NCBI RefSeq assembly: GCF_000758665.1
Contig: NZ_CP009285.1
Coordinates: forward strand, 1,550,001 to 1,614,000
DNA length: 64,000 nt
Source: Paenibacillus borealis
GTDB taxonomy: Bacteria; Bacillota; Bacilli; Paenibacillales; Paenibacillaceae
Direction of reading: 5' to 3'
The translations under genes were made by a program, and so were the position numbers. The notes beneath the pieces are model-generated. The model worked only from the letters and a program-made list of their open reading frames with translations. It did not search any database and was not told where the DNA came from. Positions within the stretch are counted from its first letter, which is position 1. Every line of letters starts with the position of its first letter. Positions 1 to 64,000 of the stretch are shown piece by piece.

Positions 1-1
1 G

Positions 2-36
2 CGGCAGCCGCCCGCAAGGACAGGCTGCCGTTTTAA
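2..36 (+). terminator. Stem-loop with T-run before the permease genes (terminator or intra-operon attenuator)
   Basis: CGGCAGCC at 2-9 pairs perfectly with GGCTGCCG at 23-30 and is followed by TTTT. It lies about 20 bases before the first permease start. Such hairpins between a substrate-binding-protein gene and its permease genes often lower permease expression; the upstream gene lies outside the window, so that role is inferred. Confidence 0.6.
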
Positions 37-56
37 CGGACAGGAAGTGAAAGATC

Positions 57-986
57 ATGCAGAAAGCGAAAGGAATCAGCAGTAAAAATAAATGGCCGTA
101 TCTGTTCATTACACCTTATTTCTTGTCCTATGCAGTACTAAGCTTGTTCCCGATTCTCTTCACCCTCTACATCAGCCTTACGGATTGGGATTTGTACGGC
201 AACCGGAATTTTATCGGACTCAGCAATTATACACAGCTGTTTTTTCATGATGCATTCTTCTGGAAATCCCTGCTCAACGTCATCATCTTTATGGCAGTTT
301 ACCTTCCGGCCCTTGTCCTCATGGGCATGCTGATGGCCAGTCTGATCGAGAGCAAGCTGATCCGCCGCAAAACCTTTTTCCGTCTCAGTGTATTTAGTGC
401 CTACATGACAACTCCGGTCGCTGTGGGAATTATCTTCTCACTGCTGTTCGACTGGCAGGGCGGGTTCTTCAACAATATGCTGATGGAGATGGGCCTCATT
501 CAGGAGAAGATTAATTGGCTGGGCTCAGCCAGCTCTTCCCGCTGGGTAGTCATCCTGATGGTCTTCTGGAAAAACCTTGGATATTTCGTCATGTTCTACA
601 CTGCAGGGATGGCCAGCATTGATACGTCCATCTACGAGGCGGCAGTCATTGACGGAGCCTCTTCCAAAGATGTGTTCACGCGCATCACCATTCCGCTGCT
701 GAAGCCGATCAACCTGTTTCTGATTATTACTTCCATTATCAGCGGCTTGCAGCTGGTGGAAGAACCGATGCTGCTGTTCAGCGGCTGGGCTTCCGGCTCC
801 AGCATGGTAGGGGGGCCTGACGGTTCGACCTTCACACCGATCTGGTACATGTTCGATGCTTCCTTCAACGGCAGTGCGTTCAAGTACGGCAAAGGGGCAG
901 CGATCGCTTATGGTACCTTCCTGTTCATCGCCTTATTCTCGGTGGTCGGCATGAAATGGATCAACAGGGACGGTGACGATAAATGA
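57..986 (+). CDS. Carbohydrate ABC transporter permease, MalF/UgpA type
   Basis: Inner-membrane permease subunit of a binding-protein-dependent sugar importer. The 309-residue protein has a first membrane segment near residues 16-38 and several more. The cytoplasmic EAA loop that docks the ATPase is visible (EAAVIDGASSKDVFTRITIP, about residues 197-216). The size is normal for the family. The start is ATG with AGGAAGTG upstream. The stop overlaps the next gene by 4 bases, so the two permeases are translationally coupled. The sugar cannot be told from sequence. The binding-protein gene probably lies left of the window. Confidence 0.93.
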   Translation: MQKAKGISSKNKWPYLFITPYFLSYAVLSLFPILFTLYISLTDWDLYGNRNFIGLSNYTQLFFHDAFFWKSLLNVIIFMAVYLPALVLMGMLMASLIESKLIRRKTFFRLSVFSAYMTTPVAVGIIFSLLFDWQGGFFNNMLMEMGLIQEKINWLGSASSSRWVVILMVFWKNLGYFVMFYTAGMASIDTSIYEAAVIDGASSKDVFTRITIPLLKPINLFLIITSIISGLQLVEEPMLLFSGWASGSSMVGGPDGSTFTPIWYMFDASFNGSAFKYGKGAAIAYGTFLFIALFSVVGMKWINRDGDDK

Positions 987-1795
987 GAGCCAAAAAGTTC
1001 TTTACCGTATTGCTGCTTAGCCTGATCGCTATCGCTTTCCTGTTCCCGTTCTACATGATGATTGTGATGGGAACCTATTATTCCGAGGATCTGTTCAAGC
1101 AGCTGCCGATTCTGCCGAGCGACTATCTGCTGGAGAATCTGAAGACGATTATGTCCGCGAGCTTCCTGCGGAATTACTGGAACAGCTTCTATGTTGCTGT
1201 ACTGTTCACCCTGGTGACTGTTGGGGTTGCCTCCATTACCGGCTTTGCTTTTGCGAAATATGAATTTAAGGGTAAAAATGCACTGTACGGCTTCATTCTG
1301 CTGACGATGATGATCCCCGGCCACCTGGGCCTGATTGCTTATGTTATGGAGATGAAGTGGTTCCACCTGAACAACACCCATGCGCCGCTGATTCTGGCCG
1401 GACTGAACAATGCCTTCGGCGTATTCTTCATGACCCAGTTTATCCGCTCCTCCGTTCCGACGGAGGTCATCGAAAGCGCGCGGATCGACGGCTGCTCCGA
1501 GCCGGCAATTCTCACAAAAATTGTAGTTCCGTTCCTGATGCCTGCCATCAGTACCCTGGGGCTGATCTCCTTCCTTGGCTCCTGGAACGGCTATCTGCTG
1601 CCTCTGGTAACGATCAACAAGCCGGAGCTGTATACGCTGCCGCTGGGGATTGCGAATCTGTCCACAGTCTTCCGCACGGATTATTCGGCGAGTATCCTGG
1701 GTCTGACCCTGGGCACGCTTCCGCTGATCGTTCTCTTCCTGTTCGGCTCCAAAACACTGGTCCGGGGACTCACCGGCGGTGCGGTTAAAGGGTAA
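983..1795 (+). CDS. Carbohydrate ABC transporter permease, MalG/AraQ type
   Basis: Second permease subunit of the same sugar importer, 270 residues, with an N-terminal membrane segment (about residues 8-28). Its EAA loop reads ESARIDGCSEPAILTKIVVP near residues 165-184. It starts with ATG overlapping the previous stop by 4 bases and ends 60 bases before a clear intrinsic terminator, so it is the last gene of the operon. No ATPase gene is present; CUT1-type importers commonly share a MsmX-like ATPase encoded elsewhere. Confidence 0.93.
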   Translation: MRAKKFFTVLLLSLIAIAFLFPFYMMIVMGTYYSEDLFKQLPILPSDYLLENLKTIMSASFLRNYWNSFYVAVLFTLVTVGVASITGFAFAKYEFKGKNALYGFILLTMMIPGHLGLIAYVMEMKWFHLNNTHAPLILAGLNNAFGVFFMTQFIRSSVPTEVIESARIDGCSEPAILTKIVVPFLMPAISTLGLISFLGSWNGYLLPLVTINKPELYTLPLGIANLSTVFRTDYSASILGLTLGTLPLIVLFLFGSKTLVRGLTGGAVKG

Positions 1796-1857
1796 GACCA
1801 ATAAACAGATATGAAACCAAGCAGAATACCTGAACTAGTTCAGCAGCAGAAGAATAG

Positions 1858-1880
1858 GCCGCCATTTGGCGGCTTTTTTA
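1858..1880 (+). terminator. Intrinsic terminator of the ABC permease operon
   Basis: GCCGCC and GGCGGC flank an ATTT loop and are followed by six T residues. Confidence 0.9.
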
Positions 1881-2223
1881 TTTCTATGGAGCACTTTTGG
1901 CACAGTCATTATTCATAGTATTGAAGTCCTGAAGTAGAGGAGCCGGCAGTGGCTGGTAACTTAATAATAAGATTTGGCGGTATGTAATTACAAAAAAATT
2001 GCATAATGAGTAAATTTTATAAATTAGTTGCAAAGGGAAAATCTGGTAGCTATAAAAATGTAAATATGCCATTATGCACAAATCCTGTGTTTGCGGAAAT
2101 GAGCAGAGTGGCTATGGAACTATATCTTTATACTCTGTTAATTTTAATGCGTTAAAGAGAATGATAACTTATTAGGGATTAATGAACTATATTAACAATA
2201 AATGTTATGGAAAATATAAACTA

Positions 2224-2252
2224 TTGTTGAAGATTGCCGATAATGCTAAATA
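2224..2252 (+). promoter_or_regulatory. Candidate sigma-A promoter of the T7SS-Tad operon
   Basis: TTGTTG at 2224-2229, a 17-base spacer, and TAAATA at 2247-2252 with TG one base upstream of the -10 box (extended -10). It lies about 100 bases upstream of the EssC-like start. The rest of 1881-2351 is very AT-rich and I see no gene in it. In such AT-rich DNA chance matches are common. Confidence 0.4.
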
Positions 2253-2351
2253 TAAATCCCAAATTAATGAAATTTTATATTTTTTTATTCAAAATTTTAA
2301 ATTAAATAAGCTTAGTAATCCAAAATTCCTATCCAGTGGTGATGAGAAAAA

Positions 2352-5300
2352 ATGAGCGTACAAGAAATGCTAACCAATCAGGTACAAAGAACCCCCAGAA
2401 TCAAACCTGGCTATCCGGAAGGCGAATTGGCTCTGGAGGATCCTGCCAAGCCTTCGGGCAAACCGGCCTTCTCCTGGCTGACGATTATTGTTCCGCCGAT
2501 TGGGATGATGCTGATTGCAATATTCATGTCAACCTTGACCAGGTCGTATACGATGCTGATCTCGACTATGAGTATGACCTTACTAACGGTTATGATTTCG
2601 GTGATGAATTACAAATCCAGTGTGAAGAAACATCTCGAACAAAATAAGAAGCTGGAGAAGAAATATCTGAATTATTTATTTCAGGTTCGCAATGAGCTGC
2701 AAAATGCTGCCAGTACGCAGCGTGAGGCTTATACATACATCCATCCGGACATTACAGGCTGTATTAAAATTGTCCGCGGCAGAAGCAAGCAGCTATGGGA
2801 GAGAACTGCAATTGAAGATGATTTCCTGAATACCCGGATCGGAGTGGGGATACAGCCCATTTCTCTGGTGCCTACATACAGCCCCACAACCAAAGCAATC
2901 GACGACGAGAATCCGCTTGAAGAGATTGCTGCCAAAATTTGCGAAGAAATGTATTTCGTAAGAGACATTCCCGTGTACATTCCGCTTAGAAATATTAATA
3001 CGCTGGGCATATTCGGCAGAAAGCGGGAGGTCAGCGAATTTCTGAATGCAGCTATCGTTCATCTGACTACACATCAGGGTTACGATGACGTAAGAATTGT
3101 GTGTGTGATGCAGCCTGAGGATCTGGAACACTGGGAATGGCTGAAATGGCTGCCCCATGCATGGGACAAAAGCTGGAGATTCAGAAGCCTGGCTACGACC
3201 TCTTACGAAGCCTCCAATTTTGCTGATGAACTCCTCCCGGTACTTAGAAAGAGAGAGGGAGACGACCAGAACGGTTATGGCATGCAGATGCTCCAGACCC
3301 CGCATTATGTATTCCTGGTGTTTGCTCCTGAATTGTGGGATAGCACAGAAATGATGAAGGTTCTGCTGTCCAATAATTCTGCGCTGGGCGCAACCAGCAT
3401 TTTTATCTCTGAGAAGATAGATGTTGCGCTGCCGCTGAATTGCCAGGCCATTCTTGAAATCAGGGACGGCCAAGGAATGGTCCGCAAAGATACGAAGCAG
3501 CTTTTAAATCATTTAGCAGGTCATTTCACAGTTGATTCTCTGGATAAGCAGCATTCAGAGTTTTTTGCCCGTTCATTATCTCCGCTTAGAATCAAGGAGG
3601 GGCAAAATAACAGTTATATTCCGCCAATGGTCACTTTCTTGGAGAGCTTTGAGGTAGAGCAGGTTGAGGAACTGAATGTTCTGCAGCGCTGGTCTAAAAA
3701 TCAGGCGAACCGGACACTGTCTATTCCTTTGGGGCTTGGGGCGGGAGGGAAATCCCTGGTGTTCGATATGCATGAAAAAAGCTACGGCCCGCATGGACTG
3801 GTTGCCGGGACCACCGGTTCAGGGAAGAGTGAGCTGCTCCAATCCCTGCTGCTGGGTTTGGCGGTGAATTACCATCCTCATGAGGTTGCTTTTGTGCTGA
3901 TTGACTACAAGGGCGGGGGAATGGCCAATGCTTTTCAGGGGCTGCCCCATCTGGTAGGAACAATCACGAACCTGGGCGGCAACCAGATTAACCGCGCCCT
4001 CGCATCCATCAAAAGCGAATTGCTGCGCAGACAGCGGCTGTTCAGTGATGCCGGTGTAACCAGCATTGATAATTACATCGTCTTGTACCGCAACAAGGAA
4101 GTCAGTCTTCCGTTGCCGCATCTGATCATAGTCGTGGATGAATTCGCGGAGCTGAAATCGGATCAGCCGGAATTCATGAAAGAGCTGGTCAGTGCGGCGC
4201 GGGTCGGAAGAAGCTTGGGTATTCACTTAATACTGGCAACTCAGAAGCCATCCGGAGTGGTCGATGATCAGATTTGGAGTAACTCGCGGTTCAAGCTGTG
4301 TCTGAAGGTGCAGACACCATCGGATAGCCAGGAAATGCTGAAACGTCCTGAAGCTGCAGAGATCAAAGAGAAGGGCCGCGGGTATTTGCAGGTCGGCAAC
4401 AATGAAGTCTTTACCCTATTCCAGTCCTCCTGGAGCGGAGCACCGTACTCTACCGGTGATTCGGCCGGCGATGGAAGACCGCAAATGGATATTGTCACCC
4501 TGGGCGGTGAGCGGAGATCCCTGCTGCCGAAGGTGAAGAGCAGTGACGGGGCCTCGCAATTAAGCGAGCTGCAGGCAGTGGTCAATCACATTGCAGCCCT
4601 CTCGGCAGAACACTCCACCCGGGAAGCCTTCCAGTTGTGGCTTCCTCCGCTTCCGGAGACTCTCCTGCTAACGGAAGTGCTGGAGCCGCAGCGAATCTGG
4701 AATGGAGTCCACTGGCAGCAACCTGCTGATAATCTGACGGCAACCGTAGGGCGGGTAGATAACCCTGCGGATCAGGATCAATACAATCTGGACATTAATT
4801 TTAACCAGAATGGACATTTGCTTGTGTACGGGGCACCGAGCAGCGGCAAAACCGTGCTGTTGAAGACCATTATTATGTCGCTTGCCCTGAAATACGATCC
4901 TGAATACGTGCATTTTTACATATTGGATTTCGGTACACGGACACTGGGCGTCTTTCATGAGCTGCCCCATCTGGGAGATATTATTTATCCTGAGGACGAA
5001 CAGAAGCTTGGTAAACTGATCAGCTGGCTGCTCTCCCAATTGGATGAGCGTAAACGTAAATTCTCTCAGCTTGGCATTAGCAATCTGGTGTCTTACTGCG
5101 CGGCAACAGGTGACAAGGTTCCATACATTGTTATTCTCCTCGATAACTACACCGGATTTGCAGAAGCGTACGATGATCATGTATTAGATCTGGCGAAGCT
5201 GGTGCGCGAAGGCGGAAACTACGGGATTTATTTTGTATTTACAGCCAATGCTGTCAGCTCCTATCCTTACCGGATCAGCCAGAATGTCAAGCAGGCTCTG

Positions 5301-6341
5301 GTGTTCCAAATGTCTGACAGGATGGATTACAGCAGCATTCTGGGCCGGACGGACGGGATGGAGCCAACGGGTACTGTGGGACGCGGGCTGCTCAAAGATA
5401 ACCGGATTCTGGAATTCCATACTGCACTTCCGGGGGAAGGCAGCTCAGATGATCAGATTGCCGCCTCACTCCGCAGGATCAGTGCAGAGATGAAGGCTGT
5501 GGCCGGAGAGAATGAGCCGGCAGGCATTGCAGTAATTCCGGACAAGCTTTCGCTGGCCGAGCTTCTCGGGCACGCCTCCAAGGCGGATACGGAGGATGGA
5601 GAATATCTTGTACCGGCAGGGTTGGATTGGAACACCACACTCCCGGCAGCGATCAATATCAAGCATGTCAGTAACTTTGTTGTATCGTACACAGGCCTGC
5701 AGCAGGTGGATTTCAGATTCAACTCACTAGTGCAAGCTTTGCATGATTCGGCGGACCAGGTCACTAAGGAGTTCTATCTGCTCGACAGCGGTACGGCCAA
5801 CTTAGCAGGCCTGAGGTCCAACCCTGTGCTTACCCGTTATATGGACACGGCTGAAGCGTTCCTGGAACTTACACAATCACTCATTGAACAGCTGCAGCTG
5901 CGGAAAAATGATGCCCGGCAGGCCTTGGCCGATTCTCCGGAGCCGGGAGCATTTGACGAAGCTGGTTATATCTTGTCCAAATACCCGCTTCTCGTAATTC
6001 TGATGCCGCATTTCAAATCAGCCTTTGATCTGATGGACAATGAATCCCTGGATCACTTAGAGCGGATTGCTAGATTTGGCGGCGGGCTGGGTGTGCTACT
6101 GATGGTCGGCAGTAATGCTGTTGAACTGAGTAAAATGCAATTTACCACTGAACTTGCGGGTGAACTGATTAACAGCGGAAATGCGCTGTTGTCGGGCGGA
6201 GCTCCAAGTGATCATACGTGCTATGCTGCCGAGATGGAACACCTGGATTACGATGCGCTTAACCGGGGAATGGACGCCAGTGAGGCAATGCTGTTTACAG
6301 AAGGGGTAATCCGGCGGCTCAAAATGATAACAGAACTTTAG
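2352..6341 (+). CDS. essC: EssC/EccC-type type VII secretion FtsK/SpoIIIE ATPase
   Basis: Membrane-anchored motor ATPase expected to drive export of WXG100-type substrates. The 1329-residue protein has two membrane segments (about 41-59 and 66-84) followed by tandem FtsK/SpoIIIE modules. Module 1 has an intact Walker A (GTTGSGKS, 486-493) and Walker B (IVVDEFAEL, around D596-E597). Module 2 has Walker A GAPSSGKT (827-834), but its Walker B ends in D-N (LLDNYTG) rather than D-E. A third C-terminal module, from about residue 1080, has no recognisable P-loop. The N-terminal FHA pair of YukBA/EssC is missing, so the layout resembles actinobacterial EccC more. It starts with ATG at 2352 after a weak GGTGATGAG site and is the first gene of a long operon. 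The gene symbol is by family only. Confidence 0.88.
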   Translation: MSVQEMLTNQVQRTPRIKPGYPEGELALEDPAKPSGKPAFSWLTIIVPPIGMMLIAIFMSTLTRSYTMLISTMSMTLLTVMISVMNYKSSVKKHLEQNKKLEKKYLNYLFQVRNELQNAASTQREAYTYIHPDITGCIKIVRGRSKQLWERTAIEDDFLNTRIGVGIQPISLVPTYSPTTKAIDDENPLEEIAAKICEEMYFVRDIPVYIPLRNINTLGIFGRKREVSEFLNAAIVHLTTHQGYDDVRIVCVMQPEDLEHWEWLKWLPHAWDKSWRFRSLATTSYEASNFADELLPVLRKREGDDQNGYGMQMLQTPHYVFLVFAPELWDSTEMMKVLLSNNSALGATSIFISEKIDVALPLNCQAILEIRDGQGMVRKDTKQLLNHLAGHFTVDSLDKQHSEFFARSLSPLRIKEGQNNSYIPPMVTFLESFEVEQVEELNVLQRWSKNQANRTLSIPLGLGAGGKSLVFDMHEKSYGPHGLVAGTTGSGKSELLQSLLLGLAVNYHPHEVAFVLIDYKGGGMANAFQGLPHLVGTITNLGGNQINRALASIKSELLRRQRLFSDAGVTSIDNYIVLYRNKEVSLPLPHLIIVVDEFAELKSDQPEFMKELVSAARVGRSLGIHLILATQKPSGVVDDQIWSNSRFKLCLKVQTPSDSQEMLKRPEAAEIKEKGRGYLQVGNNEVFTLFQSSWSGAPYSTGDSAGDGRPQMDIVTLGGERRSLLPKVKSSDGASQLSELQAVVNHIAALSAEHSTREAFQLWLPPLPETLLLTEVLEPQRIWNGVHWQQPADNLTATVGRVDNPADQDQYNLDINFNQNGHLLVYGAPSSGKTVLLKTIIMSLALKYDPEYVHFYILDFGTRTLGVFHELPHLGDIIYPEDEQKLGKLISWLLSQLDERKRKFSQLGISNLVSYCAATGDKVPYIVILLDNYTGFAEAYDDHVLDLAKLVREGGNYGIYFVFTANAVSSYPYRISQNVKQALVFQMSDRMDYSSILGRTDGMEPTGTVGRGLLKDNRILEFHTALPGEGSSDDQIAASLRRISAEMKAVAGENEPAGIAVIPDKLSLAELLGHASKADTEDGEYLVPAGLDWNTTLPAAINIKHVSNFVVSYTGLQQVDFRFNSLVQALHDSADQVTKEFYLLDSGTANLAGLRSNPVLTRYMDTAEAFLELTQSLIEQLQLRKNDARQALADSPEPGAFDEAGYILSKYPLLVILMPHFKSAFDLMDNESLDHLERIARFGGGLGVLLMVGSNAVELSKMQFTTELAGELINSGNALLSGGAPSDHTCYAAEMEHLDYDALNRGMDASEAMLFTEGVIRRLKMITEL

Positions 6342-6362
6342 ATAAGCAGGTGAAAAGAAGCG

Positions 6363-7124
6363 ATGAAACCAGCTCGTGAAGTGTTTGAATTGCATGCTCT
6401 GGAAATTATCTATCTGACGGCATTAACGGGAGGAAGCAGCTTCCCGGGACTGGACACGGATCTCAAGGCGGAGTCTGAGCGCAGTCTGCGCTCCCTTATG
6501 GATGCACAGATGAGGTCGCTTGAAAGGAAAGGGTACCTGGAGACTGATTTTATGGGGAACGCGCAAGTGAAGGAAGGGCTTCATGAATTTATCCGTATCG
6601 CCTCAGGCAGTACGTCTTATCTTTGCCAGATTATACAAAGGCATCAGCAGATGCTTAAAGTCTACTATTTCTTCAGGGACGGGACTTGGTTTGAACTTGA
6701 ACATCAGCCGGACGGCAATGGATATAAAGTGCAGGAAATTTATGCTTGGCATGAGCTGGTATTCCAGGTGGTGAACAGAACTCCGTTAGTGCAAGGCCTG
6801 GATGATAACTCAGGACAAATGCTTTCTGAAGCTGAAGAGTCTGATCCTGCACAGTGGGCGGAGCGGTTGCTATTGAATGGGGCATCTGTGCTCTCTCTGG
6901 CCGAAATCCAATGCACCGGTGAGGAAGCGCAGGTACAACGTGAGCTAAATCTGTTGATCTACGAGGATCACATGTCGCTGCTGCAACCCGGAACGGAGGA
7001 ACAGGTTAGGAGAACTCCTGTTCATTTTGCGGCTGCGGTAGAGGAAATAATAGCTTGGCTGCAACAGACAGATCGCTCAGAGGAGGCCGTATATGTCGAC
7101 AGCAATAACAACATTCCAGTTTAA
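6363..7124 (+). CDS. Uncharacterised T7SS-operon protein
   Basis: A 253-residue soluble-looking protein with no signal peptide or membrane segment. I do not recognise the family. It starts 21 bases after the EssC-like gene, and its last 32 bases overlap the EsaB-like gene in another frame, so it belongs to the operon. Visible parts are a helical N-terminus, a middle region rich in aromatic and charged residues (about 100-140) and an acidic helical C-terminal third. By position it could be a cytosolic chaperone or adaptor, comparable in place but not provably in sequence to EspG-type proteins of actinobacterial ESX systems. Confidence 0.7.
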   Translation: MKPAREVFELHALEIIYLTALTGGSSFPGLDTDLKAESERSLRSLMDAQMRSLERKGYLETDFMGNAQVKEGLHEFIRIASGSTSYLCQIIQRHQQMLKVYYFFRDGTWFELEHQPDGNGYKVQEIYAWHELVFQVVNRTPLVQGLDDNSGQMLSEAEESDPAQWAERLLLNGASVLSLAEIQCTGEEAQVQRELNLLIYEDHMSLLQPGTEEQVRRTPVHFAAAVEEIIAWLQQTDRSEEAVYVDSNNNIPV

Positions 7125-7344
7125 AGGAAAAGGGGCGAAGGAGCTGGATCTGGAGGTGTCACTGTCCCTTGCGGCAGGAGAATGCCTGGAGCTTCTGAAG
7201 CAGGCGGACTGGCTGCCGGATAATTGGGACTTCAAATGTGAGGTCAGCAGCACCGGAGAGGTATGGTCAGAGCTTGGACTGCAGGTGCTTCTTGCAGAGG
7301 TAATTCAGGGGGACGGGTCAATCATCCGGATATTACCTTACTAA
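7093..7344 (+). CDS. EsaB/YukD-like ubiquitin-fold protein
   Basis: Small cytosolic protein of 83 residues. Its pattern matches YukD/EsaB: a beta strand with alternating hydrophobics, a helix (about residues 28-40), and a C-terminal strand ending in G-D-G-S-I-I-R-I-L close to the last residue, as in the 'GDILKLL' ending of EsaB. EsaB/YukD proteins are conserved accessory parts of Bacillota type VII systems. The ATG at 7093 is supported by AGGAGG at 7081-7086 inside the end of the previous gene. The assignment rests on size, fold pattern and context, not on strong sequence identity. Confidence 0.65.
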   Translation: MSTAITTFQFKGKGAKELDLEVSLSLAAGECLELLKQADWLPDNWDFKCEVSSTGEVWSELGLQVLLAEVIQGDGSIIRILPY

Positions 7345-7371
7345 ACGGGTGGATTATCAAGGAGGTATCTT

Positions 7372-8823
7372 ATGAAAAGTGTACATTTAGTTTGCTCCCC
7401 TGAACTCATCATGCTTCTGTCAAGGTCACTGGAGCATGAAGGTTACGTGATTTCGGGTAAGCATTCTACCTTACATAGCTTTATCAGCGGGTTCAGCAGT
7501 AAAGAGGTTGATCCTTCATCCATCGTAATCATGGAGGGCGGAGCAGGTCTGGGTACACCCGTTAAGGCTGCCGATATTATCGGGTTCATGACCCTGATCC
7601 GCAAATATCTCAAACATACAAGACTGATTGTTCAGCTGGACCCAGCGCTGCGTACAGATGTTGAGTTCATCCGGTCCATGGTAAATATGAACATTCATGA
7701 TCTGCAGTTCACCACGGAATTCCGGGGCGATGATCTGCTGAACTGGATTAAGGAAAAGAAAACTACAAGGGATTATTATCATGTGCTGGGGAAAAAGAAG
7801 GGGCTGTTTTCCTTTAAAGGCCAAGCGGCAGCTACTCCCCCCGCACCGGTAAGGGAAGAGCTGCCGCCTGCTCCCGTGAGAGCGGCCCAGTCGCTTACCC
7901 GCCCGCAGCCCGCACCCGGTCAACAAGCTCCGGCAGGCAACGCCGGGAGGCCGGTTAATGCTGTGCGTCCTGCCGCAACAGCTACCGCGTCAAGGCCGAA
8001 ACCTCCAGTCCGGGCAGAGTCTCCGGCACCTTCCGAAGCAGGAACGCTGGAAAGCCTGGAACAATCCATTCCGGTTGAGGAGCACACTGCGCCTGTAACG
8101 GGTCAGAGAATACTGGGAAGCCATGTCCCCCTTGTTATTGGGGTGTGCGGTGTCGGCGGAGAAGAGGATGTAGGTGCGGCTGCTTTTCTGGTTGCGGCAG
8201 GACTGGCGGAGCTGGGCTGGAAGCCGCTGGTCTGCGGAGATGACCGGCCGGAGATCGGCTCACTTGAACAGATCGTATTTAAAGGCGAGAAGGAAGATTC
8301 CGTGTCCACTATGTTTGAATATGAAGGCGTTACTTTTTACCGCCGCGGCTATTCCTGGGATATGTCCGAGCTTCTGGCCAGCGGATTCACACATATCATT
8401 CTGTGGCTCGATATTCACCGTGAAAGGAAGGGCACCAGCGGGCTGGAGCTGTGGTGGAACTCGCAAATTCCAATGATGGTCGGTAATGGGGCTATGTGGA
8501 AATATGAGCTGCTGAAAGAAAAGCTGAATACGCTGAATCCGTTCGAACGCAAGCGTTGCAGACTGCTGCTGGAGAACGGGCACCAGGAAGTGCTGCAAGT
8601 GCTGAAGAAGGATTTCCCGGAAATTGAGACGACGTTGATGCCGGCGCATCAGGATCCGCTCTATCCAGATAAGGCGGCTGTCGATTGGGTTATGAAGCTG
8701 TTGACCGTTCAGAAGAAACTTATCCGCAAGCAAACGCTGTTCTGGATCATCGCAGGAACGGTATTATTTGTGACTTTGCTGTTAATAGGTATCGGCTTCT
8801 CGTTTGTTCCGGAGAGCCGTTAA
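7372..8823 (+). CDS. CpaE/TadZ-like pseudo-ATPase with C-terminal membrane anchor
   Basis: A 483-residue protein in three parts: an N-terminal receiver-like domain (1-145), a long Pro/Ala-rich linker (about 160-230), and a MinD/ParA-like domain (about 245-440). A C-terminal membrane helix follows (about 458-477). Where a MinD P-loop is expected the sequence reads GVCGVGGEEDVGAA, with no lysine or GKT/S motif, so nucleotide hydrolysis is unlikely. CpaE/TadZ proteins place Tad pilus machines at a cell site; an inactive membrane-tethered relative could be a scaffold. It starts with ATG after a good AAGGAGG site, directly downstream of the EsaB-like gene. Confidence 0.7.
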   Translation: MKSVHLVCSPELIMLLSRSLEHEGYVISGKHSTLHSFISGFSSKEVDPSSIVIMEGGAGLGTPVKAADIIGFMTLIRKYLKHTRLIVQLDPALRTDVEFIRSMVNMNIHDLQFTTEFRGDDLLNWIKEKKTTRDYYHVLGKKKGLFSFKGQAAATPPAPVREELPPAPVRAAQSLTRPQPAPGQQAPAGNAGRPVNAVRPAATATASRPKPPVRAESPAPSEAGTLESLEQSIPVEEHTAPVTGQRILGSHVPLVIGVCGVGGEEDVGAAAFLVAAGLAELGWKPLVCGDDRPEIGSLEQIVFKGEKEDSVSTMFEYEGVTFYRRGYSWDMSELLASGFTHIILWLDIHRERKGTSGLELWWNSQIPMMVGNGAMWKYELLKEKLNTLNPFERKRCRLLLENGHQEVLQVLKKDFPEIETTLMPAHQDPLYPDKAAVDWVMKLLTVQKKLIRKQTLFWIIAGTVLFVTLLLIGIGFSFVPESR

Positions 8824-8843
8824 TTCATAACTAGGAGGCTGCT

Positions 8844-9197
8844 ATGAATTCAGGTTTGGTTAGAAGTATGGCTTCTAATTGCCATCAGCTGCTGGCTCCT
8901 GCCCAGGATTGCAGCGACAAGATGAGTGCTGCAACCCTAGGCATCTCTGATTATTGGGTAGATATGGGCGGTGAAGAGTTTAAGCAGCATTGCACAGAAT
9001 GGATTAAGAAGATGAATCAATTCAAGGCCGCCATTGCGCAGATTGAATCTGAAATGATGAGTTATGCAACTGAATTACAGCGGACAGAAGAGGCAGAGGC
9101 TGCAAGAGTGAAGGAAGCCCAGCGGCAAGCCAGTGAAAGGGCTGCGGCTGAAGCAGCGGCAGCAGCTGCGGCAAAAAAGACAGGTAAAATCAAATAG
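8844..9197 (+). CDS. WXG100-like (ESAT-6 family) small protein with Ala-rich tail
   Basis: A 117-residue helical protein. After an N-terminal helix comes a turn with W-V-D-M-G-G-E-E-F (about residues 37-46), then a second helix, the usual helix-WXG-helix plan of secreted type VII substrates. The classical third-position Gly is replaced by Asp. The last 35 residues form a charged, Ala/Glu-rich helix not typical of 100-residue EsxA-like proteins. It has an AGGAGG site and sits between the pseudo-ATPase and the CpaB-like gene, so it may be a structural or substrate WXG100 of this system. Confidence 0.7.
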   Translation: MNSGLVRSMASNCHQLLAPAQDCSDKMSAATLGISDYWVDMGGEEFKQHCTEWIKKMNQFKAAIAQIESEMMSYATELQRTEEAEAARVKEAQRQASERAAAEAAAAAAAKKTGKIK

Positions 9198-9218
9198 GGA
9201 TGGAAATGAGGTCATGAA

Positions 9219-10265
9219 GTGGCAGTACGCAAGCGGAAAAAAATGTTGAGATACACGATAATTTCAGGTTGTCTTGTTGCCGTCGCTACATCCGGGGTAT
9301 GGTTCGCAACCTACCGTCATTACAATGCCAGGCTAATTGATGAGCGGGCCGCTTATGAAGCACAGCTGGCGGACAAGGATGATGTCCTGCAGCGGTATAT
9401 GGACCAATCCCAGACTGCCTATGTTCTCGTCTCTGCCAAGCTTGCCGGTGAAGCAATTACTGCAGAGGATGTAATGGCAGAGAAGCTTCCTAAATTCTCT
9501 TCTCCGGACAACCTGATCAGTGATTCCAAGGGAATTGTCGGTAAATACCTTAAGATCAATGCCATGCCCGGGACAGCGGTGACTACTGAGATGGTGCGTG
9601 ATGAGGCGAGACTTGAGCCTTCGGAACGTAAGGAAGAGACGGAGTATATCAAGCTTCCGCTGCGGCTGACCAAACGGGATGTGGTCGATATCCGAATCGT
9701 ATTTCCTAACGGTGAGGATTACATAGTTGTTGGAAAGAAATCGCTGGAGGATGTTGATCTGGCGAATCAGTATACATTCTTCAACGATAGTGAAGAAGAA
9801 GCGCAGCTGCTTCAGGCAGCCTTAGTGGATGCTTATATTAACAATGCTGAGCTGTATATGAAGCAGTATGTAGAGCCTGAGCTACAGCCTGAGCCGGTAG
9901 TAAATTATGTGCCTAACCTGGATGTATTGAAAGTCATTAAAAGCAATCCCTTTATTATTGATCAGGCTAAGTGGAGCCTGGCTGAGGATCTGCGTAAAGA
10001 GCTGGAGAAACGGCTTGAAGCCCTTGAAGATGAAGATAACATCCGTGTCGGAGCAGACGCCCCTAGCGGCAGCGGTGTGATTAAACGGAAATCGGAGCAG
10101 GGAGCTGCAGCCGCTGAAGCTGCCGAAGTGGACAACAGCCAATCGGTTAACGGAATCATTGACCAGAGTAATCAGGCACCTGTGGATTCCAGCGCAGACC
10201 AGAGTTCGGCAGGCGGGATGAATACAGAAGCTACAAGCGAAGACAGTCTGCTGGAAGGAGAGTGA
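9219..10265 (+). CDS. CpaB/RcpC-like SAF-domain protein
   Basis: A 348-residue membrane-anchored protein. One helix lies near residues 9-28, followed by a SAF-like region (about 65-130) with the typical 'A-x-x-I-T-A-E-D-V' strand, and a mixed C-terminal region that ends in a Ser/Gln/Ala-rich tail. SAF proteins of the CpaB/RcpC family are periplasmic or cell-wall components of Tad pili. It starts with GTG at 9219, seven bases after TGAGG, and overlaps the next gene by 4 bases. A second, shorter relative is at 52154. Confidence 0.72.
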   Translation: MAVRKRKKMLRYTIISGCLVAVATSGVWFATYRHYNARLIDERAAYEAQLADKDDVLQRYMDQSQTAYVLVSAKLAGEAITAEDVMAEKLPKFSSPDNLISDSKGIVGKYLKINAMPGTAVTTEMVRDEARLEPSERKEETEYIKLPLRLTKRDVVDIRIVFPNGEDYIVVGKKSLEDVDLANQYTFFNDSEEEAQLLQAALVDAYINNAELYMKQYVEPELQPEPVVNYVPNLDVLKVIKSNPFIIDQAKWSLAEDLRKELEKRLEALEDEDNIRVGADAPSGSGVIKRKSEQGAAAAEAAEVDNSQSVNGIIDQSNQAPVDSSADQSSAGGMNTEATSEDSLLEGE

Positions 10266-10849
10266 CAGATTTGAATATTGTTGTCGCCGGAGATTGCGAG
10301 AAACATGATTTCATCCTGGTAGCCGCTATTCTATTAAAAGGCTATTACAACAATGACGTCATGATCATTTCGGACAATCGCAGGCATTATCAATATTTCG
10401 ATGGAGAAGTATCCGGTATACAGATACGGGATGCTGAGCCGGATGTGGCTGACAGACCGGATATTGTCCTGTATGACTGGCATCATGGTTATCCGGAAGG
10501 ACTGGAGGATGAACAGATTGTTTTTGCAACCAGCTATGAGCGCCAGGCTATGGAACATGTCGATGAATTGCTGGATCAAAAGCATATGCCTGCCCTTCTG
10601 GTTGTTATCGAAGAGGAGTGCGGGCTTGGACTGAATTATGTAGACCGGTATTATCCGGTCATCACCTCCAAGATTAGTTATATTACCAGCGCAGAGCGGA
10701 GAATTGACTGGGTTCATGACGGACGGGTGAATCTTAAGGTGGATAAGGATTTTGCCGGAGCTGTAAATGATTTTTTAATTGAAATCGGCAATGTGCCTAA
10801 GAATGAGATCAAGAAGCTGTGGCAGTATGCGAGGAAACGGGGGGAGTAA
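10262..10849 (+). CDS. Receiver-like protein, N-terminal half of a split CpaE-like pair
   Basis: A 195-residue cytosolic protein with alternating hydrophobic strands (NIVVAGDCEKHDF, MIISD, DIVLYDW, ALLVVIEEE) that suggest a receiver-like or Rossmann-like fold. There is no phosphoacceptor motif that I can assign and no P-loop. It starts with GTG overlapping the previous gene by 4 bases and stops one base before the MinD-like gene. In CpaE proteins a receiver-like domain precedes the ATPase domain in one chain, as in the gene at 52965; here the two parts appear to be separate genes. The exact family is not recognised. Confidence 0.65.
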   Translation: MTDLNIVVAGDCEKHDFILVAAILLKGYYNNDVMIISDNRRHYQYFDGEVSGIQIRDAEPDVADRPDIVLYDWHHGYPEGLEDEQIVFATSYERQAMEHVDELLDQKHMPALLVVIEEECGLGLNYVDRYYPVITSKISYITSAERRIDWVHDGRVNLKVDKDFAGAVNDFLIEIGNVPKNEIKKLWQYARKRGE

Positions 10850-10850
10850 G

Positions 10851-11684
10851 GTGCTGGTAGCATTTTGGGGCCCTGCCCGAGGGCAGGGAAGAACAACTTC
10901 AAATATGGCCGTTGTGGCGGCAACGATTGCACTGGATCATCATATCCGGGTGCTGATGACGCACACGCATTCGAAGCAAGGGTTACTTGAGTACGTATTC
11001 TCTCAGACAAGAACGGCTGCTCAGGCGGCAGGTACTTCCGCGGGGATGGATGCCATTGAACGGCTGGTGCAGTGCGGGATGCTTACCCCCGAGGGGATAA
11101 GAGATCATGCGGAATCTATTCTTAAAGACCGCCTGGAGCTGTTAAGCGGCTCTTTGAATACAGAGAAGCACACGGCCAAGCTGTTGCTTCCACACATTTT
11201 CAAAGATTATAGAAGATTTTATGATTTGCTGTTTGTGGACCTCTCGGCCGAAGACGACCCGGAGGTGGTATCACTGGTAATGGAGCAAGCGGATCTGGTT
11301 GTTGTGAATCTGAGCCAAAATCAGGTAAGCCTGAACACTTACTTTGAGACAAACGGAGGATTGCCTGTGCCAGGCCACAAGCAAGTGCTCTATTGCCTGG
11401 GTGCCTACGAGCGCAGCGCAAGGATGAATAAAGAAAGAATTATTAGGCAGTACGGGTTGAAGAAATCAGCAGTCGGCATTGTTCCATATCATACCGGTTT
11501 CATGGATGCACAGAACGAGCGCCGGACCGTGCCGTTCCTGCTGAAAGCAAGGGAGGCCAGAACCCGTTTCCTGGAATTCAGCGAAGACGGATCTTTCACT
11601 GCTGCAGTGCGCGGGATGGGCCAGCTTATTCTTCAGACGCTGGAAATATCCGCTTTGCCGGAATTGGAAGCTGCAAATGATTAA
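10851..11684 (+). CDS. MinD/CpaE-like ATPase-fold protein with altered P-loop
   Basis: A 277-residue protein starting at GTG 10851, one base after the previous stop, with GGGGGGAG as binding site; the reading frame also extends upstream, but only inside the previous gene. The N-terminus is V-L-V-A-F-W-G-P-A-R-G-Q-G-R-T-T, which matches the position of a deviant Walker A except that the catalytic lysine is Arg. Strands LLFVDLSAEDDPEV and LVVVNLSQNQ correspond to the later MinD core. It may bind but poorly hydrolyse ATP. It overlaps the CpaF-like gene by 8 bases. Confidence 0.72.
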   Translation: MLVAFWGPARGQGRTTSNMAVVAATIALDHHIRVLMTHTHSKQGLLEYVFSQTRTAAQAAGTSAGMDAIERLVQCGMLTPEGIRDHAESILKDRLELLSGSLNTEKHTAKLLLPHIFKDYRRFYDLLFVDLSAEDDPEVVSLVMEQADLVVVNLSQNQVSLNTYFETNGGLPVPGHKQVLYCLGAYERSARMNKERIIRQYGLKKSAVGIVPYHTGFMDAQNERRTVPFLLKAREARTRFLEFSEDGSFTAAVRGMGQLILQTLEISALPELEAAND

Positions 11685-13524
11685 TCTTATCCTGATATTC
11701 ATAGTCCTGATTATTATTGGAGTGTTCCTGTTCTTATGGCTGGGCAGACGTAAAAACTCGGCACCGCCATCCGTGCAGCTGAAATACGACATGAATGAAA
11801 TTGTGCTGTTTCTGAGACGTGCGTTCGAGGAGATTATCGCCTCTTCCCTCTATGAAGGCAGTCCCAGCGAAGAAGAATATAACCGCCGCAAAGCACGGCG
11901 CAGAGAATTGCAGAAGGCGCTTAGAAGCTGCATGCACGGGGATTTATCCGCCAAGAAATACGTCAAGCTGTACATGAAGGATCTGCTGGTGCAGACCTAT
12001 GGTCTGGATGAAGGAAATGTGGACAAGATCATCAGCTTCGGTCATACGGGCCGCCTGACTTCACAGGATTGCTTCGACATCCTGCTCCATGTCTTCAAGA
12101 AAGAACACGGGCAGGATGCATTCAATGTAATGGTAAGCAAATATAGTCTGGATACTCTTCAAAGACTGCCTGACGGTTCCCGGGGATACAAGATTACAGA
12201 AGAGCAAATCCGCCATATCTATCAATCGGAGCAGCCGAGATTGTCTATGCAGGACAAGATTGAAATTATTGTACAACGGGCCTATCAAATTTATAAAGGT
12301 CTTGGGGTCATTGATGAGCTGCGGGACCAGAATATCGACGGTGTGAATGGCGGAACAAGCGGCATGCCTCCGGATGTCGTGCAAACCACTGATTTTCTGG
12401 AATATACCAAACAGCAACATTTCATTCCGCAATCCTATGATGCGGTATGGACGTTCTACCGCGGGAAATCGCTTCATCTGGAATTCTTGAGCTTCGGTTC
12501 CGAGAAGGAGCTGAAACGGGTCTGCCAGAACATTTACGGCTTCGGCAATCCGGGCCAGCTGAATGAATCCAAGGGTTATATCATCAACGATATGGCTGAC
12601 GGCAGCCGTGTCGTGGTGGTGAGGCCCAAAATGGCAGAGAGCTGGGCATTCTTCGTCCGCAAATTCAATGACTCACTGGTGGAACTGGACCAGCAGATCA
12701 AAGATCCGGGTGCGCCGCTTGCTATTCATATGCTGGTCTACCTCATCCTTGGTCATCAGGTAACTGCAATCACAGGAAGACAGGGTTCGGGTAAAACAAC
12801 GCTGCTCAAGGCACTGATTAAATATATTGATGCGAAGAATATCCGGATTCAGGAGACCTCTTTTGAAATTTGGGCGAGAAAAATGTATCCGGGAAAAAAC
12901 ATCCTTTCTTTTAGGGAAACACCTTCGGTCAGCGGGCAGGACGGGCTGGATGTACAAAAGAAAACAGATGGCGCGGTTAATATTGTCGGCGAAGCCGCCA
13001 CTCACAGTGTGGTCAGTTATGTCATTCAGGCCGCCCAGGTGGCCTCTGAGTATACTTTGTTTACCCATCACGGCAAAACACTGGCGAATCTCGTCAGTGC
13101 ACTCCGCAACAGCCTGATTGCCTCGGGAGCGTTCAGCAATGAGAAAATTGCCGAGGTGCAGGTGGTGGAGGCGCTGGGCTTCAACGTGCATCTGGTGCTC
13201 AGAGCCGGCAAACGTTACATTGAGCGGATTACAGAGATCATTCCGGCCGACCCTCAGTTCGAATATCCGCGGAGTTACGCGGAGCGGGAGGAAATTACGG
13301 ACAAGCTGGATGCTTTTATGGATACCATGACTGAATATTTCGGGCGGATGACAGACAGGCGTTCTTATGATTACCAGGATATCATCGTCTGGGAAGCCGG
13401 AGAATACGTGGTCAAGCATCCGATCAGCAGCCGGAAAATTGATGAAATGCGCAAAAATATGGATGAGGATGATGCAGCGGAGTTTACTGCATTTATTGAA
13501 AAGTACTGGGGGCAATCCGCATGA
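11677..13524 (+). CDS. CpaF/TadA-like secretion ATPase with N-terminal membrane segment
   Basis: A 615-residue ATPase of the type II/IV secretion superfamily that would power the Tad-like part of the system. The C-terminal domain holds Walker A GRQGSGKTT (367-375) and the conserved N-I-V-G-E followed by His-containing T-H-H-G-K-T, matching the Walker B and His-box region of CpaF. Unlike usual CpaF proteins, residues 1-22 form a strongly hydrophobic helix, followed by a roughly 340-residue N-terminal region. Overlaps of 8 bases upstream and 4 bases downstream show tight coupling. Confidence 0.85.
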   Translation: MINLILIFIVLIIIGVFLFLWLGRRKNSAPPSVQLKYDMNEIVLFLRRAFEEIIASSLYEGSPSEEEYNRRKARRRELQKALRSCMHGDLSAKKYVKLYMKDLLVQTYGLDEGNVDKIISFGHTGRLTSQDCFDILLHVFKKEHGQDAFNVMVSKYSLDTLQRLPDGSRGYKITEEQIRHIYQSEQPRLSMQDKIEIIVQRAYQIYKGLGVIDELRDQNIDGVNGGTSGMPPDVVQTTDFLEYTKQQHFIPQSYDAVWTFYRGKSLHLEFLSFGSEKELKRVCQNIYGFGNPGQLNESKGYIINDMADGSRVVVVRPKMAESWAFFVRKFNDSLVELDQQIKDPGAPLAIHMLVYLILGHQVTAITGRQGSGKTTLLKALIKYIDAKNIRIQETSFEIWARKMYPGKNILSFRETPSVSGQDGLDVQKKTDGAVNIVGEAATHSVVSYVIQAAQVASEYTLFTHHGKTLANLVSALRNSLIASGAFSNEKIAEVQVVEALGFNVHLVLRAGKRYIERITEIIPADPQFEYPRSYAEREEITDKLDAFMDTMTEYFGRMTDRRSYDYQDIIVWEAGEYVVKHPISSRKIDEMRKNMDEDDAAEFTAFIEKYWGQSA

Positions 13525-15602
13525 GTCTGCAAAATATGATGCTGATTGTTCTGATTACATCCGTCATCCTGCTGGCACTTCTGCTTGTCCTGCTCAGCAT
13601 TGTGCAGCGTAAGCTGAAGGGTACGCAATATCAGGAGCAAAGACGCCTGAAGGCACTGCTGCCTACACGTACCAAGGACAAAAGATGGCTGGAACAGGCT
13701 CATAAGGCGTATCCGGTACTCGATGAGCTTCCGGTCATCAAAAAACTGCTCCACCGGATGCGGTCCCGCCTCACCTTAATTCATGCCGGAAATGAAATTA
13801 TGATCAGAAGCCGTGCAGCCGCACTGACTCTAATGATCGTTGCCTGTATTCTGCTGATCTCACTGCTGTCCTTCCTATGGACTTCTTCCTGGGTCAGCCG
13901 GGCAACCATTATGCTGGTCTCCATTTATCTGGGAGGAATTCTAAGCGACCTGTTCATTGGCCGTCTGGCGAAGCAGATGCTGTATGACCAGTCTTCTATG
14001 ATTCTGGATATCCGTCATGAATATCATCAGACGCATATGGTGCAGGTCAGCCTGGAGAATTCTGCAGAGCGTTCCAAGCCTATGGTGGCTATGCATGCCA
14101 GACAGATTGCCGGCATTCTTGCAGCGGTGGACCCGGAGGATGAGCTGCAGCGGTATTATGAGGTTGCACCTAACCGGTACATGAAGCAATTGGCCGGAGT
14201 GAGCTACAAGATAGGTGAATATGGCGATACGGATATTCATAAGGGCGAGCGCTCCATCTATCTGTCCATGCTTGGCAATATCAGAGAAGAGATCCATATG
14301 GATATCAACCGCCGTGAGCGGATTGACCGGTTGTTGTACGGGATTGTTTTTGTAGCGGTGTCACCGGTATTCATGCTGGACCCGATCCGCAAATGGGCAG
14401 AGAGCATGTTTCCGATTGTGACTAATTACTATAATTCCGCGTGGGGATTGTATTCACTGATTCTGCTGTACATTACGTTTATTGTATCGTTCGTTGCCCT
14501 GCGGATTCTGAAGGGTGTTGACGAGGATACACAGGCTATTAAGGATGAGGGCAAGTGGTTAAACCGGCTGTTGAAGAATAAGTGGGTCTACAGGTTAACA
14601 GACCGGATTACTCCGGAAGAGCATGAACCCGTCCACTTTAAGGTAGCGGGTGTATTGAAGGATGCCAACTCCGGCCTGTCCCATCATGCCTACTATTTAC
14701 AGAAGGCCCTGGCTGCAGTAGGGATATTCCTGCTGGTTGTGATTATTCAGTTCTCTATCCATGCGAACATCAGGCATAACCTCCTCCATCCCAATGTACT
14801 GATTACGACGGGAGGGAATCAGACGGAATCCCAGAAGATGCTCAGTGAGGAACGTTATGCCTTCGAGCAGTCGCTGATCGGAGAGCTGGTAGCGAGGGAT
14901 ATCACACCGGACCAGATGCTGCTGTATATTCAGGAGCAGGCAGAGCATAAGCCGTTCCTTCAGTCCAGCCTGGACCAGAATGCCTATGCATTGCAGCTGA
15001 TGAACAGAGTGGAGCAGTACCACCGGGAATATTACAAATGGTATGAGCTGCTGCTGGCATTCGGGCTGGCTGCGGCAGGCTTCTTCCTTCCGGATGCATA
15101 CCTGATCATCCGTACCCAGCTGCGGAAATGGGAAATGCAGAATGAGGTGGACGGCTTCAATACGCTGTCGATGATGCTGTCACAATTTCCGAATATCAGC
15201 GTGTATGAAATTATAGAGTGGCTGCACCGTTACAGTTATATCTTTGAGCGGCAGCTGCTGCGCTGCATGCTGGATTATGAAGCGGGAGGCTGGGATGCCA
15301 TTGAGAAGCTGAAGGAGGATGCGCGCTTTGTTCCCCTGGAACGGCTGGCTGACCGCCTGCAGGTTGCCGCTGATCTGATTCCGGTTAAAAAAGCGTTTGA
15401 TGATATGGATGCCGAAAGGGCATTCGCGATGGATCAGCGGAAAGAGCACTACGAGAAGGTAATCAGCAGGAAAAGTACACTGGGTAAAATGTTCGGGTTC
15501 TTGCCGATGCAGGCAACGTTCACCTTATATTTACTGCTTCCCTTCGTCTATATGGCCTTCCAGCAGCTGGGCGACCTGACTGTTGTGACCGGCAAAATGT
15601 GA
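13521..15602 (+). CDS. TadB/TadC-like inner-membrane platform protein, probably fused
   Basis: A 693-residue polytopic membrane protein. Membrane segments lie near residues 5-29, 95-140 (two), 275-330 (two), 397-412, 500-522 and 670-690, separated by large helical cytoplasmic parts. This looks like two GspF-type halves joined, where other Tad loci in this window have separate TadB and TadC genes (40 kb and 56 kb). GspF/TadB/TadC proteins form the inner-membrane platform moved by the CpaF ATPase. It starts with ATG overlapping the ATPase stop by 4 bases. The fusion is inferred from length and segment spacing. Confidence 0.72.
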   Translation: MSLQNMMLIVLITSVILLALLLVLLSIVQRKLKGTQYQEQRRLKALLPTRTKDKRWLEQAHKAYPVLDELPVIKKLLHRMRSRLTLIHAGNEIMIRSRAAALTLMIVACILLISLLSFLWTSSWVSRATIMLVSIYLGGILSDLFIGRLAKQMLYDQSSMILDIRHEYHQTHMVQVSLENSAERSKPMVAMHARQIAGILAAVDPEDELQRYYEVAPNRYMKQLAGVSYKIGEYGDTDIHKGERSIYLSMLGNIREEIHMDINRRERIDRLLYGIVFVAVSPVFMLDPIRKWAESMFPIVTNYYNSAWGLYSLILLYITFIVSFVALRILKGVDEDTQAIKDEGKWLNRLLKNKWVYRLTDRITPEEHEPVHFKVAGVLKDANSGLSHHAYYLQKALAAVGIFLLVVIIQFSIHANIRHNLLHPNVLITTGGNQTESQKMLSEERYAFEQSLIGELVARDITPDQMLLYIQEQAEHKPFLQSSLDQNAYALQLMNRVEQYHREYYKWYELLLAFGLAAAGFFLPDAYLIIRTQLRKWEMQNEVDGFNTLSMMLSQFPNISVYEIIEWLHRYSYIFERQLLRCMLDYEAGGWDAIEKLKEDARFVPLERLADRLQVAADLIPVKKAFDDMDAERAFAMDQRKEHYEKVISRKSTLGKMFGFLPMQATFTLYLLLPFVYMAFQQLGDLTVVTGKM

Positions 15603-15615
15603 AGGAGCTACAGGC

Positions 15616-16119
15616 ATGGAGAATATAGCAAGCTTTTTAAAAACAACCATTTCGATTCTGATCACGCTGGCCATTATATCCTCCGGCCTGTTCCTGTGGG
15701 GGAAAACGCAGCCTGTAGTTGAGCTTGCGAACAACCAGGCAGCGGCACAGGCGAGGGCGTTGTCGGAGCAGCAATATTCCGCCTTCGATAATCAGCTGGT
15801 CAGCGGCTCGCAGATTCTTACAGCATACCGCCGCTATGAGTCACAGCCGGGCTTCTGCCTTTATATTGAACGGCCTTATGTCTACGGTCAGGATGCATCC
15901 AATAGACAAATTAGTATGAATCCGAGCGGTGAGGGCTATTGCCGTGAGTTTGATTTTACAAGCGGGAAGTTTAAGGAAGGCACCAGATCTAGCTGGACAG
16001 ATGAGGATATATCAAATGCATCCGGTTCGGTTTACATCAGCCCCCAATCCAGGTACAGGGCTAAGCTGATCAAAGACAAGAACGAGCGGATTGCGGCTAT
16101 TTATTTTCAGGCACAGTAG
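15616..16119 (+). CDS. Membrane-anchored pilin-like protein (VSG-motif family), member 1
   Basis: A 167-residue protein with a short N-terminus, one membrane helix (about 9-29) and an extracellular domain. It shares with the next two genes the start MENI, a motif reading S-A-F-D-N-Q-L-V-S-G-S-Q-I-L about 55 residues in, and an ending with K-D-K-N-E-R-I-A-A-I-Y-F. It has no Gly/Glu+5 prepilin-peptidase site, so it is not a classical Flp pilin. GAAGGAG precedes the ATG. Placement directly after the platform gene suggests a pilus or pseudopilus subunit. Confidence 0.65.
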   Translation: MENIASFLKTTISILITLAIISSGLFLWGKTQPVVELANNQAAAQARALSEQQYSAFDNQLVSGSQILTAYRRYESQPGFCLYIERPYVYGQDASNRQISMNPSGEGYCREFDFTSGKFKEGTRSSWTDEDISNASGSVYISPQSRYRAKLIKDKNERIAAIYFQAQ

Positions 16120-16178
16120 TGTTGTTGGACTGACAGTATAGAAGCAACCTTTCAATATAAAGTGAGGAGGAGAACTTC

Positions 16179-16679
16179 ATGGAGAATATTTCGACCGGTC
16201 TAAAATGGGTCATCGGCATTATTGTTACCATTCTAATTATCGCTGCAGGTGTAAGTATTTACCTGATCATTAACAACTACTTCATCCGCGCCCAGGAGCA
16301 GACGCTGGCCCAGACCCAGATGATTAATCAGGCGGAATTTAACAGCTATGACAACAAGGATGTGTCGGGCCAGGATGTAATCAATGCGGCGATGCGGTAC
16401 AAGGGCCGTCCGCAGTTTGCGATTAAGATACAGACCGGGGAAAATACAACGGGGTTTTATGCGGAGAATACATATAAATCTTACTATAAACAGCCTGCTT
16501 CAGAAGGTGGTGTAGTGGATTTATCAGACCCGGGTGGGAGTAACCCGCAAAGTGTTTCTGAAATGCTGGACATAACAAATAAAGATAATTGTACAGTCAA
16601 TACACTTGGCCGATTCAAATCTACTATTTACCGGGATCAGAATGATGAAGTCAGGCTGATTGTATTTACTCAAAACTAG
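16179..16679 (+). CDS. Membrane-anchored pilin-like protein (VSG-motif family), member 2
   Basis: A 166-residue protein, membrane helix about 10-30, then a helix rich in Gln and Asn and the motif S-Y-D-N-K-D-V-S-G-Q-D-V-I-N-A-A. Its first roughly 90 residues are nearly identical to the next gene, while the middle differs and the last 25 (R-D-Q-N-D-E-V-R-L-I-V-F) agree again. This is the pattern of a recent tandem duplication with divergence of the exposed part. No prepilin peptidase site is seen. GTGAGGAGG lies upstream of the ATG. Confidence 0.68.
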   Translation: MENISTGLKWVIGIIVTILIIAAGVSIYLIINNYFIRAQEQTLAQTQMINQAEFNSYDNKDVSGQDVINAAMRYKGRPQFAIKIQTGENTTGFYAENTYKSYYKQPASEGGVVDLSDPGGSNPQSVSEMLDITNKDNCTVNTLGRFKSTIYRDQNDEVRLIVFTQN

Positions 16680-16703
16680 AAACCAAGGTGAGGAGAGAAT
16701 GTC

Positions 16704-17240
16704 ATGGAGAATATTTCAACCGGGCTGAAATGGGTGATTGGTATTATTGTCACTATTCTGATCGTCGCAGCAGGAGTGAGTATTTATCTGGTGATTAATA
16801 ATTACTTCATACGCGCGCAAGAACAGACCTTGGCCCAGACCCAAATGATTAATCAGGCAGAGTTCAACAGCTATGATAATAAGGATGTCTCAGGACAGGA
16901 TGTAATTAATGCCGCTATGAAATATAAAGGACGGCCGCAATTCTCCATATTGATTAGAACAGGGGTAAATACGGCAGGCTTCTTTGCGCAAAATACATAC
17001 GAAACGTACTATGATCCTCCATATGTAAAAGAGGGGGAAACCGAAACTAAGTTTCATTTTGAAAACTCTAAATTAGATAATAAAAGCGTATCTCAAATGC
17101 TGGACCTAAGCGATAACGATGTAGCTAATGATAAAAATTGCAATGTGAACACACAGTCTGCATTTAAAGCTAACGTATTCAGGGACAAGAACGGTGAAGT
17201 TCGATTAATTGTATTTGATCAAAATGAAGCCGGAAAATGA
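16704..17240 (+). CDS. Membrane-anchored pilin-like protein (VSG-motif family), member 3
   Basis: A 178-residue tandem paralogue of the preceding gene with the same anchor (10-30) and S-Y-D-N-K-D-V-S-G-Q motif. It has a longer, more charged variable middle (about 110-150) and a matching C-terminus (F-R-D-K-N-G-E-V-R-L-I-V-F). Its stop overlaps the next start (ATGA). Being next to the platform and ATPase genes, it is a candidate exported or surface-assembled subunit. The exact function is unknown. Confidence 0.68.
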   Translation: MENISTGLKWVIGIIVTILIVAAGVSIYLVINNYFIRAQEQTLAQTQMINQAEFNSYDNKDVSGQDVINAAMKYKGRPQFSILIRTGVNTAGFFAQNTYETYYDPPYVKEGETETKFHFENSKLDNKSVSQMLDLSDNDVANDKNCNVNTQSAFKANVFRDKNGEVRLIVFDQNEAGK

Positions 17241-17599
17241 GAACCGCCACCCAATTCCTGCTAACCCTATTCGCCTGGATCATGTTCGTAATTGGCGGCT
17301 TTACGTTTCTGCGCCTGGAAGCTGACAGCAATGTTCAGGCCAGTCGGCCGGAGCAGCCTACAGTTGCATTAGCCCCATATACAGGGACCGGTGATTTGAA
17401 GAAAGTCTCAGGAGAGCAGCTAATCGGTATGATTCCTCAGGCACTCGAAGGGGATTACATTTTAGTGATAGACGGCATTGTATTTAATGAAGAAACAGAC
17501 CTTGATGCAGTGGATCTGCGGGGAGTGCCTGGCGCTGCTTATGAGCTAAGGGTTACGCGGACTAATGAGATGGTTACGGAAATCTCTGCTGCCCGCTGA
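17237..17599 (+). CDS. Small membrane-anchored protein, short relative of the VSG-motif family
   Basis: A 120-residue protein with a membrane helix at about 7-26 and an outside domain. The stretch K-K-V-S-G-E-Q-L-I-G-M-I lines up with the V-S-G-(Q/S)-x-(V/I) motif of the three preceding proteins, so it may be a minor member of the same family. It is coupled by a 4-base overlap to the previous gene and is followed 15 bases later by another anchored protein. Function unknown. Confidence 0.62.
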   Translation: MRTATQFLLTLFAWIMFVIGGFTFLRLEADSNVQASRPEQPTVALAPYTGTGDLKKVSGEQLIGMIPQALEGDYILVIDGIVFNEETDLDAVDLRGVPGAAYELRVTRTNEMVTEISAAR

Positions 17600-17614
17600 G
17601 AAAGGAGGAGCCTC

Positions 17615-18166
17615 ATGGCAGATGCGCTAAAAGGTGTAATTATCGTGATTCTGCTGGCCTTTGTGTTTGGAGTCTACCCGGCCTTCCGCCAATCAGAGGT
17701 AGTAGAGAGGAATACGAAGCTTGCAGCGAATGCGGCTGTGGTGGAGTTCGTAGATACGGTTCGTGCCAAAGGGTATGTGGATGTCGGAGATTATGAGCGG
17801 TTTCTTCATACGCTGGATGCTTCATATGCGGTATTCGATGTTCAAATGGAATACTACAAAAAGAATCTGGAGCCTCTGTACACCAATCCTGATGATTATT
17901 CCACCTTTCAGAACAGCTTCAGTGTCAGGTATGACGGATATTTTAACAAGGATATATTAGGAGTCTTGTATCCTGGGTCAGCAGCTTCACTTGCTGCAGA
18001 TGCTCCCGGCAGAAGGTTCACCATGCATGTCGGTGATCTGTTCAATGTCCGGCTGGAATCCGCAGGAACGACACTGGCTTCGCGGATGCGGTCGATGTTG
18101 TTCCAGAGTGAGGGGATTCCGCTCAATTTGAAGTACGGGGGAATGGTACGAAGTGAAGCCCCTTAG
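17615..18166 (+). CDS. Membrane-anchored pseudopilin-like protein
   Basis: A 183-residue protein with an N-terminal hydrophobic helix (about 5-24) ending in Y-P-A-F-R-Q, then an amphipathic helix and a mixed outside domain. It has an AAAGGAGG site. It corresponds in position to the 126-residue gene at 57975 of the third Tad-like locus. TadE-like proteins have this plan, but the conserved Gly/Glu+5 processing site is absent. Its last 14 bases overlap the next gene. Confidence 0.6.
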   Translation: MADALKGVIIVILLAFVFGVYPAFRQSEVVERNTKLAANAAVVEFVDTVRAKGYVDVGDYERFLHTLDASYAVFDVQMEYYKKNLEPLYTNPDDYSTFQNSFSVRYDGYFNKDILGVLYPGSAASLAADAPGRRFTMHVGDLFNVRLESAGTTLASRMRSMLFQSEGIPLNLKYGGMVRSEAP

Positions 18167-19133
18167 TGTAGTGCTTATTTTTTTGATTATAGTAATACCG
18201 CTAGTGCTTATTAATGATACTAGAGAAGACCTCCGGGTCTTTAATGAAGACCAGTACAAACGTTATTCCGATGATTTTCAGGCCGCAGTGGATGATGCCG
18301 GAGACTATCTGTCCCGGCTGGAAATGCAGCCGACGATAACGGCGGTCCATTATGGCCGGGAGCGCCAGCTGAAGCTGGATCAGGATGTGCTGAGTGTGTT
18401 CTACAGTAACCTGGCGTTGAAATTCGGACTGGAGAATAATAGGGCTGAATTGAACAATCTGAAAATGCATATGCCAGCCCTTGTGATGTTCGGTTATAGC
18501 GGATATACGCTGGTTACGCTTGATGATACAGCCGGTAACGGGGGAGAGAAGGAGCTTAAGCCTGTCAGCTGGCCTGAGCGGCCCTATTACTACAAACTTC
18601 AGAACGGCAATCTGCTCTATTTCACTTTGGATGACAATGCACGGGTGTATGATACTGGGACCAATGAATTCTATGAGGGAGATTATGTAGAACTGGCTGC
18701 AGAAACGAGTCTCGCACCTATCAACTCACTTGAGCTATTCCGTGAGATCCGCCAGAGCACGATCACTACACTGGTTGAACAGGATATGGCCACGGCCATT
18801 AACCGGCACCTGGAGCTGGTGAAGCGGATGGGCTTGTCCATCCAGTTCACACTCCCGCGCGGTCTTCAGGAGCAGTCGATACAGGATGTGGGGATGATGG
18901 CTTTTATACAAGGCTATCCGCTTCCCGGCGGGGAGCTGCTGGATGCTTATTCCCTCGGTAGCGGCGCGGTCATGCGGCGCAAGGTGCTGATCGGAACCCG
19001 GAATGCAGCAGGCCGGCGCACGGCTTACGGTGAAAGCTGCTTGCCTGCCGGAGCGAATGTGATTGAGAGCCTGTTCGATCCCGAGGAGGCTGCGAGGAAA
19101 GGGTATTTTGTGGAGGATTGTGCGGTCAGGTGA
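18153..19133 (+). CDS. Membrane-anchored extracytoplasmic protein of the hybrid system
   Basis: A 326-residue protein with an N-terminal membrane helix (about 4-20) and a large outside domain. It has two cysteines near the end (C-L-P-A-G and E-D-C-A-V), which could form a disulfide. It starts with GTG inside the end of the preceding gene. It occupies the same slot as the 165-residue anchored protein at 58376. I do not recognise the family; TadE/TadG-like minor subunit is a guess from position. Confidence 0.6.
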   Translation: MKPLSVVLIFLIIVIPLVLINDTREDLRVFNEDQYKRYSDDFQAAVDDAGDYLSRLEMQPTITAVHYGRERQLKLDQDVLSVFYSNLALKFGLENNRAELNNLKMHMPALVMFGYSGYTLVTLDDTAGNGGEKELKPVSWPERPYYYKLQNGNLLYFTLDDNARVYDTGTNEFYEGDYVELAAETSLAPINSLELFREIRQSTITTLVEQDMATAINRHLELVKRMGLSIQFTLPRGLQEQSIQDVGMMAFIQGYPLPGGELLDAYSLGSGAVMRRKVLIGTRNAAGRRTAYGESCLPAGANVIESLFDPEEAARKGYFVEDCAVR

Positions 19134-19173
19134 AAGAAAATGAATGAGTTCAATTCAATAGAGGAGGGACATA

Positions 19174-20397
19174 ATGAAAAAAATAATACTTAACAGCCTA
19201 TTAATTGTTTCTATGGTATGCACAAGTTTGTTGGTGCAGAGTCGTCCAGTGCTTGCAGCAGCAGAGCAGTCTGCTACATTTACGGACATTCAAGGGCACT
19301 GGGCTAAAGCCGCTATCGATACGGCAGTGAAAAGTGGTTACTTCAAAGGATATGCCGACGGCACTTTTAAACCGAATGGAACTGTAACGCGTGCAGAGTT
19401 CGCGGCGTTATTGTCTAGGGCAACGAAGACACAGGCAGAGAATGCTCAAACGAATGTTTTTGCGGATCTGGCAGGCCACTGGAGTGAGGCAGAAGTCAAT
19501 CGGGCGGTTTCGCTGGGTTACGTTAATCCGAGTGACTATCCTAACGGATTTAAGCCAAGCACACCTATCACACGTGCGGAAATTGCCAAATGGATGACCT
19601 CCGGACTTGCGGCTGGTGACGCAGATTATAAGCAAGCTTTGCAGGACACGGTTACAACGGTACTTCCGGTAAAAGAATATTTTAAACCGGGTATCCCACA
19701 GTCCCAAGCTCCTTACATTGCGGTTTCTCTGGGAACCAAGCTGATGAGCGGCTATCCGGACGGGTCATTTGGATTAACGAAGCAGGCGACCCGGGCCGAA
19801 GCATCCGCTATTCTGCTGCGTCTGAATGAGGTTAGCCAGCAGGAGGCAAGCAGCTTTGTAGGATTAAACGAATTGCGGGAAGTCGGAACCGAGCGGACCA
19901 ATATGGAGAGCATTAGTCCGTTTAGAACTCGTGCTGGTACCTCGGTCAATGGAATCATAGGGAAGAAGTATACTTTCCGTAACAAATCCGGAAGTATGAC
20001 TGTGAAAAATATTTTAGTGGTCGATTCACAAGACTTTACAAATATTAAGGGGATTTATGGGCCATTATTTGTAGATAAGAATTATAAATTTCAACGGATA
20101 GATGTTAAGGGTATGTATAGAGTATTTGCTGAAATTACAATATACCCCGTTAAAGAAAAATTTTATGCTAGTAATTATTATGAGGGGGCACCTTCTTTAC
20201 TCGTGGGAATGTACAGCGAGAATAAGTTGCCTGAGAAATTCGGCTATACAATGATACCGAGAACTCCATCATATGATTTCTATTTAAAGAGCGGTGTAAC
20301 CTTATGGGTTAACTTATTATGGGAAATAGATGAATTTCCCAGATGGGTAGATTTTGACGATGGTACCAAGCTCGACATTGAAGTTAGAAATAATTAG
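19174..20397 (+). CDS. Secreted S-layer-homology (SLH) domain protein
   Basis: A 407-residue exported protein with a Sec signal peptide (about 1-28, ending V-L-A-A). Three SLH repeats follow (about 34-90, 91-150, 155-215), with clear F-x-D-(I/L)-x-G-H-W motifs in the first two and G-Y-P-D-G-S-F-G in the third. SLH triplets bind pyruvylated secondary cell-wall polymers, so this protein would hold something at the wall. The C-terminal 160 residues are a domain I do not recognise. That part (from about 20000) is clearly more AT-rich than the SLH part, which suggests an exchanged tip. GAGGAGG precedes the ATG. Confidence 0.88.
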   Translation: MKKIILNSLLIVSMVCTSLLVQSRPVLAAAEQSATFTDIQGHWAKAAIDTAVKSGYFKGYADGTFKPNGTVTRAEFAALLSRATKTQAENAQTNVFADLAGHWSEAEVNRAVSLGYVNPSDYPNGFKPSTPITRAEIAKWMTSGLAAGDADYKQALQDTVTTVLPVKEYFKPGIPQSQAPYIAVSLGTKLMSGYPDGSFGLTKQATRAEASAILLRLNEVSQQEASSFVGLNELREVGTERTNMESISPFRTRAGTSVNGIIGKKYTFRNKSGSMTVKNILVVDSQDFTNIKGIYGPLFVDKNYKFQRIDVKGMYRVFAEITIYPVKEKFYASNYYEGAPSLLVGMYSENKLPEKFGYTMIPRTPSYDFYLKSGVTLWVNLLWEIDEFPRWVDFDDGTKLDIEVRNN

Positions 20398-20408
20398 GAG
20401 GGTGAATA

Positions 20409-23400
20409 GTGAGAAGATGGTTACCACTACTTACTCTGGTTATTATTATTTGTTTTTTTAATCCTGTTTCTACAAGAGCAGAAAATAATGAATTTACGAG
20501 TGGTTATCCGGCAGTGGCACAAGGGTTTGAGATTACACCACAAGGACCGGCAAGTATGCAAGCAGTTAAAGTTGAGGTCAAGGGGCTAGCTGAGGCAAAT
20601 CCAAAGGTTGTATGGGTACAGCATGATTCAGGTGAGTGGACAGCTAGTTATAACGGAGGAACTACAACTGTTACTACTACTGGTACAGTTAATTCAGCAG
20701 GTGAGAAAGTTCCTAATGAGAAACGAACCGATTTTTCTTTAGATATGGGTATTTATGCTCCTGTTTCAATGCAAGATGAACTAGGAAATGCCTTTCAGAA
20801 AGAGTATATCAGTAACCTCAGTATCTATGAGATGCGCTGGAGGACCCTGCATAGTTATGAGGCTGTAGGAGCTAATCCGGAATTTCAAGCAGGATCCTTG
20901 AATGCGAATATAAAAGTTATTACAGGCTTCCCGAATTCTTACACCAATAGAGAGAGCTACAATGAAGGAAGTGGTCCCGCAAAATATATTGCTGAATACG
21001 AAATTCTTATGGATGTGGCCTTCAAGGGATACGTGGTTGAAAAGAAACAAATGCGTGTACTCCAAAATGCTACCTTACAAGTTAACGAGACAAAAAATAT
21101 GCAAGCGCAAGTTAGAACGATGAGTGTAACCATGTCCCAATTTACCAACAATTGGTTTGATGTTACGGTTTTCCCATTTAACGAAGATAAAAAAGAAGGC
21201 ACAGTATGGAGTTCTGATAATTCATCGGTTGCGAGTGTAGACCAGTATGGAAAGGTTAAGGCCAATGCAGCGGGGACAGCGCATATTACGGCACAATGGA
21301 AAAAGGGACCTTATTTTCTATATGGAACTGCTACCATAACCGTAGGCGGCGGGGGAGAAGGCTCAGGCTCAGGCGAATGCACCTACACCATTCAACCTCC
21401 GAACAAGATCGCGGCTCCGCAAGCATCATTTATGGACCCGTCAGCGAGCGGGGTAATTCTAGGTGATGATGCAGCGAATGGAGTACATTTTGATGCACCG
21501 ACCGGAATTCCTACCTCAGATCATTTATACGCCGATGCTTGGGGAAAGAATTATTTGTTTGAACATACCTTTGCCAATATGGCAGGGCAGATACGCTATT
21601 CCTGCAGTGTGGATGTTACATATCCTACTAAATGGGAGGAAGCGCAGCCGGATCTTCCGGGAGAGGATGGAGGAGATCCGATCCCCCAAGACCCGCTTCC
21701 CAAAACGTCATCCTTTGACAAAACCTACACCTTTGAATTGACACCAAGAGAATATGCGTACTGGCAGATCGACCAGTTATCCGTATATCAAATCGACCGG
21801 GCGCTGATGGAGAACTATGCACTGCCGGGAGGTTCAGTCACACTTTACCCTAATAACTATAATCCTCCAGCGCTTGAACTTGCCAACAGCACTGTGGTGG
21901 AGGAGCATGTTGTTCCCCAAGAGACAGGAACCCTATCGTTTACGCCGGAGGTGGTCGATGGCGGGGACCATGAACCAGGTCCGGGCGATGTTGATGATTC
22001 AGCGGAGCTTAAGAGTCTTGCAGAATCGCAAACGCAAGATCCCAAGGTGCAGAATGACCGGCTGGTATTTAACGGACAGATAATTATGGATGACACTGTC
22101 TCTCCAAAGACCGGGCCCGTTCCGGGAAGGATTGCCGATCCGCAGGATACCGGAGGCGATGTACTTTATCGAGGCCAGTTGATGATTAACCGGAGTCTGC
22201 TCAACCGGGCAAATGCGGCCAGTTCTGGCTCAATATATTACACGATGCTGCCGGAGAATGTGGAGGGACAGGGGGACCGGGCGTATCCAATCAATGGAAT
22301 TAACTCCATCACCGTACACACACCAGTCGTCAACTATTCGCTTCTCCCTGACGATAACCGTCCTTACGACCAGCGGATGGACCCGGATTACGAACGGACG
22401 GTACTGATTCTGGACCGGCCCTTTACTGTTCATTTCACAGAGAGCGGGCAGCACCTGAACATCCCCGGCTACGGCAACCGGGATTATGGCAAGTACACGC
22501 AGAACAAACGCATCCAGTTTCCGTTCGGTGTGTTCCAAGAAGGGCAGTATTACCCGGAAAACACCTGGATCAACATCCCTGTCGGGACACCGTACATGAA
22601 CTTTACCATGCCGACTTGGGTTAACGAAGGGGACTATACCATTCATACACAGTCCTGGGCAATCAATACACCTTCAGACGGGGCGGAGTTGTGTCAGGTT
22701 AATCTGAACGGTAATTTGGCGAATTACTGCGCAGCAGAGAGCTTCAATGTCGGTGTGGTCGGGCGGCTGTTCGATTTTCGGATCTGGGATATCGGAGATT
22801 TCCGGTTTGAAAAAGTATTCCGCACGGGAACGGGCAATTTGGACCATAGCAGCGCAATGTATTATACGGGCGGGAACGATGAGAATGGTGCACCAACGGC
22901 TTTAAGCGGACAAAGACAGTGGCATCTCCCTATCCGCAAAGGTTCACATCCCACGGAGCAAATAACGGTTCCGCATAACGGCTACTCGTTTCTGTTCGAT
23001 TTCCGGACCATTGGGAATCTGTGGCAGCCGGGAGAGGGAACTCGCATTGAGCCAAGCTTCTACTTTATTCCGAAAACCGGAGGAAGTGCAGCGCCCGTAG
23101 ATCTGTATTATGACGTCTCGGGTTCGGGCAATAAGATGATCGGAGTAGGCTCACCGAAGGACAAGCTGAGCTATACCCGCACCTACCGCTTAGCCGATGG
23201 CCTGCGGAATATATCAGGCGGTGAGTTATCCACTGCGGCCAGCTATGAGTATAACTATATCCTCACGGAGGCGGAGCGGGGACAAACGAATTGGCTGAAG
23301 TTCTACGAGCAGTATATAAAGCGCAAAACCGAGATTTCCGAAGGCTATAACCTGGAAATTCTGCCTTATACATCGCGTACCTTAGTCGGTCCTACGAATA

Positions 23401-23795
23401 TTCCGAATGGAGTAAACCCCATTGCCGCAGTACGCAGCGTGCAGCACTGGTACGGGGAATACAACCTGCCGATAGCTCCTTACATCCTGCCCAAGGGAAC
23501 TAACATTGTGACTTTGGCGAATCATTATGGAGGCGCACTGGACGGCCATGAACAGGAGTTCATTACCGGCGGCTATATCCTGGTGAAGTTCGAAATTTAT
23601 ACGGTCAAAAATAGTGATGCCGGCACCCGCATTCTGGGCTACAAAGCGCCTGAAGCCAATATGTGGGCGATTGAAGGCCAGATGACAGCTGACACTGATG
23701 AAATGGGACATCCGTTTTCTTTTTCCTCCGGCGATATTATTCTGTTCGAATCAGACTTTTCTGTGCGCAATGACTATCAGGGTCAGGGGAAATAA
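20409..23795 (+). CDS. Large secreted surface protein with Big_2-like domain
   Basis: A 1128-residue protein starting with GTG after AGGAGGGTGA, with a signal peptide of about 25 residues. After a roughly 220-residue N-terminal region comes a bacterial Ig-like (Big_2) domain, recognisable by S-S-V-A-S-V-D-Q-Y-G-K-V and A-A-G-T-A-H-I-T-A. Then follow Gly/Ser- and Pro/Asp-rich linkers and a long beta-rich C-terminal region. There is no LPXTG or membrane anchor. Composition changes from AT-rich (20.4-21.3 kb) to GC-richer (after about 21.35 kb). As last gene of the hybrid operon it may be its exported surface adhesin; inference from position. Confidence 0.75.
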   Translation: MRRWLPLLTLVIIICFFNPVSTRAENNEFTSGYPAVAQGFEITPQGPASMQAVKVEVKGLAEANPKVVWVQHDSGEWTASYNGGTTTVTTTGTVNSAGEKVPNEKRTDFSLDMGIYAPVSMQDELGNAFQKEYISNLSIYEMRWRTLHSYEAVGANPEFQAGSLNANIKVITGFPNSYTNRESYNEGSGPAKYIAEYEILMDVAFKGYVVEKKQMRVLQNATLQVNETKNMQAQVRTMSVTMSQFTNNWFDVTVFPFNEDKKEGTVWSSDNSSVASVDQYGKVKANAAGTAHITAQWKKGPYFLYGTATITVGGGGEGSGSGECTYTIQPPNKIAAPQASFMDPSASGVILGDDAANGVHFDAPTGIPTSDHLYADAWGKNYLFEHTFANMAGQIRYSCSVDVTYPTKWEEAQPDLPGEDGGDPIPQDPLPKTSSFDKTYTFELTPREYAYWQIDQLSVYQIDRALMENYALPGGSVTLYPNNYNPPALELANSTVVEEHVVPQETGTLSFTPEVVDGGDHEPGPGDVDDSAELKSLAESQTQDPKVQNDRLVFNGQIIMDDTVSPKTGPVPGRIADPQDTGGDVLYRGQLMINRSLLNRANAASSGSIYYTMLPENVEGQGDRAYPINGINSITVHTPVVNYSLLPDDNRPYDQRMDPDYERTVLILDRPFTVHFTESGQHLNIPGYGNRDYGKYTQNKRIQFPFGVFQEGQYYPENTWINIPVGTPYMNFTMPTWVNEGDYTIHTQSWAINTPSDGAELCQVNLNGNLANYCAAESFNVGVVGRLFDFRIWDIGDFRFEKVFRTGTGNLDHSSAMYYTGGNDENGAPTALSGQRQWHLPIRKGSHPTEQITVPHNGYSFLFDFRTIGNLWQPGEGTRIEPSFYFIPKTGGSAAPVDLYYDVSGSGNKMIGVGSPKDKLSYTRTYRLADGLRNISGGELSTAASYEYNYILTEAERGQTNWLKFYEQYIKRKTEISEGYNLEILPYTSRTLVGPTNIPNGVNPIAAVRSVQHWYGEYNLPIAPYILPKGTNIVTLANHYGGALDGHEQEFITGGYILVKFEIYTVKNSDAGTRILGYKAPEANMWAIEGQMTADTDEMGHPFSFSSGDIILFESDFSVRNDYQGQGK

Positions 23796-23898
23796 ACCTA
23801 AATTAAGATAAGGTAAAAAATTCTTTAAAAGGAATAAAATATAAAATTATCAACGCTTTAGACCGATAAATAAATTATGCAGAACCAGAGCTATACTA

Positions 23899-23952
23899 AT
23901 GGACTTGAAATTTCCGCAAGTTTATAACTGTGTTTTTCAAGTTCATTTTTAT
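23899..23952 (+). terminator. Intrinsic terminator at the end of the T7SS-Tad operon
   Basis: ATGGACTTGAA (23899-23909) pairs with TTCAAGTTCAT (23936-23946) with one G-T pair, followed by a T-rich tail. It separates the long operon from the WXG100 gene. Confidence 0.6.
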
Positions 23953-23984
23953 ATAAAAATATGATTTATAAGGAGCGATTTATA

Positions 23985-24284
23985 ATGGCAGACAAAGTAA
24001 CGGTAAATTACGATGGTTTGAAAACACTTGCAGAGAATATTATAAAACAAAAAGGAGAATACGATAATTTAATGAAAAAAATTACGACTACAGCTACGAC
24101 GTTGAACAGTATATGGGAGGATACCGCCGCAAGAGAGTTTGCGGAAAAGGTGAAAGGAATGGATAAAACCTTTACTGCATTTGGCCAAGCTCTTGAGAAT
24201 ATTGGAATTCATATGAGAAATGTTTCGAACAGTTACGAAACGCTTTCTAAAGAAATTAAAGCTGCTCAGAACAAAAGCTTCTAA
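23985..24284 (+). CDS. WXG100 family (EsxA-like) secreted protein
   Basis: A 99-residue helical hairpin protein with W-E-D-T-A-A-R-E-F in the turn, a WXG variant with Asp in place of Gly, and a second helix ending in K-A-A-Q-N-K-S-F. The size and shape are those of type VII substrates. The start at 23985 was chosen because AAGGAG lies nine bases upstream; the frame extends eight codons further but has no site there. It has its own transcription unit, closed by the palindromic terminator at 24334, and is directly upstream of the toxin gene, so it may be a co-secreted partner. Confidence 0.88.
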   Translation: MADKVTVNYDGLKTLAENIIKQKGEYDNLMKKITTTATTLNSIWEDTAAREFAEKVKGMDKTFTAFGQALENIGIHMRNVSNSYETLSKEIKAAQNKSF

Positions 24285-24333
24285 TAATTTTCTTTATCCA
24301 ATAAACAGCAAGAGCCCCACTACATAAGAATGC

Positions 24334-24370
24334 AATCAGCTATGCAGCATGCTGCATAGCTGATTTTATT
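24334..24370 (+). terminator. Long palindromic terminator
   Basis: Positions 24334-24365 form a perfect 32-base palindrome (arms AATCAGCTATGCAG and its complement) followed by a T-rich run. It lies between the WXG100 gene and the toxin gene. Confidence 0.8.
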
Positions 24371-24391
24371 AGAAATTGGCAGGGGGAAGCT

Positions 24392-26530
24392 ATGGCGACG
24401 ACGAAACTATTGTTTAATGTCGATGAAGTAGAGCGCCTGCGGACGAAGATTGGACTGGTCAGCCAGGACACCAACCGGCTGTATCTGCAGTTCAAGGGAA
24501 ACGCCTCGGACTGGAGCGGCATCCCGCTGGGGCAGGAGCTGTTAAAGGCTCAAGTGCTCATCAAGGAATTAACCAGCGAAGCGGAGAAACTGGAGGATCT
24601 TATACGCAGTGCCGTCCAGGGAGTCCAGAGTGTTCAAGCCGAGAATAAGCGGAAGGCAGCTCAGCTCAGCCAGCAGCTGGGTGTACTGGCAGGACTATTC
24701 GGAAGCGCAGGCAGCCGTGGGTCATTCGGTCCACTTGCTATCCCCTTCCTGGCACAGAAGGCCGTGACCAGCCTGATTCGTGCGTTAACGATCCTGAGTG
24801 CCAGGGATGAATGGAGCAGCGATCCGGTGGTGCAGAAGCTGCGGGGAATGATTCAGCAGTCAGGCCTGGTAAGCATCGATGGACTGGCCGCGGAGATAAA
24901 GCTGAAAGAGATTTACGAAGCACGGGAGCAGATTGGAAAGTCACAGACCGCCTACGAGGTGTACAAGACCTTTGGCAATCAGGCACAAATGGAGGCTGCA
25001 CATCAGCAGGCAGAAGAAGCGCGCAAGAAGCTGAAGTCAATGGGAATCAGCGAAGTCCAGTATCAGCCCGGTAAAGACCTCAGCGGATATTACAAGCAGT
25101 CCGCCATCAAAGCCTGTGACTACGATCCAACCATTACTGACAAAAGCGTACCACTGATAGAGAAGGAAGAATATGCGCTGTTGCTGCGGATGGCGATGGA
25201 ACCGGGATTGCAGGGGGAGTGGGCGAAGCAGCAGCTGGCCCTGATCCAACCGGAAGCAACGATAGGGCCGGTAGACCCGCATAACAGCGTGTCAGAAGCG
25301 GATATCCTAAACCGAGACGATCCGAAGGTGATTGAGCGGCTGAAGGGAACGTACTGGGTTACTTTGCCTCCTGAGGAGCAGGACCGGATATATGAAGAAA
25401 TCAAGGCGTATTACGAGAAGCTGGATAAGGAAGCAGCAGATCAAGAGCGTTTGGCGAGAAGCGGAGTCGGGAACCAAACAGTGGCGAACATCCTGATGGG
25501 TGGAAGCAATATGATTGTCCAAGCGATCAATACGGCTGCATTTGGACTGCCAAGGACGCTGGGGGACTGGATTGCAGGGCCAGCGCCGGAAGGCTATGTC
25601 AATCCAATGGACGATCCGTATGGAAAAAAAGCGGGACAAATAGCTGGAAGCTTTATCAGTATCGGCCTGCCCTGGAAGTTTCTGAGCGCAGTGAAGACGC
25701 CAGGCGTGGTAGGCAAGTTCTCGCCCACCTTACTTAAATCCATGGTAGCCGGAGCGATCAGCGGAACCCTTGAAGAAACCATGGACGCGATCAACGATTA
25801 CCGGGATGATGGGAAGCAAAGCGTGGGAGAGCGTTTGATCTCGGTAGGCGTGAACACGACGATTGCCGGAGCGGGAGATGCCTTATTCACCGCCGTGAGC
25901 AAAGGGCTGTCCAGTGTAAAGAAGCTTGTGAACGGGTCTATTCGTGAAGTGGAGTTTAAAGAAGTGGATGGCACCGCCAAGGCCAATTCGGAGATCGATG
26001 GGAAGGGTAAGGAGCTTGAGGAGGTTCGGAGTGGGGGGACAGGGAATCTGTATCCCACTAGAGCAATCGATCCTATAAAAGAAGCTCATATTATCAGTAA
26101 GGTGAAAGAATTAAGATTATTATTAACAAGTGATTATAAAAAATCAGGAAACTTTGCATTAGCGGAGGTTAATATAGCAACTATCAAAGAAAAGGAGTTT
26201 TTTGCACATAGCAGTATTGATGAGTTGAGTCCTTCTTTAAGTGAAAGAGTTCCGAACATATCAATACAACCAACAAATCCAGTTTTTAAGGCTACTGACG
26301 CTCCAAATAAGGAAGGTGTATGGTATCCTAGAGATTCAGATACTGAGTATAAAATACTTAATCAAATTGCATCTGAGTTGAAGGAGAAAACAGAGACTAT
26401 TGGTACAATTAAATTGTTTACAGAACTTGACACTTGTTTGAGTTGTAATAGAGTTATCGCTGAATTCACTGCAAAGTACAAAAATATAACAGTGGAAGTT
26501 ATTCATAACAATGGAAATAGAATTAAATAA
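24392..26530 (+). CDS. WXG-type polymorphic toxin with C-terminal nucleic-acid deaminase-like domain
   Basis: A 712-residue candidate type VII effector. Residues 1-90 form a WXG100-like export domain (W41-S-G). A central module follows, with a Gly-rich hydrophobic stretch and the part repeated in the two downstream cassettes (about 318-549). After the junction S-G-G-T-G, near residue 550, comes an AT-rich toxin tip of about 160 residues. It contains A-H606-S, then D-T-E-Y-K-I-L, then L-F-T-E-L-D-T-C682-L-S-C685, the zinc-ligand and catalytic layout of bacterial polymorphic-toxin deaminases (probably the BURPS668_1122 group). It would deaminate a nucleic-acid base in a target cell. An immunity gene follows after 26 bases. 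GGGGGA precedes the ATG. Confidence 0.8.
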   Translation: MATTKLLFNVDEVERLRTKIGLVSQDTNRLYLQFKGNASDWSGIPLGQELLKAQVLIKELTSEAEKLEDLIRSAVQGVQSVQAENKRKAAQLSQQLGVLAGLFGSAGSRGSFGPLAIPFLAQKAVTSLIRALTILSARDEWSSDPVVQKLRGMIQQSGLVSIDGLAAEIKLKEIYEAREQIGKSQTAYEVYKTFGNQAQMEAAHQQAEEARKKLKSMGISEVQYQPGKDLSGYYKQSAIKACDYDPTITDKSVPLIEKEEYALLLRMAMEPGLQGEWAKQQLALIQPEATIGPVDPHNSVSEADILNRDDPKVIERLKGTYWVTLPPEEQDRIYEEIKAYYEKLDKEAADQERLARSGVGNQTVANILMGGSNMIVQAINTAAFGLPRTLGDWIAGPAPEGYVNPMDDPYGKKAGQIAGSFISIGLPWKFLSAVKTPGVVGKFSPTLLKSMVAGAISGTLEETMDAINDYRDDGKQSVGERLISVGVNTTIAGAGDALFTAVSKGLSSVKKLVNGSIREVEFKEVDGTAKANSEIDGKGKELEEVRSGGTGNLYPTRAIDPIKEAHIISKVKELRLLLTSDYKKSGNFALAEVNIATIKEKEFFAHSSIDELSPSLSERVPNISIQPTNPVFKATDAPNKEGVWYPRDSDTEYKILNQIASELKEKTETIGTIKLFTELDTCLSCNRVIAEFTAKYKNITVEVIHNNGNRIK
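25342..26040 (+). repeat. Toxin central-module repeat, copy 1 (in the full-length toxin)
   Basis: This 699-base stretch recurs with the same length and very few differences at 27260-27958, and its last 626 bases at 29081-29706. It covers the central module up to the toxin-tip junction. Confidence 0.9.
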
Positions 26531-26556
26531 AAATTTCTTGAAAGGAGCGGCACTCT

Positions 26557-26925
26557 ATGGATGACTGGGAATATCAAGAGCTATTTGAAGCTGTAAATAG
26601 AAACTACAGTACTTATCTTGAAAAAAAATTGAATAATCAACATGCACTTGCAAGAACGTCATATGATTTTGAGACGGTGCGAAATGAAGGGAAAGTTGAG
26701 AATATTATAGTCTCTGCAGCTCTGGGAGAAATAATTTCTTCACATCAAAGTGTTTTTATCGGCAATTTGAATTCTATTGAGGAATTACTAGGTGAATTTA
26801 ACCCTGATGAGTTACTTGGACTGATATCAGGCGAAGACCTTGCTGATTTGACTACTAGGATTAAAAATGTTCTAATTTCTCTTAAAGAAATGCCCATTGA
26901 TTATAATTCTAGGGTTGAAAAATAA
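26557..26925 (+). CDS. Probable immunity protein for the deaminase toxin (Imm3-like)
   Basis: A 122-residue acidic, mainly helical protein without signal peptide, starting 26 bases after the toxin with AAAGGAG before the ATG. The N-terminal pattern W-x-Y-x-E-L-x-E-A-V and Y-S-T-Y-L-E resembles the Imm3 family, which accompanies deaminase toxins. It would bind and block the deaminase tip in the cytoplasm. Immunity by position is well supported; the family name is tentative. Confidence 0.68.
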   Translation: MDDWEYQELFEAVNRNYSTYLEKKLNNQHALARTSYDFETVRNEGKVENIIVSAALGEIISSHQSVFIGNLNSIEELLGEFNPDELLGLISGEDLADLTTRIKNVLISLKEMPIDYNSRVEK

Positions 26926-26946
26926 TAGATTCTTACTTCTGATGGT

Positions 26947-26970
26947 GGGCTACCCAGTGCCAAATGAACA
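26947..26970 (+). repeat. Short direct repeat after immunity gene, copy 1
   Basis: GGGCTACCCAGTGCCAAATG and four more bases. It closely matches 30398-30422 and more loosely 28919-28944, each shortly after an immunity gene. Role unknown; possibly a relic of cassette insertion. Confidence 0.5.
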
Positions 26971-27030
26971 TATAACTTGAGTCTTGCGAATTTCAATTGA
27001 TTGGGGCCTAAAAGGGCAGACCTGTAGTAT

Positions 27031-27138
27031 CTCGAAAAAAATTCAGATTCATTTAAATCTGTTTTTGATGTTTTAGATGAGGATACCCAAAGACAAGTGA
27101 ATATTTTAATAAAATCAAAATCCCTATATCAATCATAA
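27031..27138 (+). pseudogene. C-terminal remnant of an unidentified gene
   Basis: An open stretch of about 35 codons encodes a protein-like sequence (L-E-K-N-S-D-S-F-K-S-V-F-D-V-L-D-E-D) ending in TAA at 27136-27138. A stop lies just upstream at 27025. It may be the tail of a lost immunity gene. The rest of 26926-27191 shows no intact gene. Confidence 0.3.
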
Positions 27139-27191
27139 ACTTATTTACAAACCAAACAACAAGATCGTGCAATACATTCTGCCAAGCCACA

Positions 27192-28457
27192 ATGCAAGCT
27201 ACACACCTGTATTGTGGTTTTCTGTTGTCCCTTTCTCAACTCCACACAGTGCCGAATGTGAAGGGAACCTACTGGTTCACCTTACCGCCTGAGGAGCAGG
27301 ACCGGCGATATGAAGAGCTTAAGGCGTATTACGAGAAGCTGGATAAGGAAGCAGCAGATCAAGACCGATTGGCGAGAAGCGGAGTCGGGAACCAGACAGT
27401 GGCGAATATCCTGGTAGGCGGAAGCAATATGATTGTCCAAGCCATTAACACGGCCGCATTTGGACTGCCAAGGACGCTGGGGGACTGGATTGCAGGGCCA
27501 GCGCCGGAAGGCTATGTGAACCCAATGGACGATCCGTATGGGAAAAAAGCGGGACAAATAGCTGGAAGCTTTATCAGTATCGGCCTGCCGTGGAAGTTTC
27601 TGAGCGCAGTGAAGACGCCAGGCGTGGTAGGCAAGTTCTCGCCCACCTTACTAAAATCCATGGTAGCCGGAGCGATCAGCGGAACCCTTGAAGAAACCAT
27701 GGACGCGATCAACGATTACCGGGATGATGGTAAGCAAAGCGTAGGCGAGCGTTTGATCTCGGTAGGCGTGAACACGACGATTGCCGGAGCGGGAGATGCC
27801 TTATTCACCGCCGTGAGCAAAGGGCTGTCCAGTGTAAAGAAGCTTGTGAACGGGTCTATTCGTGAAGTGGAGTTTAAAGAAGTGGATGGCACCGCCAAGG
27901 CCAAGGCGGAGATCGATGAGAAGGCTAAGGCGCTTGAGGGGGTTCGGGTTGGGGGGACGGCAATTGACAGTCTTTATGAGAAAACGCAAAATATCAGAAA
28001 TGAAATTAATCGAGAAATTGAAAAAATAAGAAATTCTGACGAATACAAGAACCTTTCAAGTACACAAAGAAAAAAACTTGATAGGAAACTAGATAATCTA
28101 ACTTTTGGAAATGTTGCTGTAGCAGATGTAAACATTCCTGGCATTAAGAAAGAATTTCAAGCACATAGTCAAATTCATTCTTCTGATAGCGTGGGAAGTA
28201 ATGTTGGAGATTTGAGTTATTCTAAGGTGGATAAATCATTGGAAACCTATGTTGATGATCAATTTCCAAGATTTAATGACACGGAGGCAAAGATTCTTGA
28301 AGATATTGCTTCTCAAATAAAAGACCCTAATGTTAAAGGTCAAATAGATTTATTTACCGAACTGGATGCATGTCAAAGTTGCTCGAATTTAATTATGGAA
28401 TTTAGACGTAAGTTCCCGAATATTCAAGTAAATGTTTATTCAAAAAGTATGAGATGA
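27192..28457 (+). CDS. Orphan toxin cassette: truncated central module plus second deaminase tip
   Basis: A frame of 421 codons. From 27260 on it repeats the central module of the toxin at 24392, but the WXG export domain is missing. After the G-G-T junction the tip differs: a charged coiled region, then Q-A-H325-S, D-T-E-A-K-I-L and L-F-T-E-L-D-A-C394-Q-S-C397, a second deaminase of the same family but diverged. No binding site precedes the ATG at 27192, and its first 23 codons have no counterpart. The cassette is therefore probably silent until recombination through the repeat joins the tip to the full-length gene. A probable immunity gene overlaps its end. Confidence 0.72.
   Translation: MQATHLYCGFLLSLSQLHTVPNVKGTYWFTLPPEEQDRRYEELKAYYEKLDKEAADQDRLARSGVGNQTVANILVGGSNMIVQAINTAAFGLPRTLGDWIAGPAPEGYVNPMDDPYGKKAGQIAGSFISIGLPWKFLSAVKTPGVVGKFSPTLLKSMVAGAISGTLEETMDAINDYRDDGKQSVGERLISVGVNTTIAGAGDALFTAVSKGLSSVKKLVNGSIREVEFKEVDGTAKAKAEIDEKAKALEGVRVGGTAIDSLYEKTQNIRNEINREIEKIRNSDEYKNLSSTQRKKLDRKLDNLTFGNVAVADVNIPGIKKEFQAHSQIHSSDSVGSNVGDLSYSKVDKSLETYVDDQFPRFNDTEAKILEDIASQIKDPNVKGQIDLFTELDACQSCSNLIMEFRRKFPNIQVNVYSKSMR
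27260..27958 (+). repeat. Toxin central-module repeat, copy 2
   Basis: Same length (699 bases) and frame as 25342-26040, with scattered single-base differences. It ends exactly at the toxin-tip junction. Confidence 0.9.
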
Positions 28458-28468
28458 GGTGTAATAGT

Positions 28469-28876
28469 ATGAACATTATGGGCTATGAAAGAATAAAAGA
28501 TTCTGTAGTATTCGGCTTTGAGGAATATATAGAAGAAGAGGGTTTAAATGTAGCGCAGGCTTCAGCGAAAATGTTAGAAGAAGAATGGAGAAGAGTAAAC
28601 GATAGTTTATTTACCAAAACATTATATTTTATTTCTATTGCCCTAGAGAGTTTAAAATATAAAGAAATTGCTGATTTTATATATTACAAGCTGGATATTT
28701 ACCTTGAAAACGCTGAATTCGAAGAAAATATAGATAAAAACGACATTGAAAAGCTGTTGCAAGACATTCAAGTTTGTAAAAAATTAATTGATAGTATAGA
28801 TGAGTATAAAATTAGGGAGACAAGCTTTGCTACTAAGTCAAGAGTTGAATACATCTTAGGTTTGAAAGTTGATTAA
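28469..28876 (+). CDS. Probable immunity protein of the second deaminase cassette
   Basis: A 135-residue helical, AT-rich gene without signal peptide. I chose ATG 28469 because GATGAGGTG stands seven bases upstream; the frame also opens at ATG 28454, which overlaps the toxin stop (ATGA). It is not obviously similar to the first immunity protein, fitting specificity for a different tip. Immunity genes commonly stay expressed even when the toxin cassette is silent. The family is not recognised. Confidence 0.62.
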   Translation: MNIMGYERIKDSVVFGFEEYIEEEGLNVAQASAKMLEEEWRRVNDSLFTKTLYFISIALESLKYKEIADFIYYKLDIYLENAEFEENIDKNDIEKLLQDIQVCKKLIDSIDEYKIRETSFATKSRVEYILGLKVD

Positions 28877-28918
28877 TATTAGTATTGTAAAGGTGGTTAC
28901 TACAAACATAATTATGTG

Positions 28919-28944
28919 TAGGCCATCCAGTGCGAATTAAAGCA
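28919..28944 (+). repeat. Short direct repeat after immunity gene, copy 2 (degenerate)
   Basis: TAGGCCATCCAGTGCGAATT is a diverged version of the repeat at 26947 and 30398. Confidence 0.35.
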
Positions 28945-29002
28945 TCAGTCAACAAATAACATATAAACCCATGTATTGTCGTATGAGGATTTTACTAATT
29001 TT

Positions 29003-29042
29003 GCAGGCTAATTATGGTTAGATATGGCCATGATTAGCCTGC
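29003..29042 (+). terminator. Long hairpin between cassettes 2 and 3
   Basis: GCAGGCTAAT (29003-29012) and ATTAGCCTGC (29033-29042) pair perfectly, with inner ATGG/CCAT pairs. The following bases are T-rich but not a clean T-run. A hairpin of the same plan (inner ATTATGGTTA) is at 30523. It probably ends the immunity transcript. The apparent start codon of cassette 3 lies inside it. Confidence 0.55.
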
Positions 29043-30027
29043 TATTCATTTCCGTATTACTATCAAAACTTCCTAGCAATGAGAAGCTGGATAAGGAAGC
29101 AGCAGACCAAGACCGATTGGCGAGAAGCGGAGTCGGGAACCAGACAGTGGCGAATATCCTGGTAGGCGGAAGCAATATGATTGTCCAAGCCATTAACACG
29201 GCCGCATTTGGACTGCCAAGGACGCTGGGGGACTGGATTGCAGGGCCAGCGCCGGAAGGCTATGTGAACCCAATGGACGATCCGTATGGGAAAAAAGCGG
29301 GACAAGTAGCCGGAACCTTTATCAGTATCGGCCTGCCCTGGAAGTTTCTGAGCGCAGTGAAGACGCCAGGCGTGGTAGGCAAGTTCTCGCCCACCTTACT
29401 CAAATCCATGGTAGCCGGAGCCCTCAGCGGAACCCTTGAAGAAACCATGGACGCGATCAACGATTACCGGGATGATGGGAAGCAAAGCGTGGGAAAGCGG
29501 TTAATCTCGGTAGGCGTGAACACGACGATTGCCGGAGCGGGAGATGCCTTATTCACCGCCGTGAGCAAAGGGCTGTCCAGTGTAAAGAAGCTCGTGAACG
29601 GGTCTATTCGTGAAGTGGAGTTTAAAGAAGTGGATGGCACTGCTAAGGCCAAGGCGGAGATGGATGGGAAGGGTAAGGAGCTTGAGGAGGTTCGGAGTGG
29701 GGGGACGGGGGAATTTGATCTTAAAGAATGGGAAGATATGCCTGTTAGTGGTCAAGCTCGACTAACTCCAGATGGACTAAGAATTATGAGTATACGAGAC
29801 TTGAAAAAATTTAAGAGTGAAATGAATGCAAATGATATTAAAGTTATTATAGACAAAAATGGTAGTGTTTTACCCCAAAAAGCCGTGGGTGGCTTTAACC
29901 CTAATACTGGACAAATTGTTTTAAGACCTGATTTAGTGCCGAAGAGATTTACGAAGCACAGAGATACATCTTCAAATTAAGAAATGGACAATGGCCTCCA
30001 CCAAGTTGGAAAGGATTTGATGAATAA
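29024..30027 (+). pseudogene. Orphan toxin cassette with zincin-like tip, catalytic core apparently deleted
   Basis: From 29081 the reading frame repeats the central toxin module. After S-G-G-T-G it switches to a new tip containing I-D-K-N-G-S-V-L-P and G-G-F-N-P-N-T-G-Q-I-V-L-R, the usual lead-in to the HExxH of zincin-type metallopeptidase toxins. Instead of HExxH the frame runs out at 29980. In another frame, opening after the stop at 29929-29931, the bases from about 29938 encode E-E-I-Y-E-A-Q-R-Y-I-F-K-L-R-N-G-Q-W, the expected C-terminal end of such toxins. That frame stops at 30025-30027, overlapping the immunity ATG (TAATG). A deletion with frameshift between about 29925 and 29941 therefore seems to have removed the active site. 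The family is recognised from memory only. Confidence 0.65.
29081..29706 (+). repeat. Toxin central-module repeat, copy 3
   Basis: Matches 25415-26040 at the same length (626 bases) and frame with few differences; it starts later in the module than copy 2. Confidence 0.9.
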
Positions 30028-30371
30028 TGAGAGAAAAAAGAAAAACAAACTTAACAGCTAGTCAAGCGATACAAATAGCAAAGGACTATCAGAAAAAACA
30101 CAATCTATATGGTACTATAAATGATGATTTTGATGAAAGTGTAAAATTTCACGAAGAATTTTATAGAATAATAGGAAGTGCATGGCTTGTGTTGGCTGAT
30201 ATAACACCGAAGGAATATGAGGGCGATGATGAAATTACTTTTGTTATTTCTGATGTTGATGGTGTTGTTGACCATGTCTTAGACCATAATGGGATACCTC
30301 AACGCTACCATTTATCTAGCAATAGAGGATATACAATTGAAGAGTTTGAAGAGACATTTAATGATGATTGA
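30027..30371 (+). CDS. Probable immunity protein for the zincin-type toxin
   Basis: A 114-residue cytosolic acidic protein. Its ATG overlaps the ancestral toxin stop (TAATG), the coupling expected for a toxin-immunity pair. The central part, with A-W-L-V-L-A, E-I-T-F-V-I-S-D and D-G-V-V-D-H-V, looks like a small PepSY-type beta sheet. It seems intact although the toxin next to it is damaged. Immunity by position is well supported; the family name is not certain. Confidence 0.65.
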   Translation: MREKRKTNLTASQAIQIAKDYQKKHNLYGTINDDFDESVKFHEEFYRIIGSAWLVLADITPKEYEGDDEITFVISDVDGVVDHVLDHNGIPQRYHLSSNRGYTIEEFEETFNDD

Positions 30372-30397
30372 ATTGAATGAATATTGTTCGCTTTTTA

Positions 30398-30422
30398 GGG
30401 GTGACCCGGTGCCAAATGAACT
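30398..30422 (+). repeat. Short direct repeat after immunity gene, copy 3
   Basis: Contains GTGACCCGGTGCCAAATGAA, matching 26947-26970 at most positions. Confidence 0.5.
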
Positions 30423-30522
30423 CATCATTTAATCAATAGCATGCTTAACCCATGTGATGCCGGTTTGTTTGTACAATAATGCTTGGATAGTATAACCTAT
30501 ATAACGCGGTATAGTTACATTA

Positions 30523-30568
30523 ACAGGTCGATTATGGTTATATACTACCTTGATTGACCTGTTTTTTG
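30523..30568 (+). terminator. Intrinsic terminator after the third immunity gene
   Basis: ACAGGTC (30523-30529) pairs with GACCTGT (30556-30562), then TTTTTT. The loop shares ATTATGGTTA with the hairpin at 29003. Between 30372 and 30668 I see only this, the short repeat and AT-rich sequence. Confidence 0.75.
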
Positions 30569-30668
30569 TTATGTTCGCTTTCTCGTTTTTTTCAAAATGT
30601 AACACAATTGTAGAATAGTTGGCTCCGATAGGGAGGATGAATAGCTAATGAACTTGGAGGGGGTTATA

Positions 30669-30899
30669 GTGTTTTCAAATAATGATGAAAACGGCTTGAA
30701 AAGAGATTTATACGAACAATCAAAACCTGGGATAATTGATATTTCATCGGTAAGCCCTAATTGGTTTACTTTTATTGATCATGAATGGGACGCACTACAG
30801 AAAGATTTCTTTGAAAAGCCGCTCGATGGTTTGTTAGTTGATCTAGTGTTGATATTTAGAAAATTTTGCCGACTCCGAGGCGACATTGCCAGACCATAA
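30669..30899 (+). CDS. Small hypothetical protein at the edge of the toxin island
   Basis: A 76-residue frame beginning at GTG 30669 with GGAGGGGG five bases upstream; an in-frame ATG at 30648 also has GGGAGG but at a longer distance. The sequence has N-W-F-T-F-I-D-H-E-W-D-A-L and a hydrophobic helix near the end. No family is recognised. It may be an immunity gene remnant whose C-terminus was replaced, since it stops 12 bases before the convergent PAS gene. Confidence 0.4.
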   Translation: MFSNNDENGLKRDLYEQSKPGIIDISSVSPNWFTFIDHEWDALQKDFFEKPLDGLLVDLVLIFRKFCRLRGDIARP

Positions 30900-30911
30900 C
30901 AACCGGCCGGA

Positions 30912-31556
30912 TCACCACTTCAGAGCCGCAGCATATTTAGGGTACAGCTCGCGGATGCAGTCCGGGCAGATGTCATGGGTGAACTGTAAAGAGAGCTGCA
31001 GCTTCAGGAAACGTTCGATGGTGATCCATTCCTCCTGGCTGTTCCGGACTGATTTGCAGCCCGCACAGATGGGCACGAGCTGGGGGCTTGGATGCAGATG
31101 GACGACGCTGTGGCTCTGGGTTACATGGGCAGGACCGGCAGATTCCTTTGCATTAGGGGAAGGGCCGATATCTCGCAGTGTAAGGACGGCAGTCTGATGC
31201 GCGGGTGCTTGTTGTTCAGTAATGAGCGGGAAGATATCCAGGTGAAATATTCTGCTGCCGCCATTGCCAGTCAGGAGAGTTACTTCAACACTGGAGGCAA
31301 GGCGGATTCCTTCAAAAATATCGCGCAGCAGCTGCTCCAGCTTCACCATCCCGTCCGTATCAGCCAGCCTGTGCCGAAACAGCTCTAGAACATTTAATCC
31401 CCGCCAGTCTCCTGCTCCTGAGAAGCCGTACAGCCGATTAAAATCCCCCCAGTGATCGCTAGCGAACCGGATGTCTCCATTGCTGATAATAACCAGCGAG
31501 TTATGCTTCATGGCATTGAGGGACTGGGTGATGGAAGAGGAGATACTGTCCGGCAA
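30912..31556 (-). CDS. PAS-like sensor protein with C-terminal Cys motif
   Basis: A 214-residue cytosolic protein starting at TTG 31556 with AAGGAG nine bases upstream. Residues 15-130 look like a PAS fold (L-V-I-I-S-N-G-D-I-R-F-A-S). The last 55 residues contain I-C-A-G-C-K-S-V-R and H-D-I-C-P-D-C, a four-cysteine module often found at the end of PAS and receiver proteins and possibly metal-binding. There is no output enzyme or DNA-binding domain, so it may act through a partner. It is convergent with the toxin island. Confidence 0.7.
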   Translation of the reverse strand: MPDSISSSITQSLNAMKHNSLVIISNGDIRFASDHWGDFNRLYGFSGAGDWRGLNVLELFRHRLADTDGMVKLEQLLRDIFEGIRLASSVEVTLLTGNGGSRIFHLDIFPLITEQQAPAHQTAVLTLRDIGPSPNAKESAGPAHVTQSHSVVHLHPSPQLVPICAGCKSVRNSQEEWITIERFLKLQLSLQFTHDICPDCIRELYPKYAAALKW

Positions 31557-31591
31557 TTGTAATCGCTCCTTGGGTATGCAGGAATGACAAG

Positions 31592-31798
31592 CTAGGATGG
31601 CGGGAGGTTCAGCAGTTCGGCGACTTGGCGGCGGTAACGGTCGGCTTTGCGTGTGCCGTGAATCAGGTTGGATAGCCGATAGGGCGGGATGCCGTGTAAC
31701 TCACAGAATTTCTTCTGGTCCAGATGCAGTTCGGTCAGACGCTGCTTGATAGCCCAGCCGAATGGAGTAATGGGGCGTTTGCTGTTCAGGTAGCTCAC
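31592..31798 (-). CDS. Small XRE-type helix-turn-helix protein
   Basis: A 68-residue protein with a helix-turn-helix-like pattern (Q-K-K-F-C-E-L-H-G-I-P, then Y-R-L-S-N-L-I-H-G). It is divergent from another XRE gene at 31936 across a 137-base spacer that contains repeated TTTTTACGT boxes, an arrangement typical of a regulator pair controlling the shared region. Targets unknown. Confidence 0.72.
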   Translation of the reverse strand: MSYLNSKRPITPFGWAIKQRLTELHLDQKKFCELHGIPPYRLSNLIHGTRKADRYRRQVAELLNLPPS

Positions 31799-31864
31799 CT
31801 CTTATCGACTATCCAGCCGTTATGATATAATAATGAAAAGAGATAATAATAGTTAATTATATAC

Positions 31865-31904
31865 TTTTTTACGTCATTTTACAATAAAAATAACGTTTTT
31901 ACGT
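31865..31904. promoter_or_regulatory. Repeated operator-like boxes between divergent XRE genes
   Basis: TTTTTACGT occurs twice (ending at 31874 and 31904), 30 bases apart, in an AT-rich divergent promoter region. The spacing of about three helical turns fits two dimers of one regulator. Which XRE protein binds is unknown. Confidence 0.45.
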
Positions 31905-31935
31905 ATTAATTATTTTGGCGGAAGGCGGGTTGCCG

Positions 31936-32304
31936 ATGCACTCCATCTACGAGCGAATTGAATATCTGATCAAACGGCAAGGACTTACGAAGAAAGCTTT
32001 CGGTGAGAAGCTGAACATCAGCACCGGCAACATGGGGGACTGGAAGCGGGGCAAGTCGACACCCGGTACGCATAAGCTGGTTGAGATCGCCTCGTTTTTT
32101 AATGTCAGCCTTGACTGGCTGGTACTGGGCAAGCGGAATCCGGACACTCTGAAAGAAAGCGGAGAGGATTATTTTTTTGGCCAAATAGGGCAACTGAATT
32201 GCCAAACGGACGAATTGCTGCCGAAAGAGAAGGAATTTATTAAAGAATATATTGAATTTACGGAGTACCGTAAGCGCAAGGCGGATGGCGATATTTCTAT
32301 CTGA
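31936..32304 (+). CDS. XRE family transcriptional regulator
   Basis: A 122-residue DNA-binding protein. The helix-turn-helix is clear (T-K-K-A-F-G-E-K-L-N-I-S-T-G-N-M-G-D-W-K, about residues 17-36), followed by the F-F-N-V-S-L-D-W-L-V-L-G ending of Cro/CI-type domains and a helical tail with Y-R-K-R-K. ATG 31936 is preferred because GAAGGCGGG lies six bases upstream; a TTG 21 bases earlier is in frame. Confidence 0.85.
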   Translation: MHSIYERIEYLIKRQGLTKKAFGEKLNISTGNMGDWKRGKSTPGTHKLVEIASFFNVSLDWLVLGKRNPDTLKESGEDYFFGQIGQLNCQTDELLPKEKEFIKEYIEFTEYRKRKADGDISI

Positions 32305-32422
32305 GTAAGGGATGCTCTGACAGGAGTGAAAATTCTTAAAAGGGCATCTTTACTTTTCGAAGCAATGGATTTATAATATTGAATGTTGGCCTCAAACAAA
32401 GCTTCAATATTGTACACACCGC

Positions 32423-32505
32423 GCGGTAGTGGTGGAATGGCAGACACGCTATCTTGAGGGGGTAGTGGGTGTATACCCGTGGAGGTTCGAGTCCTCTCTA
32501 CCGCA
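32423..32505 (+). tRNA. tRNA-Leu, anticodon GAG
   Basis: Acceptor arms GCGGTAG and CTACCGC pair perfectly, with discriminator A at 32505. The anticodon stem CTATC/GGTAG holds loop TTGAGGG with anticodon GAG at 32456-32458. A long variable arm (class II) and GGTTCGAGTCC T-arm are present. CCA is not encoded. Upstream, 32375-32411 has a weak inverted repeat. Confidence 0.95.
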
Positions 32506-32522
32506 TAACATGTAAGCAGCAG

Positions 32523-32563
32523 AAACCTGAAATTCCTTGTTCATAAGGGACTTCAGGTTTTTT
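32523..32563 (+). terminator. Terminator downstream of tRNA-Leu
   Basis: AAACCTGAA (32523-32531) pairs with TTCAGGTTT (32552-32560), then T residues. Confidence 0.85.
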
Positions 32564-32606
32564 GCTGTCTATTTGTGTTTGCTGCTGTACGGAATGGGAT
32601 GCAAAT

Positions 32607-33554
32607 ATGAAGGAGATGGGGATTTTGTATACCGGACGGAGTGAAGAATGGAGTGAAGACTTGAATAAGCGACGGTGTCCGAATGGGCGCTATTTGATTA
32701 TAACTGCGGATGATTTTGGCCTGTGCAACTCTATGAATGAGGCGATTATGGAGCTTTGGGACACGGGGGCCATTACTTCCGCTATGATTATGATGCCGGG
32801 GCCCTGGGCTAAGCAGGCAGCTGATTATACCGTACATAACCGTGAAGCGAATATCGGTGTGCATCTCACGCTTACTTCCAGTTTCCCGCAATATAAGTGG
32901 GGGCCTGTAACAAGAGATGGAAGTGTTCAGTCGCTGATTACGGCACATGGCTACTTTTGGGAAAAGTCGGCAGAGGTGGAGCGGTACGCTGCTGAAGAAG
33001 CGGTCAGGACTGAAGTACGCAATCAGCTCGAAGCTGCCATAAGGATGGGGATTGATCCGACACATCTGGACAGCCATGAGGGCAGTCTATTGGGATTGGC
33101 GGGTGGACGTGATTTTCTGGAGCTGACCTTCGATTTGTGTGAGGAATACGGATTACCGTTCAAGCTGCCCCGGAACATTGTCAACCAGCCTTTTTTAACT
33201 CCGCAGATGCGGGAGTTGTTCCAGAAGAGGATTGATTCGGCAGACCGCCGGGGAATTACGCTGATTGATGATTTAATCATTCTGCCTTATGAATACGAGG
33301 ACGGGGAGGAGTATCCCGATGTTAAGTGTAAAGTATTCAAGGCTGTTCAAGGAATGAAAGCAGGAATAACGGAGCTGGTCATCCACCCGTCACGGGACAC
33401 TGCAGAAATGCGCACCCTCACACCCTCCTCCGCCAAAAGAGAAATGGAATATAACTTGTGCATGGACGGGGAGTTCAGACAGCTGCTGGAGAACGAGGAA
33501 ATCCGGCTGATCTCCTGGAAGGACGTGCGTGACGAAATGCGCCTGGTAAGGTAA
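32607..33554 (+). CDS. YdjC/ChbG-like carbohydrate deacetylase
   Basis: A metal-dependent deacetylase of the YdjC fold, probably acting on acetylated (chito-)oligosaccharides. Visible landmarks are the N-terminal I-T-A-D-D-F-G-L metal site, I-G-V-H-L-T-L-T, H-L-D-S-H-E-G and the late V-I-H-P-S. The length (about 315 residues) is normal. The start is uncertain: ATG 32607 has no site of its own, while TTG 32625 stands nine bases after AAGGAG. An upstream TTG would lie in the tRNA terminator. It converges on the peroxidase gene, sharing the terminator at 33606. Confidence 0.85.
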   Translation: MKEMGILYTGRSEEWSEDLNKRRCPNGRYLIITADDFGLCNSMNEAIMELWDTGAITSAMIMMPGPWAKQAADYTVHNREANIGVHLTLTSSFPQYKWGPVTRDGSVQSLITAHGYFWEKSAEVERYAAEEAVRTEVRNQLEAAIRMGIDPTHLDSHEGSLLGLAGGRDFLELTFDLCEEYGLPFKLPRNIVNQPFLTPQMRELFQKRIDSADRRGITLIDDLIILPYEYEDGEEYPDVKCKVFKAVQGMKAGITELVIHPSRDTAEMRTLTPSSAKREMEYNLCMDGEFRQLLENEEIRLISWKDVRDEMRLVR

Positions 33555-33605
33555 GATTTGCGGCGGGGCTGGTTACAGACAGTTCACCTGCGGGACTAGA
33601 ATAAA

Positions 33606-33647
33606 AAACACCCTTTGCACCCGTTCATTCGGGTAGGAAGGGTGTTT
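33606..33647. terminator. Bidirectional terminator between convergent genes
   Basis: AAACACCCTT (33606-33615) pairs with AAGGGTGTTT (33638-33647), with inner ACCCG/CGGGT pairs; A-run on one side and T-rich on the other. Confidence 0.85.
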
Positions 33648-33680
33648 GTATTTTGCGGTAAATGGATGAATTAGGTTGCG

Positions 33681-34160
33681 TTAGTCAAGCAGCTTGGCGA
33701 TATCTGCTTCAATCTGGTCCGGTGTGGTTTGCGGTGAGAACCGCTTGAGCACGCGGCCTTCCTGATCCACCAGGAACTTGGTGAAATTCCATTTCACGCT
33801 CTTCGAGCCGAGTACGCCGGGTGCTTCTTTGGACAGATATTTGAACAGGGGATGAGCTTCGCTGCCGTTAACATTTATTTTCTCATACATAGGGAAGGTT
33901 ACACCGTAATTAATCTCGCAGAACTCCGCGATGTCTTCGCTCTCACCCGGCTCCTGTCCGGCGAATTGGTTGCTCGGGAACCCGAGGACTTCAAAACCGC
34001 GGTCTTTGAATTTATCGTACACTTCCTGGAGACCCTTATATTGAGGAGTGAAACCGCATTTGCTGGCTGTGTTTACGACGAGCAGTACTTTGCCTTTGTA
34101 TTTGGAGAGTGATTCTTCCTGGCCCTTAAGGGTGTTGGCTTTATAATCATAGACACTCAT
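33681..34160 (-). CDS. bsaA: Glutathione peroxidase family, thiol-dependent peroxidase
   Basis: A 159-residue cytosolic peroxidase. The catalytic Cys35 lies in N-T-A-S-K-C-G-F-T-P; the partner Gln (about 69) is in F-A-G-Q-E-P-G and Trp in V-K-W-N-F-T-K-F. C81 (E-F-C-E-I-N-Y-G) is the likely resolving cysteine of thioredoxin-dependent members. It is divergent from the ohr gene, and an OhrR-type box at 34190 lies about 30 bases before its start, so organic peroxides probably induce it. The gene symbol is by family. Confidence 0.92.
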   Translation of the reverse strand: MSVYDYKANTLKGQEESLSKYKGKVLLVVNTASKCGFTPQYKGLQEVYDKFKDRGFEVLGFPSNQFAGQEPGESEDIAEFCEINYGVTFPMYEKINVNGSEAHPLFKYLSKEAPGVLGSKSVKWNFTKFLVDQEGRVLKRFSPQTTPDQIEADIAKLLD

Positions 34161-34189
34161 GGATAATTCCTCCCGAACATTGATTTATC

Positions 34190-34202
34190 ACAATTTAATT
34201 GT
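34190..34202. promoter_or_regulatory. OhrR-type operator
   Basis: ACAATT-T-AATTGT, a perfect 13-base inverted repeat matching the core of the B. subtilis OhrR box (TACAATT-x-AATTGTA). It lies between the divergent peroxidase and ohr genes, closer to the peroxidase gene. Another palindrome, TTTGTACAAA, is at 34295-34304 just before ohr; its role is unclear. Confidence 0.7.
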
Positions 34203-34332
34203 ACACCATTCACCGCCAGATGCAACCCTCCAGGTTGTGACAACATTGCATAATCGTTTCAAAATGCAGGGGTTGTTTAAGTAAAAGGTAGGTGTTTGTA
34301 CAAAATCCGCTTGAAAAAGGAGAAGATCAAAC

Positions 34333-34767
34333 ATGACTGCAGTACAACTGAAGGCGTTATATACAGCTACAGCAACGGTTCGCGGGGGCCGCGAGGGTTC
34401 GGTGGAATCATCCGATGGAGCTCTTAAGCATGACCTCAAAATTCCGAAGGAGCTTGGCGGTCCCGGCGGTGCAGGCACAAATCCGGAGCAGCTGTTCGCG
34501 GCAGGTTATGGTGCCTGCTATGAAAGTGCTCTAGCCAACATAGCCCGTAAAGAGGGAATGAAGCTGCAGGATGTGGAGATCACTTCCAACGTGCTGATCG
34601 GCAAGGATGAGAGTGACGGAGGCTTCAAGCTGGCTGTTAGACTGGATGTGAAACTGCCGGGTATTGAACGGTCTGTAGCGGAAGACCTGGCGAAGAAAGC
34701 CCATGATTTCTGTCCGTACTCGAAGGCGACCCGGGGAAATATTGAGGTAGAATTGAACGTACTGTAG
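34333..34767 (+). CDS. ohr: Organic hydroperoxide resistance protein, Ohr/OsmC family
   Basis: A 144-residue cytosolic thiol peroxidase that reduces organic hydroperoxides. The two catalytic cysteines are C62 (G-Y-G-A-C-Y-E-S-A-L) and C127 (F-C-P-Y-S-K-A-T-R-G-N), and T-N-P-E-Q-L-F-A is typical of Ohr. Full length. AAAAGGAG precedes the ATG. It is divergent from the peroxidase gene, with an OhrR box in between; no ohrR gene is in the window. Confidence 0.95.
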   Translation: MTAVQLKALYTATATVRGGREGSVESSDGALKHDLKIPKELGGPGGAGTNPEQLFAAGYGACYESALANIARKEGMKLQDVEITSNVLIGKDESDGGFKLAVRLDVKLPGIERSVAEDLAKKAHDFCPYSKATRGNIEVELNVL

Positions 34768-34812
34768 AGAATGGTGAAGCTAAATCAATGGAAATGAAGT
34801 GTTCCTCTCTAA

Positions 34813-34839
34813 GGCCGGACAGCCGATGTCCGGTCTTAT
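34813..34839 (+). terminator. Terminator of ohr
   Basis: GGCCGGACA and TGTCCGGTC around a GCCGA loop, then TTAT. Confidence 0.7.
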
Positions 34840-35050
34840 ACTGTGTAGAGCCGCAGAGGCAACGGGTAGGAATGAACAAAGCTGGGAATAATGGCTAAAT
34901 AGAGTCGGAGAAGGCTAGAAGTGCAATAAATAGCGGGCGGTAGCTTGCAGTTTGGTTGACATCACCCCGGAAATTCTTTAATATGTCTAAGTATCTGTTA
35001 ATGTCGCGTGTGCAATTAACTACCAAAAATTTAAATAATGGGTGATGAAG

Positions 35051-35329
35051 ATGTCTTACAGACCGAATATTACGAATGTGACCAAAGCCAGCAGCAACGA
35101 TAAGGAAGGATTGTACGAGTTCATTATCAAGCTTGCTGACGGAACGGAGTGCCGCGCGTTCTACAATCGGTTTCCGGAATGGAAAATGACGAACATCAGC
35201 CGCCTGCTCAAGACACCATGTCCGGTATGCCGCAAAGATTTCATCTGCAAATGCATGGAATCCTTCACAGCTGATTTCGAAGAGCAAATGACTGGCGACG
35301 AGTGGATTAACAAGGCAATTGCTGAATAA
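35051..35329 (+). CDS. Small hypothetical protein with CxxC..CxC motif
   Basis: A 92-residue cytosolic protein. The stretch P-C-P-V-C-R-K-D-F-I-C-K-C (about residues 55-67) could bind zinc. I do not recognise the family. Three start codons stand close together (GTG 35042, ATG 35045, ATG 35051); I chose the last because GGTGATG precedes it, but the choice is weak. A clear terminator follows at 35352. Confidence 0.7.
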   Translation: MSYRPNITNVTKASSNDKEGLYEFIIKLADGTECRAFYNRFPEWKMTNISRLLKTPCPVCRKDFICKCMESFTADFEEQMTGDEWINKAIAE

Positions 35330-35351
35330 TTAAAAGAACGGACATTGTAGG

Positions 35352-35374
35352 CGCGGGAGCTATCCCGCGTTTTT
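35352..35374 (+). terminator. Intrinsic terminator
   Basis: CGCGGGA and TCCCGCG around a GCTA loop, followed by TTTTT. Confidence 0.9.
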
Positions 35375-35433
35375 GCTTTGTTCAGAAGATGATTTGAGGG
35401 GTACACTATACCTAAGAGGAAGGGGGCGGCGAA

Positions 35434-35853
35434 GTGGCTGAAGAGTGCAGGGAAATGCAGAATGAGTCCATTGTGCTGATTGATGGAGTCTGTCATCTGT
35501 GCCAGGGGCTGGTCCGGTTCATTATTCCGCGTGATCCCCGGGCGAACTTCATGTTCGCCTCCTTGCAGAGTGAGGCTGGCAAGGAATTACTGAGGGCTGG
35601 CGGCCTGCCTGACCATCAGTTGAACACAGTGGTGCTGGTGGAGAACGGCAGCTATTATACAGAGTCCGCTGCAGTGCTGCGCATTGCCCGCAGGCTGCGG
35701 TTTCCATGGCCGGCCGCATATGTGTTAATCCTGGTGCCGAAACCGCTGCGTAACGCCTTGTACAGGCTCGTGGCAAGGAACCGCTACCGCTGGTTCGGCC
35801 GGGATGAGCAGTGTCTGCTCCCGTCGCCGGAACTGAAGCGGAGATTCCTGTAG
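35434..35853 (+). CDS. DCC-family (DUF393) thiol-disulfide oxidoreductase-like protein
   Basis: A 139-residue protein starting at GTG 35434 after GAGGAAGGGGG. The family signature D-G-V-C-H-L-C (C20, C23) is present, with F-I-I-P-R-D, then F-A-S-L-Q-S and the later W-F-G-R-D-E-Q-C. DCC proteins have a thioredoxin-like fold and probably do redox chemistry; no substrate is known. It is convergent with the stalk-domain protein across a bidirectional terminator. Confidence 0.9.
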   Translation: MAEECREMQNESIVLIDGVCHLCQGLVRFIIPRDPRANFMFASLQSEAGKELLRAGGLPDHQLNTVVLVENGSYYTESAAVLRIARRLRFPWPAAYVLILVPKPLRNALYRLVARNRYRWFGRDEQCLLPSPELKRRFL

Positions 35854-35873
35854 CGGGAAGCCGGATTTAATAC

Positions 35874-35912
35874 AAAAGCAGTGCCGTCCTCTGAGGGGCG
35901 GCACTGCTTTTT
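35874..35912. terminator. Bidirectional terminator
   Basis: AAAAGCAGTGCCG (35874-35886) pairs with CGGCACTGCTTTT (35899-35911). Confidence 0.9.
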
Positions 35913-35922
35913 GGGTTGCAGA

Positions 35923-37125
35923 TTATTTTGACGCAGATGAATTCAAAGGTTCCGTCTTAAGCATATAGCTCTGGACAAGCTTCCATTTGCCGTCAGCGGA
36001 CTTCTTCAGGGTTGTTACAGTCGTGGAGCGGCTATCCGGTAACGCAGGCCCGCTTAGTTTCTTGGTTGTCTGGACCAGATATACGGAGGCTTCATCGGCT
36101 GTATAATCAATAATCTTCGAAGACTCAATAGCCGACTCCAGATCATAGACCTGGAACATCTGGGCATAGAGCTGCTTGGTCTGGGCGTATGCAGACGAAG
36201 TCTCGTCGATGGTAGTGAGCAGGCCGTCGAGATTCTCTTTGTTGGTATAATCAAAATTAGCCTGGACCACGGCATTGATCAGATCTTCGTCAGCTTTGGG
36301 GACCGAAACTGCAGCTTCGAGAGTTCCCTCCGGAAGGGAATACTCTATAGCCTTGATCTGCAGATTGCTGATCTGCCACTGCGTGCTGCCGGCACTCCGG
36401 GTCAAGGAATAGATGTACTCAGCTTTGCTGTTCAGCATAAAAGCACCGCCGAGCTTCTTAATGGTTTCGATTGTCTGCACAGTTGCTTCACTCTTCTGCA
36501 CATCAATAATGTTCATCTGCTCGATCGTGGTCTTGGTATCATACTTCGCCATTTGCTCTGCAAGCTGTGTACCGATCGCGGTTAGCGGAGACTGCGGATC
36601 GATGAGCGATACGAAACCTTTGGCATCCTCGTAGTTGGAATAGTCCTCATATTTATCGAACAGGGCTGTTATTTCTTTGGTGGCTGTAACGGTATCTATG
36701 GTGCTGGTGATCGCGACGGTATTGGCTTTGGCATCCCAGCTCACCTGATTTCCGGTAGCCTCACTAACGAAGCGCAGCGGGACAAACGTCACATTATTAA
36801 TCATCCGGGGAGCGGCTGCCAGAGACTTGACCGTTCCGTTGACGCTGGCTTTCTTGCTGCCGATCTGAAGTGTGATGCTCAGGCCTTCCTTACTGGCGGT
36901 GACAGTGCTGGTCTTGGCATCCCAGGCTAGCTCCAGGCCCAGCTTCTCGAAGACCGGGCGCATAGGCACGAGAATAGAATCGTTGTCTTTGACCGGCGAG
37001 CTGGAGCTCAGGTTCAGCTTCTGCTGATCGATCAGGACCGTAATAGGCTGTTCTGCTGCGGCAGCGGATAAGCTGACTGCACCGGATATGGCAAGAACGG
37101 CAAGGAATCCGGGAATTATTTTCAT
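35923..37125 (-). CDS. Secreted copper-amine-oxidase-N-like 'stalk' domain protein
   Basis: A 400-residue exported protein with a signal peptide (about 1-24, S-L-S-A-A-A-A) and two stalk-type beta repeats, recognisable by L-V-P-M-R-P-V-F-E and F-V-P-L-R-F-V-S-E with W-D-A-K-x-(S/N)-T-V (about 30-140). The rest is helical, with two related halves (about 150-270 and 275-400), each ending in a W-Q-I/W-K-L strand, similar to NTF2-like folds. Such proteins are cell-surface proteins of unknown job in Paenibacillus relatives. The start ATG 37125 follows GAGGGG; the frame extends 16 codons further upstream. Confidence 0.85.
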   Translation of the reverse strand: MKIIPGFLAVLAISGAVSLSAAAAEQPITVLIDQQKLNLSSSSPVKDNDSILVPMRPVFEKLGLELAWDAKTSTVTASKEGLSITLQIGSKKASVNGTVKSLAAAPRMINNVTFVPLRFVSEATGNQVSWDAKANTVAITSTIDTVTATKEITALFDKYEDYSNYEDAKGFVSLIDPQSPLTAIGTQLAEQMAKYDTKTTIEQMNIIDVQKSEATVQTIETIKKLGGAFMLNSKAEYIYSLTRSAGSTQWQISNLQIKAIEYSLPEGTLEAAVSVPKADEDLINAVVQANFDYTNKENLDGLLTTIDETSSAYAQTKQLYAQMFQVYDLESAIESSKIIDYTADEASVYLVQTTKKLSGPALPDSRSTTVTTLKKSADGKWKLVQSYMLKTEPLNSSASK

Positions 37126-37274
37126 GAATCTAAAACCCCTCTCAATATTCTGGACTAACTTATTTATGTACATATGTATTATAAAGGGGCAGGGCGAATG
37201 GTCACATATCCCTCGCAGGACATGTTAGGAAGGGGGATTATGGGAGGTTCTCTCGGATATTGGTAAAAAAGCTA

Positions 37275-37303
37275 TTGCTGAGCTTCTATATATGTGCTAC
37301 TAT
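37275..37303 (+). promoter_or_regulatory. Candidate sigma-A promoter of the canonical Tad locus
   Basis: TTGCTG (37275-37280), 17-base spacer, TACTAT (37298-37303) with an extended TG. It would start transcripts near 37310, about 110 bases before the first tad gene. Between 37126 and 37274 I see only the promoter region of the stalk gene on the other strand. Confidence 0.55.
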
Positions 37304-37330
37304 AGCTGTAAATTAGAGGAATAGTAACGG

Positions 37331-37379
37331 AAGCACCGTTCAATGACCGTATCCCACGGTTATTGGCGGTGCTTTTTTT
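37331..37379 (+). terminator. Intrinsic terminator inside the Tad leader (attenuator candidate)
   Basis: AAGCACCG (37331-37338) pairs with CGGTGCTT (37367-37374), with an inner CCGT/ACGG hairpin, then a seven-T run. It sits between the promoter and the first gene, so most transcripts would stop unless something prevents it. I do not recognise a known riboswitch class. Confidence 0.7.
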
Positions 37380-37419
37380 GCTGCCATTTTTGCCATTATT
37401 CTGAGAGGAGAGTGATTTC

Positions 37420-38580
37420 ATGACGGCAAGAATCGTGCTTGCAGTCCGGGAGAGCCAGTACATTGAACCATTGCTGCATTATTTGCACCATAGTGAGTAT
37501 GGCGAAATGCTGCGGATCACGGCGTTCAGCAGGCTGGATACTTTTGTGGAATTTATGAAAGGAGACGAGATTCCGGATGCCGTTGCAGGAGACCCTTCCT
37601 TCATTGAAGCCTGGCTGGTGGAAGGAAGGAACACGATTCCGTGGGCAGTGTTGAGTGAAAGCGGAGAATTGGCGAATGCCGGTAATCTGGCAGGAGGAAT
37701 GAGGATTGCCAAATACCAGGCACTTCCGTCGCTGCTGGAGTCCATTCTCCAGCTGTGTGATCTGAAGCGGGTCAGAACTGCCGCTGCTCCTAAGGAGCAA
37801 ACGCTGCTGCTGGGTGTAGTCTCGGCAAGCGGCAGCAGCGGGAAAACAACGGTCGCCCTGAATATGGCGAAGCAGCTTGGTGCACTGGGCCTATCCGTGT
37901 TCTACCTCAATTTGGAGAGTGTGGACAGCAGCGGATTATATCTGCGGATGCCGGGCGGCAACGTTCCGGGCCTTGAACGTCTGCTCTATGAACTTAAGGC
38001 TGGAGGAGGAGAGAACAAGGGAGGGAGGGGCAAACCCGTATGGGAGGATTATGCGTTCAGGCATGATAGCCTGCGGTGTGATGCATTCAGACCTGTGGAG
38101 AATTTCAAGGAAATGCTCCAGATGTCGCGGCAGGACACATTGGATATATTGGAGGGGCTGGCTGCGGCCGGAAACTATGATGTGATCATTGCGGATACCG
38201 GAAGCATTGAGGAGGAGCGGGCACAGGCGGTATTGTACAGATGCGGTGTTCTGGTGTGGGTACTGAAGAATGAGCAGGTAAGCCTGCACAAGACGGAACG
38301 CTGGCTTACCTACTTCGACAGTATGCACTCCGGCATGCCCCCGGAACTGAAGGGCAGGAGCAGATTCGTGATGAACTGCTGCAGGGAAGCGGTGAATGAC
38401 AACCCGGCGGATACCGGGAGCGGGCTGGCGGGTGTACTTCCGTATATTCCTTCCTGGGGGATGCAGCATTACGGAGAGCTGTGCCTGAGCTCACCGCAAT
38501 TCATAGCCGGTGTGCAGCAGCTCTGCAGAAGTATTGTTGAACCGGCATTGCCAGGCGTATTTACCGGGAGTACTGCATGA
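37420..38580 (+). CDS. tadZ: TadZ/CpaE-like localisation ATPase
   Basis: A 386-residue protein with an N-terminal receiver-like domain (1-125) and a MinD/ParA-like ATPase domain with an intact P-loop (S-A-S-G-S-S-G-K-T-T, about 132-141) and later D-V-I-I-A-D-T-G. TadZ/CpaE proteins position the Tad secretion machine at the pole or septum. It is the first gene of the canonical Tad locus and the only one of this window's CpaE-like proteins with a normal P-loop lysine. A GAGAGGAG site precedes the ATG, and it overlaps the ATPase gene by 4 bases. Confidence 0.85.
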   Translation: MTARIVLAVRESQYIEPLLHYLHHSEYGEMLRITAFSRLDTFVEFMKGDEIPDAVAGDPSFIEAWLVEGRNTIPWAVLSESGELANAGNLAGGMRIAKYQALPSLLESILQLCDLKRVRTAAAPKEQTLLLGVVSASGSSGKTTVALNMAKQLGALGLSVFYLNLESVDSSGLYLRMPGGNVPGLERLLYELKAGGGENKGGRGKPVWEDYAFRHDSLRCDAFRPVENFKEMLQMSRQDTLDILEGLAAAGNYDVIIADTGSIEEERAQAVLYRCGVLVWVLKNEQVSLHKTERWLTYFDSMHSGMPPELKGRSRFVMNCCREAVNDNPADTGSGLAGVLPYIPSWGMQHYGELCLSSPQFIAGVQQLCRSIVEPALPGVFTGSTA

Positions 38581-39848
38581 ATGAAGAAATGTTCAGAGCA
38601 CTGCGCAGCGACATCCGGGCAGGGCTGGACGTTACTTCGGCCATAGGAAACCGTGAGCTTGCTGCTTTCATTGAACGGATTATTCTCGGCCGGGATAATC
38701 TGCAATTTTTGACGGCCAAGGAGAAGCACGAGCTGGTGAAGAAGCTGTTTGACTCCTTCCGGGGACTGGATATCCTGCAGCCGCTGGTGGATAATCCGGC
38801 CATTACCGAGATTATGATCAACAGCCATGAGGAGATTTTTGTGGAGGAGGACGGCATGATCCGCAGACTGCCGCTGGCTTTTGAATCCAGAAGCCGGCTG
38901 GAGGATATCATCCAGACTGTAGTTTCCGGCGTTGACCGGGTGGTGAATGAATCTTCGCCGATTGTCGATGCCCGGCTGCAGGACGGTTCGCGTGTCAATA
39001 TCGTACTGCCGCCTGCTGCGCTAAGGGGACCGGCAATGACCATCCGCAAGTTCCCTGAGACACCTATGACCATGGCCGAACTGGTGAAGCGTGAAGCGCT
39101 CAGCCAGGAAGCCGCAGAGCTGCTGCAGATTCTGGTAGCTGCGAAATATAACATCTTCATCAGCGGGGGTACAGGCTCGGGCAAGACTACGTTTCTGAAT
39201 GCTCTGTCACAGTTTATACCGCCGCAGGAGCGTGTGATTACGATAGAGGATTCCGCAGAGCTGCAGATTATAACGGTACCTAATCTGGTCTCGCTGGAGA
39301 CCAGGAATGCCAACACGGAAGGACGGGGCGAGATTACCATCCGCGATCTGATCCGCACTTCACTGCGGATGCGGCCGAATCGCATCGTTGTCGGTGAGGT
39401 GCGTGGAGCAGAGTGTCTGGATATGCTGCAGGCGATGAATACTGGTCATGATGGAAGCTTATCAACGGGGCATTCCAACAGCGCACATGATATGGTCAGC
39501 AGGTTGGAAACTATGGTCCTCAGTGCCGCGGAGCTGCCGGTAGCTGTAGTCCGTCAGCAGATCGGGTCAGCGATAGATATATTCGTACATCTCTCGCGGC
39601 TGCGGGACCGTTCGCGCAGAGTCATGGAGATTTGTGAAGTCAACGGTCTGCGGAACGGTGAGGTGGAGCTGAATCCGCTATATGAATTTCAGGAAACCGG
39701 GGAACGGGATGGCCGGGTTCAGGGCAGCCTTGCTCCCTGCGGCAATCCGTTACTGCATACTGGTAAGCTGCGAATGGCCGGAATCAGAGATTATGCATTG
39801 CTGCGTTTCAGCGCAGCCAGCAGGAAGTCAGAGGAGGTTGTGTCCTGA
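38577..39848 (+). CDS. tadA: TadA/CpaF secretion ATPase
   Basis: A 423-residue hexameric ATPase that drives Flp pilus assembly. It has Walker A GGTGSGKTT (197-205), the Asp box I-T-I-E-D-S-A-E-L, Walker B with R-I-V-V-G-E-V-R-G, and the His box (L-S-T-G-H-S-N). The length and motifs are standard for CpaF/TadA. The ATG overlaps the tadZ stop by 4 bases. Confidence 0.95.
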   Translation: MNEEMFRALRSDIRAGLDVTSAIGNRELAAFIERIILGRDNLQFLTAKEKHELVKKLFDSFRGLDILQPLVDNPAITEIMINSHEEIFVEEDGMIRRLPLAFESRSRLEDIIQTVVSGVDRVVNESSPIVDARLQDGSRVNIVLPPAALRGPAMTIRKFPETPMTMAELVKREALSQEAAELLQILVAAKYNIFISGGTGSGKTTFLNALSQFIPPQERVITIEDSAELQIITVPNLVSLETRNANTEGRGEITIRDLIRTSLRMRPNRIVVGEVRGAECLDMLQAMNTGHDGSLSTGHSNSAHDMVSRLETMVLSAAELPVAVVRQQIGSAIDIFVHLSRLRDRSRRVMEICEVNGLRNGEVELNPLYEFQETGERDGRVQGSLAPCGNPLLHTGKLRMAGIRDYALLRFSAASRKSEEVVS

Positions 39849-39853
39849 AAGCC

Positions 39854-40714
39854 TTGAAGAACAGAAGCCGGCGTGTAACCAAAGCGGATAGAAGAACATC
39901 CGTGAAAGGAATAAAGCCGGTTCAGCCGGCTGTTGATTCTGCTGTTGATTCTGCTGCGGGCGAACAAGCAGTGCTTCCGGATTATACCCGGTACGAATTG
40001 AACGCTCTGCAACGAATACTGGTCATTCTGACGGGGAGTGTACTTTTGTTCGGCCTTGGTTACCTGTTCTATCACCAGCTGCTCCTGGCTGTACTGCTTG
40101 TGCCGGGCAGTGCTGCCGGTCCGCGCCAGCTGCGCAAATACCTGCTCCAGCGGCGGCGTTCAGCGCTTAATCTGCAGTTCAAGCAGATGCTGTTCTCACT
40201 TTCTTCATCGCTATCTGCCGGACGGTCAGTGGAGAATGCTTTTCGAGAGGCGGTGATAGATCTGCGGATGCTTGATCCGGAGGGCAGCGGTGACATGATC
40301 GCGGAGCTGAATATTATCTGCACCCGTATGGAGTACGGGGAGCCGGTGGAAGAAGCGCTGTATGATTTCAGCAAAAGAGCAGGCATGGAGGATGTGGAAC
40401 GTTTTGCAGATGTGTTCATGGTCTGCAAGCGGACGGGAGGGGATCTGGTAGAGATCGTGCGCCGCACTTCCACAATTATTGGAGAGAAGCTGGATATTCA
40501 GCAGGATATTGCGGTCAGTATTGCCCAGAAGAAATTTGAGGCCAAGGCCTTGCTCGTCTCTCCGCTGATGATGGTCATGTTCATGAGCTTAACAGCGGGG
40601 GATTATATGGAGCCTATGTATACGGGTGCAGGAATAGCTGTCTCCACAATAGCGCTGATCGCCTTACTTCTCTGTTATCTCTGGACCTCCAAGATCATGG
40701 ATATTCCACTTTGA
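39854..40714 (+). CDS. tadB: TadB-like inner-membrane protein
   Basis: A 286-residue GspF-type platform protein with a basic N-terminus, two membrane segments near residues 55-90, a cytoplasmic helical domain (F-K-Q-M-L-F-S-L-S-S-S-L, then S-V-E-N-A-F) and two C-terminal membrane segments (about 235-280). The start is TTG 39854, with AGGAGG rather far upstream; other in-frame starts would cut the N-terminus. It lies between tadA and tadC in the usual order. Confidence 0.88.
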   Translation: MKNRSRRVTKADRRTSVKGIKPVQPAVDSAVDSAAGEQAVLPDYTRYELNALQRILVILTGSVLLFGLGYLFYHQLLLAVLLVPGSAAGPRQLRKYLLQRRRSALNLQFKQMLFSLSSSLSAGRSVENAFREAVIDLRMLDPEGSGDMIAELNIICTRMEYGEPVEEALYDFSKRAGMEDVERFADVFMVCKRTGGDLVEIVRRTSTIIGEKLDIQQDIAVSIAQKKFEAKALLVSPLMMVMFMSLTAGDYMEPMYTGAGIAVSTIALIALLLCYLWTSKIMDIPL

Positions 40715-40733
40715 AGGGGGAGGCCGGAATGAC

Positions 40734-41606
40734 ATGTCACTGGTATGCGCTGTAATCACTCTTCTCTTCACAGCAGGCTGGTTATTTCTGCGCTTCAGAT
40801 GTGGCGGCCGTTACGCAGGATTGCGGAAGCTGCCAATGGAAGGGCTTCGGCTGCGGTGGCTGGGTGAGCCTATCCTGCTGCTTGTGGAGAAGGGAAAGGT
40901 CGTTAGCCTTATCCCGGCCGTGATGTTCAAGATACAGCGCTCGCTGCAGCGGATCTACGGCATGCGCTACAGCGCAGAAAGAACTTTGCTCTTAATGGGA
41001 GAGATGCTTAGCTACAGCTGGCTGTTGATCGTAGGTGGCAGCTTGCTGACTTTGTTTACGGGCGAGCATGCGGGGATAACTGTGGGCGGATTCTTGGCCG
41101 TTGTACTTCCGGCTGCGATGGTCAGTGACCTGCACAAGAAGGTACGGCTGCGGGAGCAGCGGATCCTGCTTGAGCTGCCGGAGCTGCTGAATAGCCTAGT
41201 CTTGCTTGTTGGTGCCGGCGAGACGGTACAGAGGGCAATCCTCCGCTGTGTCAACGGCCGCCTGGGAGACAGCGCCCATCCGCTGTATGCTGAACTGCTG
41301 AAGATGACAGCGGATTGGGAAGGCGGCTATTCGTTCCAGCAGGCGTTTGAGAACTTCAGCAAGCGTTGCGCGGTGCAGGAAGTTTCCATCTTCACGACTG
41401 CAGTATTGCTTAATTACCGCAGAGGCGGAGCTGACTTTGTCCTGTCGCTGCGTGATCTGTCGCGGATGCTCTGGGAGAAACGGAAGGCCATCAGCCGGAC
41501 GCACGGGGAACAGGCTTCCTCGAAGCTGGTCTTCCCGATGGTGGTTATCTTCTTAATTGTGATTGTGCTGGTGGGAACACCGGCGCTGATGATGTTAAAA
41601 ATGTAG
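40734..41606 (+). CDS. tadC: TadC-like inner-membrane protein
   Basis: A 290-residue partner of TadB with membrane segments near 3-20, 97-135 and 265-288, and a cytoplasmic GspF-like helical domain (L-N-S-L-V-L-L-V-G-A-G-E-T-V-Q-R-A). TadB and TadC form the membrane platform. GGGGGAGG lies upstream. It is followed 12 bases later by the pilin gene. Confidence 0.88.
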   Translation: MSLVCAVITLLFTAGWLFLRFRCGGRYAGLRKLPMEGLRLRWLGEPILLLVEKGKVVSLIPAVMFKIQRSLQRIYGMRYSAERTLLLMGEMLSYSWLLIVGGSLLTLFTGEHAGITVGGFLAVVLPAAMVSDLHKKVRLREQRILLELPELLNSLVLLVGAGETVQRAILRCVNGRLGDSAHPLYAELLKMTADWEGGYSFQQAFENFSKRCAVQEVSIFTTAVLLNYRRGGADFVLSLRDLSRMLWEKRKAISRTHGEQASSKLVFPMVVIFLIVIVLVGTPALMMLKM

Positions 41607-41618
41607 GAGGTAGAAGTT

Positions 41619-41807
41619 ATGATGACGCTGATTGCAGAAGGTGCGAGGAACTTTTGGAAGGATGAGGATGGACTGGGAACGCTCGAGATGATACTGATTA
41701 TTGCTGTATTGATTGCGGTAGTACTAGTGTTCCGTGAAGAGATAGTAAAGGTAGTTAAAGACTTGATTAGTACTGCCGGGGATAAGAGTCAGGAAGTCTT
41801 TGAGTGA
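41619..41807 (+). CDS. flp: Flp-type major pilin
   Basis: A 62-residue prepilin. The leader ends at G18, and the mature start L-G-T-L-E has Glu at +5, followed by a hydrophobic helix (M-I-L-I-I-A-V-L-I-A-V-V-L-V-F). This is the standard prepilin-peptidase site of Flp pilins, and the TadV-like peptidase at 45930 should cut it. The mature C-terminus is short and charged. It overlaps the next gene by 4 bases. Confidence 0.9.
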   Translation: MMTLIAEGARNFWKDEDGLGTLEMILIIAVLIAVVLVFREEIVKVVKDLISTAGDKSQEVFE

Positions 41808-42475
41808 TCCCCCTGCAGCAAGATGAAGGAAGCTTCACAATCGAAGCCTCGCTGCTGCTGCCGGTCATTATGTGCATCACGATGCTGCTGCTGTTCTTCT
41901 CCCTGTACAGCTATCAGAAGTCGATGCTGCTGCAGGTGGGCTCAGCTGCAGCCGAACGTGCAGCCTACAATTGGGAGAATAGCAACAGGGCAGTGGATGG
42001 GGAATTCGCAGCAGGTAATTATGATCCGCTGTACTGGAGGATTAGCGAGGATGGATTATTGGGGTCCTTGTTCGGAACGGGTGCGCAGAATGGCAGTACG
42101 GCAATTGAACTGCCTGGAGAGGCAGGGGATGAAGCCGGGGGCCAATTGCCATTAGTGAAGCTGTGGCACGCTTCGCAGATTGTCCCGGCAAATCTGACGG
42201 GAGAAATGAGCTACACTTACGGGCTCACAAGCCGCAAGATCAGTGCGAAGTTAAAGAAGATGCTGCGTTTGCCTGTCCTGGATGAACTGCTGGCTGATGG
42301 GGCTGTTCCCGAGGTGTCTGCCCGTTCTTATGTTACTGAGCCTGTTGAGTTTATTAGAACTGTGGACCTCATGCGTTATTACGGGTCCAAGTTCAAAGAT
42401 ACTTCATCCGGCAGCAAGGAGGGCACTGGCATGGAGAAGAAGAATGCAGCCATCGTGCTGGACACACTGCATTAA
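41804..42475 (+). CDS. TadE-like pseudopilin
   Basis: A 223-residue protein starting at GTG 41804. The processing site G-S-F-T-I-E-A has Glu at +5 and is followed by a hydrophobic helix (A-S-L-L-L-P-V-I-M), as in TadE-type minor subunits. The outside domain is of mixed composition with no family I know. Coupled to flp by a 4-base overlap. Confidence 0.85.
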   Translation: MIPLQQDEGSFTIEASLLLPVIMCITMLLLFFSLYSYQKSMLLQVGSAAAERAAYNWENSNRAVDGEFAAGNYDPLYWRISEDGLLGSLFGTGAQNGSTAIELPGEAGDEAGGQLPLVKLWHASQIVPANLTGEMSYTYGLTSRKISAKLKKMLRLPVLDELLADGAVPEVSARSYVTEPVEFIRTVDLMRYYGSKFKDTSSGSKEGTGMEKKNAAIVLDTLH

Positions 42476-42533
42476 GCTGCCAATTAATCAGCGGAGACCG
42501 GTTCAGGGGATGGGGCCGGAGGGAGGTGATCGA

Positions 42534-44900
42534 ATGATACATTCCAAGGGCAGCAAATTCTTCTGCAAGCTTCCCGGGCGGAGCCGGTGTTTGGATAATG
42601 AATGGCGGTGCGGAACTAGTAACAGAAGTAGCAACAGGAGTAACAACAGGAGTAGTGATAGTAATACATGCGGAGGTTTAGTGAGGTGCATTTTCAGATG
42701 TCTGCATAAAAATGAAGGATCTGTTTCTATTTTTCTGATCATGGTACTGGCTTTCGTATTTCTGTTCACCACTGTGCTTATAGATTACGCTCGGATTGCG
42801 GCTGTAAATGTGCAGGAGGAACGTTTGGCAAGAGCCGGGGTCCGCTCGGTGATGTCATCTTATGATATTACGTTGCGGGATAGATACGGTCTGTTCGCCT
42901 TCGGCGGAAGCGATGGTAACCAGCTGCTATCTAAGATGCTGAACGATAATCTGTATGAGAGTGGACGGGCAGATGCTTTTAATCTGCTGCCGGTAATGGT
43001 AGATTCCTCTTCGCTGGACTGGAGCCGCCCGCTGGGCAGCTATGACATCTTCCGGCGGCAGATTATCGAAGAAATGAAGTATAAAGCGCCTGTTGATTTC
43101 GCACTGGAGCTGGCAGGAAAGCTTAAACCACTGTCTGCGGCAATGACGGAGGCGTCACAGAGCACGCAGATACTGGCAGACCTGCAGCCCTTATACGAGC
43201 AGCGGGAGGAAGCATTGGAACTTATGCTGCAGAAGAGAAGGGCAGCGGCTGGCAGCGCAGTGAAACTGCAGAAGCTTCTGATGAATCCGCCTGCGGATAA
43301 TATATATCCAACTGGGCTGGGCTCCATTGCTTCTGCTGCGGATATCCCGGCAATGTATAACGATTATTTCGCCAAGTATTACGAGGACTTATTCCGTGAT
43401 ACTAAAAAACCGCCGAAGTACTCAGCTGTTCTATCGCAGTATAGAAATCAGCAATCTGATTTGATAAGCCGGATACCTGGTGTTCTGGCCGAGGTTCAGA
43501 CAGATAATAACTCCCTCTTACAGGAGGCCAGAGCAGCACTTACGAAGGCCGAGGATTTAAACCGGCAGATGAAAAGCATGCTCGATCAGTCAATTGCCGC
43601 CGCAGATACTGCCGGGAATGATCCTGCGCGGAACTGGGATATCCCGGGGAGTGCGGAAGAAATGAATTCAGAACCTCTCATGAAGCTGAGGGAACAAGCA
43701 GCAAGCCTTATTCTCACATCATCCGAGTTCATTACTATGGACAGTAATTTAGAGGGACAGGAACGGGCTGCAATGGCCCTGGAGCCTGCAGTATCCGGAT
43801 TGCCAGCCATATTGAGCGCATTATCGGAATCATCTGCAGAGTATTCAAGTATGGTTTCAGGTGTTCTGAATGCTTCAGGGATTGTTAACGGTTATATGCA
43901 GAATTATGGCGAGTATGGGTCCATCATTACAGCTGAGGCTACGCAGATTGACGCCCGCCGGACCTCGGACAGTCAGCGCAGACAAACGGAGCAACAGGCC
44001 AAAATCAAGCTTGGGGAGGCCATGAATCTGCTTGATCAGATCCGCAGTCTGGGTGAAAGTGCGGGAGAAGCCATGGAGCAGTACCGTAGTCTGCGCCAAT
44101 ACTACGAGGAGAATGTCTCCTTCAATGAGGGTATTGAGCAGGAAGCAGCAGTTACCGGGAATAGCGCCGATCAATATACTGCCGGAAAGTCATCGATGAA
44201 GAATATGGACAGCTTGTATACAGCGATGAGCAGTGTTATGGAAGGGGCCAGGGATAGATTGTATCAAACAGAATATTCAGCAATGTATTTCCGTCATTTT
44301 GATCTATCCGCGCTGACTCCGCTGGCTTCCGGTTCTGCTGAAGGATTCGGAGAACAGCTTGGGGAACAACTTGATCCTCAGGCTCAGGAGCTGGAGTATA
44401 TTCTGTATGGCTTCTATAATCCTGCAGGGAATGTAGCGGCGGCATACGGGGAGATATTTGCCCTGCGGCTTGCCGTACGGACCATGGAGGGGATGATAGA
44501 GAAAGCCGGTCTGGGCAATCCGCTGGCAGTCCTGGCTGCTGCACTTTTGTATGGAGTAGAACAGGCTGTTCAGGACATGCTTCTGCTCTGCAGGAACGGG
44601 GAGATACCCCTTTCCAAATATATGACCGCGAAGCTTACGTATCGTGATCATTTGCGGCTGTTCCTTCTGCTTCATGGAGGAGGAGAAGAACAATTGGCCC
44701 GGATGCTTGCACTTATCCGCCTGAATACCGGCACTGATCCGGCAGGTAAGTTCACGTATGCCTCAGCGGAACTCACAATGGGCCTGCCGCTGTGGTTTCT
44801 CCCTGGAGTGGTCAAGCTGGTGGATTATAGTGCAGGGCTCCCGGGTGATGTCCGGGGCAAGAACTATTTCAGGAAAGTAGGGGCCGACTTTTCTTACTGA
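42534..44900 (+). CDS. Large TadG/TadE-like pilus-associated protein
   Basis: A 788-residue protein. ATG 42534 follows a perfect GGAGGTGAT; the frame is open further upstream only as a shadow of the TadE gene. Residues 1-55 are basic and Cys-rich and include a low-complexity N-R-S-S-N-R-S-N-N-R-S-S stretch encoded by AGT/AAC/AGG repeats. Then comes N-E-G-S-V-S-I-F and a membrane helix (about 63-83), and a long helical outside domain. The Glu+5 of the processing site is replaced by Phe. A GTG at 42681 after GGAGG could start a form lacking the odd leader. Confidence 0.75.
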   Translation: MIHSKGSKFFCKLPGRSRCLDNEWRCGTSNRSSNRSNNRSSDSNTCGGLVRCIFRCLHKNEGSVSIFLIMVLAFVFLFTTVLIDYARIAAVNVQEERLARAGVRSVMSSYDITLRDRYGLFAFGGSDGNQLLSKMLNDNLYESGRADAFNLLPVMVDSSSLDWSRPLGSYDIFRRQIIEEMKYKAPVDFALELAGKLKPLSAAMTEASQSTQILADLQPLYEQREEALELMLQKRRAAAGSAVKLQKLLMNPPADNIYPTGLGSIASAADIPAMYNDYFAKYYEDLFRDTKKPPKYSAVLSQYRNQQSDLISRIPGVLAEVQTDNNSLLQEARAALTKAEDLNRQMKSMLDQSIAAADTAGNDPARNWDIPGSAEEMNSEPLMKLREQAASLILTSSEFITMDSNLEGQERAAMALEPAVSGLPAILSALSESSAEYSSMVSGVLNASGIVNGYMQNYGEYGSIITAEATQIDARRTSDSQRRQTEQQAKIKLGEAMNLLDQIRSLGESAGEAMEQYRSLRQYYEENVSFNEGIEQEAAVTGNSADQYTAGKSSMKNMDSLYTAMSSVMEGARDRLYQTEYSAMYFRHFDLSALTPLASGSAEGFGEQLGEQLDPQAQELEYILYGFYNPAGNVAAAYGEIFALRLAVRTMEGMIEKAGLGNPLAVLAAALLYGVEQAVQDMLLLCRNGEIPLSKYMTAKLTYRDHLRLFLLLHGGGEEQLARMLALIRLNTGTDPAGKFTYASAELTMGLPLWFLPGVVKLVDYSAGLPGDVRGKNYFRKVGADFSY

Positions 44901-44915
44901 AGGAGGATTGGGCGG

Positions 44916-45902
44916 ATGAAACTCTGTCTGCGGAAATCGCCGGGCCCGCGTGATGAAGGCAGCATGGTTGTAGAAGCGGCGCTGGTTCTGCCCGTGTTTC
45001 TGTTATTTGTTCTATTCCTGATCTTCATTGTGCAAATGACACTCTATTCCACGGCGCTGCAGAGCACGGTTTCCGATACGGTTAAAATCGTCTCGACGCA
45101 TATGTATCCTGCAGCTTTGGCTGCAGAGCAATGGGATGATGCAGGTAATGAGGGAGATGATGGTGCGGGTCAAAACAGCTCTGCTGGCTCTGCCTCCTCC
45201 AGTGTGTGGAGTATTCCGCGGCTGTCGCTTACCGAATGGAGCGAGAGTTATGTAAAGGAGCTTCCGGAACCTATGGAATCATGGGTCAGCGCTGCAATCC
45301 GGAAGGGAGAAGGGCCGCTGCAGAAGCTGCAGGCCGGGGCTTCCGAGACCGTACTGGATGCAGGACTTAAGCCTATGCTGAAGCCGTATATTTCCTCGGA
45401 CTGGCTTGAATACAGCCGGATTCATGTGTCCAATGTTACCGTCCCTGATCTGAATAAAGGAACGCATCCCTACTTCGGACTGGTAGTAAGCTATGATTTG
45501 CCGATGAAGGTCCCGTTCTTGAACCAAAAGATTGTACTTGAGGCCAGTGCAGTCGAACGCTTGTGGATCGGCAACACAGATGTATCCGGAGAAGGCAATG
45601 CTGCCGGACCTGATGAAGAAACCGGCACCATAATCATCTTGGAGAAGCCTAATCCGGGCGTGGCGAATCATCAGGGCAGGATAAAGGTCAAGGTGCCTCC
45701 CGGTGCTTCGGCGAACCTATCCATTTTTTACAAAAGCGGTCAGAGCACGGCCAAATATCTGGGCTGGAAGCAGGCGGATGAGAACGGATATATCGAATGG
45801 GAATGGAAGATAGGCGTAAATACTACGCCGGGCACCTGGCCTTTCGTGATCTGTCTGGCTGACGGCACCAGCTTGGAGGCTAGTTTTACAGTTGTGAAAT
45901 GA
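44916..45902 (+). CDS. TadE-like pseudopilin
   Basis: A 328-residue protein with the site D-E-G-S-M-V-V-E-A (Glu at +5) followed by a membrane helix (A-L-V-L-P-V-F-L-L-F-V-L). The outside domain ends in an Ig-like region (about 230-328) with G-T-W-P-F-V-I-C-L. Probably a minor pilin or assembly factor of the canonical Tad system, processed by the peptidase encoded next. GAAGGAGG precedes it. Confidence 0.85.
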   Translation: MKLCLRKSPGPRDEGSMVVEAALVLPVFLLFVLFLIFIVQMTLYSTALQSTVSDTVKIVSTHMYPAALAAEQWDDAGNEGDDGAGQNSSAGSASSSVWSIPRLSLTEWSESYVKELPEPMESWVSAAIRKGEGPLQKLQAGASETVLDAGLKPMLKPYISSDWLEYSRIHVSNVTVPDLNKGTHPYFGLVVSYDLPMKVPFLNQKIVLEASAVERLWIGNTDVSGEGNAAGPDEETGTIIILEKPNPGVANHQGRIKVKVPPGASANLSIFYKSGQSTAKYLGWKQADENGYIEWEWKIGVNTTPGTWPFVICLADGTSLEASFTVVK

Positions 45903-45929
45903 CTGAAGTTTACGGGAAGGGGAGTGCGG

Positions 45930-46442
45930 ATGACAGAATGGGCTTTTTGGGGTTGTCTGCCGTTCCTGACAGCAGCATTGTTCACGGATATCCGCTGGAT
46001 GAGAATTCCTAACTGGATCACATTACCGGCACTGATTGCGGGAATTACTCTGCAGATGATCATGAGTGGCTGGCATGGACTGCTATTATCCCTGTGCGGT
46101 GCGGGGGCAGGGTTTCTGCTGCTGCTGATCATGTATTTCATCGGGGCGGTGGGTGCCGGAGATGTTAAACTTTTTGCCGGAATTGGTGCCTGGACTGGTG
46201 TATTGTTCTCACTGCAGGTAATTGTGTATTCCGTGCTGCTAGGAGCGGTTGTCGGCTGGATTATTATTCTTTTCAGAGGGGAAGCAGGCCGGAGGGTGCG
46301 CGGTTTGATAAGCAGAACAGCGGGATTTCTGCTGCTCCGTAATGCGGATATGCTCCATAAAGGGCCGGGGGGTGATCTGCTCAGGTTTCCCTTTATGCTG
46401 GCTGTTTTCCCGGGATTTATCTGTGCGTATTATTATTTCTGA
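45930..46442 (+). CDS. tadV: TadV/CpaA prepilin peptidase (A24 family)
   Basis: A 170-residue polytopic membrane protease that cuts Flp and TadE-type leaders. The two catalytic aspartates lie in F-T-D-I-R-W-M-R-I-P-N and in G-A-G-D-V-K-L-F. ATG 45930 stands six bases after GGGGAG; GTG 45924 is in frame but lies against the site. It is the only prepilin peptidase visible in the window. Confidence 0.92.
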   Translation: MTEWAFWGCLPFLTAALFTDIRWMRIPNWITLPALIAGITLQMIMSGWHGLLLSLCGAGAGFLLLLIMYFIGAVGAGDVKLFAGIGAWTGVLFSLQVIVYSVLLGAVVGWIIILFRGEAGRRVRGLISRTAGFLLLRNADMLHKGPGGDLLRFPFMLAVFPGFICAYYYF

Positions 46443-46483
46443 CTTGAGGTTTGTAGTTTTACAGCTCTGGAGGTGAAGGTAAC

Positions 46484-48184
46484 TTGTTTGGACTGGAACG
46501 TGATTTCGTGCAGCAGGACGGGATAACGATGCTGCTTGGTAAGCCTGAGGGATTGGCGGCGGGGGAGCTTAACATGGTACAGGCCCGCATGCTGATGAAC
46601 ACCGGTATTCCGCATCATTTGCGGCTGCTGCTTAGAGAGATAGACCTGCAGGTGACGCTGGAATATACCGTAGCAAGACGAAAAATGCTAGGGACTCTGC
46701 TCAAAAGTGAAAGGCTAAGTATGCTGGAATTCTTCGGATTGCTGCTGCAGATCGCTGTAGGAATGGAGGAAGGGCGCCTGTATATGCTGCGTGCAGAGCA
46801 ATACGTATTGCATGAAGACTACATCTTCATTGAGGGTCCGCTAAGCAGTGGAAAAGTGTTCCTGACGTACCTTCCACTGGAGTACACAGAAGCAGCTGCA
46901 CGTCCGGGGGAGTCATTGAGATCGCTGATCATGACTTTTATGGCTGCCATCCATGAGTTGTCCGGCGATGGAATGCAGAGGCTGATGCAATACTGCGGGG
47001 AGGAGGCTTTCACTCCTGCGGGGCTCAAGGAACTATTGGCAGAATTGCTGACTGGGGCAGAAAATCACAGGGTTCATCCTGAAGCCATGGAGCTGGCTCC
47101 ACAAGGTAAGCTGGCTGGGGCGGCTGCTCCGTCAGCAGACAGAATGGAACAGCCCCTGCCCCGTATTCTGGAAGAGCCGAAGACGGCTATCCCGGGGAGA
47201 TCTGCCTTCGTTTGGGATCAGGGGGATAAGGATACAGTGTCTCCTGCTCCTGGACAGACCCCGGATCAGGTTCCGTGGAGAGGCGGTACACCGCGGCTTA
47301 AGCGGAAGGAGGGAGGGGCAACCGGAGAACAACCGGTGCCTGATATAGCTGAACAAGCCCTCCAAGCTGAGGACAGAGCGTCATCATACAGAACGTATAT
47401 TGTACTTGGTGCAGTGCTGTGCGATGCGGTGTTATGGAAGTTCCTCTATTTAAATAATCCCAGCATGCTTTGGCTCACTGTCTGTGCAGCAGCAACTCTG
47501 GGGCTGGCAGCGATATGCTGGATGGTGTGGAGCGGAAGGATTGCCCGGGGCGGATCTGAGGAAGAAGAGGAATTTCCGGAGGAGGGGGAGGAGAACAAGA
47601 AGGGGGCAAGCCGGAAGCTGAGAAATGAGCTGGAATGGGATTTTGGCAGAAATCCGGTAGTTTCTCTCCGGCCCTCTATTCCAGCCCCCCTGCGTTCAGA
47701 ACAAGAATTATCTGCTGAAGCCCCTTATCCAAGGGGGGCAACGGCAGGCAGACAAGGTACAAACCCGGGGATTGCCGAGGGCCGGTTTCAGGTGAAAGAA
47801 CCGCTTGCAGCCACAGCGCTGCTTATACGGGAACCGGAACAGGTTAATGGGAGCGCGCCCCCATTAACCGGGCGGGCAGTACCTTATCTGGAGAGGCGTG
47901 ATCCGGATGACGGCGGAACTCCTGAAAGAATTGAACTAAACCGCCCCAGCTTCATTATTGGCCGCTCTTCTGAGGTGGCCCAGTATGTAGAGAAATCTGA
48001 AGGGGCGTCGCGGGTACACGCTGAAATATCCAGAAGCTCCGGCGGGTATATCCTCAAGGATCTGGACTCCAGAAACGGTACACTGCTTGCTGGTGAGGTT
48101 ATGGTTCCATATAAAGAGTATCCGTTGACTGAAGGAACTATGTTTACAATTGTTAAGGGCTGCTATACGTTTCGTACAGCCTGA
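46484..48184 (+). CDS. FHA-domain membrane protein with kinase-like N-terminal region
   Basis: A 566-residue protein starting at TTG 46484 after GGAGGTGAAGG. Residues 1-190 form a globular domain whose pattern (L-R-A-E-Q-Y-V-L-H-E-D-Y-I-F-I) recalls a degenerate protein-kinase lobe, as in DUF6382 or EssB-type pseudokinases. A Pro-rich linker, two membrane helices (about 303-350) and a C-terminal FHA domain follow (about 484-566, with G-R-S-S, S-R-V-H-A-E-I and D-S-R-N-G-T). FHA domains bind phosphothreonine, so phospho-signalling to the pilus machine is likely. Last gene of the canonical Tad operon. Confidence 0.82.
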   Translation: MFGLERDFVQQDGITMLLGKPEGLAAGELNMVQARMLMNTGIPHHLRLLLREIDLQVTLEYTVARRKMLGTLLKSERLSMLEFFGLLLQIAVGMEEGRLYMLRAEQYVLHEDYIFIEGPLSSGKVFLTYLPLEYTEAAARPGESLRSLIMTFMAAIHELSGDGMQRLMQYCGEEAFTPAGLKELLAELLTGAENHRVHPEAMELAPQGKLAGAAAPSADRMEQPLPRILEEPKTAIPGRSAFVWDQGDKDTVSPAPGQTPDQVPWRGGTPRLKRKEGGATGEQPVPDIAEQALQAEDRASSYRTYIVLGAVLCDAVLWKFLYLNNPSMLWLTVCAAATLGLAAICWMVWSGRIARGGSEEEEEFPEEGEENKKGASRKLRNELEWDFGRNPVVSLRPSIPAPLRSEQELSAEAPYPRGATAGRQGTNPGIAEGRFQVKEPLAATALLIREPEQVNGSAPPLTGRAVPYLERRDPDDGGTPERIELNRPSFIIGRSSEVAQYVEKSEGASRVHAEISRSSGGYILKDLDSRNGTLLAGEVMVPYKEYPLTEGTMFTIVKGCYTFRTA

Positions 48185-48233
48185 CTAAGACTGGCCGGGT
48201 CTCCGAAGAAGTTGTGTGACAACATCAGTCAGC

Positions 48234-49136
48234 CTATTGGGATTTCAGCTGTTCAAGCGCGGGCTGCAGGGTTGGATAGGTGAACGTGAAGCCGTTATTA
48301 ACAGCTTTGGAGGGAAGCACGCGTTGTCCCTCAAGCAGAATTTCCGACAGCTCGCCTACAGCGGTCTTCAGCAGAAATGCCGGAATGGGGAACCAATGCG
48401 GACGACGGTAGACTTTGCCGATCATTCTTCCGAACTGTTCATTCGTTACCGGCTGCGGTGCAGTGGCATTGACAGGACCCTCTATCCCGGGATGAAGAAT
48501 GCAGAATTCAATTAGCCGGATGATATCCGTCAGGTGAATCCAGGACAGCCACTGCTTGCCGCTGCCGATTCTGCCGCCGAAGCCAAGGGAGTAAGGCAGC
48601 TTCATTTTGGGAAAAGCGCCGCTCTCATTGCCCAGGACAACGCCTGTGCGCAGTTTGACCAGCCGTAAGCCGGAATATGCTTCATCGGCAGCTTCTTCCC
48701 AGTTCTTGACGACTTCTGAAGGGAAGTCCACGACACGGGTTGGTGAGGATTCATTATAGGTATCCTGCAGTGAAGTGCCGTAAATGGCGACAGCAGAGGA
48801 CTGGACGACCACCTGAGGCTTATGCTGCAGTGAGTTCAGCAGATTACCTGCCGCGGCAACGGTTTCAAGCCGGGATTTCATAATTGCCTGCTTGCCGTCA
48901 GGTGTCCAGCGCTGGCTGAGTGAAGCACCGGCAAGATTGATCAATGCATCCGCGCCCTCGGCAGCTTCAGGGTTTGATTCGAGGCTGTCCCAGGTAAGAT
49001 AGCTTAGACCCGGATGAGACAATGGATTCTCCGGAAGCTTGCGGCCGACACTGATAAGCTGATGTCCGCTTTGCAGCCAGTATTCGGTCAGCTCGCTGCC
49101 AATGAAGCCACTGCCTCCGCAAATGATATATTTCAT
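48234..49136 (-). CDS. NAD(P)-dependent epimerase, TIGR01777 family
   Basis: A 300-residue SDR-type protein. The Rossmann motif G-G-S-G-F-I-G is at residues 8-14. The family traits I-N-L-A-G-A-S-L, Q-S-S-A-V-A-I-Y-G and W-I-H-L-T-D-I-I are visible, with the extra C-terminal DUF1731-like part (L-L-E-G-Q-R-V-L-P). Similar to the YfhF/SulA-like family; substrate unknown. Convergent with the Tad FHA gene. Confidence 0.92.
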   Translation of the reverse strand: MKYIICGGSGFIGSELTEYWLQSGHQLISVGRKLPENPLSHPGLSYLTWDSLESNPEAAEGADALINLAGASLSQRWTPDGKQAIMKSRLETVAAAGNLLNSLQHKPQVVVQSSAVAIYGTSLQDTYNESSPTRVVDFPSEVVKNWEEAADEAYSGLRLVKLRTGVVLGNESGAFPKMKLPYSLGFGGRIGSGKQWLSWIHLTDIIRLIEFCILHPGIEGPVNATAPQPVTNEQFGRMIGKVYRRPHWFPIPAFLLKTAVGELSEILLEGQRVLPSKAVNNGFTFTYPTLQPALEQLKSQ

Positions 49137-49186
49137 AGGGATAACTCCTATTCTGGACGCCCGGTGATGAAGTTACTTGTTACTGT

Positions 49187-49651
49187 TTATTTGACCAGAT
49201 GCTTGTAAGGTGTGTAGTCGATGCCGTTCTTTTCCAGGAAGGTGACCAGGAAACGGTTGTCGCGCCGTGGTGTGGCCACAATGTATCCTTTAATGCAGTG
49301 CTCACGGGTTACCTCTGAAGCATTGCTCTCCACGGCAATTCTGCCGATCTCGGCAGCAATCGAATGTTTGGCAATGTCGCGGAAAGGGCCCGGTACCGGC
49401 TGTACCAGCTGGTCCAGAAAAGCCTTCATCTCGTCGCTCCAGAGCGGACGGCTGCGTTCTACCCAGTAATTCTGCCAGTCTAGCTTGGATTTGCCGTCAG
49501 CCTTGGGCAGCACCTTCAGAAATTTGCGGAACATAAAATAGCCGCCGATGCACATACAGCCCAGCAGTAAAAAGGTCCAAAATGCGATGGAATTCATAAA
49601 CCAGTTGCTCGGAGCTACAGATAATAAGCTTGAGGGTGAATGAAAATGCAT
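49187..49651 (-). CDS. YneK-like DUF2621 membrane protein
   Basis: A 154-residue protein with one membrane helix (about 18-38) and a cytoplasmic domain containing L-D-W-Q-N-Y-W-V-E-R-S-R-P-L-W and V-T-R-E-H-C-I-K-G-Y-I-V-A-T-P. This fits the Bacillus YneK family (DUF2621); function unknown. I chose ATG 49651, as GGCGGTG precedes it; the frame runs 11 codons further upstream. Confidence 0.8.
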   Translation of the reverse strand: MHFHSPSSLLSVAPSNWFMNSIAFWTFLLLGCMCIGGYFMFRKFLKVLPKADGKSKLDWQNYWVERSRPLWSDEMKAFLDQLVQPVPGPFRDIAKHSIAAEIGRIAVESNASEVTREHCIKGYIVATPRRDNRFLVTFLEKNGIDYTPYKHLVK

Positions 49652-49822
49652 GGATACACCGCCTTTGACAATGATGATTGTCACTTTCCATTTACTTATC
49701 TAGAGTATAGCGTATTTGTAAAGTTTTGCGAAGCGGAAGCGGCCTTCTGGGGCTTGCCTAGATTTATTTTCCCGATCACGGTAGAATAAGGGTTAATTCG
49801 TGAAGGAAAGAGGGAAATAGGC

Positions 49823-50950
49823 ATGCTGAAAATAGGTTCACATGTGTCCTGCGCGGACAAGGGTCTTCTGAGCGCGGCCAATGAAGCAAATGAGTACGGA
49901 TCCACCTCGTTTATGATATATACGGGAGCGCCGCAAAATACGCGCCGTAAGCCGATTGAATCGATGTTCCCTGAGGAAGGGAAGCTGGCTATGGCGCAGA
50001 ATGGTGTCGAGGAGATCGTGGTTCACGCTCCTTATATTATTAACCTGGGCTCCTACAAAGAAAGCACCTACCAGCTGGCAGTTGATTTCCTGCAGGAGGA
50101 GATCCGCCGTACCCATGCGCTTGACGTTAAGCATATTGTCCTGCATCCGGGTGCATTTACCGATAAGGATGCCGAATATGGCATTCAGCGTATTGCAGAC
50201 GGACTAAATGAGGTCCTTGGCGGTACGAACGAGACGGAAGTGCATATTGCCCTGGAAACGATGGCCGGCAAGGGAACAGAGGTCGGGCGCAGCTTCGAGG
50301 AGATTGCTTCCATTATCGATAAGGTCGTACATAATGAGCGCTTGTCCATTTGTCTCGACACTTGTCATATTCATGATGCCGGATACGATATCGTGGGCGA
50401 TCTGGATGGTGTACTGAAGAAATTTGACGACACTATCGGCCTGGGACGTCTAGGCGTTATCCACATTAATGACAGCAAGAACCCGCGCGGAGCGGGCAAA
50501 GACCGCCATACTCCAATCGGCTCAGGTTATATTGGTTTTGAGACGATCAATAATGTCGTACACCATGAAGCACTGGCAGGTCTGCCGTTCATTCTGGAGA
50601 CACCGTGGATTGGCAAGGATGCGAAGAAGCTTCGTCCGATGTATGAAGTAGAGATTGCTCTGCTGCGCGGCAATGTGGCTGAACGTTTCGGGGCGGAATT
50701 CCTGTCGGAGCTGGAAGAGCTGCATGCTTTTTTTACCAAGCAGGAGCTGGATTCCCGCCGCTATGTGCTTGATGTATGGGAACTGCTGAAGAATGACGCC
50801 AAAGCCAAAAAAGCCGATCCCCGTGAACCGCTCGAACGTCTCTATGATCAAGTAATTGCTGCCGGATTATTCCCTCAGCTTAGTGAGGAAGCCGTCAATC
50901 ACCGGCTGATCGCCTGGCTGGCAGGCAAACAGCTGCTGGTGAACGCTTAA
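49823..50950 (+). CDS. nfo: Endonuclease IV (AP endonuclease) with C-terminal extension
   Basis: A 375-residue zinc-dependent apurinic/apyrimidinic endonuclease for base-excision repair. The metal-site motifs are in place: [43 protein letters not shown] and D-R-H-T-P-I-G-S-G. The catalytic barrel ends near residue 280; about 90 further residues, mostly helical, are not part of the usual 280-300-residue enzyme. AAAGAGGG is upstream of the ATG. Confidence 0.95.
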
Positions 50951-50996
50951 TCAAACAACAGATTGCGCAAGCAGATGAGAGGATGGACGGAGAATT

Positions 50997-51893
50997 ATGG
51001 AATTACATGTGAAAAGGGAACATTCATCAGGCGGGCAATATCCGGACCGGGCGCGTATGCTCATTTCCTGTCCTGACGGGCCGGGGATTGTAGCGGCGGT
51101 GTCACATTTCTTGTACCAGCACGGTGCAAACATTGTGCAGTCGGATCAATATACGATGGACCCGGACGGCGGAATGTTTTTTATGAGAGTGGAGTTTGAC
51201 CTGCCTAAGCTGGATGAACGGCTGGAAGAGGTGCGTACGATCTTCGGCGGCGTTGCCGAGCGCTTCAAGATGAACTGGCAGATCTTCAATGTAAGCCATA
51301 AGAAGCGTCTGGCGATCTTTGTATCCAAAGAGGATCACTGTCTGGTAGAGCTGCTCTGGCAGTGGCAGGCCGGTGATCTGGATGCGGACATCGCTCTGGT
51401 GGTCAGTAACCACACAGACATGCAGGCTTATGTTGAGTCTTTCGGTATTCCATTCCATCATATCCCGGTTACAGCGGATACGAAGGAAGCAGCCGAGAAA
51501 CGTCAGCTTGAGGTGATCGGTGATGACATCGATGTGATCATTCTGGCCCGGTATATGCAGATCATCTCCCCTTCGTTCATCGAGCATTACCGGCACCGGA
51601 TTATCAATATCCACCATTCGTTCCTGCCGGCATTCGTCGGCGGCAAGCCGTACGCCCAGGCGTATCAGCGCGGGGTTAAGATCATCGGTGCTACTGCCCA
51701 CTATGTAACCGAAGAGCTGGACGGCGGTCCGATTATCGAGCAGGACGTGCAGCGGGTCAGCCACAGCGATGATGTGAACGAGCTTAAGCGCATTGGACGT
51801 ACCATTGAACGGGTAGTTCTGGCCCGTGCGGTGAAATGGCATATTGAGGACAGGATCCTCGTGCATCATAATAAGACGGTTGTGTTTAATTAA
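50997..51893 (+). CDS. purU: Formyltetrahydrofolate deformylase
   Basis: Hydrolyses 10-formyltetrahydrofolate to formate and tetrahydrofolate, balancing one-carbon and purine supply. The 298-residue protein has an N-terminal ACT domain (about 18-90, S-C-P-D-G-P-G-I-V-A) and a formyltransferase domain with I-N-I-H-H-S-F-L-P, G-A-T-A-H-Y-V and E-L-D-G-G-P-I-I. Full length, with all key residues present. The ATG has only a weak site (GGACGGAG). Confidence 0.95.
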   Translation: MELHVKREHSSGGQYPDRARMLISCPDGPGIVAAVSHFLYQHGANIVQSDQYTMDPDGGMFFMRVEFDLPKLDERLEEVRTIFGGVAERFKMNWQIFNVSHKKRLAIFVSKEDHCLVELLWQWQAGDLDADIALVVSNHTDMQAYVESFGIPFHHIPVTADTKEAAEKRQLEVIGDDIDVIILARYMQIISPSFIEHYRHRIINIHHSFLPAFVGGKPYAQAYQRGVKIIGATAHYVTEELDGGPIIEQDVQRVSHSDDVNELKRIGRTIERVVLARAVKWHIEDRILVHHNKTVVFN

Positions 51894-51908
51894 TTCTTTT
51901 AACCACTC

Positions 51909-51975
51909 TGGTAAAAGTCAGGAAACAAACGGAACGCGGATGTTCATGACATCCTTCCGGCCTGATTTTTACCGG
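51909..51975 (+). terminator. Large hairpin downstream of purU
   Basis: TGGTAAAAGTCAGG (51909-51922) pairs with CCTGATTTTTACC (51961-51973) with one wobble, enclosing GGATGT/ACATCC. The A/T tracts lie within the stem, as in bidirectional terminators. Confidence 0.6.
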
Positions 51976-52085
51976 AACCCATCTTCAGCCGGGAGCTTCT
52001 CCCGCAGCCTCTAGCTATACAAACAACCTCACAGTAATAATCTAATACACTTCTCACCATTACAGGTAAAAAAGCATTTTACCGG

Positions 52086-52116
52086 CATTTTGGATCTTAA
52101 GCCAAAATGTATTTTG
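52086..52116 (+). promoter_or_regulatory. Leader hairpin before the third Tad-like locus
   Basis: CATTTTGG (52086-52093) pairs with CCAAAATG (52102-52109), followed by TATTTTGT. It lies 40 bases before the first gene of the locus, so it may be an attenuator-like element, paralleling the leader terminator of the canonical Tad locus. In 51976-52085 I see no further feature. Confidence 0.45.
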
Positions 52117-52153
52117 TTATGTGCAGATTTCACATTCAAAGGGGGTAAAAGGC

Positions 52154-52933
52154 TTGTCATCGCAACGCGGACATTTATTAAAACGCAATTATATCTTTGC
52201 CTTTCTCATTCTGACCATCGGCTTCGGTGGGCTGCTCGGCTACGATCTCTACTTCAAGCCTTATGTACTCTCGCAGACAGTGGTCAAGATCAAGGTAGGC
52301 AGCGGCGGCTTTTTGCCCAAAAATTATGAGCTGAAAACGGAAGACCTCTATCTGGATTCCGTGCAGACCAAAGACATTCCGGCAGGTGTCATCCGCAGCA
52401 TTGAGCAGGTGGAGCGGAAGATTACGAATGTGAATCTGACGGATGGCAGTATTCTGACCGAATCGCTGATTGATGTGAGCAATCTGGAGCCGCAGCAGGA
52501 CGAAGGGATTTTTCCCATACCCAAAGAGGCGATCTATGCCATTAACGGCTCTCTCCGCAGCAGAGATAAGGTGGATATTTATCTGGTAGAAGGAGATTCA
52601 CCTTCAAAAAACCAGACGGGGTATAGCCCTACAGATGCGTCTGCAGGTGCTCCCGGAGATTTGGCTGTTTCAGGGCCGGAAGCTGCTGCGGAAGAGGAGA
52701 GTCAGCCGGCAGTACCTGCCAGCAAAGTATTTCTCAGCGGAGTAACAGTGAATTATGTACGCACTGAAGATAACAATGATGTGCTCGATTCGGAGAATGG
52801 CAACAACAATAACCGCTTCACTTCGACCGGGAAAGTAGCGACGCCGGAGCTGAAGCTGAAGAAAAGAGACGGTGAACTGCTGGGGACTTATCTGGAACAG
52901 GGCAAGAAGCTGTGGATTGTAAGAGTGGAATAG
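52154..52933 (+). CDS. CpaB/RcpC-like SAF-domain protein
   Basis: A 259-residue membrane-anchored protein with one helix at about 12-32 and then a SAF-like region with the K-N-Y-E-L-K-T-E-D-L strand and I-P-A-G-V-I-R. A Ser/Ala-rich loop (about 150-190) and a C-terminal strand follow. TTG 52154 was chosen because AAAGGGGG stands eight bases upstream; ATG 52121 has no site. It is the first gene of a Tad-like operon and corresponds to the gene at 9219 in the T7SS-linked locus. Confidence 0.75.
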   Translation: MSSQRGHLLKRNYIFAFLILTIGFGGLLGYDLYFKPYVLSQTVVKIKVGSGGFLPKNYELKTEDLYLDSVQTKDIPAGVIRSIEQVERKITNVNLTDGSILTESLIDVSNLEPQQDEGIFPIPKEAIYAINGSLRSRDKVDIYLVEGDSPSKNQTGYSPTDASAGAPGDLAVSGPEAAAEEESQPAVPASKVFLSGVTVNYVRTEDNNDVLDSENGNNNNRFTSTGKVATPELKLKKRDGELLGTYLEQGKKLWIVRVE

Positions 52934-52964
52934 GAGAGTGGAGCAGAAGGGAGGAAGAACGGGC

Positions 52965-54029
52965 TTGAAAATATTCAGTCTGGGTATGGATCAGCTGACA
53001 ATTAATGAAATTAAGCTTGCCGGATTTACAGTCATAGCCCAAAGTGTGCTGCCAGAGCCGGCGCAGGCGGGAGGACATTTGCTGATGGTTACCAGTGAAC
53101 AGGTGGCGGTGCAGGAGCTGGGTGAGCTGCGCAGGAGGTATCTGGATTCCAACATTTTGTATGTATATCTGCAAAAAGGGGTGCGGGGTTATCAGGCTAT
53201 TCATATGCAATGTGAGAGTCTGGGGATTTTCTTCATGCCCCCGCGTTCGACCTCATCAGCAATTATCGATAAGCTTCGCTACATGCTGGAGGATGAGCAG
53301 GCAGAGCGGGGGAATCTGATCGGATTTTTCGGCTCCGGACCGGGCATTGGCTGTACAAGTGCAGCTAAGCTATTCGCCAGGAGGATCGCGGCTTCGGGAC
53401 TGCGGGTAATTGTGCTGGGTCTTGATCTGTACGATCCGGGCTATGACCGTAAAACAACAGTCAGCCTGGACAGGCTGCGGCCGCGGATTACCGGCAAAAT
53501 GCTTCACGATGAGGATTTCGCCGGGTTTGTGCAGCAGGAAGGATATTCGTATCTGCCGGGCAACTTCGATTATTTAAGTGCTCAGGACTATCAGGAGGAG
53601 GAGATTGAATATTTGCTGGCCAGGGCAAGTGACTGTGCAGATGTAGTGGTGGCTGATTTCGGGTCCATTCCGGAAAGTGCCGCGTGGTATGTAGGCATGC
53701 AGAAATCCGTGCTGCGGATGATCGTAACGCATCCCCGTCATGAGTATAGGCTGCAGCCTCTGATGGAGCTGGCCGGGCATATGGATCTGCATCCGCAGGA
53801 TTTCCAGTGGATCATCAACCGCAGCAATGTGGAGGAGCTGACCTCTTCCAAGAATCTGGCGCTGCGTTTTGGCAGCGAGATCCTGCTGGAGCTTCCATAT
53901 TACCAGCCTTTCCTGGAGAGTCTGCCACTCGGCAAAAAAGAACTCCAGCATGTCGACGACAAGGTCCATGCGCTGCTGGTCTCGCTGGGTCTCGCACTGG
54001 AAGTCCGAAAGAAGGGGATATTTCAATGA
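52965..54029 (+). CDS. CpaE/TadZ-like protein with degenerate P-loop
   Basis: A 354-residue protein with an N-terminal receiver-like domain (1-115) and a MinD-like domain. The P-loop position reads F-G-S-G-P-G-I-G-C-T-S, with Cys in place of the catalytic lysine, while V-V-V-A-D-F-G-S-I-P matches the later MinD strand. It probably scaffolds rather than hydrolyses ATP. TTG 52965 follows GGGAGG at ten bases; GTG 52938 is in frame but directly abuts AGGAGA. The stop overlaps the ATPase gene by 4 bases. Confidence 0.72.
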   Translation: MKIFSLGMDQLTINEIKLAGFTVIAQSVLPEPAQAGGHLLMVTSEQVAVQELGELRRRYLDSNILYVYLQKGVRGYQAIHMQCESLGIFFMPPRSTSSAIIDKLRYMLEDEQAERGNLIGFFGSGPGIGCTSAAKLFARRIAASGLRVIVLGLDLYDPGYDRKTTVSLDRLRPRITGKMLHDEDFAGFVQQEGYSYLPGNFDYLSAQDYQEEEIEYLLARASDCADVVVADFGSIPESAAWYVGMQKSVLRMIVTHPRHEYRLQPLMELAGHMDLHPQDFQWIINRSNVEELTSSKNLALRFGSEILLELPYYQPFLESLPLGKKELQHVDDKVHALLVSLGLALEVRKKGIFQ

Positions 54030-55597
54030 TTGAATCTCTGGATGAAGCGTGGCCGCTGAAGCAGGGGCGGCTTCCCTCAAGATGGACTCCGCTGGACCCT
54101 GAGCATGGAAGGCGGCAGGAAGTGGAGGGGAGCGGACAGGTGCTGCTAAGAGTGCCGGAGGCTGCTGAGAACAGGCGGCTCTTCTCTCTGAAGCAGAGCG
54201 TGCTCCGTACAAGCAAACCCGGCAAAGAAGACTTCTTCGGCTTTCTGCAGAAAATGAAAAACGAAATGAATGCCGGACTGGAGCGTGAGGATGACAGCTA
54301 TTTCGAGCTAAATGCCAAGGCGTTGATTGGTGATCCGCAGGCAGTCAGCTTTTTCATGAACGAGATCGAGAAGTATCTGCGCCGTACCCCGTTTACAGGC
54401 AAGGTGCCGGAAGCTTACCGTACAGCCGCTGAAGCACTGTTTCATGAATGGAAAGGGTTCGGACCCGCTTACCGCTGGTTCACGGACCGGGCTTATAGTG
54501 AATCGACCGGGCTGCAGATGATCGGACGGCAAATTTTTTATAACCACCAGGGCAGGTTTGTAGCTTATCCGTATGAGATGCCTTCGCTGGACCGGGTAGA
54601 GCAGCTCAAGCGTTCTCTCCTGAAGAGCGATCCCAACAAAAAGCTGAACAAGGATAATCCATCGGTAGAGTTCAAAATGGACGACCCGCTGTGGCCTGGC
54701 CGGTTCATCCGTTTAGCCATCTGGGTGTCGCCGCGTGTCTGGGAAGGCTTCACCACCATATCGCTGCGCCGTCAGGTCGTCGAGTTCCTGGATCTGGATG
54801 ATCAGGCCGGCACGGAATGTATTCCTGCAGAAGCGGTTGAACTGATCCGTGCGCTTACGGGTACATTCCGTAATACGATTATCGCAGGTGCTGTAGGCTC
54901 GGGCAAAACCACTTTTGCCAATACAATTGTCGGTGAACAGCTGCTCGGTTCCTCTTCCTGCATGGGAGTGGTGATGATTGAGAAGCATCCGGAGTCGATT
55001 CTGCCGTATCAGATCAAAGGCCACCGGATCATTCCGATCCAGGCATCCAATGAGGAACTGATGGAGGTCGGCGTGGAATCGCTGCGGCATGATCCGAACA
55101 TTCTCTATATGACCGAAATGCGTTATAACGAATGGGAATTCTATTTGTGGAGCGGCGAGAAGGGCTATGACGGCATCACCGGAACCTTTCATACCGTGGA
55201 TTCGGAGGATATCCCATACCAGGGTGCTTTTGCCGTATCTACTCGGATTGGCGGCAGCCTGAAGGGGCACTTAATTTCAGCGCTGAAATCCTGTGAGCTG
55301 GTATTTATTCTGGAAAGTGTGCCCGATGGGAAGAAGCGGCTCGCACGGATTTCCGAGGTTTTTTATGAGGAAGCCAGTAACTCGGTATTCGCTAATGATC
55401 TGATGCGCTGGGAACAGGAGCAGTCGGCCTGGAGCTATAATGACAAGCTGACGCCGGGGCTGATGCTGAAGATGAAGAAGAAGAATGCGCGGGCTACGCG
55501 GCTTATGCAGCAGGAGCTTGGACATCTCGCCGCCCAGAAACCGATGGTGGACCCGCTGAAGGAAAGCTTGAAATCTAAGATTGTTTTGAACGAATGA
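54026..55597 (+). CDS. CpaF/TadA-like secretion ATPase
   Basis: A 523-residue ATPase. The start at ATG 54026 overlaps the previous stop, although the frame is open further upstream inside that gene. It has Walker A GAVGSGKTT (288-296) and a later I-L-Y-M-T-E-M-R-Y with T-G-T-F-H-T-V-D as Walker B and His-box equivalents; the usual V-G-E-V-R-G is changed to M-T-E-M-R-Y. A 270-residue N-terminal region precedes. It would power the third Tad-like system. It lacks the N-terminal membrane helix seen in the 11677 relative. Confidence 0.85.
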   Translation: MIESLDEAWPLKQGRLPSRWTPLDPEHGRRQEVEGSGQVLLRVPEAAENRRLFSLKQSVLRTSKPGKEDFFGFLQKMKNEMNAGLEREDDSYFELNAKALIGDPQAVSFFMNEIEKYLRRTPFTGKVPEAYRTAAEALFHEWKGFGPAYRWFTDRAYSESTGLQMIGRQIFYNHQGRFVAYPYEMPSLDRVEQLKRSLLKSDPNKKLNKDNPSVEFKMDDPLWPGRFIRLAIWVSPRVWEGFTTISLRRQVVEFLDLDDQAGTECIPAEAVELIRALTGTFRNTIIAGAVGSGKTTFANTIVGEQLLGSSSCMGVVMIEKHPESILPYQIKGHRIIPIQASNEELMEVGVESLRHDPNILYMTEMRYNEWEFYLWSGEKGYDGITGTFHTVDSEDIPYQGAFAVSTRIGGSLKGHLISALKSCELVFILESVPDGKKRLARISEVFYEEASNSVFANDLMRWEQEQSAWSYNDKLTPGLMLKMKKKNARATRLMQQELGHLAAQKPMVDPLKESLKSKIVLNE

Positions 55598-55608
55598 GGG
55601 GGGAGCCT

Positions 55609-56658
55609 GTGGCGCTGCTGTACTATATCATCCAGTTTGTCTTTCATTTACTGGTCGCGGGCGGAATGTGGCTATTGGTGAAGCCGCTTATTGAGCGGCA
55701 TTTATCGCAGTGGGGGCAAAAGATGGATTTCCGGATGAACCTGAGGATGAGTCTGTTCGGCAAAAAAGTCAGCATGATTAACAGAAGAATGTGGCTGTAC
55801 CGTCATCTGGATGACTTACTGTATTTTGGCCATAGGAGGTATGAGCCGGGAATCAGTGTTATGCGTTTTGTCACCCGTTCTGGCATGCTGTTCACCGGGG
55901 TTTTTCTATCGGGTCTGCTGACTCTGCGGGAGCTGCCGGGACATATGAGCTTCAACAATCCTTTTCTGGAGGGAATTGTATTAAATGACGGTACACCTGC
56001 ACAGGATGCTTGGCGGCTCCCGCTGTTTCTGGCTGTTCTCTCGGCAAGCATTCCATACTTACGGATGAGGTATACCTATGCACAGAGGAAAGTGCGCGGG
56101 AGCTACGATCTGCTCGATGTGATCAAAATCGCCACCAAGTTCACTCATTTATCTGCGGATTCCATCCTGTCGAGGACCAGTGATTTGCTGGCCGGTGATA
56201 ATGTGCTGAAGACCCCCTTGAAGCTGCTTGGAGCGGCGTTTGCCAATTACAGTAACGAACGGGAGCTGAATGAGGAAGCGGGACGTTTTGCCGGAGCGAT
56301 CGGAACGACCTTTGCCGTAGAATTCGTCTCCGATCTGCTCTATTGCGAGAAGGAAGGCACACGTTATCTCAAAAGCTCGCTCATGATGCTTAACCGCTCA
56401 ATGGAACAGCAAAGAGAAACCATTCTGACGGTCAAAGCAAGCAGCAGGGATGCGATCAGCCTGGGGCTGTACGGAAATCTGGTTGTGCTGGTTTCTTCGG
56501 TTGGAACATTCATGTACATGCTGAAGCCTGATGTTTATTTCAAATTGCAGTTTGAGACTACCGTTGGTCTTACATTTATGATGGTCATCATCACGGGGAT
56601 GTTCATCTCGTTCATGATCAGTACCATCCTCGCCAGACCCAAGCTGGACTACCACTAA
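55609..56658 (+). CDS. TadB-like inner-membrane platform protein
   Basis: A 349-residue GspF-type protein. The start is GTG 55609 behind a very strong GAGGGGGGAG; ATG 55594, overlapping the previous stop, is possible too. Membrane segments lie near 3-24, 87-106, 136-152 and two near the C-terminus (about 285-340). It lies between the CpaF-like ATPase and the TadC-like gene. It corresponds to the first half of the fused protein at 13521. Confidence 0.75.
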   Translation: MALLYYIIQFVFHLLVAGGMWLLVKPLIERHLSQWGQKMDFRMNLRMSLFGKKVSMINRRMWLYRHLDDLLYFGHRRYEPGISVMRFVTRSGMLFTGVFLSGLLTLRELPGHMSFNNPFLEGIVLNDGTPAQDAWRLPLFLAVLSASIPYLRMRYTYAQRKVRGSYDLLDVIKIATKFTHLSADSILSRTSDLLAGDNVLKTPLKLLGAAFANYSNERELNEEAGRFAGAIGTTFAVEFVSDLLYCEKEGTRYLKSSLMMLNRSMEQQRETILTVKASSRDAISLGLYGNLVVLVSSVGTFMYMLKPDVYFKLQFETTVGLTFMMVIITGMFISFMISTILARPKLDYH

Positions 56659-56669
56659 GGTGATGAATA

Positions 56670-57539
56670 ATGGATAGATTACTACTTTTGATAGCTGTAA
56701 CAGGTATTGTGTATCTCGCCATACTGGTTTTTGTCAGCAGCAGCAGCCGTCAGGAACGTTATGTGCTCCGGCTCGGCGTGAAGTGGAAGGCCTTCGGGGA
56801 AAAAGTGCAAAATGAACGGCTGCAGCACTTGCTGAATCAGAGCGGTCTGTCCATATCAGCAGCCAAAATCACACTGTTCCGGTACTCGGCGGCTCTGATT
56901 TATCTGCTGGTTCAGATGGTCGGTGACTTCGTACGTTCAGAGCCTTTGTCTATTTATGATCCGCTTATTGCTGCGCTTATTCTGCTTGTTACCAGTCCGC
57001 AGCGGGTTCTGCCGCTTGGCTGGCTGCTGGTCTGGCTGCATCAGAAGACGCTTATTCAAAAAGACGGGGAGCTGATTTCCTTCATCCGTCTCTATGAGAA
57101 CAACCGGCTGCGTAAGCGGGGATATGTGGAGTTTGGAGCTTTTTGTGCAGGGACAGCCAGCCATTTCAATTACATCCGCCAGGATCTATATGAGCTCTCG
57201 GAAAGGGCGGTGGATGAGGGAACCGAGCGGGCGATTGAATGGTTTTGCGGCAAATTTCCGGAGAACCACGCTTTTATTAATGATATCCGTTCAATACTGC
57301 TGGCGACGGAGGGCATGGATGATAACACGGAAGCGGCGAATTATCTGCGGGAGCAGGGCAAAATTATCACCAAAATATCGAGCGACCAATATCTGAAAAA
57401 GTGGTCCTTTATCGGTGATATTTCCACCATCATTAATGTAATTCCGTCCATCGCGACCTTCCTGATGATTGTATGTCTGGCTATGCAGTACATTATGCTG
57501 ATTAAGGGCAATTTTAGCGGTGTGGGGATGTTTCAGTAA
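56670..57539 (+). CDS. TadC-like inner-membrane platform protein
   Basis: A 289-residue membrane protein with helices near 3-22, 68-85, 93-125 and 255-280 and a cytoplasmic helical domain. It partners the TadB-like protein upstream. AAGGTGATG stands before the ATG. It corresponds to the second half of the fusion at 13521. Confidence 0.75.
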   Translation: MDRLLLLIAVTGIVYLAILVFVSSSSRQERYVLRLGVKWKAFGEKVQNERLQHLLNQSGLSISAAKITLFRYSAALIYLLVQMVGDFVRSEPLSIYDPLIAALILLVTSPQRVLPLGWLLVWLHQKTLIQKDGELISFIRLYENNRLRKRGYVEFGAFCAGTASHFNYIRQDLYELSERAVDEGTERAIEWFCGKFPENHAFINDIRSILLATEGMDDNTEAANYLREQGKIITKISSDQYLKKWSFIGDISTIINVIPSIATFLMIVCLAMQYIMLIKGNFSGVGMFQ

Positions 57540-57600
57540 GTGAATTTTTGTATATTCAAACAGCACTTAAAAATATAAAATAAAAAGGGGGATATTAACA

Positions 57601-57810
57601 ATGAAAAAAGACGCTATTTCCACTGGTTTGTTTATCGCTATCGGGTTCCTGTGTGTGGCTATCGTAATTGCAATTCTGATTCCTGTCGTACGGGACGTAA
57701 TCGACGATGCAGATGATAACAGACCGGTCATTCCGGCGGTTAGCCTGGTTCAACCGGCAGGTTCGGGTGTGGAGGGGACAGGACAGAAGTTAGCTGATTT
57801 GCTGGTTTAA
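57601..57810 (+). CDS. Small pilin-like membrane peptide 1
   Basis: A 69-residue peptide: M-K-K-D-A-I-S, a long hydrophobic helix (about 9-31) and a short acidic/Pro tail. It has no Gly/Glu+5 prepilin site. It shares M-K-K-D-x-I-S and L-F-(I/L)-A-I-G-F with the next small gene. Sitting right after the platform genes, it is in the pilin position of the locus. AAAAGGGGG precedes the ATG. Confidence 0.68.
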   Translation: MKKDAISTGLFIAIGFLCVAIVIAILIPVVRDVIDDADDNRPVIPAVSLVQPAGSGVEGTGQKLADLLV

Positions 57811-57815
57811 CGGAG

Positions 57816-57959
57816 ATGAAGAAGGACTCGATTTCCGTCGCGCTGTTTCTGGCTATTGGTTTTGTGATTGCCGGGATTTTTATCGCCGGGGCAACAAGCA
57901 TTATCGGCAGCAGCCAGGATGATATCATTACCCATGTCAAAGCGGTTGAACAGTATTAA
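57816..57959 (+). CDS. Small pilin-like membrane peptide 2
   Basis: A 47-residue frame starting at ATG 57816 with CGGAG close upstream, five bases after the previous stop. Sequence pattern: M-K-K-D-S-I-S, hydrophobic helix (8-33), then a short polar tail ending E-Q-Y. It is a tandem paralogue of the preceding gene. Being so short, it would be missed by usual length limits. Confidence 0.68.
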   Translation: MKKDSISVALFLAIGFVIAGIFIAGATSIIGSSQDDIITHVKAVEQY

Positions 57960-57974
57960 AAGGAGGCGCTGCGC

Positions 57975-58355
57975 TTGAAGGCAACCGTCCTCCGGGCATT
58001 GTTTATGTGGCTGGTGCTGTTCATTATCCTGCAGCCGATTTTTACGTATATCGATTATCTGCTGGACTTGCAGGTCAAAGCCAACACATCCTATATCACG
58101 CAAAAGGCCGCAACGGAAGGGATGGTTACAGCCTCTATGAGAAGCGAGGTCATCTCTAACCTGAGGGCGGTCGGTTTTCCAGAGAACTCTATTGAAATTA
58201 CAAGCAGTACAGAAATGATTCTTGAGCGCAAGCAGCGGATTGATGTGTACGTAACAGCGCCGCGGGTGAACCTGTTTCCCTACAATTTCTCCGGCGTATC
58301 CCAGCCGACACGGTATTATGGACACGGCTCGATCATGAGTGAATATCTCGATTAA
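57975..58355 (+). CDS. Membrane-anchored pseudopilin-like protein
   Basis: A 126-residue protein starting at TTG 57975 after AAAAGGAGG. The membrane helix is about 7-25, then a helix and a small outside beta domain (I-D-V-Y-V-T-A-P-R-V). It sits in the slot held by the gene at 17615 in the hybrid locus. There is no prepilin-peptidase site. TadE-like function is inferred from position. Confidence 0.65.
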   Translation: MKATVLRALFMWLVLFIILQPIFTYIDYLLDLQVKANTSYITQKAATEGMVTASMRSEVISNLRAVGFPENSIEITSSTEMILERKQRIDVYVTAPRVNLFPYNFSGVSQPTRYYGHGSIMSEYLD

Positions 58356-58375
58356 CTAAGGGATGAAGCTGACCA

Positions 58376-58873
58376 ATGGATTATATTATTAAGCTGGCAT
58401 TTGTCCTGCTGATCTTTATCTACTCCTGGTTTTTTCAGATTCAGAATCAGGAGTGGGATATTATGCGCAGTATGCTCAAGGATGCGAACAATATGGCAGT
58501 TCATGATGCCTCACAGGAATTGAACGAAGCAGCGCGTGCACAAGGACGGTTGGTTATTGACCCATCTGCGGCTTACGAGACCTTCCGCCAAACGCTGCAA
58601 AGTAATCTGGGACTGGACGACGGTTTATCCCCCATAGCGGGGAGCCGGCTCCAGGCTCAAGTGAGGATCGTCAAGTTCGACATTGTGGATGAAGCAACGG
58701 GAAATACATTTCCCATGCTCTATGAAGACCCTGCTTACGGTATCACCAAATACATACAGGGACCTTCGGTCATCGCAGTTATTGAAACGGAGCATCCGGT
58801 CCTGATCTCAAGAAACAAAGTACAAGAAGCAATTACCGTACCGGCAGTTCAAGAGTATAAGCTGAATCATTAG
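58376..58873 (+). CDS. Membrane-anchored pseudopilin-like protein
   Basis: A 165-residue protein with an N-terminal membrane helix (about 5-21) directly followed by a charged helix (N-Q-E-W-D-I-M-R-S-M-L-K) and an outside beta-rich domain. It corresponds in position to the 326-residue protein at 18153. Function not recognised; probably a minor subunit of the third Tad-like machine. Confidence 0.65.
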   Translation: MDYIIKLAFVLLIFIYSWFFQIQNQEWDIMRSMLKDANNMAVHDASQELNEAARAQGRLVIDPSAAYETFRQTLQSNLGLDDGLSPIAGSRLQAQVRIVKFDIVDEATGNTFPMLYEDPAYGITKYIQGPSVIAVIETEHPVLISRNKVQEAITVPAVQEYKLNH

Positions 58874-58929
58874 CTATATTAGCATCGGCAGGTCCTTACT
58901 AACTACTACAATTAAGGGAGAGTTCAATT

Positions 58930-59562
58930 ATGAAAAAGACAATAATCAGCAAAGCATTAGTGGGGAGAACAGCAGTGAAAGCTTTTCTAGCAACTGCATT
59001 GTTAGCCGGTTTAATTGTAGGTCAAGTTGGGCCTGTCAGTGCAACAGCAGCAAAGCCGACGGCGGCTCCGATTATGAGAGATAATCTTTCGAAGTATGGG
59101 TTGGTGAAGGATGTGGAATTGCCGGTGACGCTTGAGGCTGGGGGACTTAGTTATACGCTGGAGAAGATTATGATTTATGATTTTAATTCTAAAGATGCTC
59201 AGAATCTTATAAAACAATTTAAATATGACTCATTTGGAGTTTTGGTGAGTAAACCTAAATATTTTATTTGGACTAAAATCACAATTATGAATAACAGTAA
59301 AAGCACTGTGAAAAGATCTCTGTATGATCAAACGGACAAGTGGACTATAACTCTAAAAAAAGGAGGGAAAATAGATCCGATCTGGCCAAAGGTAAACGAG
59401 GGGAAAATAAATAATAAAAGCGCATTTTACTACTATACGCTTAAACCAGGAGAACAGTTACCCTCATATCAGGCATTTCTATATGATGAAGATTTTCAAT
59501 ATTTTGCAATTCGTATGTTTCATGCTGGAGGATTTGATGAAAAATTAGTAGTAAGTTATTGA
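58930..59562 (+). CDS. Secreted protein of the third Tad-like locus
   Basis: A 210-residue protein with a signal peptide (about 1-39, ending V-S-A-T-A) and a beta-rich domain reminiscent of DUF4352-type folds (F-I-W-T-K-I-T-I-M-N-N). The gene body is AT-rich from about 59160. TTAAGGGAG precedes the ATG. It overlaps no neighbour but is followed closely by another secreted protein. Confidence 0.7.
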   Translation: MKKTIISKALVGRTAVKAFLATALLAGLIVGQVGPVSATAAKPTAAPIMRDNLSKYGLVKDVELPVTLEAGGLSYTLEKIMIYDFNSKDAQNLIKQFKYDSFGVLVSKPKYFIWTKITIMNNSKSTVKRSLYDQTDKWTITLKKGGKIDPIWPKVNEGKINNKSAFYYYTLKPGEQLPSYQAFLYDEDFQYFAIRMFHAGGFDEKLVVSY

Positions 59563-59573
59563 GAGGAAGTAAT

Positions 59574-61832
59574 ATGAAAAAAATAATTTTATTATTTCTC
59601 TGCGGTGCATTGCTTATTCCATTTATTCATTCTAAATCTGTACTTGCTGCTGAAACAAAGTCAATCTCGATTTCTGTTCCTGTTACAACTGGCTTATTTG
59701 GGTCTAGCAATGCTGCGAAAGAATTTTATTTAGATCTTCCTAATGGTGTGACTAGTTCCTCAATAAAGACAGGAACTCTTAAATATGCAGGATCAAATGA
59801 AATAGTAAACCTTTTGTCAGAAAACGGGAAGATCAAAGTTACACTTAAAGGAGTCGCAAATCAGAAATATCTCAGTAATGTAAAGGGATATAGAGCTTCT
59901 TGGGAAGAGATGTATGAAACGCAAATATATAACTCGATTTGGTTATATTCAGACGGAAGACGCTGGCAAATCAATGAATATGATGAGCGTAATGATGGAA
60001 TGAAAACAAAAGATGTACCGGCAGCTGATGGGTATCCTTCATTAAATCCTCCAAGCACAATAGTAACAGCTGGTCCCCTTCAGGACCAGTCGTATCTAAA
60101 ATGGTACAACGGATCGGTGAATGAGGTTGTTGATAATCAAAACATTATCCAATCTACTATAAAAGTTGTGCCTTACAAAAAATCATCATATGCAAACGAA
60201 CCTAAATTTAAAAATGGAAGAGTTATATTGAATTATATGATTCCAGAAGGAGTTCCATGGGATGCAGAATCCAATAATGGTCTTTCAGGTAAAGCGGAAG
60301 GACGCAAATATAAAGCATTCGCCTCCTATTATTACACTGCTGATGCTAGAGTCACCACCTATAGCTACGGAGGCCTAGTCACCTTCGACTACGGCCTCTC
60401 CGATGAAGCAACCCTAACCGGTGCAGCAATTCTTGAAAAGCCCTCACCCAACCCGGCAAAATTTGAGGATAAGGATGTACCGGTGCAGATCAACCTGAAA
60501 GGGGAGCTGTTGGCCTACAAAGATTCGTCTAACATCGAAGAATGGGTGTTTTATGCTAAGGAAAAGGGAAATGAAAGTACGCTGAAAACGCTAAAGGATT
60601 ATTCTAAAACTCTTACGTCCTCAAAGAAAATTGATTTTACGATTCCTAAGTCTAAATATAAACTCCCTAGTATTACACAGGAGTACGAATTGAGCGTAGT
60701 CGTACGGTTTAAGAAACCTGTTGTAACAAAGACAGGCACAATCACATCGTTGAAGGAATCCTACACCGTTAAGGCCGGGGTTTATGGGACTACGAATCCA
60801 ATTCCAGGCGGGGACTTTCCAGGGCCAACCTCTCCGCCGAATCCTCCGCGAGAAATGAAGCCGCCTGTGGCTCTTATTTCAGCGCCAAAGACGATTAAGG
60901 CAGGACAGGAGTTTGAAGCCAGCGGCGCTGGCTCCTATGATCCGGATGGCTTTATCAAAAGCTATTATTGGGACACTCCCAATGCTATAGGAGAATTGAC
61001 GGACCGGGCGCGGGGGACTCTTTGGTATGATAAGGAGCATTTGGGCGAGCAGTCGTTAGCGCTCACGGTTCTGGATGATGATTCGATGGCAGGAAGCACC
61101 AGTACTGAAATTACGGTCATTGAACCGGTGCCTAATGCATCCATTTACGCTGAAGGCACATTGAAGCAGAATCGGAAGGTCATTATTAGAAGCTATAGCA
61201 GCAGCCCCACGCATTACCCGTTGGTTGATTCTAAAACAAAAATAACCATTACAGCCGTTTCTGGCGGTACCAACGCAGACATTAAATACAGCGGGGCGCT
61301 GAATGGTGTGCAAACTATGGATGTACTATTTAAAAAGCCAGGCAGGTATAAAGCAACAATCTATGTTGAGAATACTCTGGGGCTGTCTGCGAGCAGCGAA
61401 GTGTCATTTGATATTGTACCGGATGAGAAGCCCTTTGCTTACTTCACACTTCCTGGATCCGCGTACCGTAATCCGGCCGATGGCAATCAGGCGACGATCT
61501 CCATCGATGACATGTCCTATTCTCCAGATAAGGATATTGTGGCCCGGAGGCTATGGGAATATCGCATCGATTCGAATAACAACGGCAATTTTGCAGATGA
61601 GAGCTGGGTGATCTTTAGTAATGAGAATTTAGATCATCTCAATCTTAAAGTGCGGGATGTTGGGCAGTACCAGGTAAGGCTCACCGTGTTTGAAGAATTT
61701 GGCCAGCCCACGATTGATGAATTTGTTACCCAGGATGATCGCCAATCGAACAACTCAGACGTTACACAGAATGCTATTGAACGAATCTTTAAGGTTAAAA
61801 ATCAGGCGCCAGATGTGGATTGGTCATGGTAG
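59574..61832 (+). CDS. Large secreted protein with PKD-like domains
   Basis: A 752-residue exported protein with a signal peptide (about 1-24, ending V-L-A-A). ATG 59574 follows GAGAGGAAG; the frame extends five codons more. An N-terminal AT-rich half without known family is followed, from about residue 430, by PKD-like repeats (A-S-G-A-G-S-Y-D-P-D-G and D-D-M-S-Y-S-P-D-K-D). It shows no LPXTG or membrane anchor. Likely surface or exported structural protein of the locus. Confidence 0.8.
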   Translation: MKKIILLFLCGALLIPFIHSKSVLAAETKSISISVPVTTGLFGSSNAAKEFYLDLPNGVTSSSIKTGTLKYAGSNEIVNLLSENGKIKVTLKGVANQKYLSNVKGYRASWEEMYETQIYNSIWLYSDGRRWQINEYDERNDGMKTKDVPAADGYPSLNPPSTIVTAGPLQDQSYLKWYNGSVNEVVDNQNIIQSTIKVVPYKKSSYANEPKFKNGRVILNYMIPEGVPWDAESNNGLSGKAEGRKYKAFASYYYTADARVTTYSYGGLVTFDYGLSDEATLTGAAILEKPSPNPAKFEDKDVPVQINLKGELLAYKDSSNIEEWVFYAKEKGNESTLKTLKDYSKTLTSSKKIDFTIPKSKYKLPSITQEYELSVVVRFKKPVVTKTGTITSLKESYTVKAGVYGTTNPIPGGDFPGPTSPPNPPREMKPPVALISAPKTIKAGQEFEASGAGSYDPDGFIKSYYWDTPNAIGELTDRARGTLWYDKEHLGEQSLALTVLDDDSMAGSTSTEITVIEPVPNASIYAEGTLKQNRKVIIRSYSSSPTHYPLVDSKTKITITAVSGGTNADIKYSGALNGVQTMDVLFKKPGRYKATIYVENTLGLSASSEVSFDIVPDEKPFAYFTLPGSAYRNPADGNQATISIDDMSYSPDKDIVARRLWEYRIDSNNNGNFADESWVIFSNENLDHLNLKVRDVGQYQVRLTVFEEFGQPTIDEFVTQDDRQSNNSDVTQNAIERIFKVKNQAPDVDWSW

Positions 61833-61844
61833 AAAGGAAAGAAT

Positions 61845-64000
61845 ATGCAGAAATTTAACAAGGCACTCTCAATATTCATGGCTGCTGTGTTATTGCTTCT
61901 AACCTGGCCTGAAGCTTTTCCGGGAAAGGTTCGGGTAGCTGCTGCCGGTGATTCCAATGTAATCAACTATATTGATATTCATATTGAAGCCTTCAGTCAA
62001 ACAAGAAAATGGGAACCCGCTATGGGGGGGATCGGTGATGTAAGTATTGACATGCCGGGTTTTACCCTTAAAAATCTACGTTTTGATCTGACCACTCGTC
62101 ACTTGGAGTATGATATTGTCCCGGATGGGCCGATTGTTATGAAATCTTCAAATCAGAATTGGTATAGTTCTAACTCTAGAGCTAGAAAATTAGAAATATA
62201 TACCGATATGAGTTCACCGACGTATAGCGGAATCTCACAGTTTAGCCAGTGGATGGTTGATGAATTCCCGGCTACATCAACTGTTAATACAATCTCTTTT
62301 GATCCATCAACCCCCCCTACAGGCAAGTGGTATCAATCATGGCCATCGAACATCGACATACCAACTAAAGTAACAGTCTCCGTTGGAGTAGCTGATTATC
62401 ATTATCTATACACATTATCCAATGGTTGGTCGAATAGCACTAATCGTTATTTTTACGATGTGCCGTTAATTATCAATTCAGCACCAAGTCTAACCGTAAC
62501 GACTCCGAGCGAACAACAGCTCATCAACGAGCCGGGCTTCAGCGGGATGAACATTGAAGGATATGTACGCGATGTGGACAATAACGATCTGGTGGTCAGT
62601 GCGGAGATCCCGAATGTGTTCTATAAGAAAGTAACCATTCCGCAGGCATTATATAATAAACCATTTTCCATACCCATAGACGTTTTGGCAGACGGTATAC
62701 CTCCTGGACGGCATACGATCACTGTCAAAGTCGTCGATCCCTACAACTTTAAAGACGAAAGGACGCTAAATGTAAATGTATCCTACAGGTTAAGGAATAA
62801 GTCATTTATCTTAATCAATACACCTGTAGACATCACTACATCCTACACAGATTATGAGGGGGACCCGAAGTATCAAGACAGGTACCGGTATGATCATGAC
62901 CCGAACTTTTTTGACAATTCGATGGGGATCATTGGTGACAGTGGTCTATGGCGAACTTCCCAATACCAGTCGTTCCCGTACAGCGGGGTGTATACGGCCA
63001 CCTTCCAGGCTCGGGATAATCCGAGAAATGATGATAGGTTCGATGAATACCGGCTATGGAGCCGCGATAATTTATCATCCATGACGTTTATGGTACACCG
63101 GAAGCCAATAGCTTTATTTAGTGCGAAGCTAACGGGGGGATGGCTCCAAATTACAGACAGCTCCTATGACCTTGATCATATTAAGGCTTATAATAAGGGA
63201 TTAATGGATTGGCAATGGCAGTATAAAAAAACCGGATCCGAAATGTGGATGGACGGTCAACCGCCTGCGCAGCTGCCGACAGCCGAGCAATATGATATCC
63301 GGCTGCGGGTGCGTGATGTGGACGGAGAAAACGGAGCAGGAGTTTGGAGTGACTGGTGTGTGCGGACCGTAGGCAGTGCCGGAAACCTTCCACCGGTTGC
63401 GCTCTTTACGGTAGATCCCAACATTGTATCCTATCGTAAGTCTACGACAGTCACAGACAAGTCCTTTGATCCGGATAATGATCCACTTGATGTCTATAGT
63501 TGGACTGTGGTTAAGGACGGTTGGCAGCAGGTATGGAGCCATTGGGGCGGGGCGGCTACACCTCCGAATATTGCTGCTTATGGAGTCGGGACATATCAAT
63601 TAACCCTGCAGGTCCACGATAATAGGGGGCTTTGGTCAGAGCCCTACAGTCAGATCGTTCAGGTCATGAACCATCCACCTGCAGCTGCGTTCAATATACC
63701 ATCTGAAGTGTACCGGGATACGGTAATTCCGCTAGAAAATTTGACACCCGATCCGGACGGGGATGGGGACGCACTGAGTTATGGCTGGAACGCACGGATC
63801 AATAACTCCGGCTATTATTATACCAGCGGTAATCGGAGTCCAGTTATGACGATCCGTGATTTAATTGCAAACTATGGGATATCACAGCAGCAGGCTATCT
63901 CTGATGGCTGGGAAATGCGGCTTACAGCATCGGATGGATCGCTAAGCTCTAATGCCACCCGTATGTTTACGGTCAAAAATCATGTTCCAACGGCTGAAAT
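61845..64000 (+). CDS. Large secreted protein with PKD-like repeats (cut by the window end)
   Basis: Starts at ATG 61845 after AGAAAGGAAAG and stays open to the end of the window (at least 718 residues), so it is partial at the 3' side. The signal peptide runs to about residue 33 (V-R-V-A-A-A). After an N-terminal beta-rich region come PKD-like repeats (K-S-F-D-P-D-N-D-P-L and L-T-P-D-P-D-G-D-G-D near the end). It continues the series of exported proteins of this locus and resembles the preceding protein in plan. Confidence 0.82.
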   Translation, partial: MQKFNKALSIFMAAVLLLLTWPEAFPGKVRVAAAGDSNVINYIDIHIEAFSQTRKWEPAMGGIGDVSIDMPGFTLKNLRFDLTTRHLEYDIVPDGPIVMKSSNQNWYSSNSRARKLEIYTDMSSPTYSGISQFSQWMVDEFPATSTVNTISFDPSTPPTGKWYQSWPSNIDIPTKVTVSVGVADYHYLYTLSNGWSNSTNRYFYDVPLIINSAPSLTVTTPSEQQLINEPGFSGMNIEGYVRDVDNNDLVVSAEIPNVFYKKVTIPQALYNKPFSIPIDVLADGIPPGRHTITVKVVDPYNFKDERTLNVNVSYRLRNKSFILINTPVDITTSYTDYEGDPKYQDRYRYDHDPNFFDNSMGIIGDSGLWRTSQYQSFPYSGVYTATFQARDNPRNDDRFDEYRLWSRDNLSSMTFMVHRKPIALFSAKLTGGWLQITDSSYDLDHIKAYNKGLMDWQWQYKKTGSEMWMDGQPPAQLPTAEQYDIRLRVRDVDGENGAGVWSDWCVRTVGSAGNLPPVALFTVDPNIVSYRKSTTVTDKSFDPDNDPLDVYSWTVVKDGWQQVWSHWGGAATPPNIAAYGVGTYQLTLQVHDNRGLWSEPYSQIVQVMNHPPAAAFNIPSEVYRDTVIPLENLTPDPDGDGDALSYGWNARINNSGYYYTSGNRSPVMTIRDLIANYGISQQQAISDGWEMRLTASDGSLSSNATRMFTVKNHVPTAE

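Follow-up and report, generated by a model that had tools for sequence, protein, structure and literature searches.

In Paenibacillus borealis, a single run of genes encodes a type VII secretion system (T7SS) of the published T7SSh class together with a Tad-type pilus-like machine. On the sequence evidence both probably function jointly, as a single apparatus for toxin delivery, a reading to which we assign a probability of about 0.55 and which leans on gene trees indicating at least three separate joinings of T7SS and Tad genes. Sequence comparison establishes the gene content and order of the run, the recurrence of the pairing and its origin on more than one occasion.

Results

Organization of the gene run

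The run occupies positions 2352-23795 of the window, the 64-kb stretch of P. borealis DNA analysed here, and forms a single tightly packed unit of 21 kb with all named genes on the + strand (Table 1). Its order is EssC, TshG, TshB, TshM, WXG100, CpaB, CpaE, CpaF, TadB/C-type platform, pilin-like genes, SLH and DUF5704, which bears out the content and order given in a first-pass annotation. Intergenic gaps range from -32 to 59 bp, except at the CpaE-like gene, whose start is uncertain and probably lies nearer 10850. Upstream of EssC, a terminator-like site at 1856-1875 is followed by some 480 bp in which no gene is likely. Within the run, five terminator-like matches were found on the + strand (3383, 3538, 14716, 15926 and 18925), and these are poor evidence of a break because every one is intragenic and the total of such matches, 21, is at the level expected from shuffles (16.5, sd 4.6). 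Promoter and terminator scans both gave results near shuffle levels, and the latter detected no + strand terminator at 23.8-24.0 kb. The end at 23.9 kb proposed in the first-pass annotation was thus not confirmed.

Table 1. Genes of the T7SS-Tad run and of the adjoining toxin locus (positions in the window)
Feature	Position	Strand	Basis of assignment
EssC/TshC, FHA-less membrane ATPase of FtsK type, 1329 aa	2352..6341	+	TIGR03928 1213 bits (cut-off 778 bits)
TshG-position protein, 253 aa	6363..7124	+	Position; homologues beside other EssC genes (iterated HMM)
TshB, EsaB/YukD-like ubiquitin-like protein, 83 aa	7093..7344	+	Profile comparison
TshM, 483 aa	7372..8823	+	Receiver-like 1-140; MinD/ParA-like 254-445; C-terminal TM 452-477
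TshA, WXG100 protein	8844..9197	+	PF06013 over cut-off, E 3e-7
CpaB-like (SAF domain) membrane protein	9219..10265	+	TIGR03177 E 8e-4, SAF E 0.005, both sub-cut-off
195-aa protein, role unassigned, conserved in Tad module	10262..10849	+	
CpaE-like protein	10779..11684	+	TIGR03815 E 2e-4, sub-cut-off; HMM family over fused-platform Tad loci compared
CpaF/TadA-like secretion ATPase, 615 aa	11677..13524	+	PDB CpaF 8rkd E 2e-6; tree
Fused TadB/TadC-type membrane platform, 693 aa	13521..15602	+	Weak TadC profile alignment; directly 3' of CpaF in loci compared
Pilin-like protein 1	15616..16119	+	HMM family
Pilin-like protein 2	16179..16679	+	AlphaFold2 pLDDT 80.5
Pilin-like protein 3	16704..17240	+	HMM family
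Small membrane protein, sub-cut-off PDZ similarity	17237..17599	+	PDZ_2 E 0.004; conserved in Tad module
o183, single-pass membrane protein of Tad module	17615..18166	+	
o326, single-pass membrane protein of Tad module	18153..19133	+	
SLH-domain surface protein	19174..20397	+	PF00395 E 2.5e-31
DUF5704 + Big_2 surface protein, 1128 aa	20409..23795	+	PF18964 E 2e-58
Second WXG100 gene	23985..24284	+	PF06013 E 5e-9
Polymorphic toxin, C-terminal deaminase	24392..26530	+	PF14424 E 2e-40
Imm3 immunity protein	26557..26925	+	PF14425 E 9e-32

Type VII genes

The EssC of the run is the only one in the genome to score over the cut-off, and against the PDB it matches YukB with an E value of 4e-151. No FHA family appears among the 25 listed of 26 Pfam matches, in agreement with the earlier description of an FHA-less protein; type C EssC (see below), by contrast, has an FHA match of E 3e-15. 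The TshG-position protein has no NCBIfam match and no Pfam match below E 0.2; Garrett et al. (2024; PMC11217815) read TshG as an EspG-like chaperone. TshB gave no direct match in a single-sequence Pfam search, and profile-profile comparison of TshB (n=11) with YukD-like proteins (n=11) returned a probability of 93. Of the T7SSb membrane partners that the first-pass annotation had regarded as missing, EssA and EssB have no match in the complete genome (a B. subtilis control was positive), and EsaA is represented by four sub-cut-off matches, the best at 94.7 of the 122 bits required, all outside the window. Downstream of the run, the second WXG100 protein is likely the partner of the deaminase toxin encoded next to it, which is itself a likely T7SS substrate.

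TshM

We read TshM as a receiver domain, a MinD-like domain and a membrane anchor, which is the architecture of TadZ/CpaE. Its structure model has a low-confidence linker between the receiver-like and MinD/ParA-like domains and ends in one hydrophobic helix. The leader of most stand-alone Tad loci is a kinase+MinD-like gene, TshM occupies that slot in T7SSh, and sequence comparison relates the two proteins. In three species an apparent EsaB domain, the ubiquitin-like domain of T7SS, lies in place of the TshM receiver; YukD matches within this fusion are below the Pfam cut-off, and at these weak scores it looks like an EsaB-like replacement. In one genome (G007) EssC and TshM are adjacent with no Tad genes beside them, and TshM is thus not merely a Tad part.

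Garrett et al. (2024; PMC11217815) give TshM no confident prediction and some potential kinase homology. A kinase role was rejected for the T7SS-linked members, since kinase motifs occur in 0 of 15, a count that for seven of the 15 considers the catalytic-loop motif alone and that excludes rows below 100 bits, which are those of the D-type receiver+ParA proteins plus two more. The kinase similarity most likely derives from relatives that bear a kinase in their N-terminal half. Profile comparison of TshM with the D-type receiver+ParA proteins gave E 0.02, too weak for use.

A variant Tad module

In the fused-platform Tad loci that were compared, the CpaB-like gene comes first, ahead of CpaE and CpaF. 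The CpaF-like ATPase has an intact Walker A motif, as read by eye, and matches TIGR03819 with an E value of 6e-8, below the NCBIfam cut-off. The platform protein has no meaningful Pfam match; two stretches of it align weakly to the canonical TadC profile (E 5e-4 and 6e-4), and its alignment to the TadB profile has an E value of 0.11. The model of pilin-like protein 2 consists of a helix (residues 3-55) followed by a small beta domain, and because this fold has no PDB match below E 0.7, we use the name "pilin-like" on the strength of layout and neighbouring genes. Among 34 aligned pilin-like proteins, nearly all begin at one Met, with a transmembrane helix from about residue 8, and one row has a predicted start 21 residues longer; no prepilin leader or G-xxxx-E site is visible by eye across the alignment. 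No prepilin peptidase occurs among the Pfam matches of the operon; a separate, canonical Tad locus at 37420-46442 includes one (PF01478, E 4e-20). The Tad variant of the run thus apparently operates without prepilin processing. Relatives of the SLH protein adjoin four of 20 stand-alone Tad loci, as do relatives of the DUF5704 protein, and retention in such loci marks these surface components as independent of T7SS.

Recurrence and origins of the pairing

Among 98 Paenibacillaceae genomes, Tad genes adjoin 19 of 34 EssC loci, in four locus types; around the other 15, neither CpaF nor the platform was found in the approximately 20-kb stretch examined. In the 31 EssC-bearing genomes, nine EssC-platform pairs lie within 15 kb of each other (0.17 expected by chance). 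Comparison of EssC neighbourhoods, proposed in the first-pass annotation, therefore reveals a real and recurrent unit. The first-pass annotation had named separation of the parts in relatives as evidence against its view, and that holds by half: each part also occurs alone, but pairing in relatives is far from random. The fused platform is present in 51 of the 98 genomes, mostly without an adjacent T7SS, and in five of 398 genomes phylum-wide, all five from Paenibacillaceae. The CpaB-to-platform set is complete in 20/20 stand-alone Tad loci compared, and since it stands alone in many relatives, the Tad module has a job independent of T7SS. Type A, found only in Paenibacillus and Longirhabdus among these loci, lacks EssC in the flank fetched around 4 of 15 platforms (L145, L147-L149), and one genome (G083) carries a type C Tad without EssC. 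The T7SSg-like Tad is linked to EssC in 10/10 genomes and has one occurrence beyond the class (G185, L128); outside the family, Tad genes were sought with Paenibacillaceae CpaF and platform queries only, so that a distant Tad may be missed.

The EssC and CpaF trees, both of which contain long branches (for EssC, the program warned that such branches were joined to each other), indicate that T7SS and Tad were joined separately at least three times. An initial count of four independent joinings was reduced to three because the CpaF proteins of types A and C, which group with support of 76/90, could not be separated; these two types may share one Tad origin. Within type A the two trees agree on 8 of 11 splits, with one well-supported conflict in the placing of L143 and L146. 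A test of types A and B that left out the EssC-less genome G097 gave p 6e-5, a result on which we do not rely, as that row was forced out.

Relation to known systems

Garrett, Higginson and Palmer (2024; PMC11217815) describe T7SSh by the T7 genes TshC, TshG, TshB, TshM and TshA adjoining Tad genes. The run is a member of this class, sharing the five T7 genes in kind (TshG by position) and the Tad adjacency, and the locus of Paenibacillus sp. HW567, a strain named there as T7SSh, has a gene order identical to that of the run. A check against proposed T7SS subtypes thus found a matching one whose gene order was already published. Relative to that description, new elements are the reading of TshM as receiver, MinD-like domain and TM helix, and a Tad module that stands alone elsewhere and has joined T7SS more than once. 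Among the matches listed in a search on T7SSh and T7SSg, that article was the only relevant work, and a search for T7SS together with Tad/Flp pili found no matching work.

T7SSg, as presented in the same source, likewise combines an FHA-less EssC with immediately adjacent Tad genes (PMC11217815). Our type D loci fit it, with two WXG100 genes in several and a YukD-like protein and a protein of about 280 aa encoded 5' of EssC. Its TadB and TadC are separate and its CpaF lineage is distant, so in T7SSg both the Tad and the EssC that it adjoins differ from those of the run. With the T7SSb of S. aureus and B. subtilis the run shares the EssC family and the EsaB-like and WXG100 proteins, but it differs in having an EssC without FHA, no match to EssA or EssB and no over-cut-off EsaA. 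It resembles Tad/Flp (type IVc) pili in its ordered CpaB-, CpaE-, CpaF- and platform-like genes and its TadZ/CpaE-like TshM, and departs from them in the fused platform, the lack of an operon prepilin peptidase and the pilin-like proteins without a visible leader. Myxococcus xanthus is a predator and is not Gram-positive. Its Kil system also ties a Tad pilus functionally to a secretion basal body, in contact killing, although the secretion part is a needleless type III system (PMC12075869).

Discussion

The route of type VII substrates through the thick wall of Gram-positive bacteria is an open question. In the apparatus we propose, EssC, aided by the WXG100 and EsaB-like proteins that partner it, would export WXG100-paired polymorphic toxins across the membrane, and the CpaF motor and fused platform would assemble a short fibre or stalk from uncleaved pilin-like proteins. 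The SLH and DUF5704 proteins may tether this structure to the S-layer, and the fibre or stalk could carry or position the export site through the wall, at a neighbouring cell. TshM is the predicted adaptor that would fasten the EssC/EsaB complex to the base of the Tad machine. A stronger version, which we hold only tentatively, is that T7SSh and its kin are true hybrids, in which a T7 motor plugs via TshM into a Tad-derived wall-crossing stalk, that have evolved at least three times from different T7SS and Tad lineages, with TshM a TadZ-like hub turned EssC/EsaB adaptor.

The genes might instead serve two independent machines that share a task, a Tad fibre contacting or sticking to neighbours and a T7SS secreting alone, kept together for co-production. 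The complete CpaB-to-platform sets of relatives, the Tad-less EssC loci and the type A Tad loci without EssC are all compatible with such an arrangement. Shared regulation, however, requires neither a homologue of the Tad leader among the T7SS genes nor an EsaB-like fusion, and TshM adjoins EssC in G007 even where Tad is absent; we consider two separate machines rather doubtful. That the loci are neighbours merely by descent in a few genera, with no functional tie, would suit the restriction of type A to two genera and of the fused platform to Paenibacillaceae, but this is already unlikely given at least three joinings with differing gene arrangements, the constant linkage of the T7SSg-like Tad and the excess of observed over chance pairs.

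The first-pass annotation had suggested that Tad membrane parts substitute for EssA, EssB and EsaA as channel partners of EssC. The unmatched EssA and EssB and the sub-cut-off EsaA of this genome would accord with it, yet EssB occurs in 0 of the 98 family genomes while 15 of 34 EssC loci have no adjacent Tad. The EssC of those loci therefore works, if at all, without either Tad or EssB; replacement is not needed and is rejected as a general rule, and for the present run we judge it improbable. For the wall-spanning conduit also suggested there, the evidence is neutral.

The preferred reading, a single T7SS-Tad apparatus, bears on a neighbourhood that Garrett et al. (2024; PMC11217815) leave open as a possible coincidence: the repeated joinings, the position of TshM between both machines and its fusion in some species to an EsaB-like domain make the link directly testable. 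Our analysis also describes a Tad variant that apparently lacks prepilin processing and whose platform is widespread in the family, mostly in a T7SS-free setting. If the hybrid version is true, these loci would constitute a class of pilus-coupled type VII secretion.

Organization of the T7SSh-Tad region

The first-pass annotation had placed type VII secretion genes directly ahead of Tad genes in one operon, and this order was borne out by a single packed gene run in a complete, single-contig genome of 8.16 Mb (see table), whose same-genus relatives include Paenibacillus camerounensis (stretch L137). The window's EssC scores 1213 bits against the EssC family profile, versus a family cut-off of 778, and is the only EssC over that cut-off in its genome; no FHA domain was seen on it among the Pfam matches listed. 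EssA and EssB, which the annotation had also called missing, gave no match in the complete genome, and all EsaA matches in the genome lay below cut-off and outside the window. Paenibacillus sp. HW567 (stretch L138), a T7SSh strain according to Garrett et al. 2024 (PMC11217815), has the same gene order, so the order was already known; that paper leaves the tie between T7SS and Tad undecided.

Features of the window and of compared stretches from related genomes
Feature	Stretch	Position	Strand	Content
T7 half of packed run	window	within 2352-23795	+	EssC, TshG, TshB, TshM, TshA
Tad half, first genes	window	within 2352-23795	+	CpaB, 195-aa protein, CpaE, CpaF, fused platform
Tad half, after platform	window	within 2352-23795	+	3 pilin-like, 3 small membrane proteins, SLH protein, DUF5704/Big_2 protein
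Pilin-like genes	window	15616-17240
Second WXG100 gene, preceding toxin array	window	23985 (likely start)
Toxin array	window	24392-29980		two deaminase-type polymorphic toxins (PF14424), Imm3 immunity gene, metallopeptidase toxin (PF15640)
tRNA-Leu (gag), between toxin array and canonical Tad locus	window	32423-32505
Second, canonical Tad locus, ~14 kb downstream of T7SSh run	window	37420-46442		CpaE, CpaF, TadB, TadC, TadE-like, DUF5702, TadE-like, prepilin peptidase A24
T7SSc-like locus of G007	L081	3026-12146		TshM directly before EssC, no Tad
M23 peptidase in type C locus of G028	L076	11985-12938		PF01551, E 2e-29; between Tad genes and EssC
Tad end before another toxin gene, G040	L135	501-4020		partial o183, second o326 copy

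The arrangement in G040 looks as if a Tad end and a toxin had been duplicated together.

Recurrence of Tad genes beside EssC

A survey of 98 Paenibacillaceae genomes gave 34 EssC loci over the cut-off, spread over 31 of the genomes. A search by profile and tblastn for CpaF and the platform in ~20 kb around each locus (for the window's own genome, the window) placed Tad genes beside EssC at 19 loci and found none in the stretches around the other 15. The linked loci fall into type A (T7SSh, 5), B (2), C (2) and D (T7SSg-like, 10). EssC lies upstream of the Tad block in type A and downstream of it in types C and D, and in type B the Tad block sits between TshM and EssC. The type B T7 genes (a vWA protein in G070b, a kinase with a transmembrane segment in its relative G007) fit the published description of T7SSc, and the type C EssC of G028 bears an FHA domain; Tad genes thus go with several kinds of T7SS. 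The genome of G007 also has two stand-alone Tad loci elsewhere. The G028 M23 peptidase is a possible wall-opening enzyme, and a gene resembling it by eye occurs in G046.

Nine pairs of a fused-platform Tad locus and EssC lie within 15 kb, versus 0.17 expected by chance. D-type CpaF (E below 1e-60) is present in 10 of 98 genomes, and each of these carries it ~4 kb away from EssC. Outside the family, 12 genomes of a phylum-wide sample of 398 encode an over-cut-off EssC, and Tad genes adjoin it in one (G185, of another class) of the 11 examined, the fragmentary G301 being left out.

The Tad half also occurs on its own. Among the 98 family genomes, 51 have the fused platform; it occupies 61 places in them, 9 of which adjoin EssC. 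Phylum-wide, where scoring was limited to two candidates in each genome, it was found in 5 of 398 genomes, all Paenibacillaceae. CpaB, the 195-aa protein, CpaE, CpaF and the platform keep the same order at all 20 stand-alone loci examined (20 of the 52 platform places away from EssC; G097 and G083 were added to this set). A simple gene caller found one pilin-like gene at 18 of the 20 and none at two. SLH and DUF5704 relatives occur at stand-alone loci (4/20 each), so these surface proteins belong with Tad. In a contig census of type A platforms, EssC is upstream in 11 of 15 and absent, over a 10-kb flank, in four (L145, L147, L148 and L149; L147, from G097, was searched further).

Number of joinings

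The simplest reading of the sequence trees is that T7SS and Tad were joined at least three times (A/C, B and D). The CpaF tree (41 rows, with 8 of the 10 type D loci, and with the EssC-less G097 and G083 among A and C) rejected holding together A and B (p 0.0015), A, B and C (p 0.006) and all four types (p 5e-8); grouping A with C was not rejected (76/90). The EssC tree (34 rows) rejected A with B (p 7e-86) and all Tad-linked rows as a single clade (p 2e-81), and its supported branches force at least three changes of Tad linkage; both trees have long branches, with a warning of joins between them for EssC. For 14 type A loci, with EssC represented by its last 780 residues, the EssC and CpaF trees agree on 8 of 11 splits, and their one well-supported conflict (L143 and L146) suggests some exchange or tree error.

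Pilin-like proteins

Nearly all of 34 aligned pilin-like proteins begin at one Met, with a transmembrane helix from about residue 8 (one row has a predicted start 21 residues longer), and no leader or G-xxxx-E site was seen in them by eye. Since, in addition, no prepilin peptidase was found in the T7SSh-Tad operon among the Pfam matches listed, this is probably a Tad variant without pilin processing. A prepilin peptidase is present in the canonical Tad locus, and a peptidase from elsewhere may act on these proteins. The modelled protein combines a long helix and a small beta domain; it had no match in the PDB below E 0.7. Type A and B Tad loci carry two or three pilin-like genes, and type A Tad loci without EssC also carry two.

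A proposed role for the T7SSh-Tad unit

The annotation's proposal that Tad parts replace EssA, EssB and EsaA is weak, because EssB was found in none of the 98 family genomes and Tad genes are missing at 15 of the 34 EssC loci. The best-supported view is that T7SS and Tad would form a functional unit. The Myxococcus Kil system (PMC12075869) offers a precedent in which a Tad pilus is tied to a secretion basal body. In the T7SSh-Tad unit EssC would export WXG100-paired toxins, TshM is predicted to be the likely adaptor between T7SS and Tad, and what the Tad half would build at the S-layer is a stalk or a fibre.
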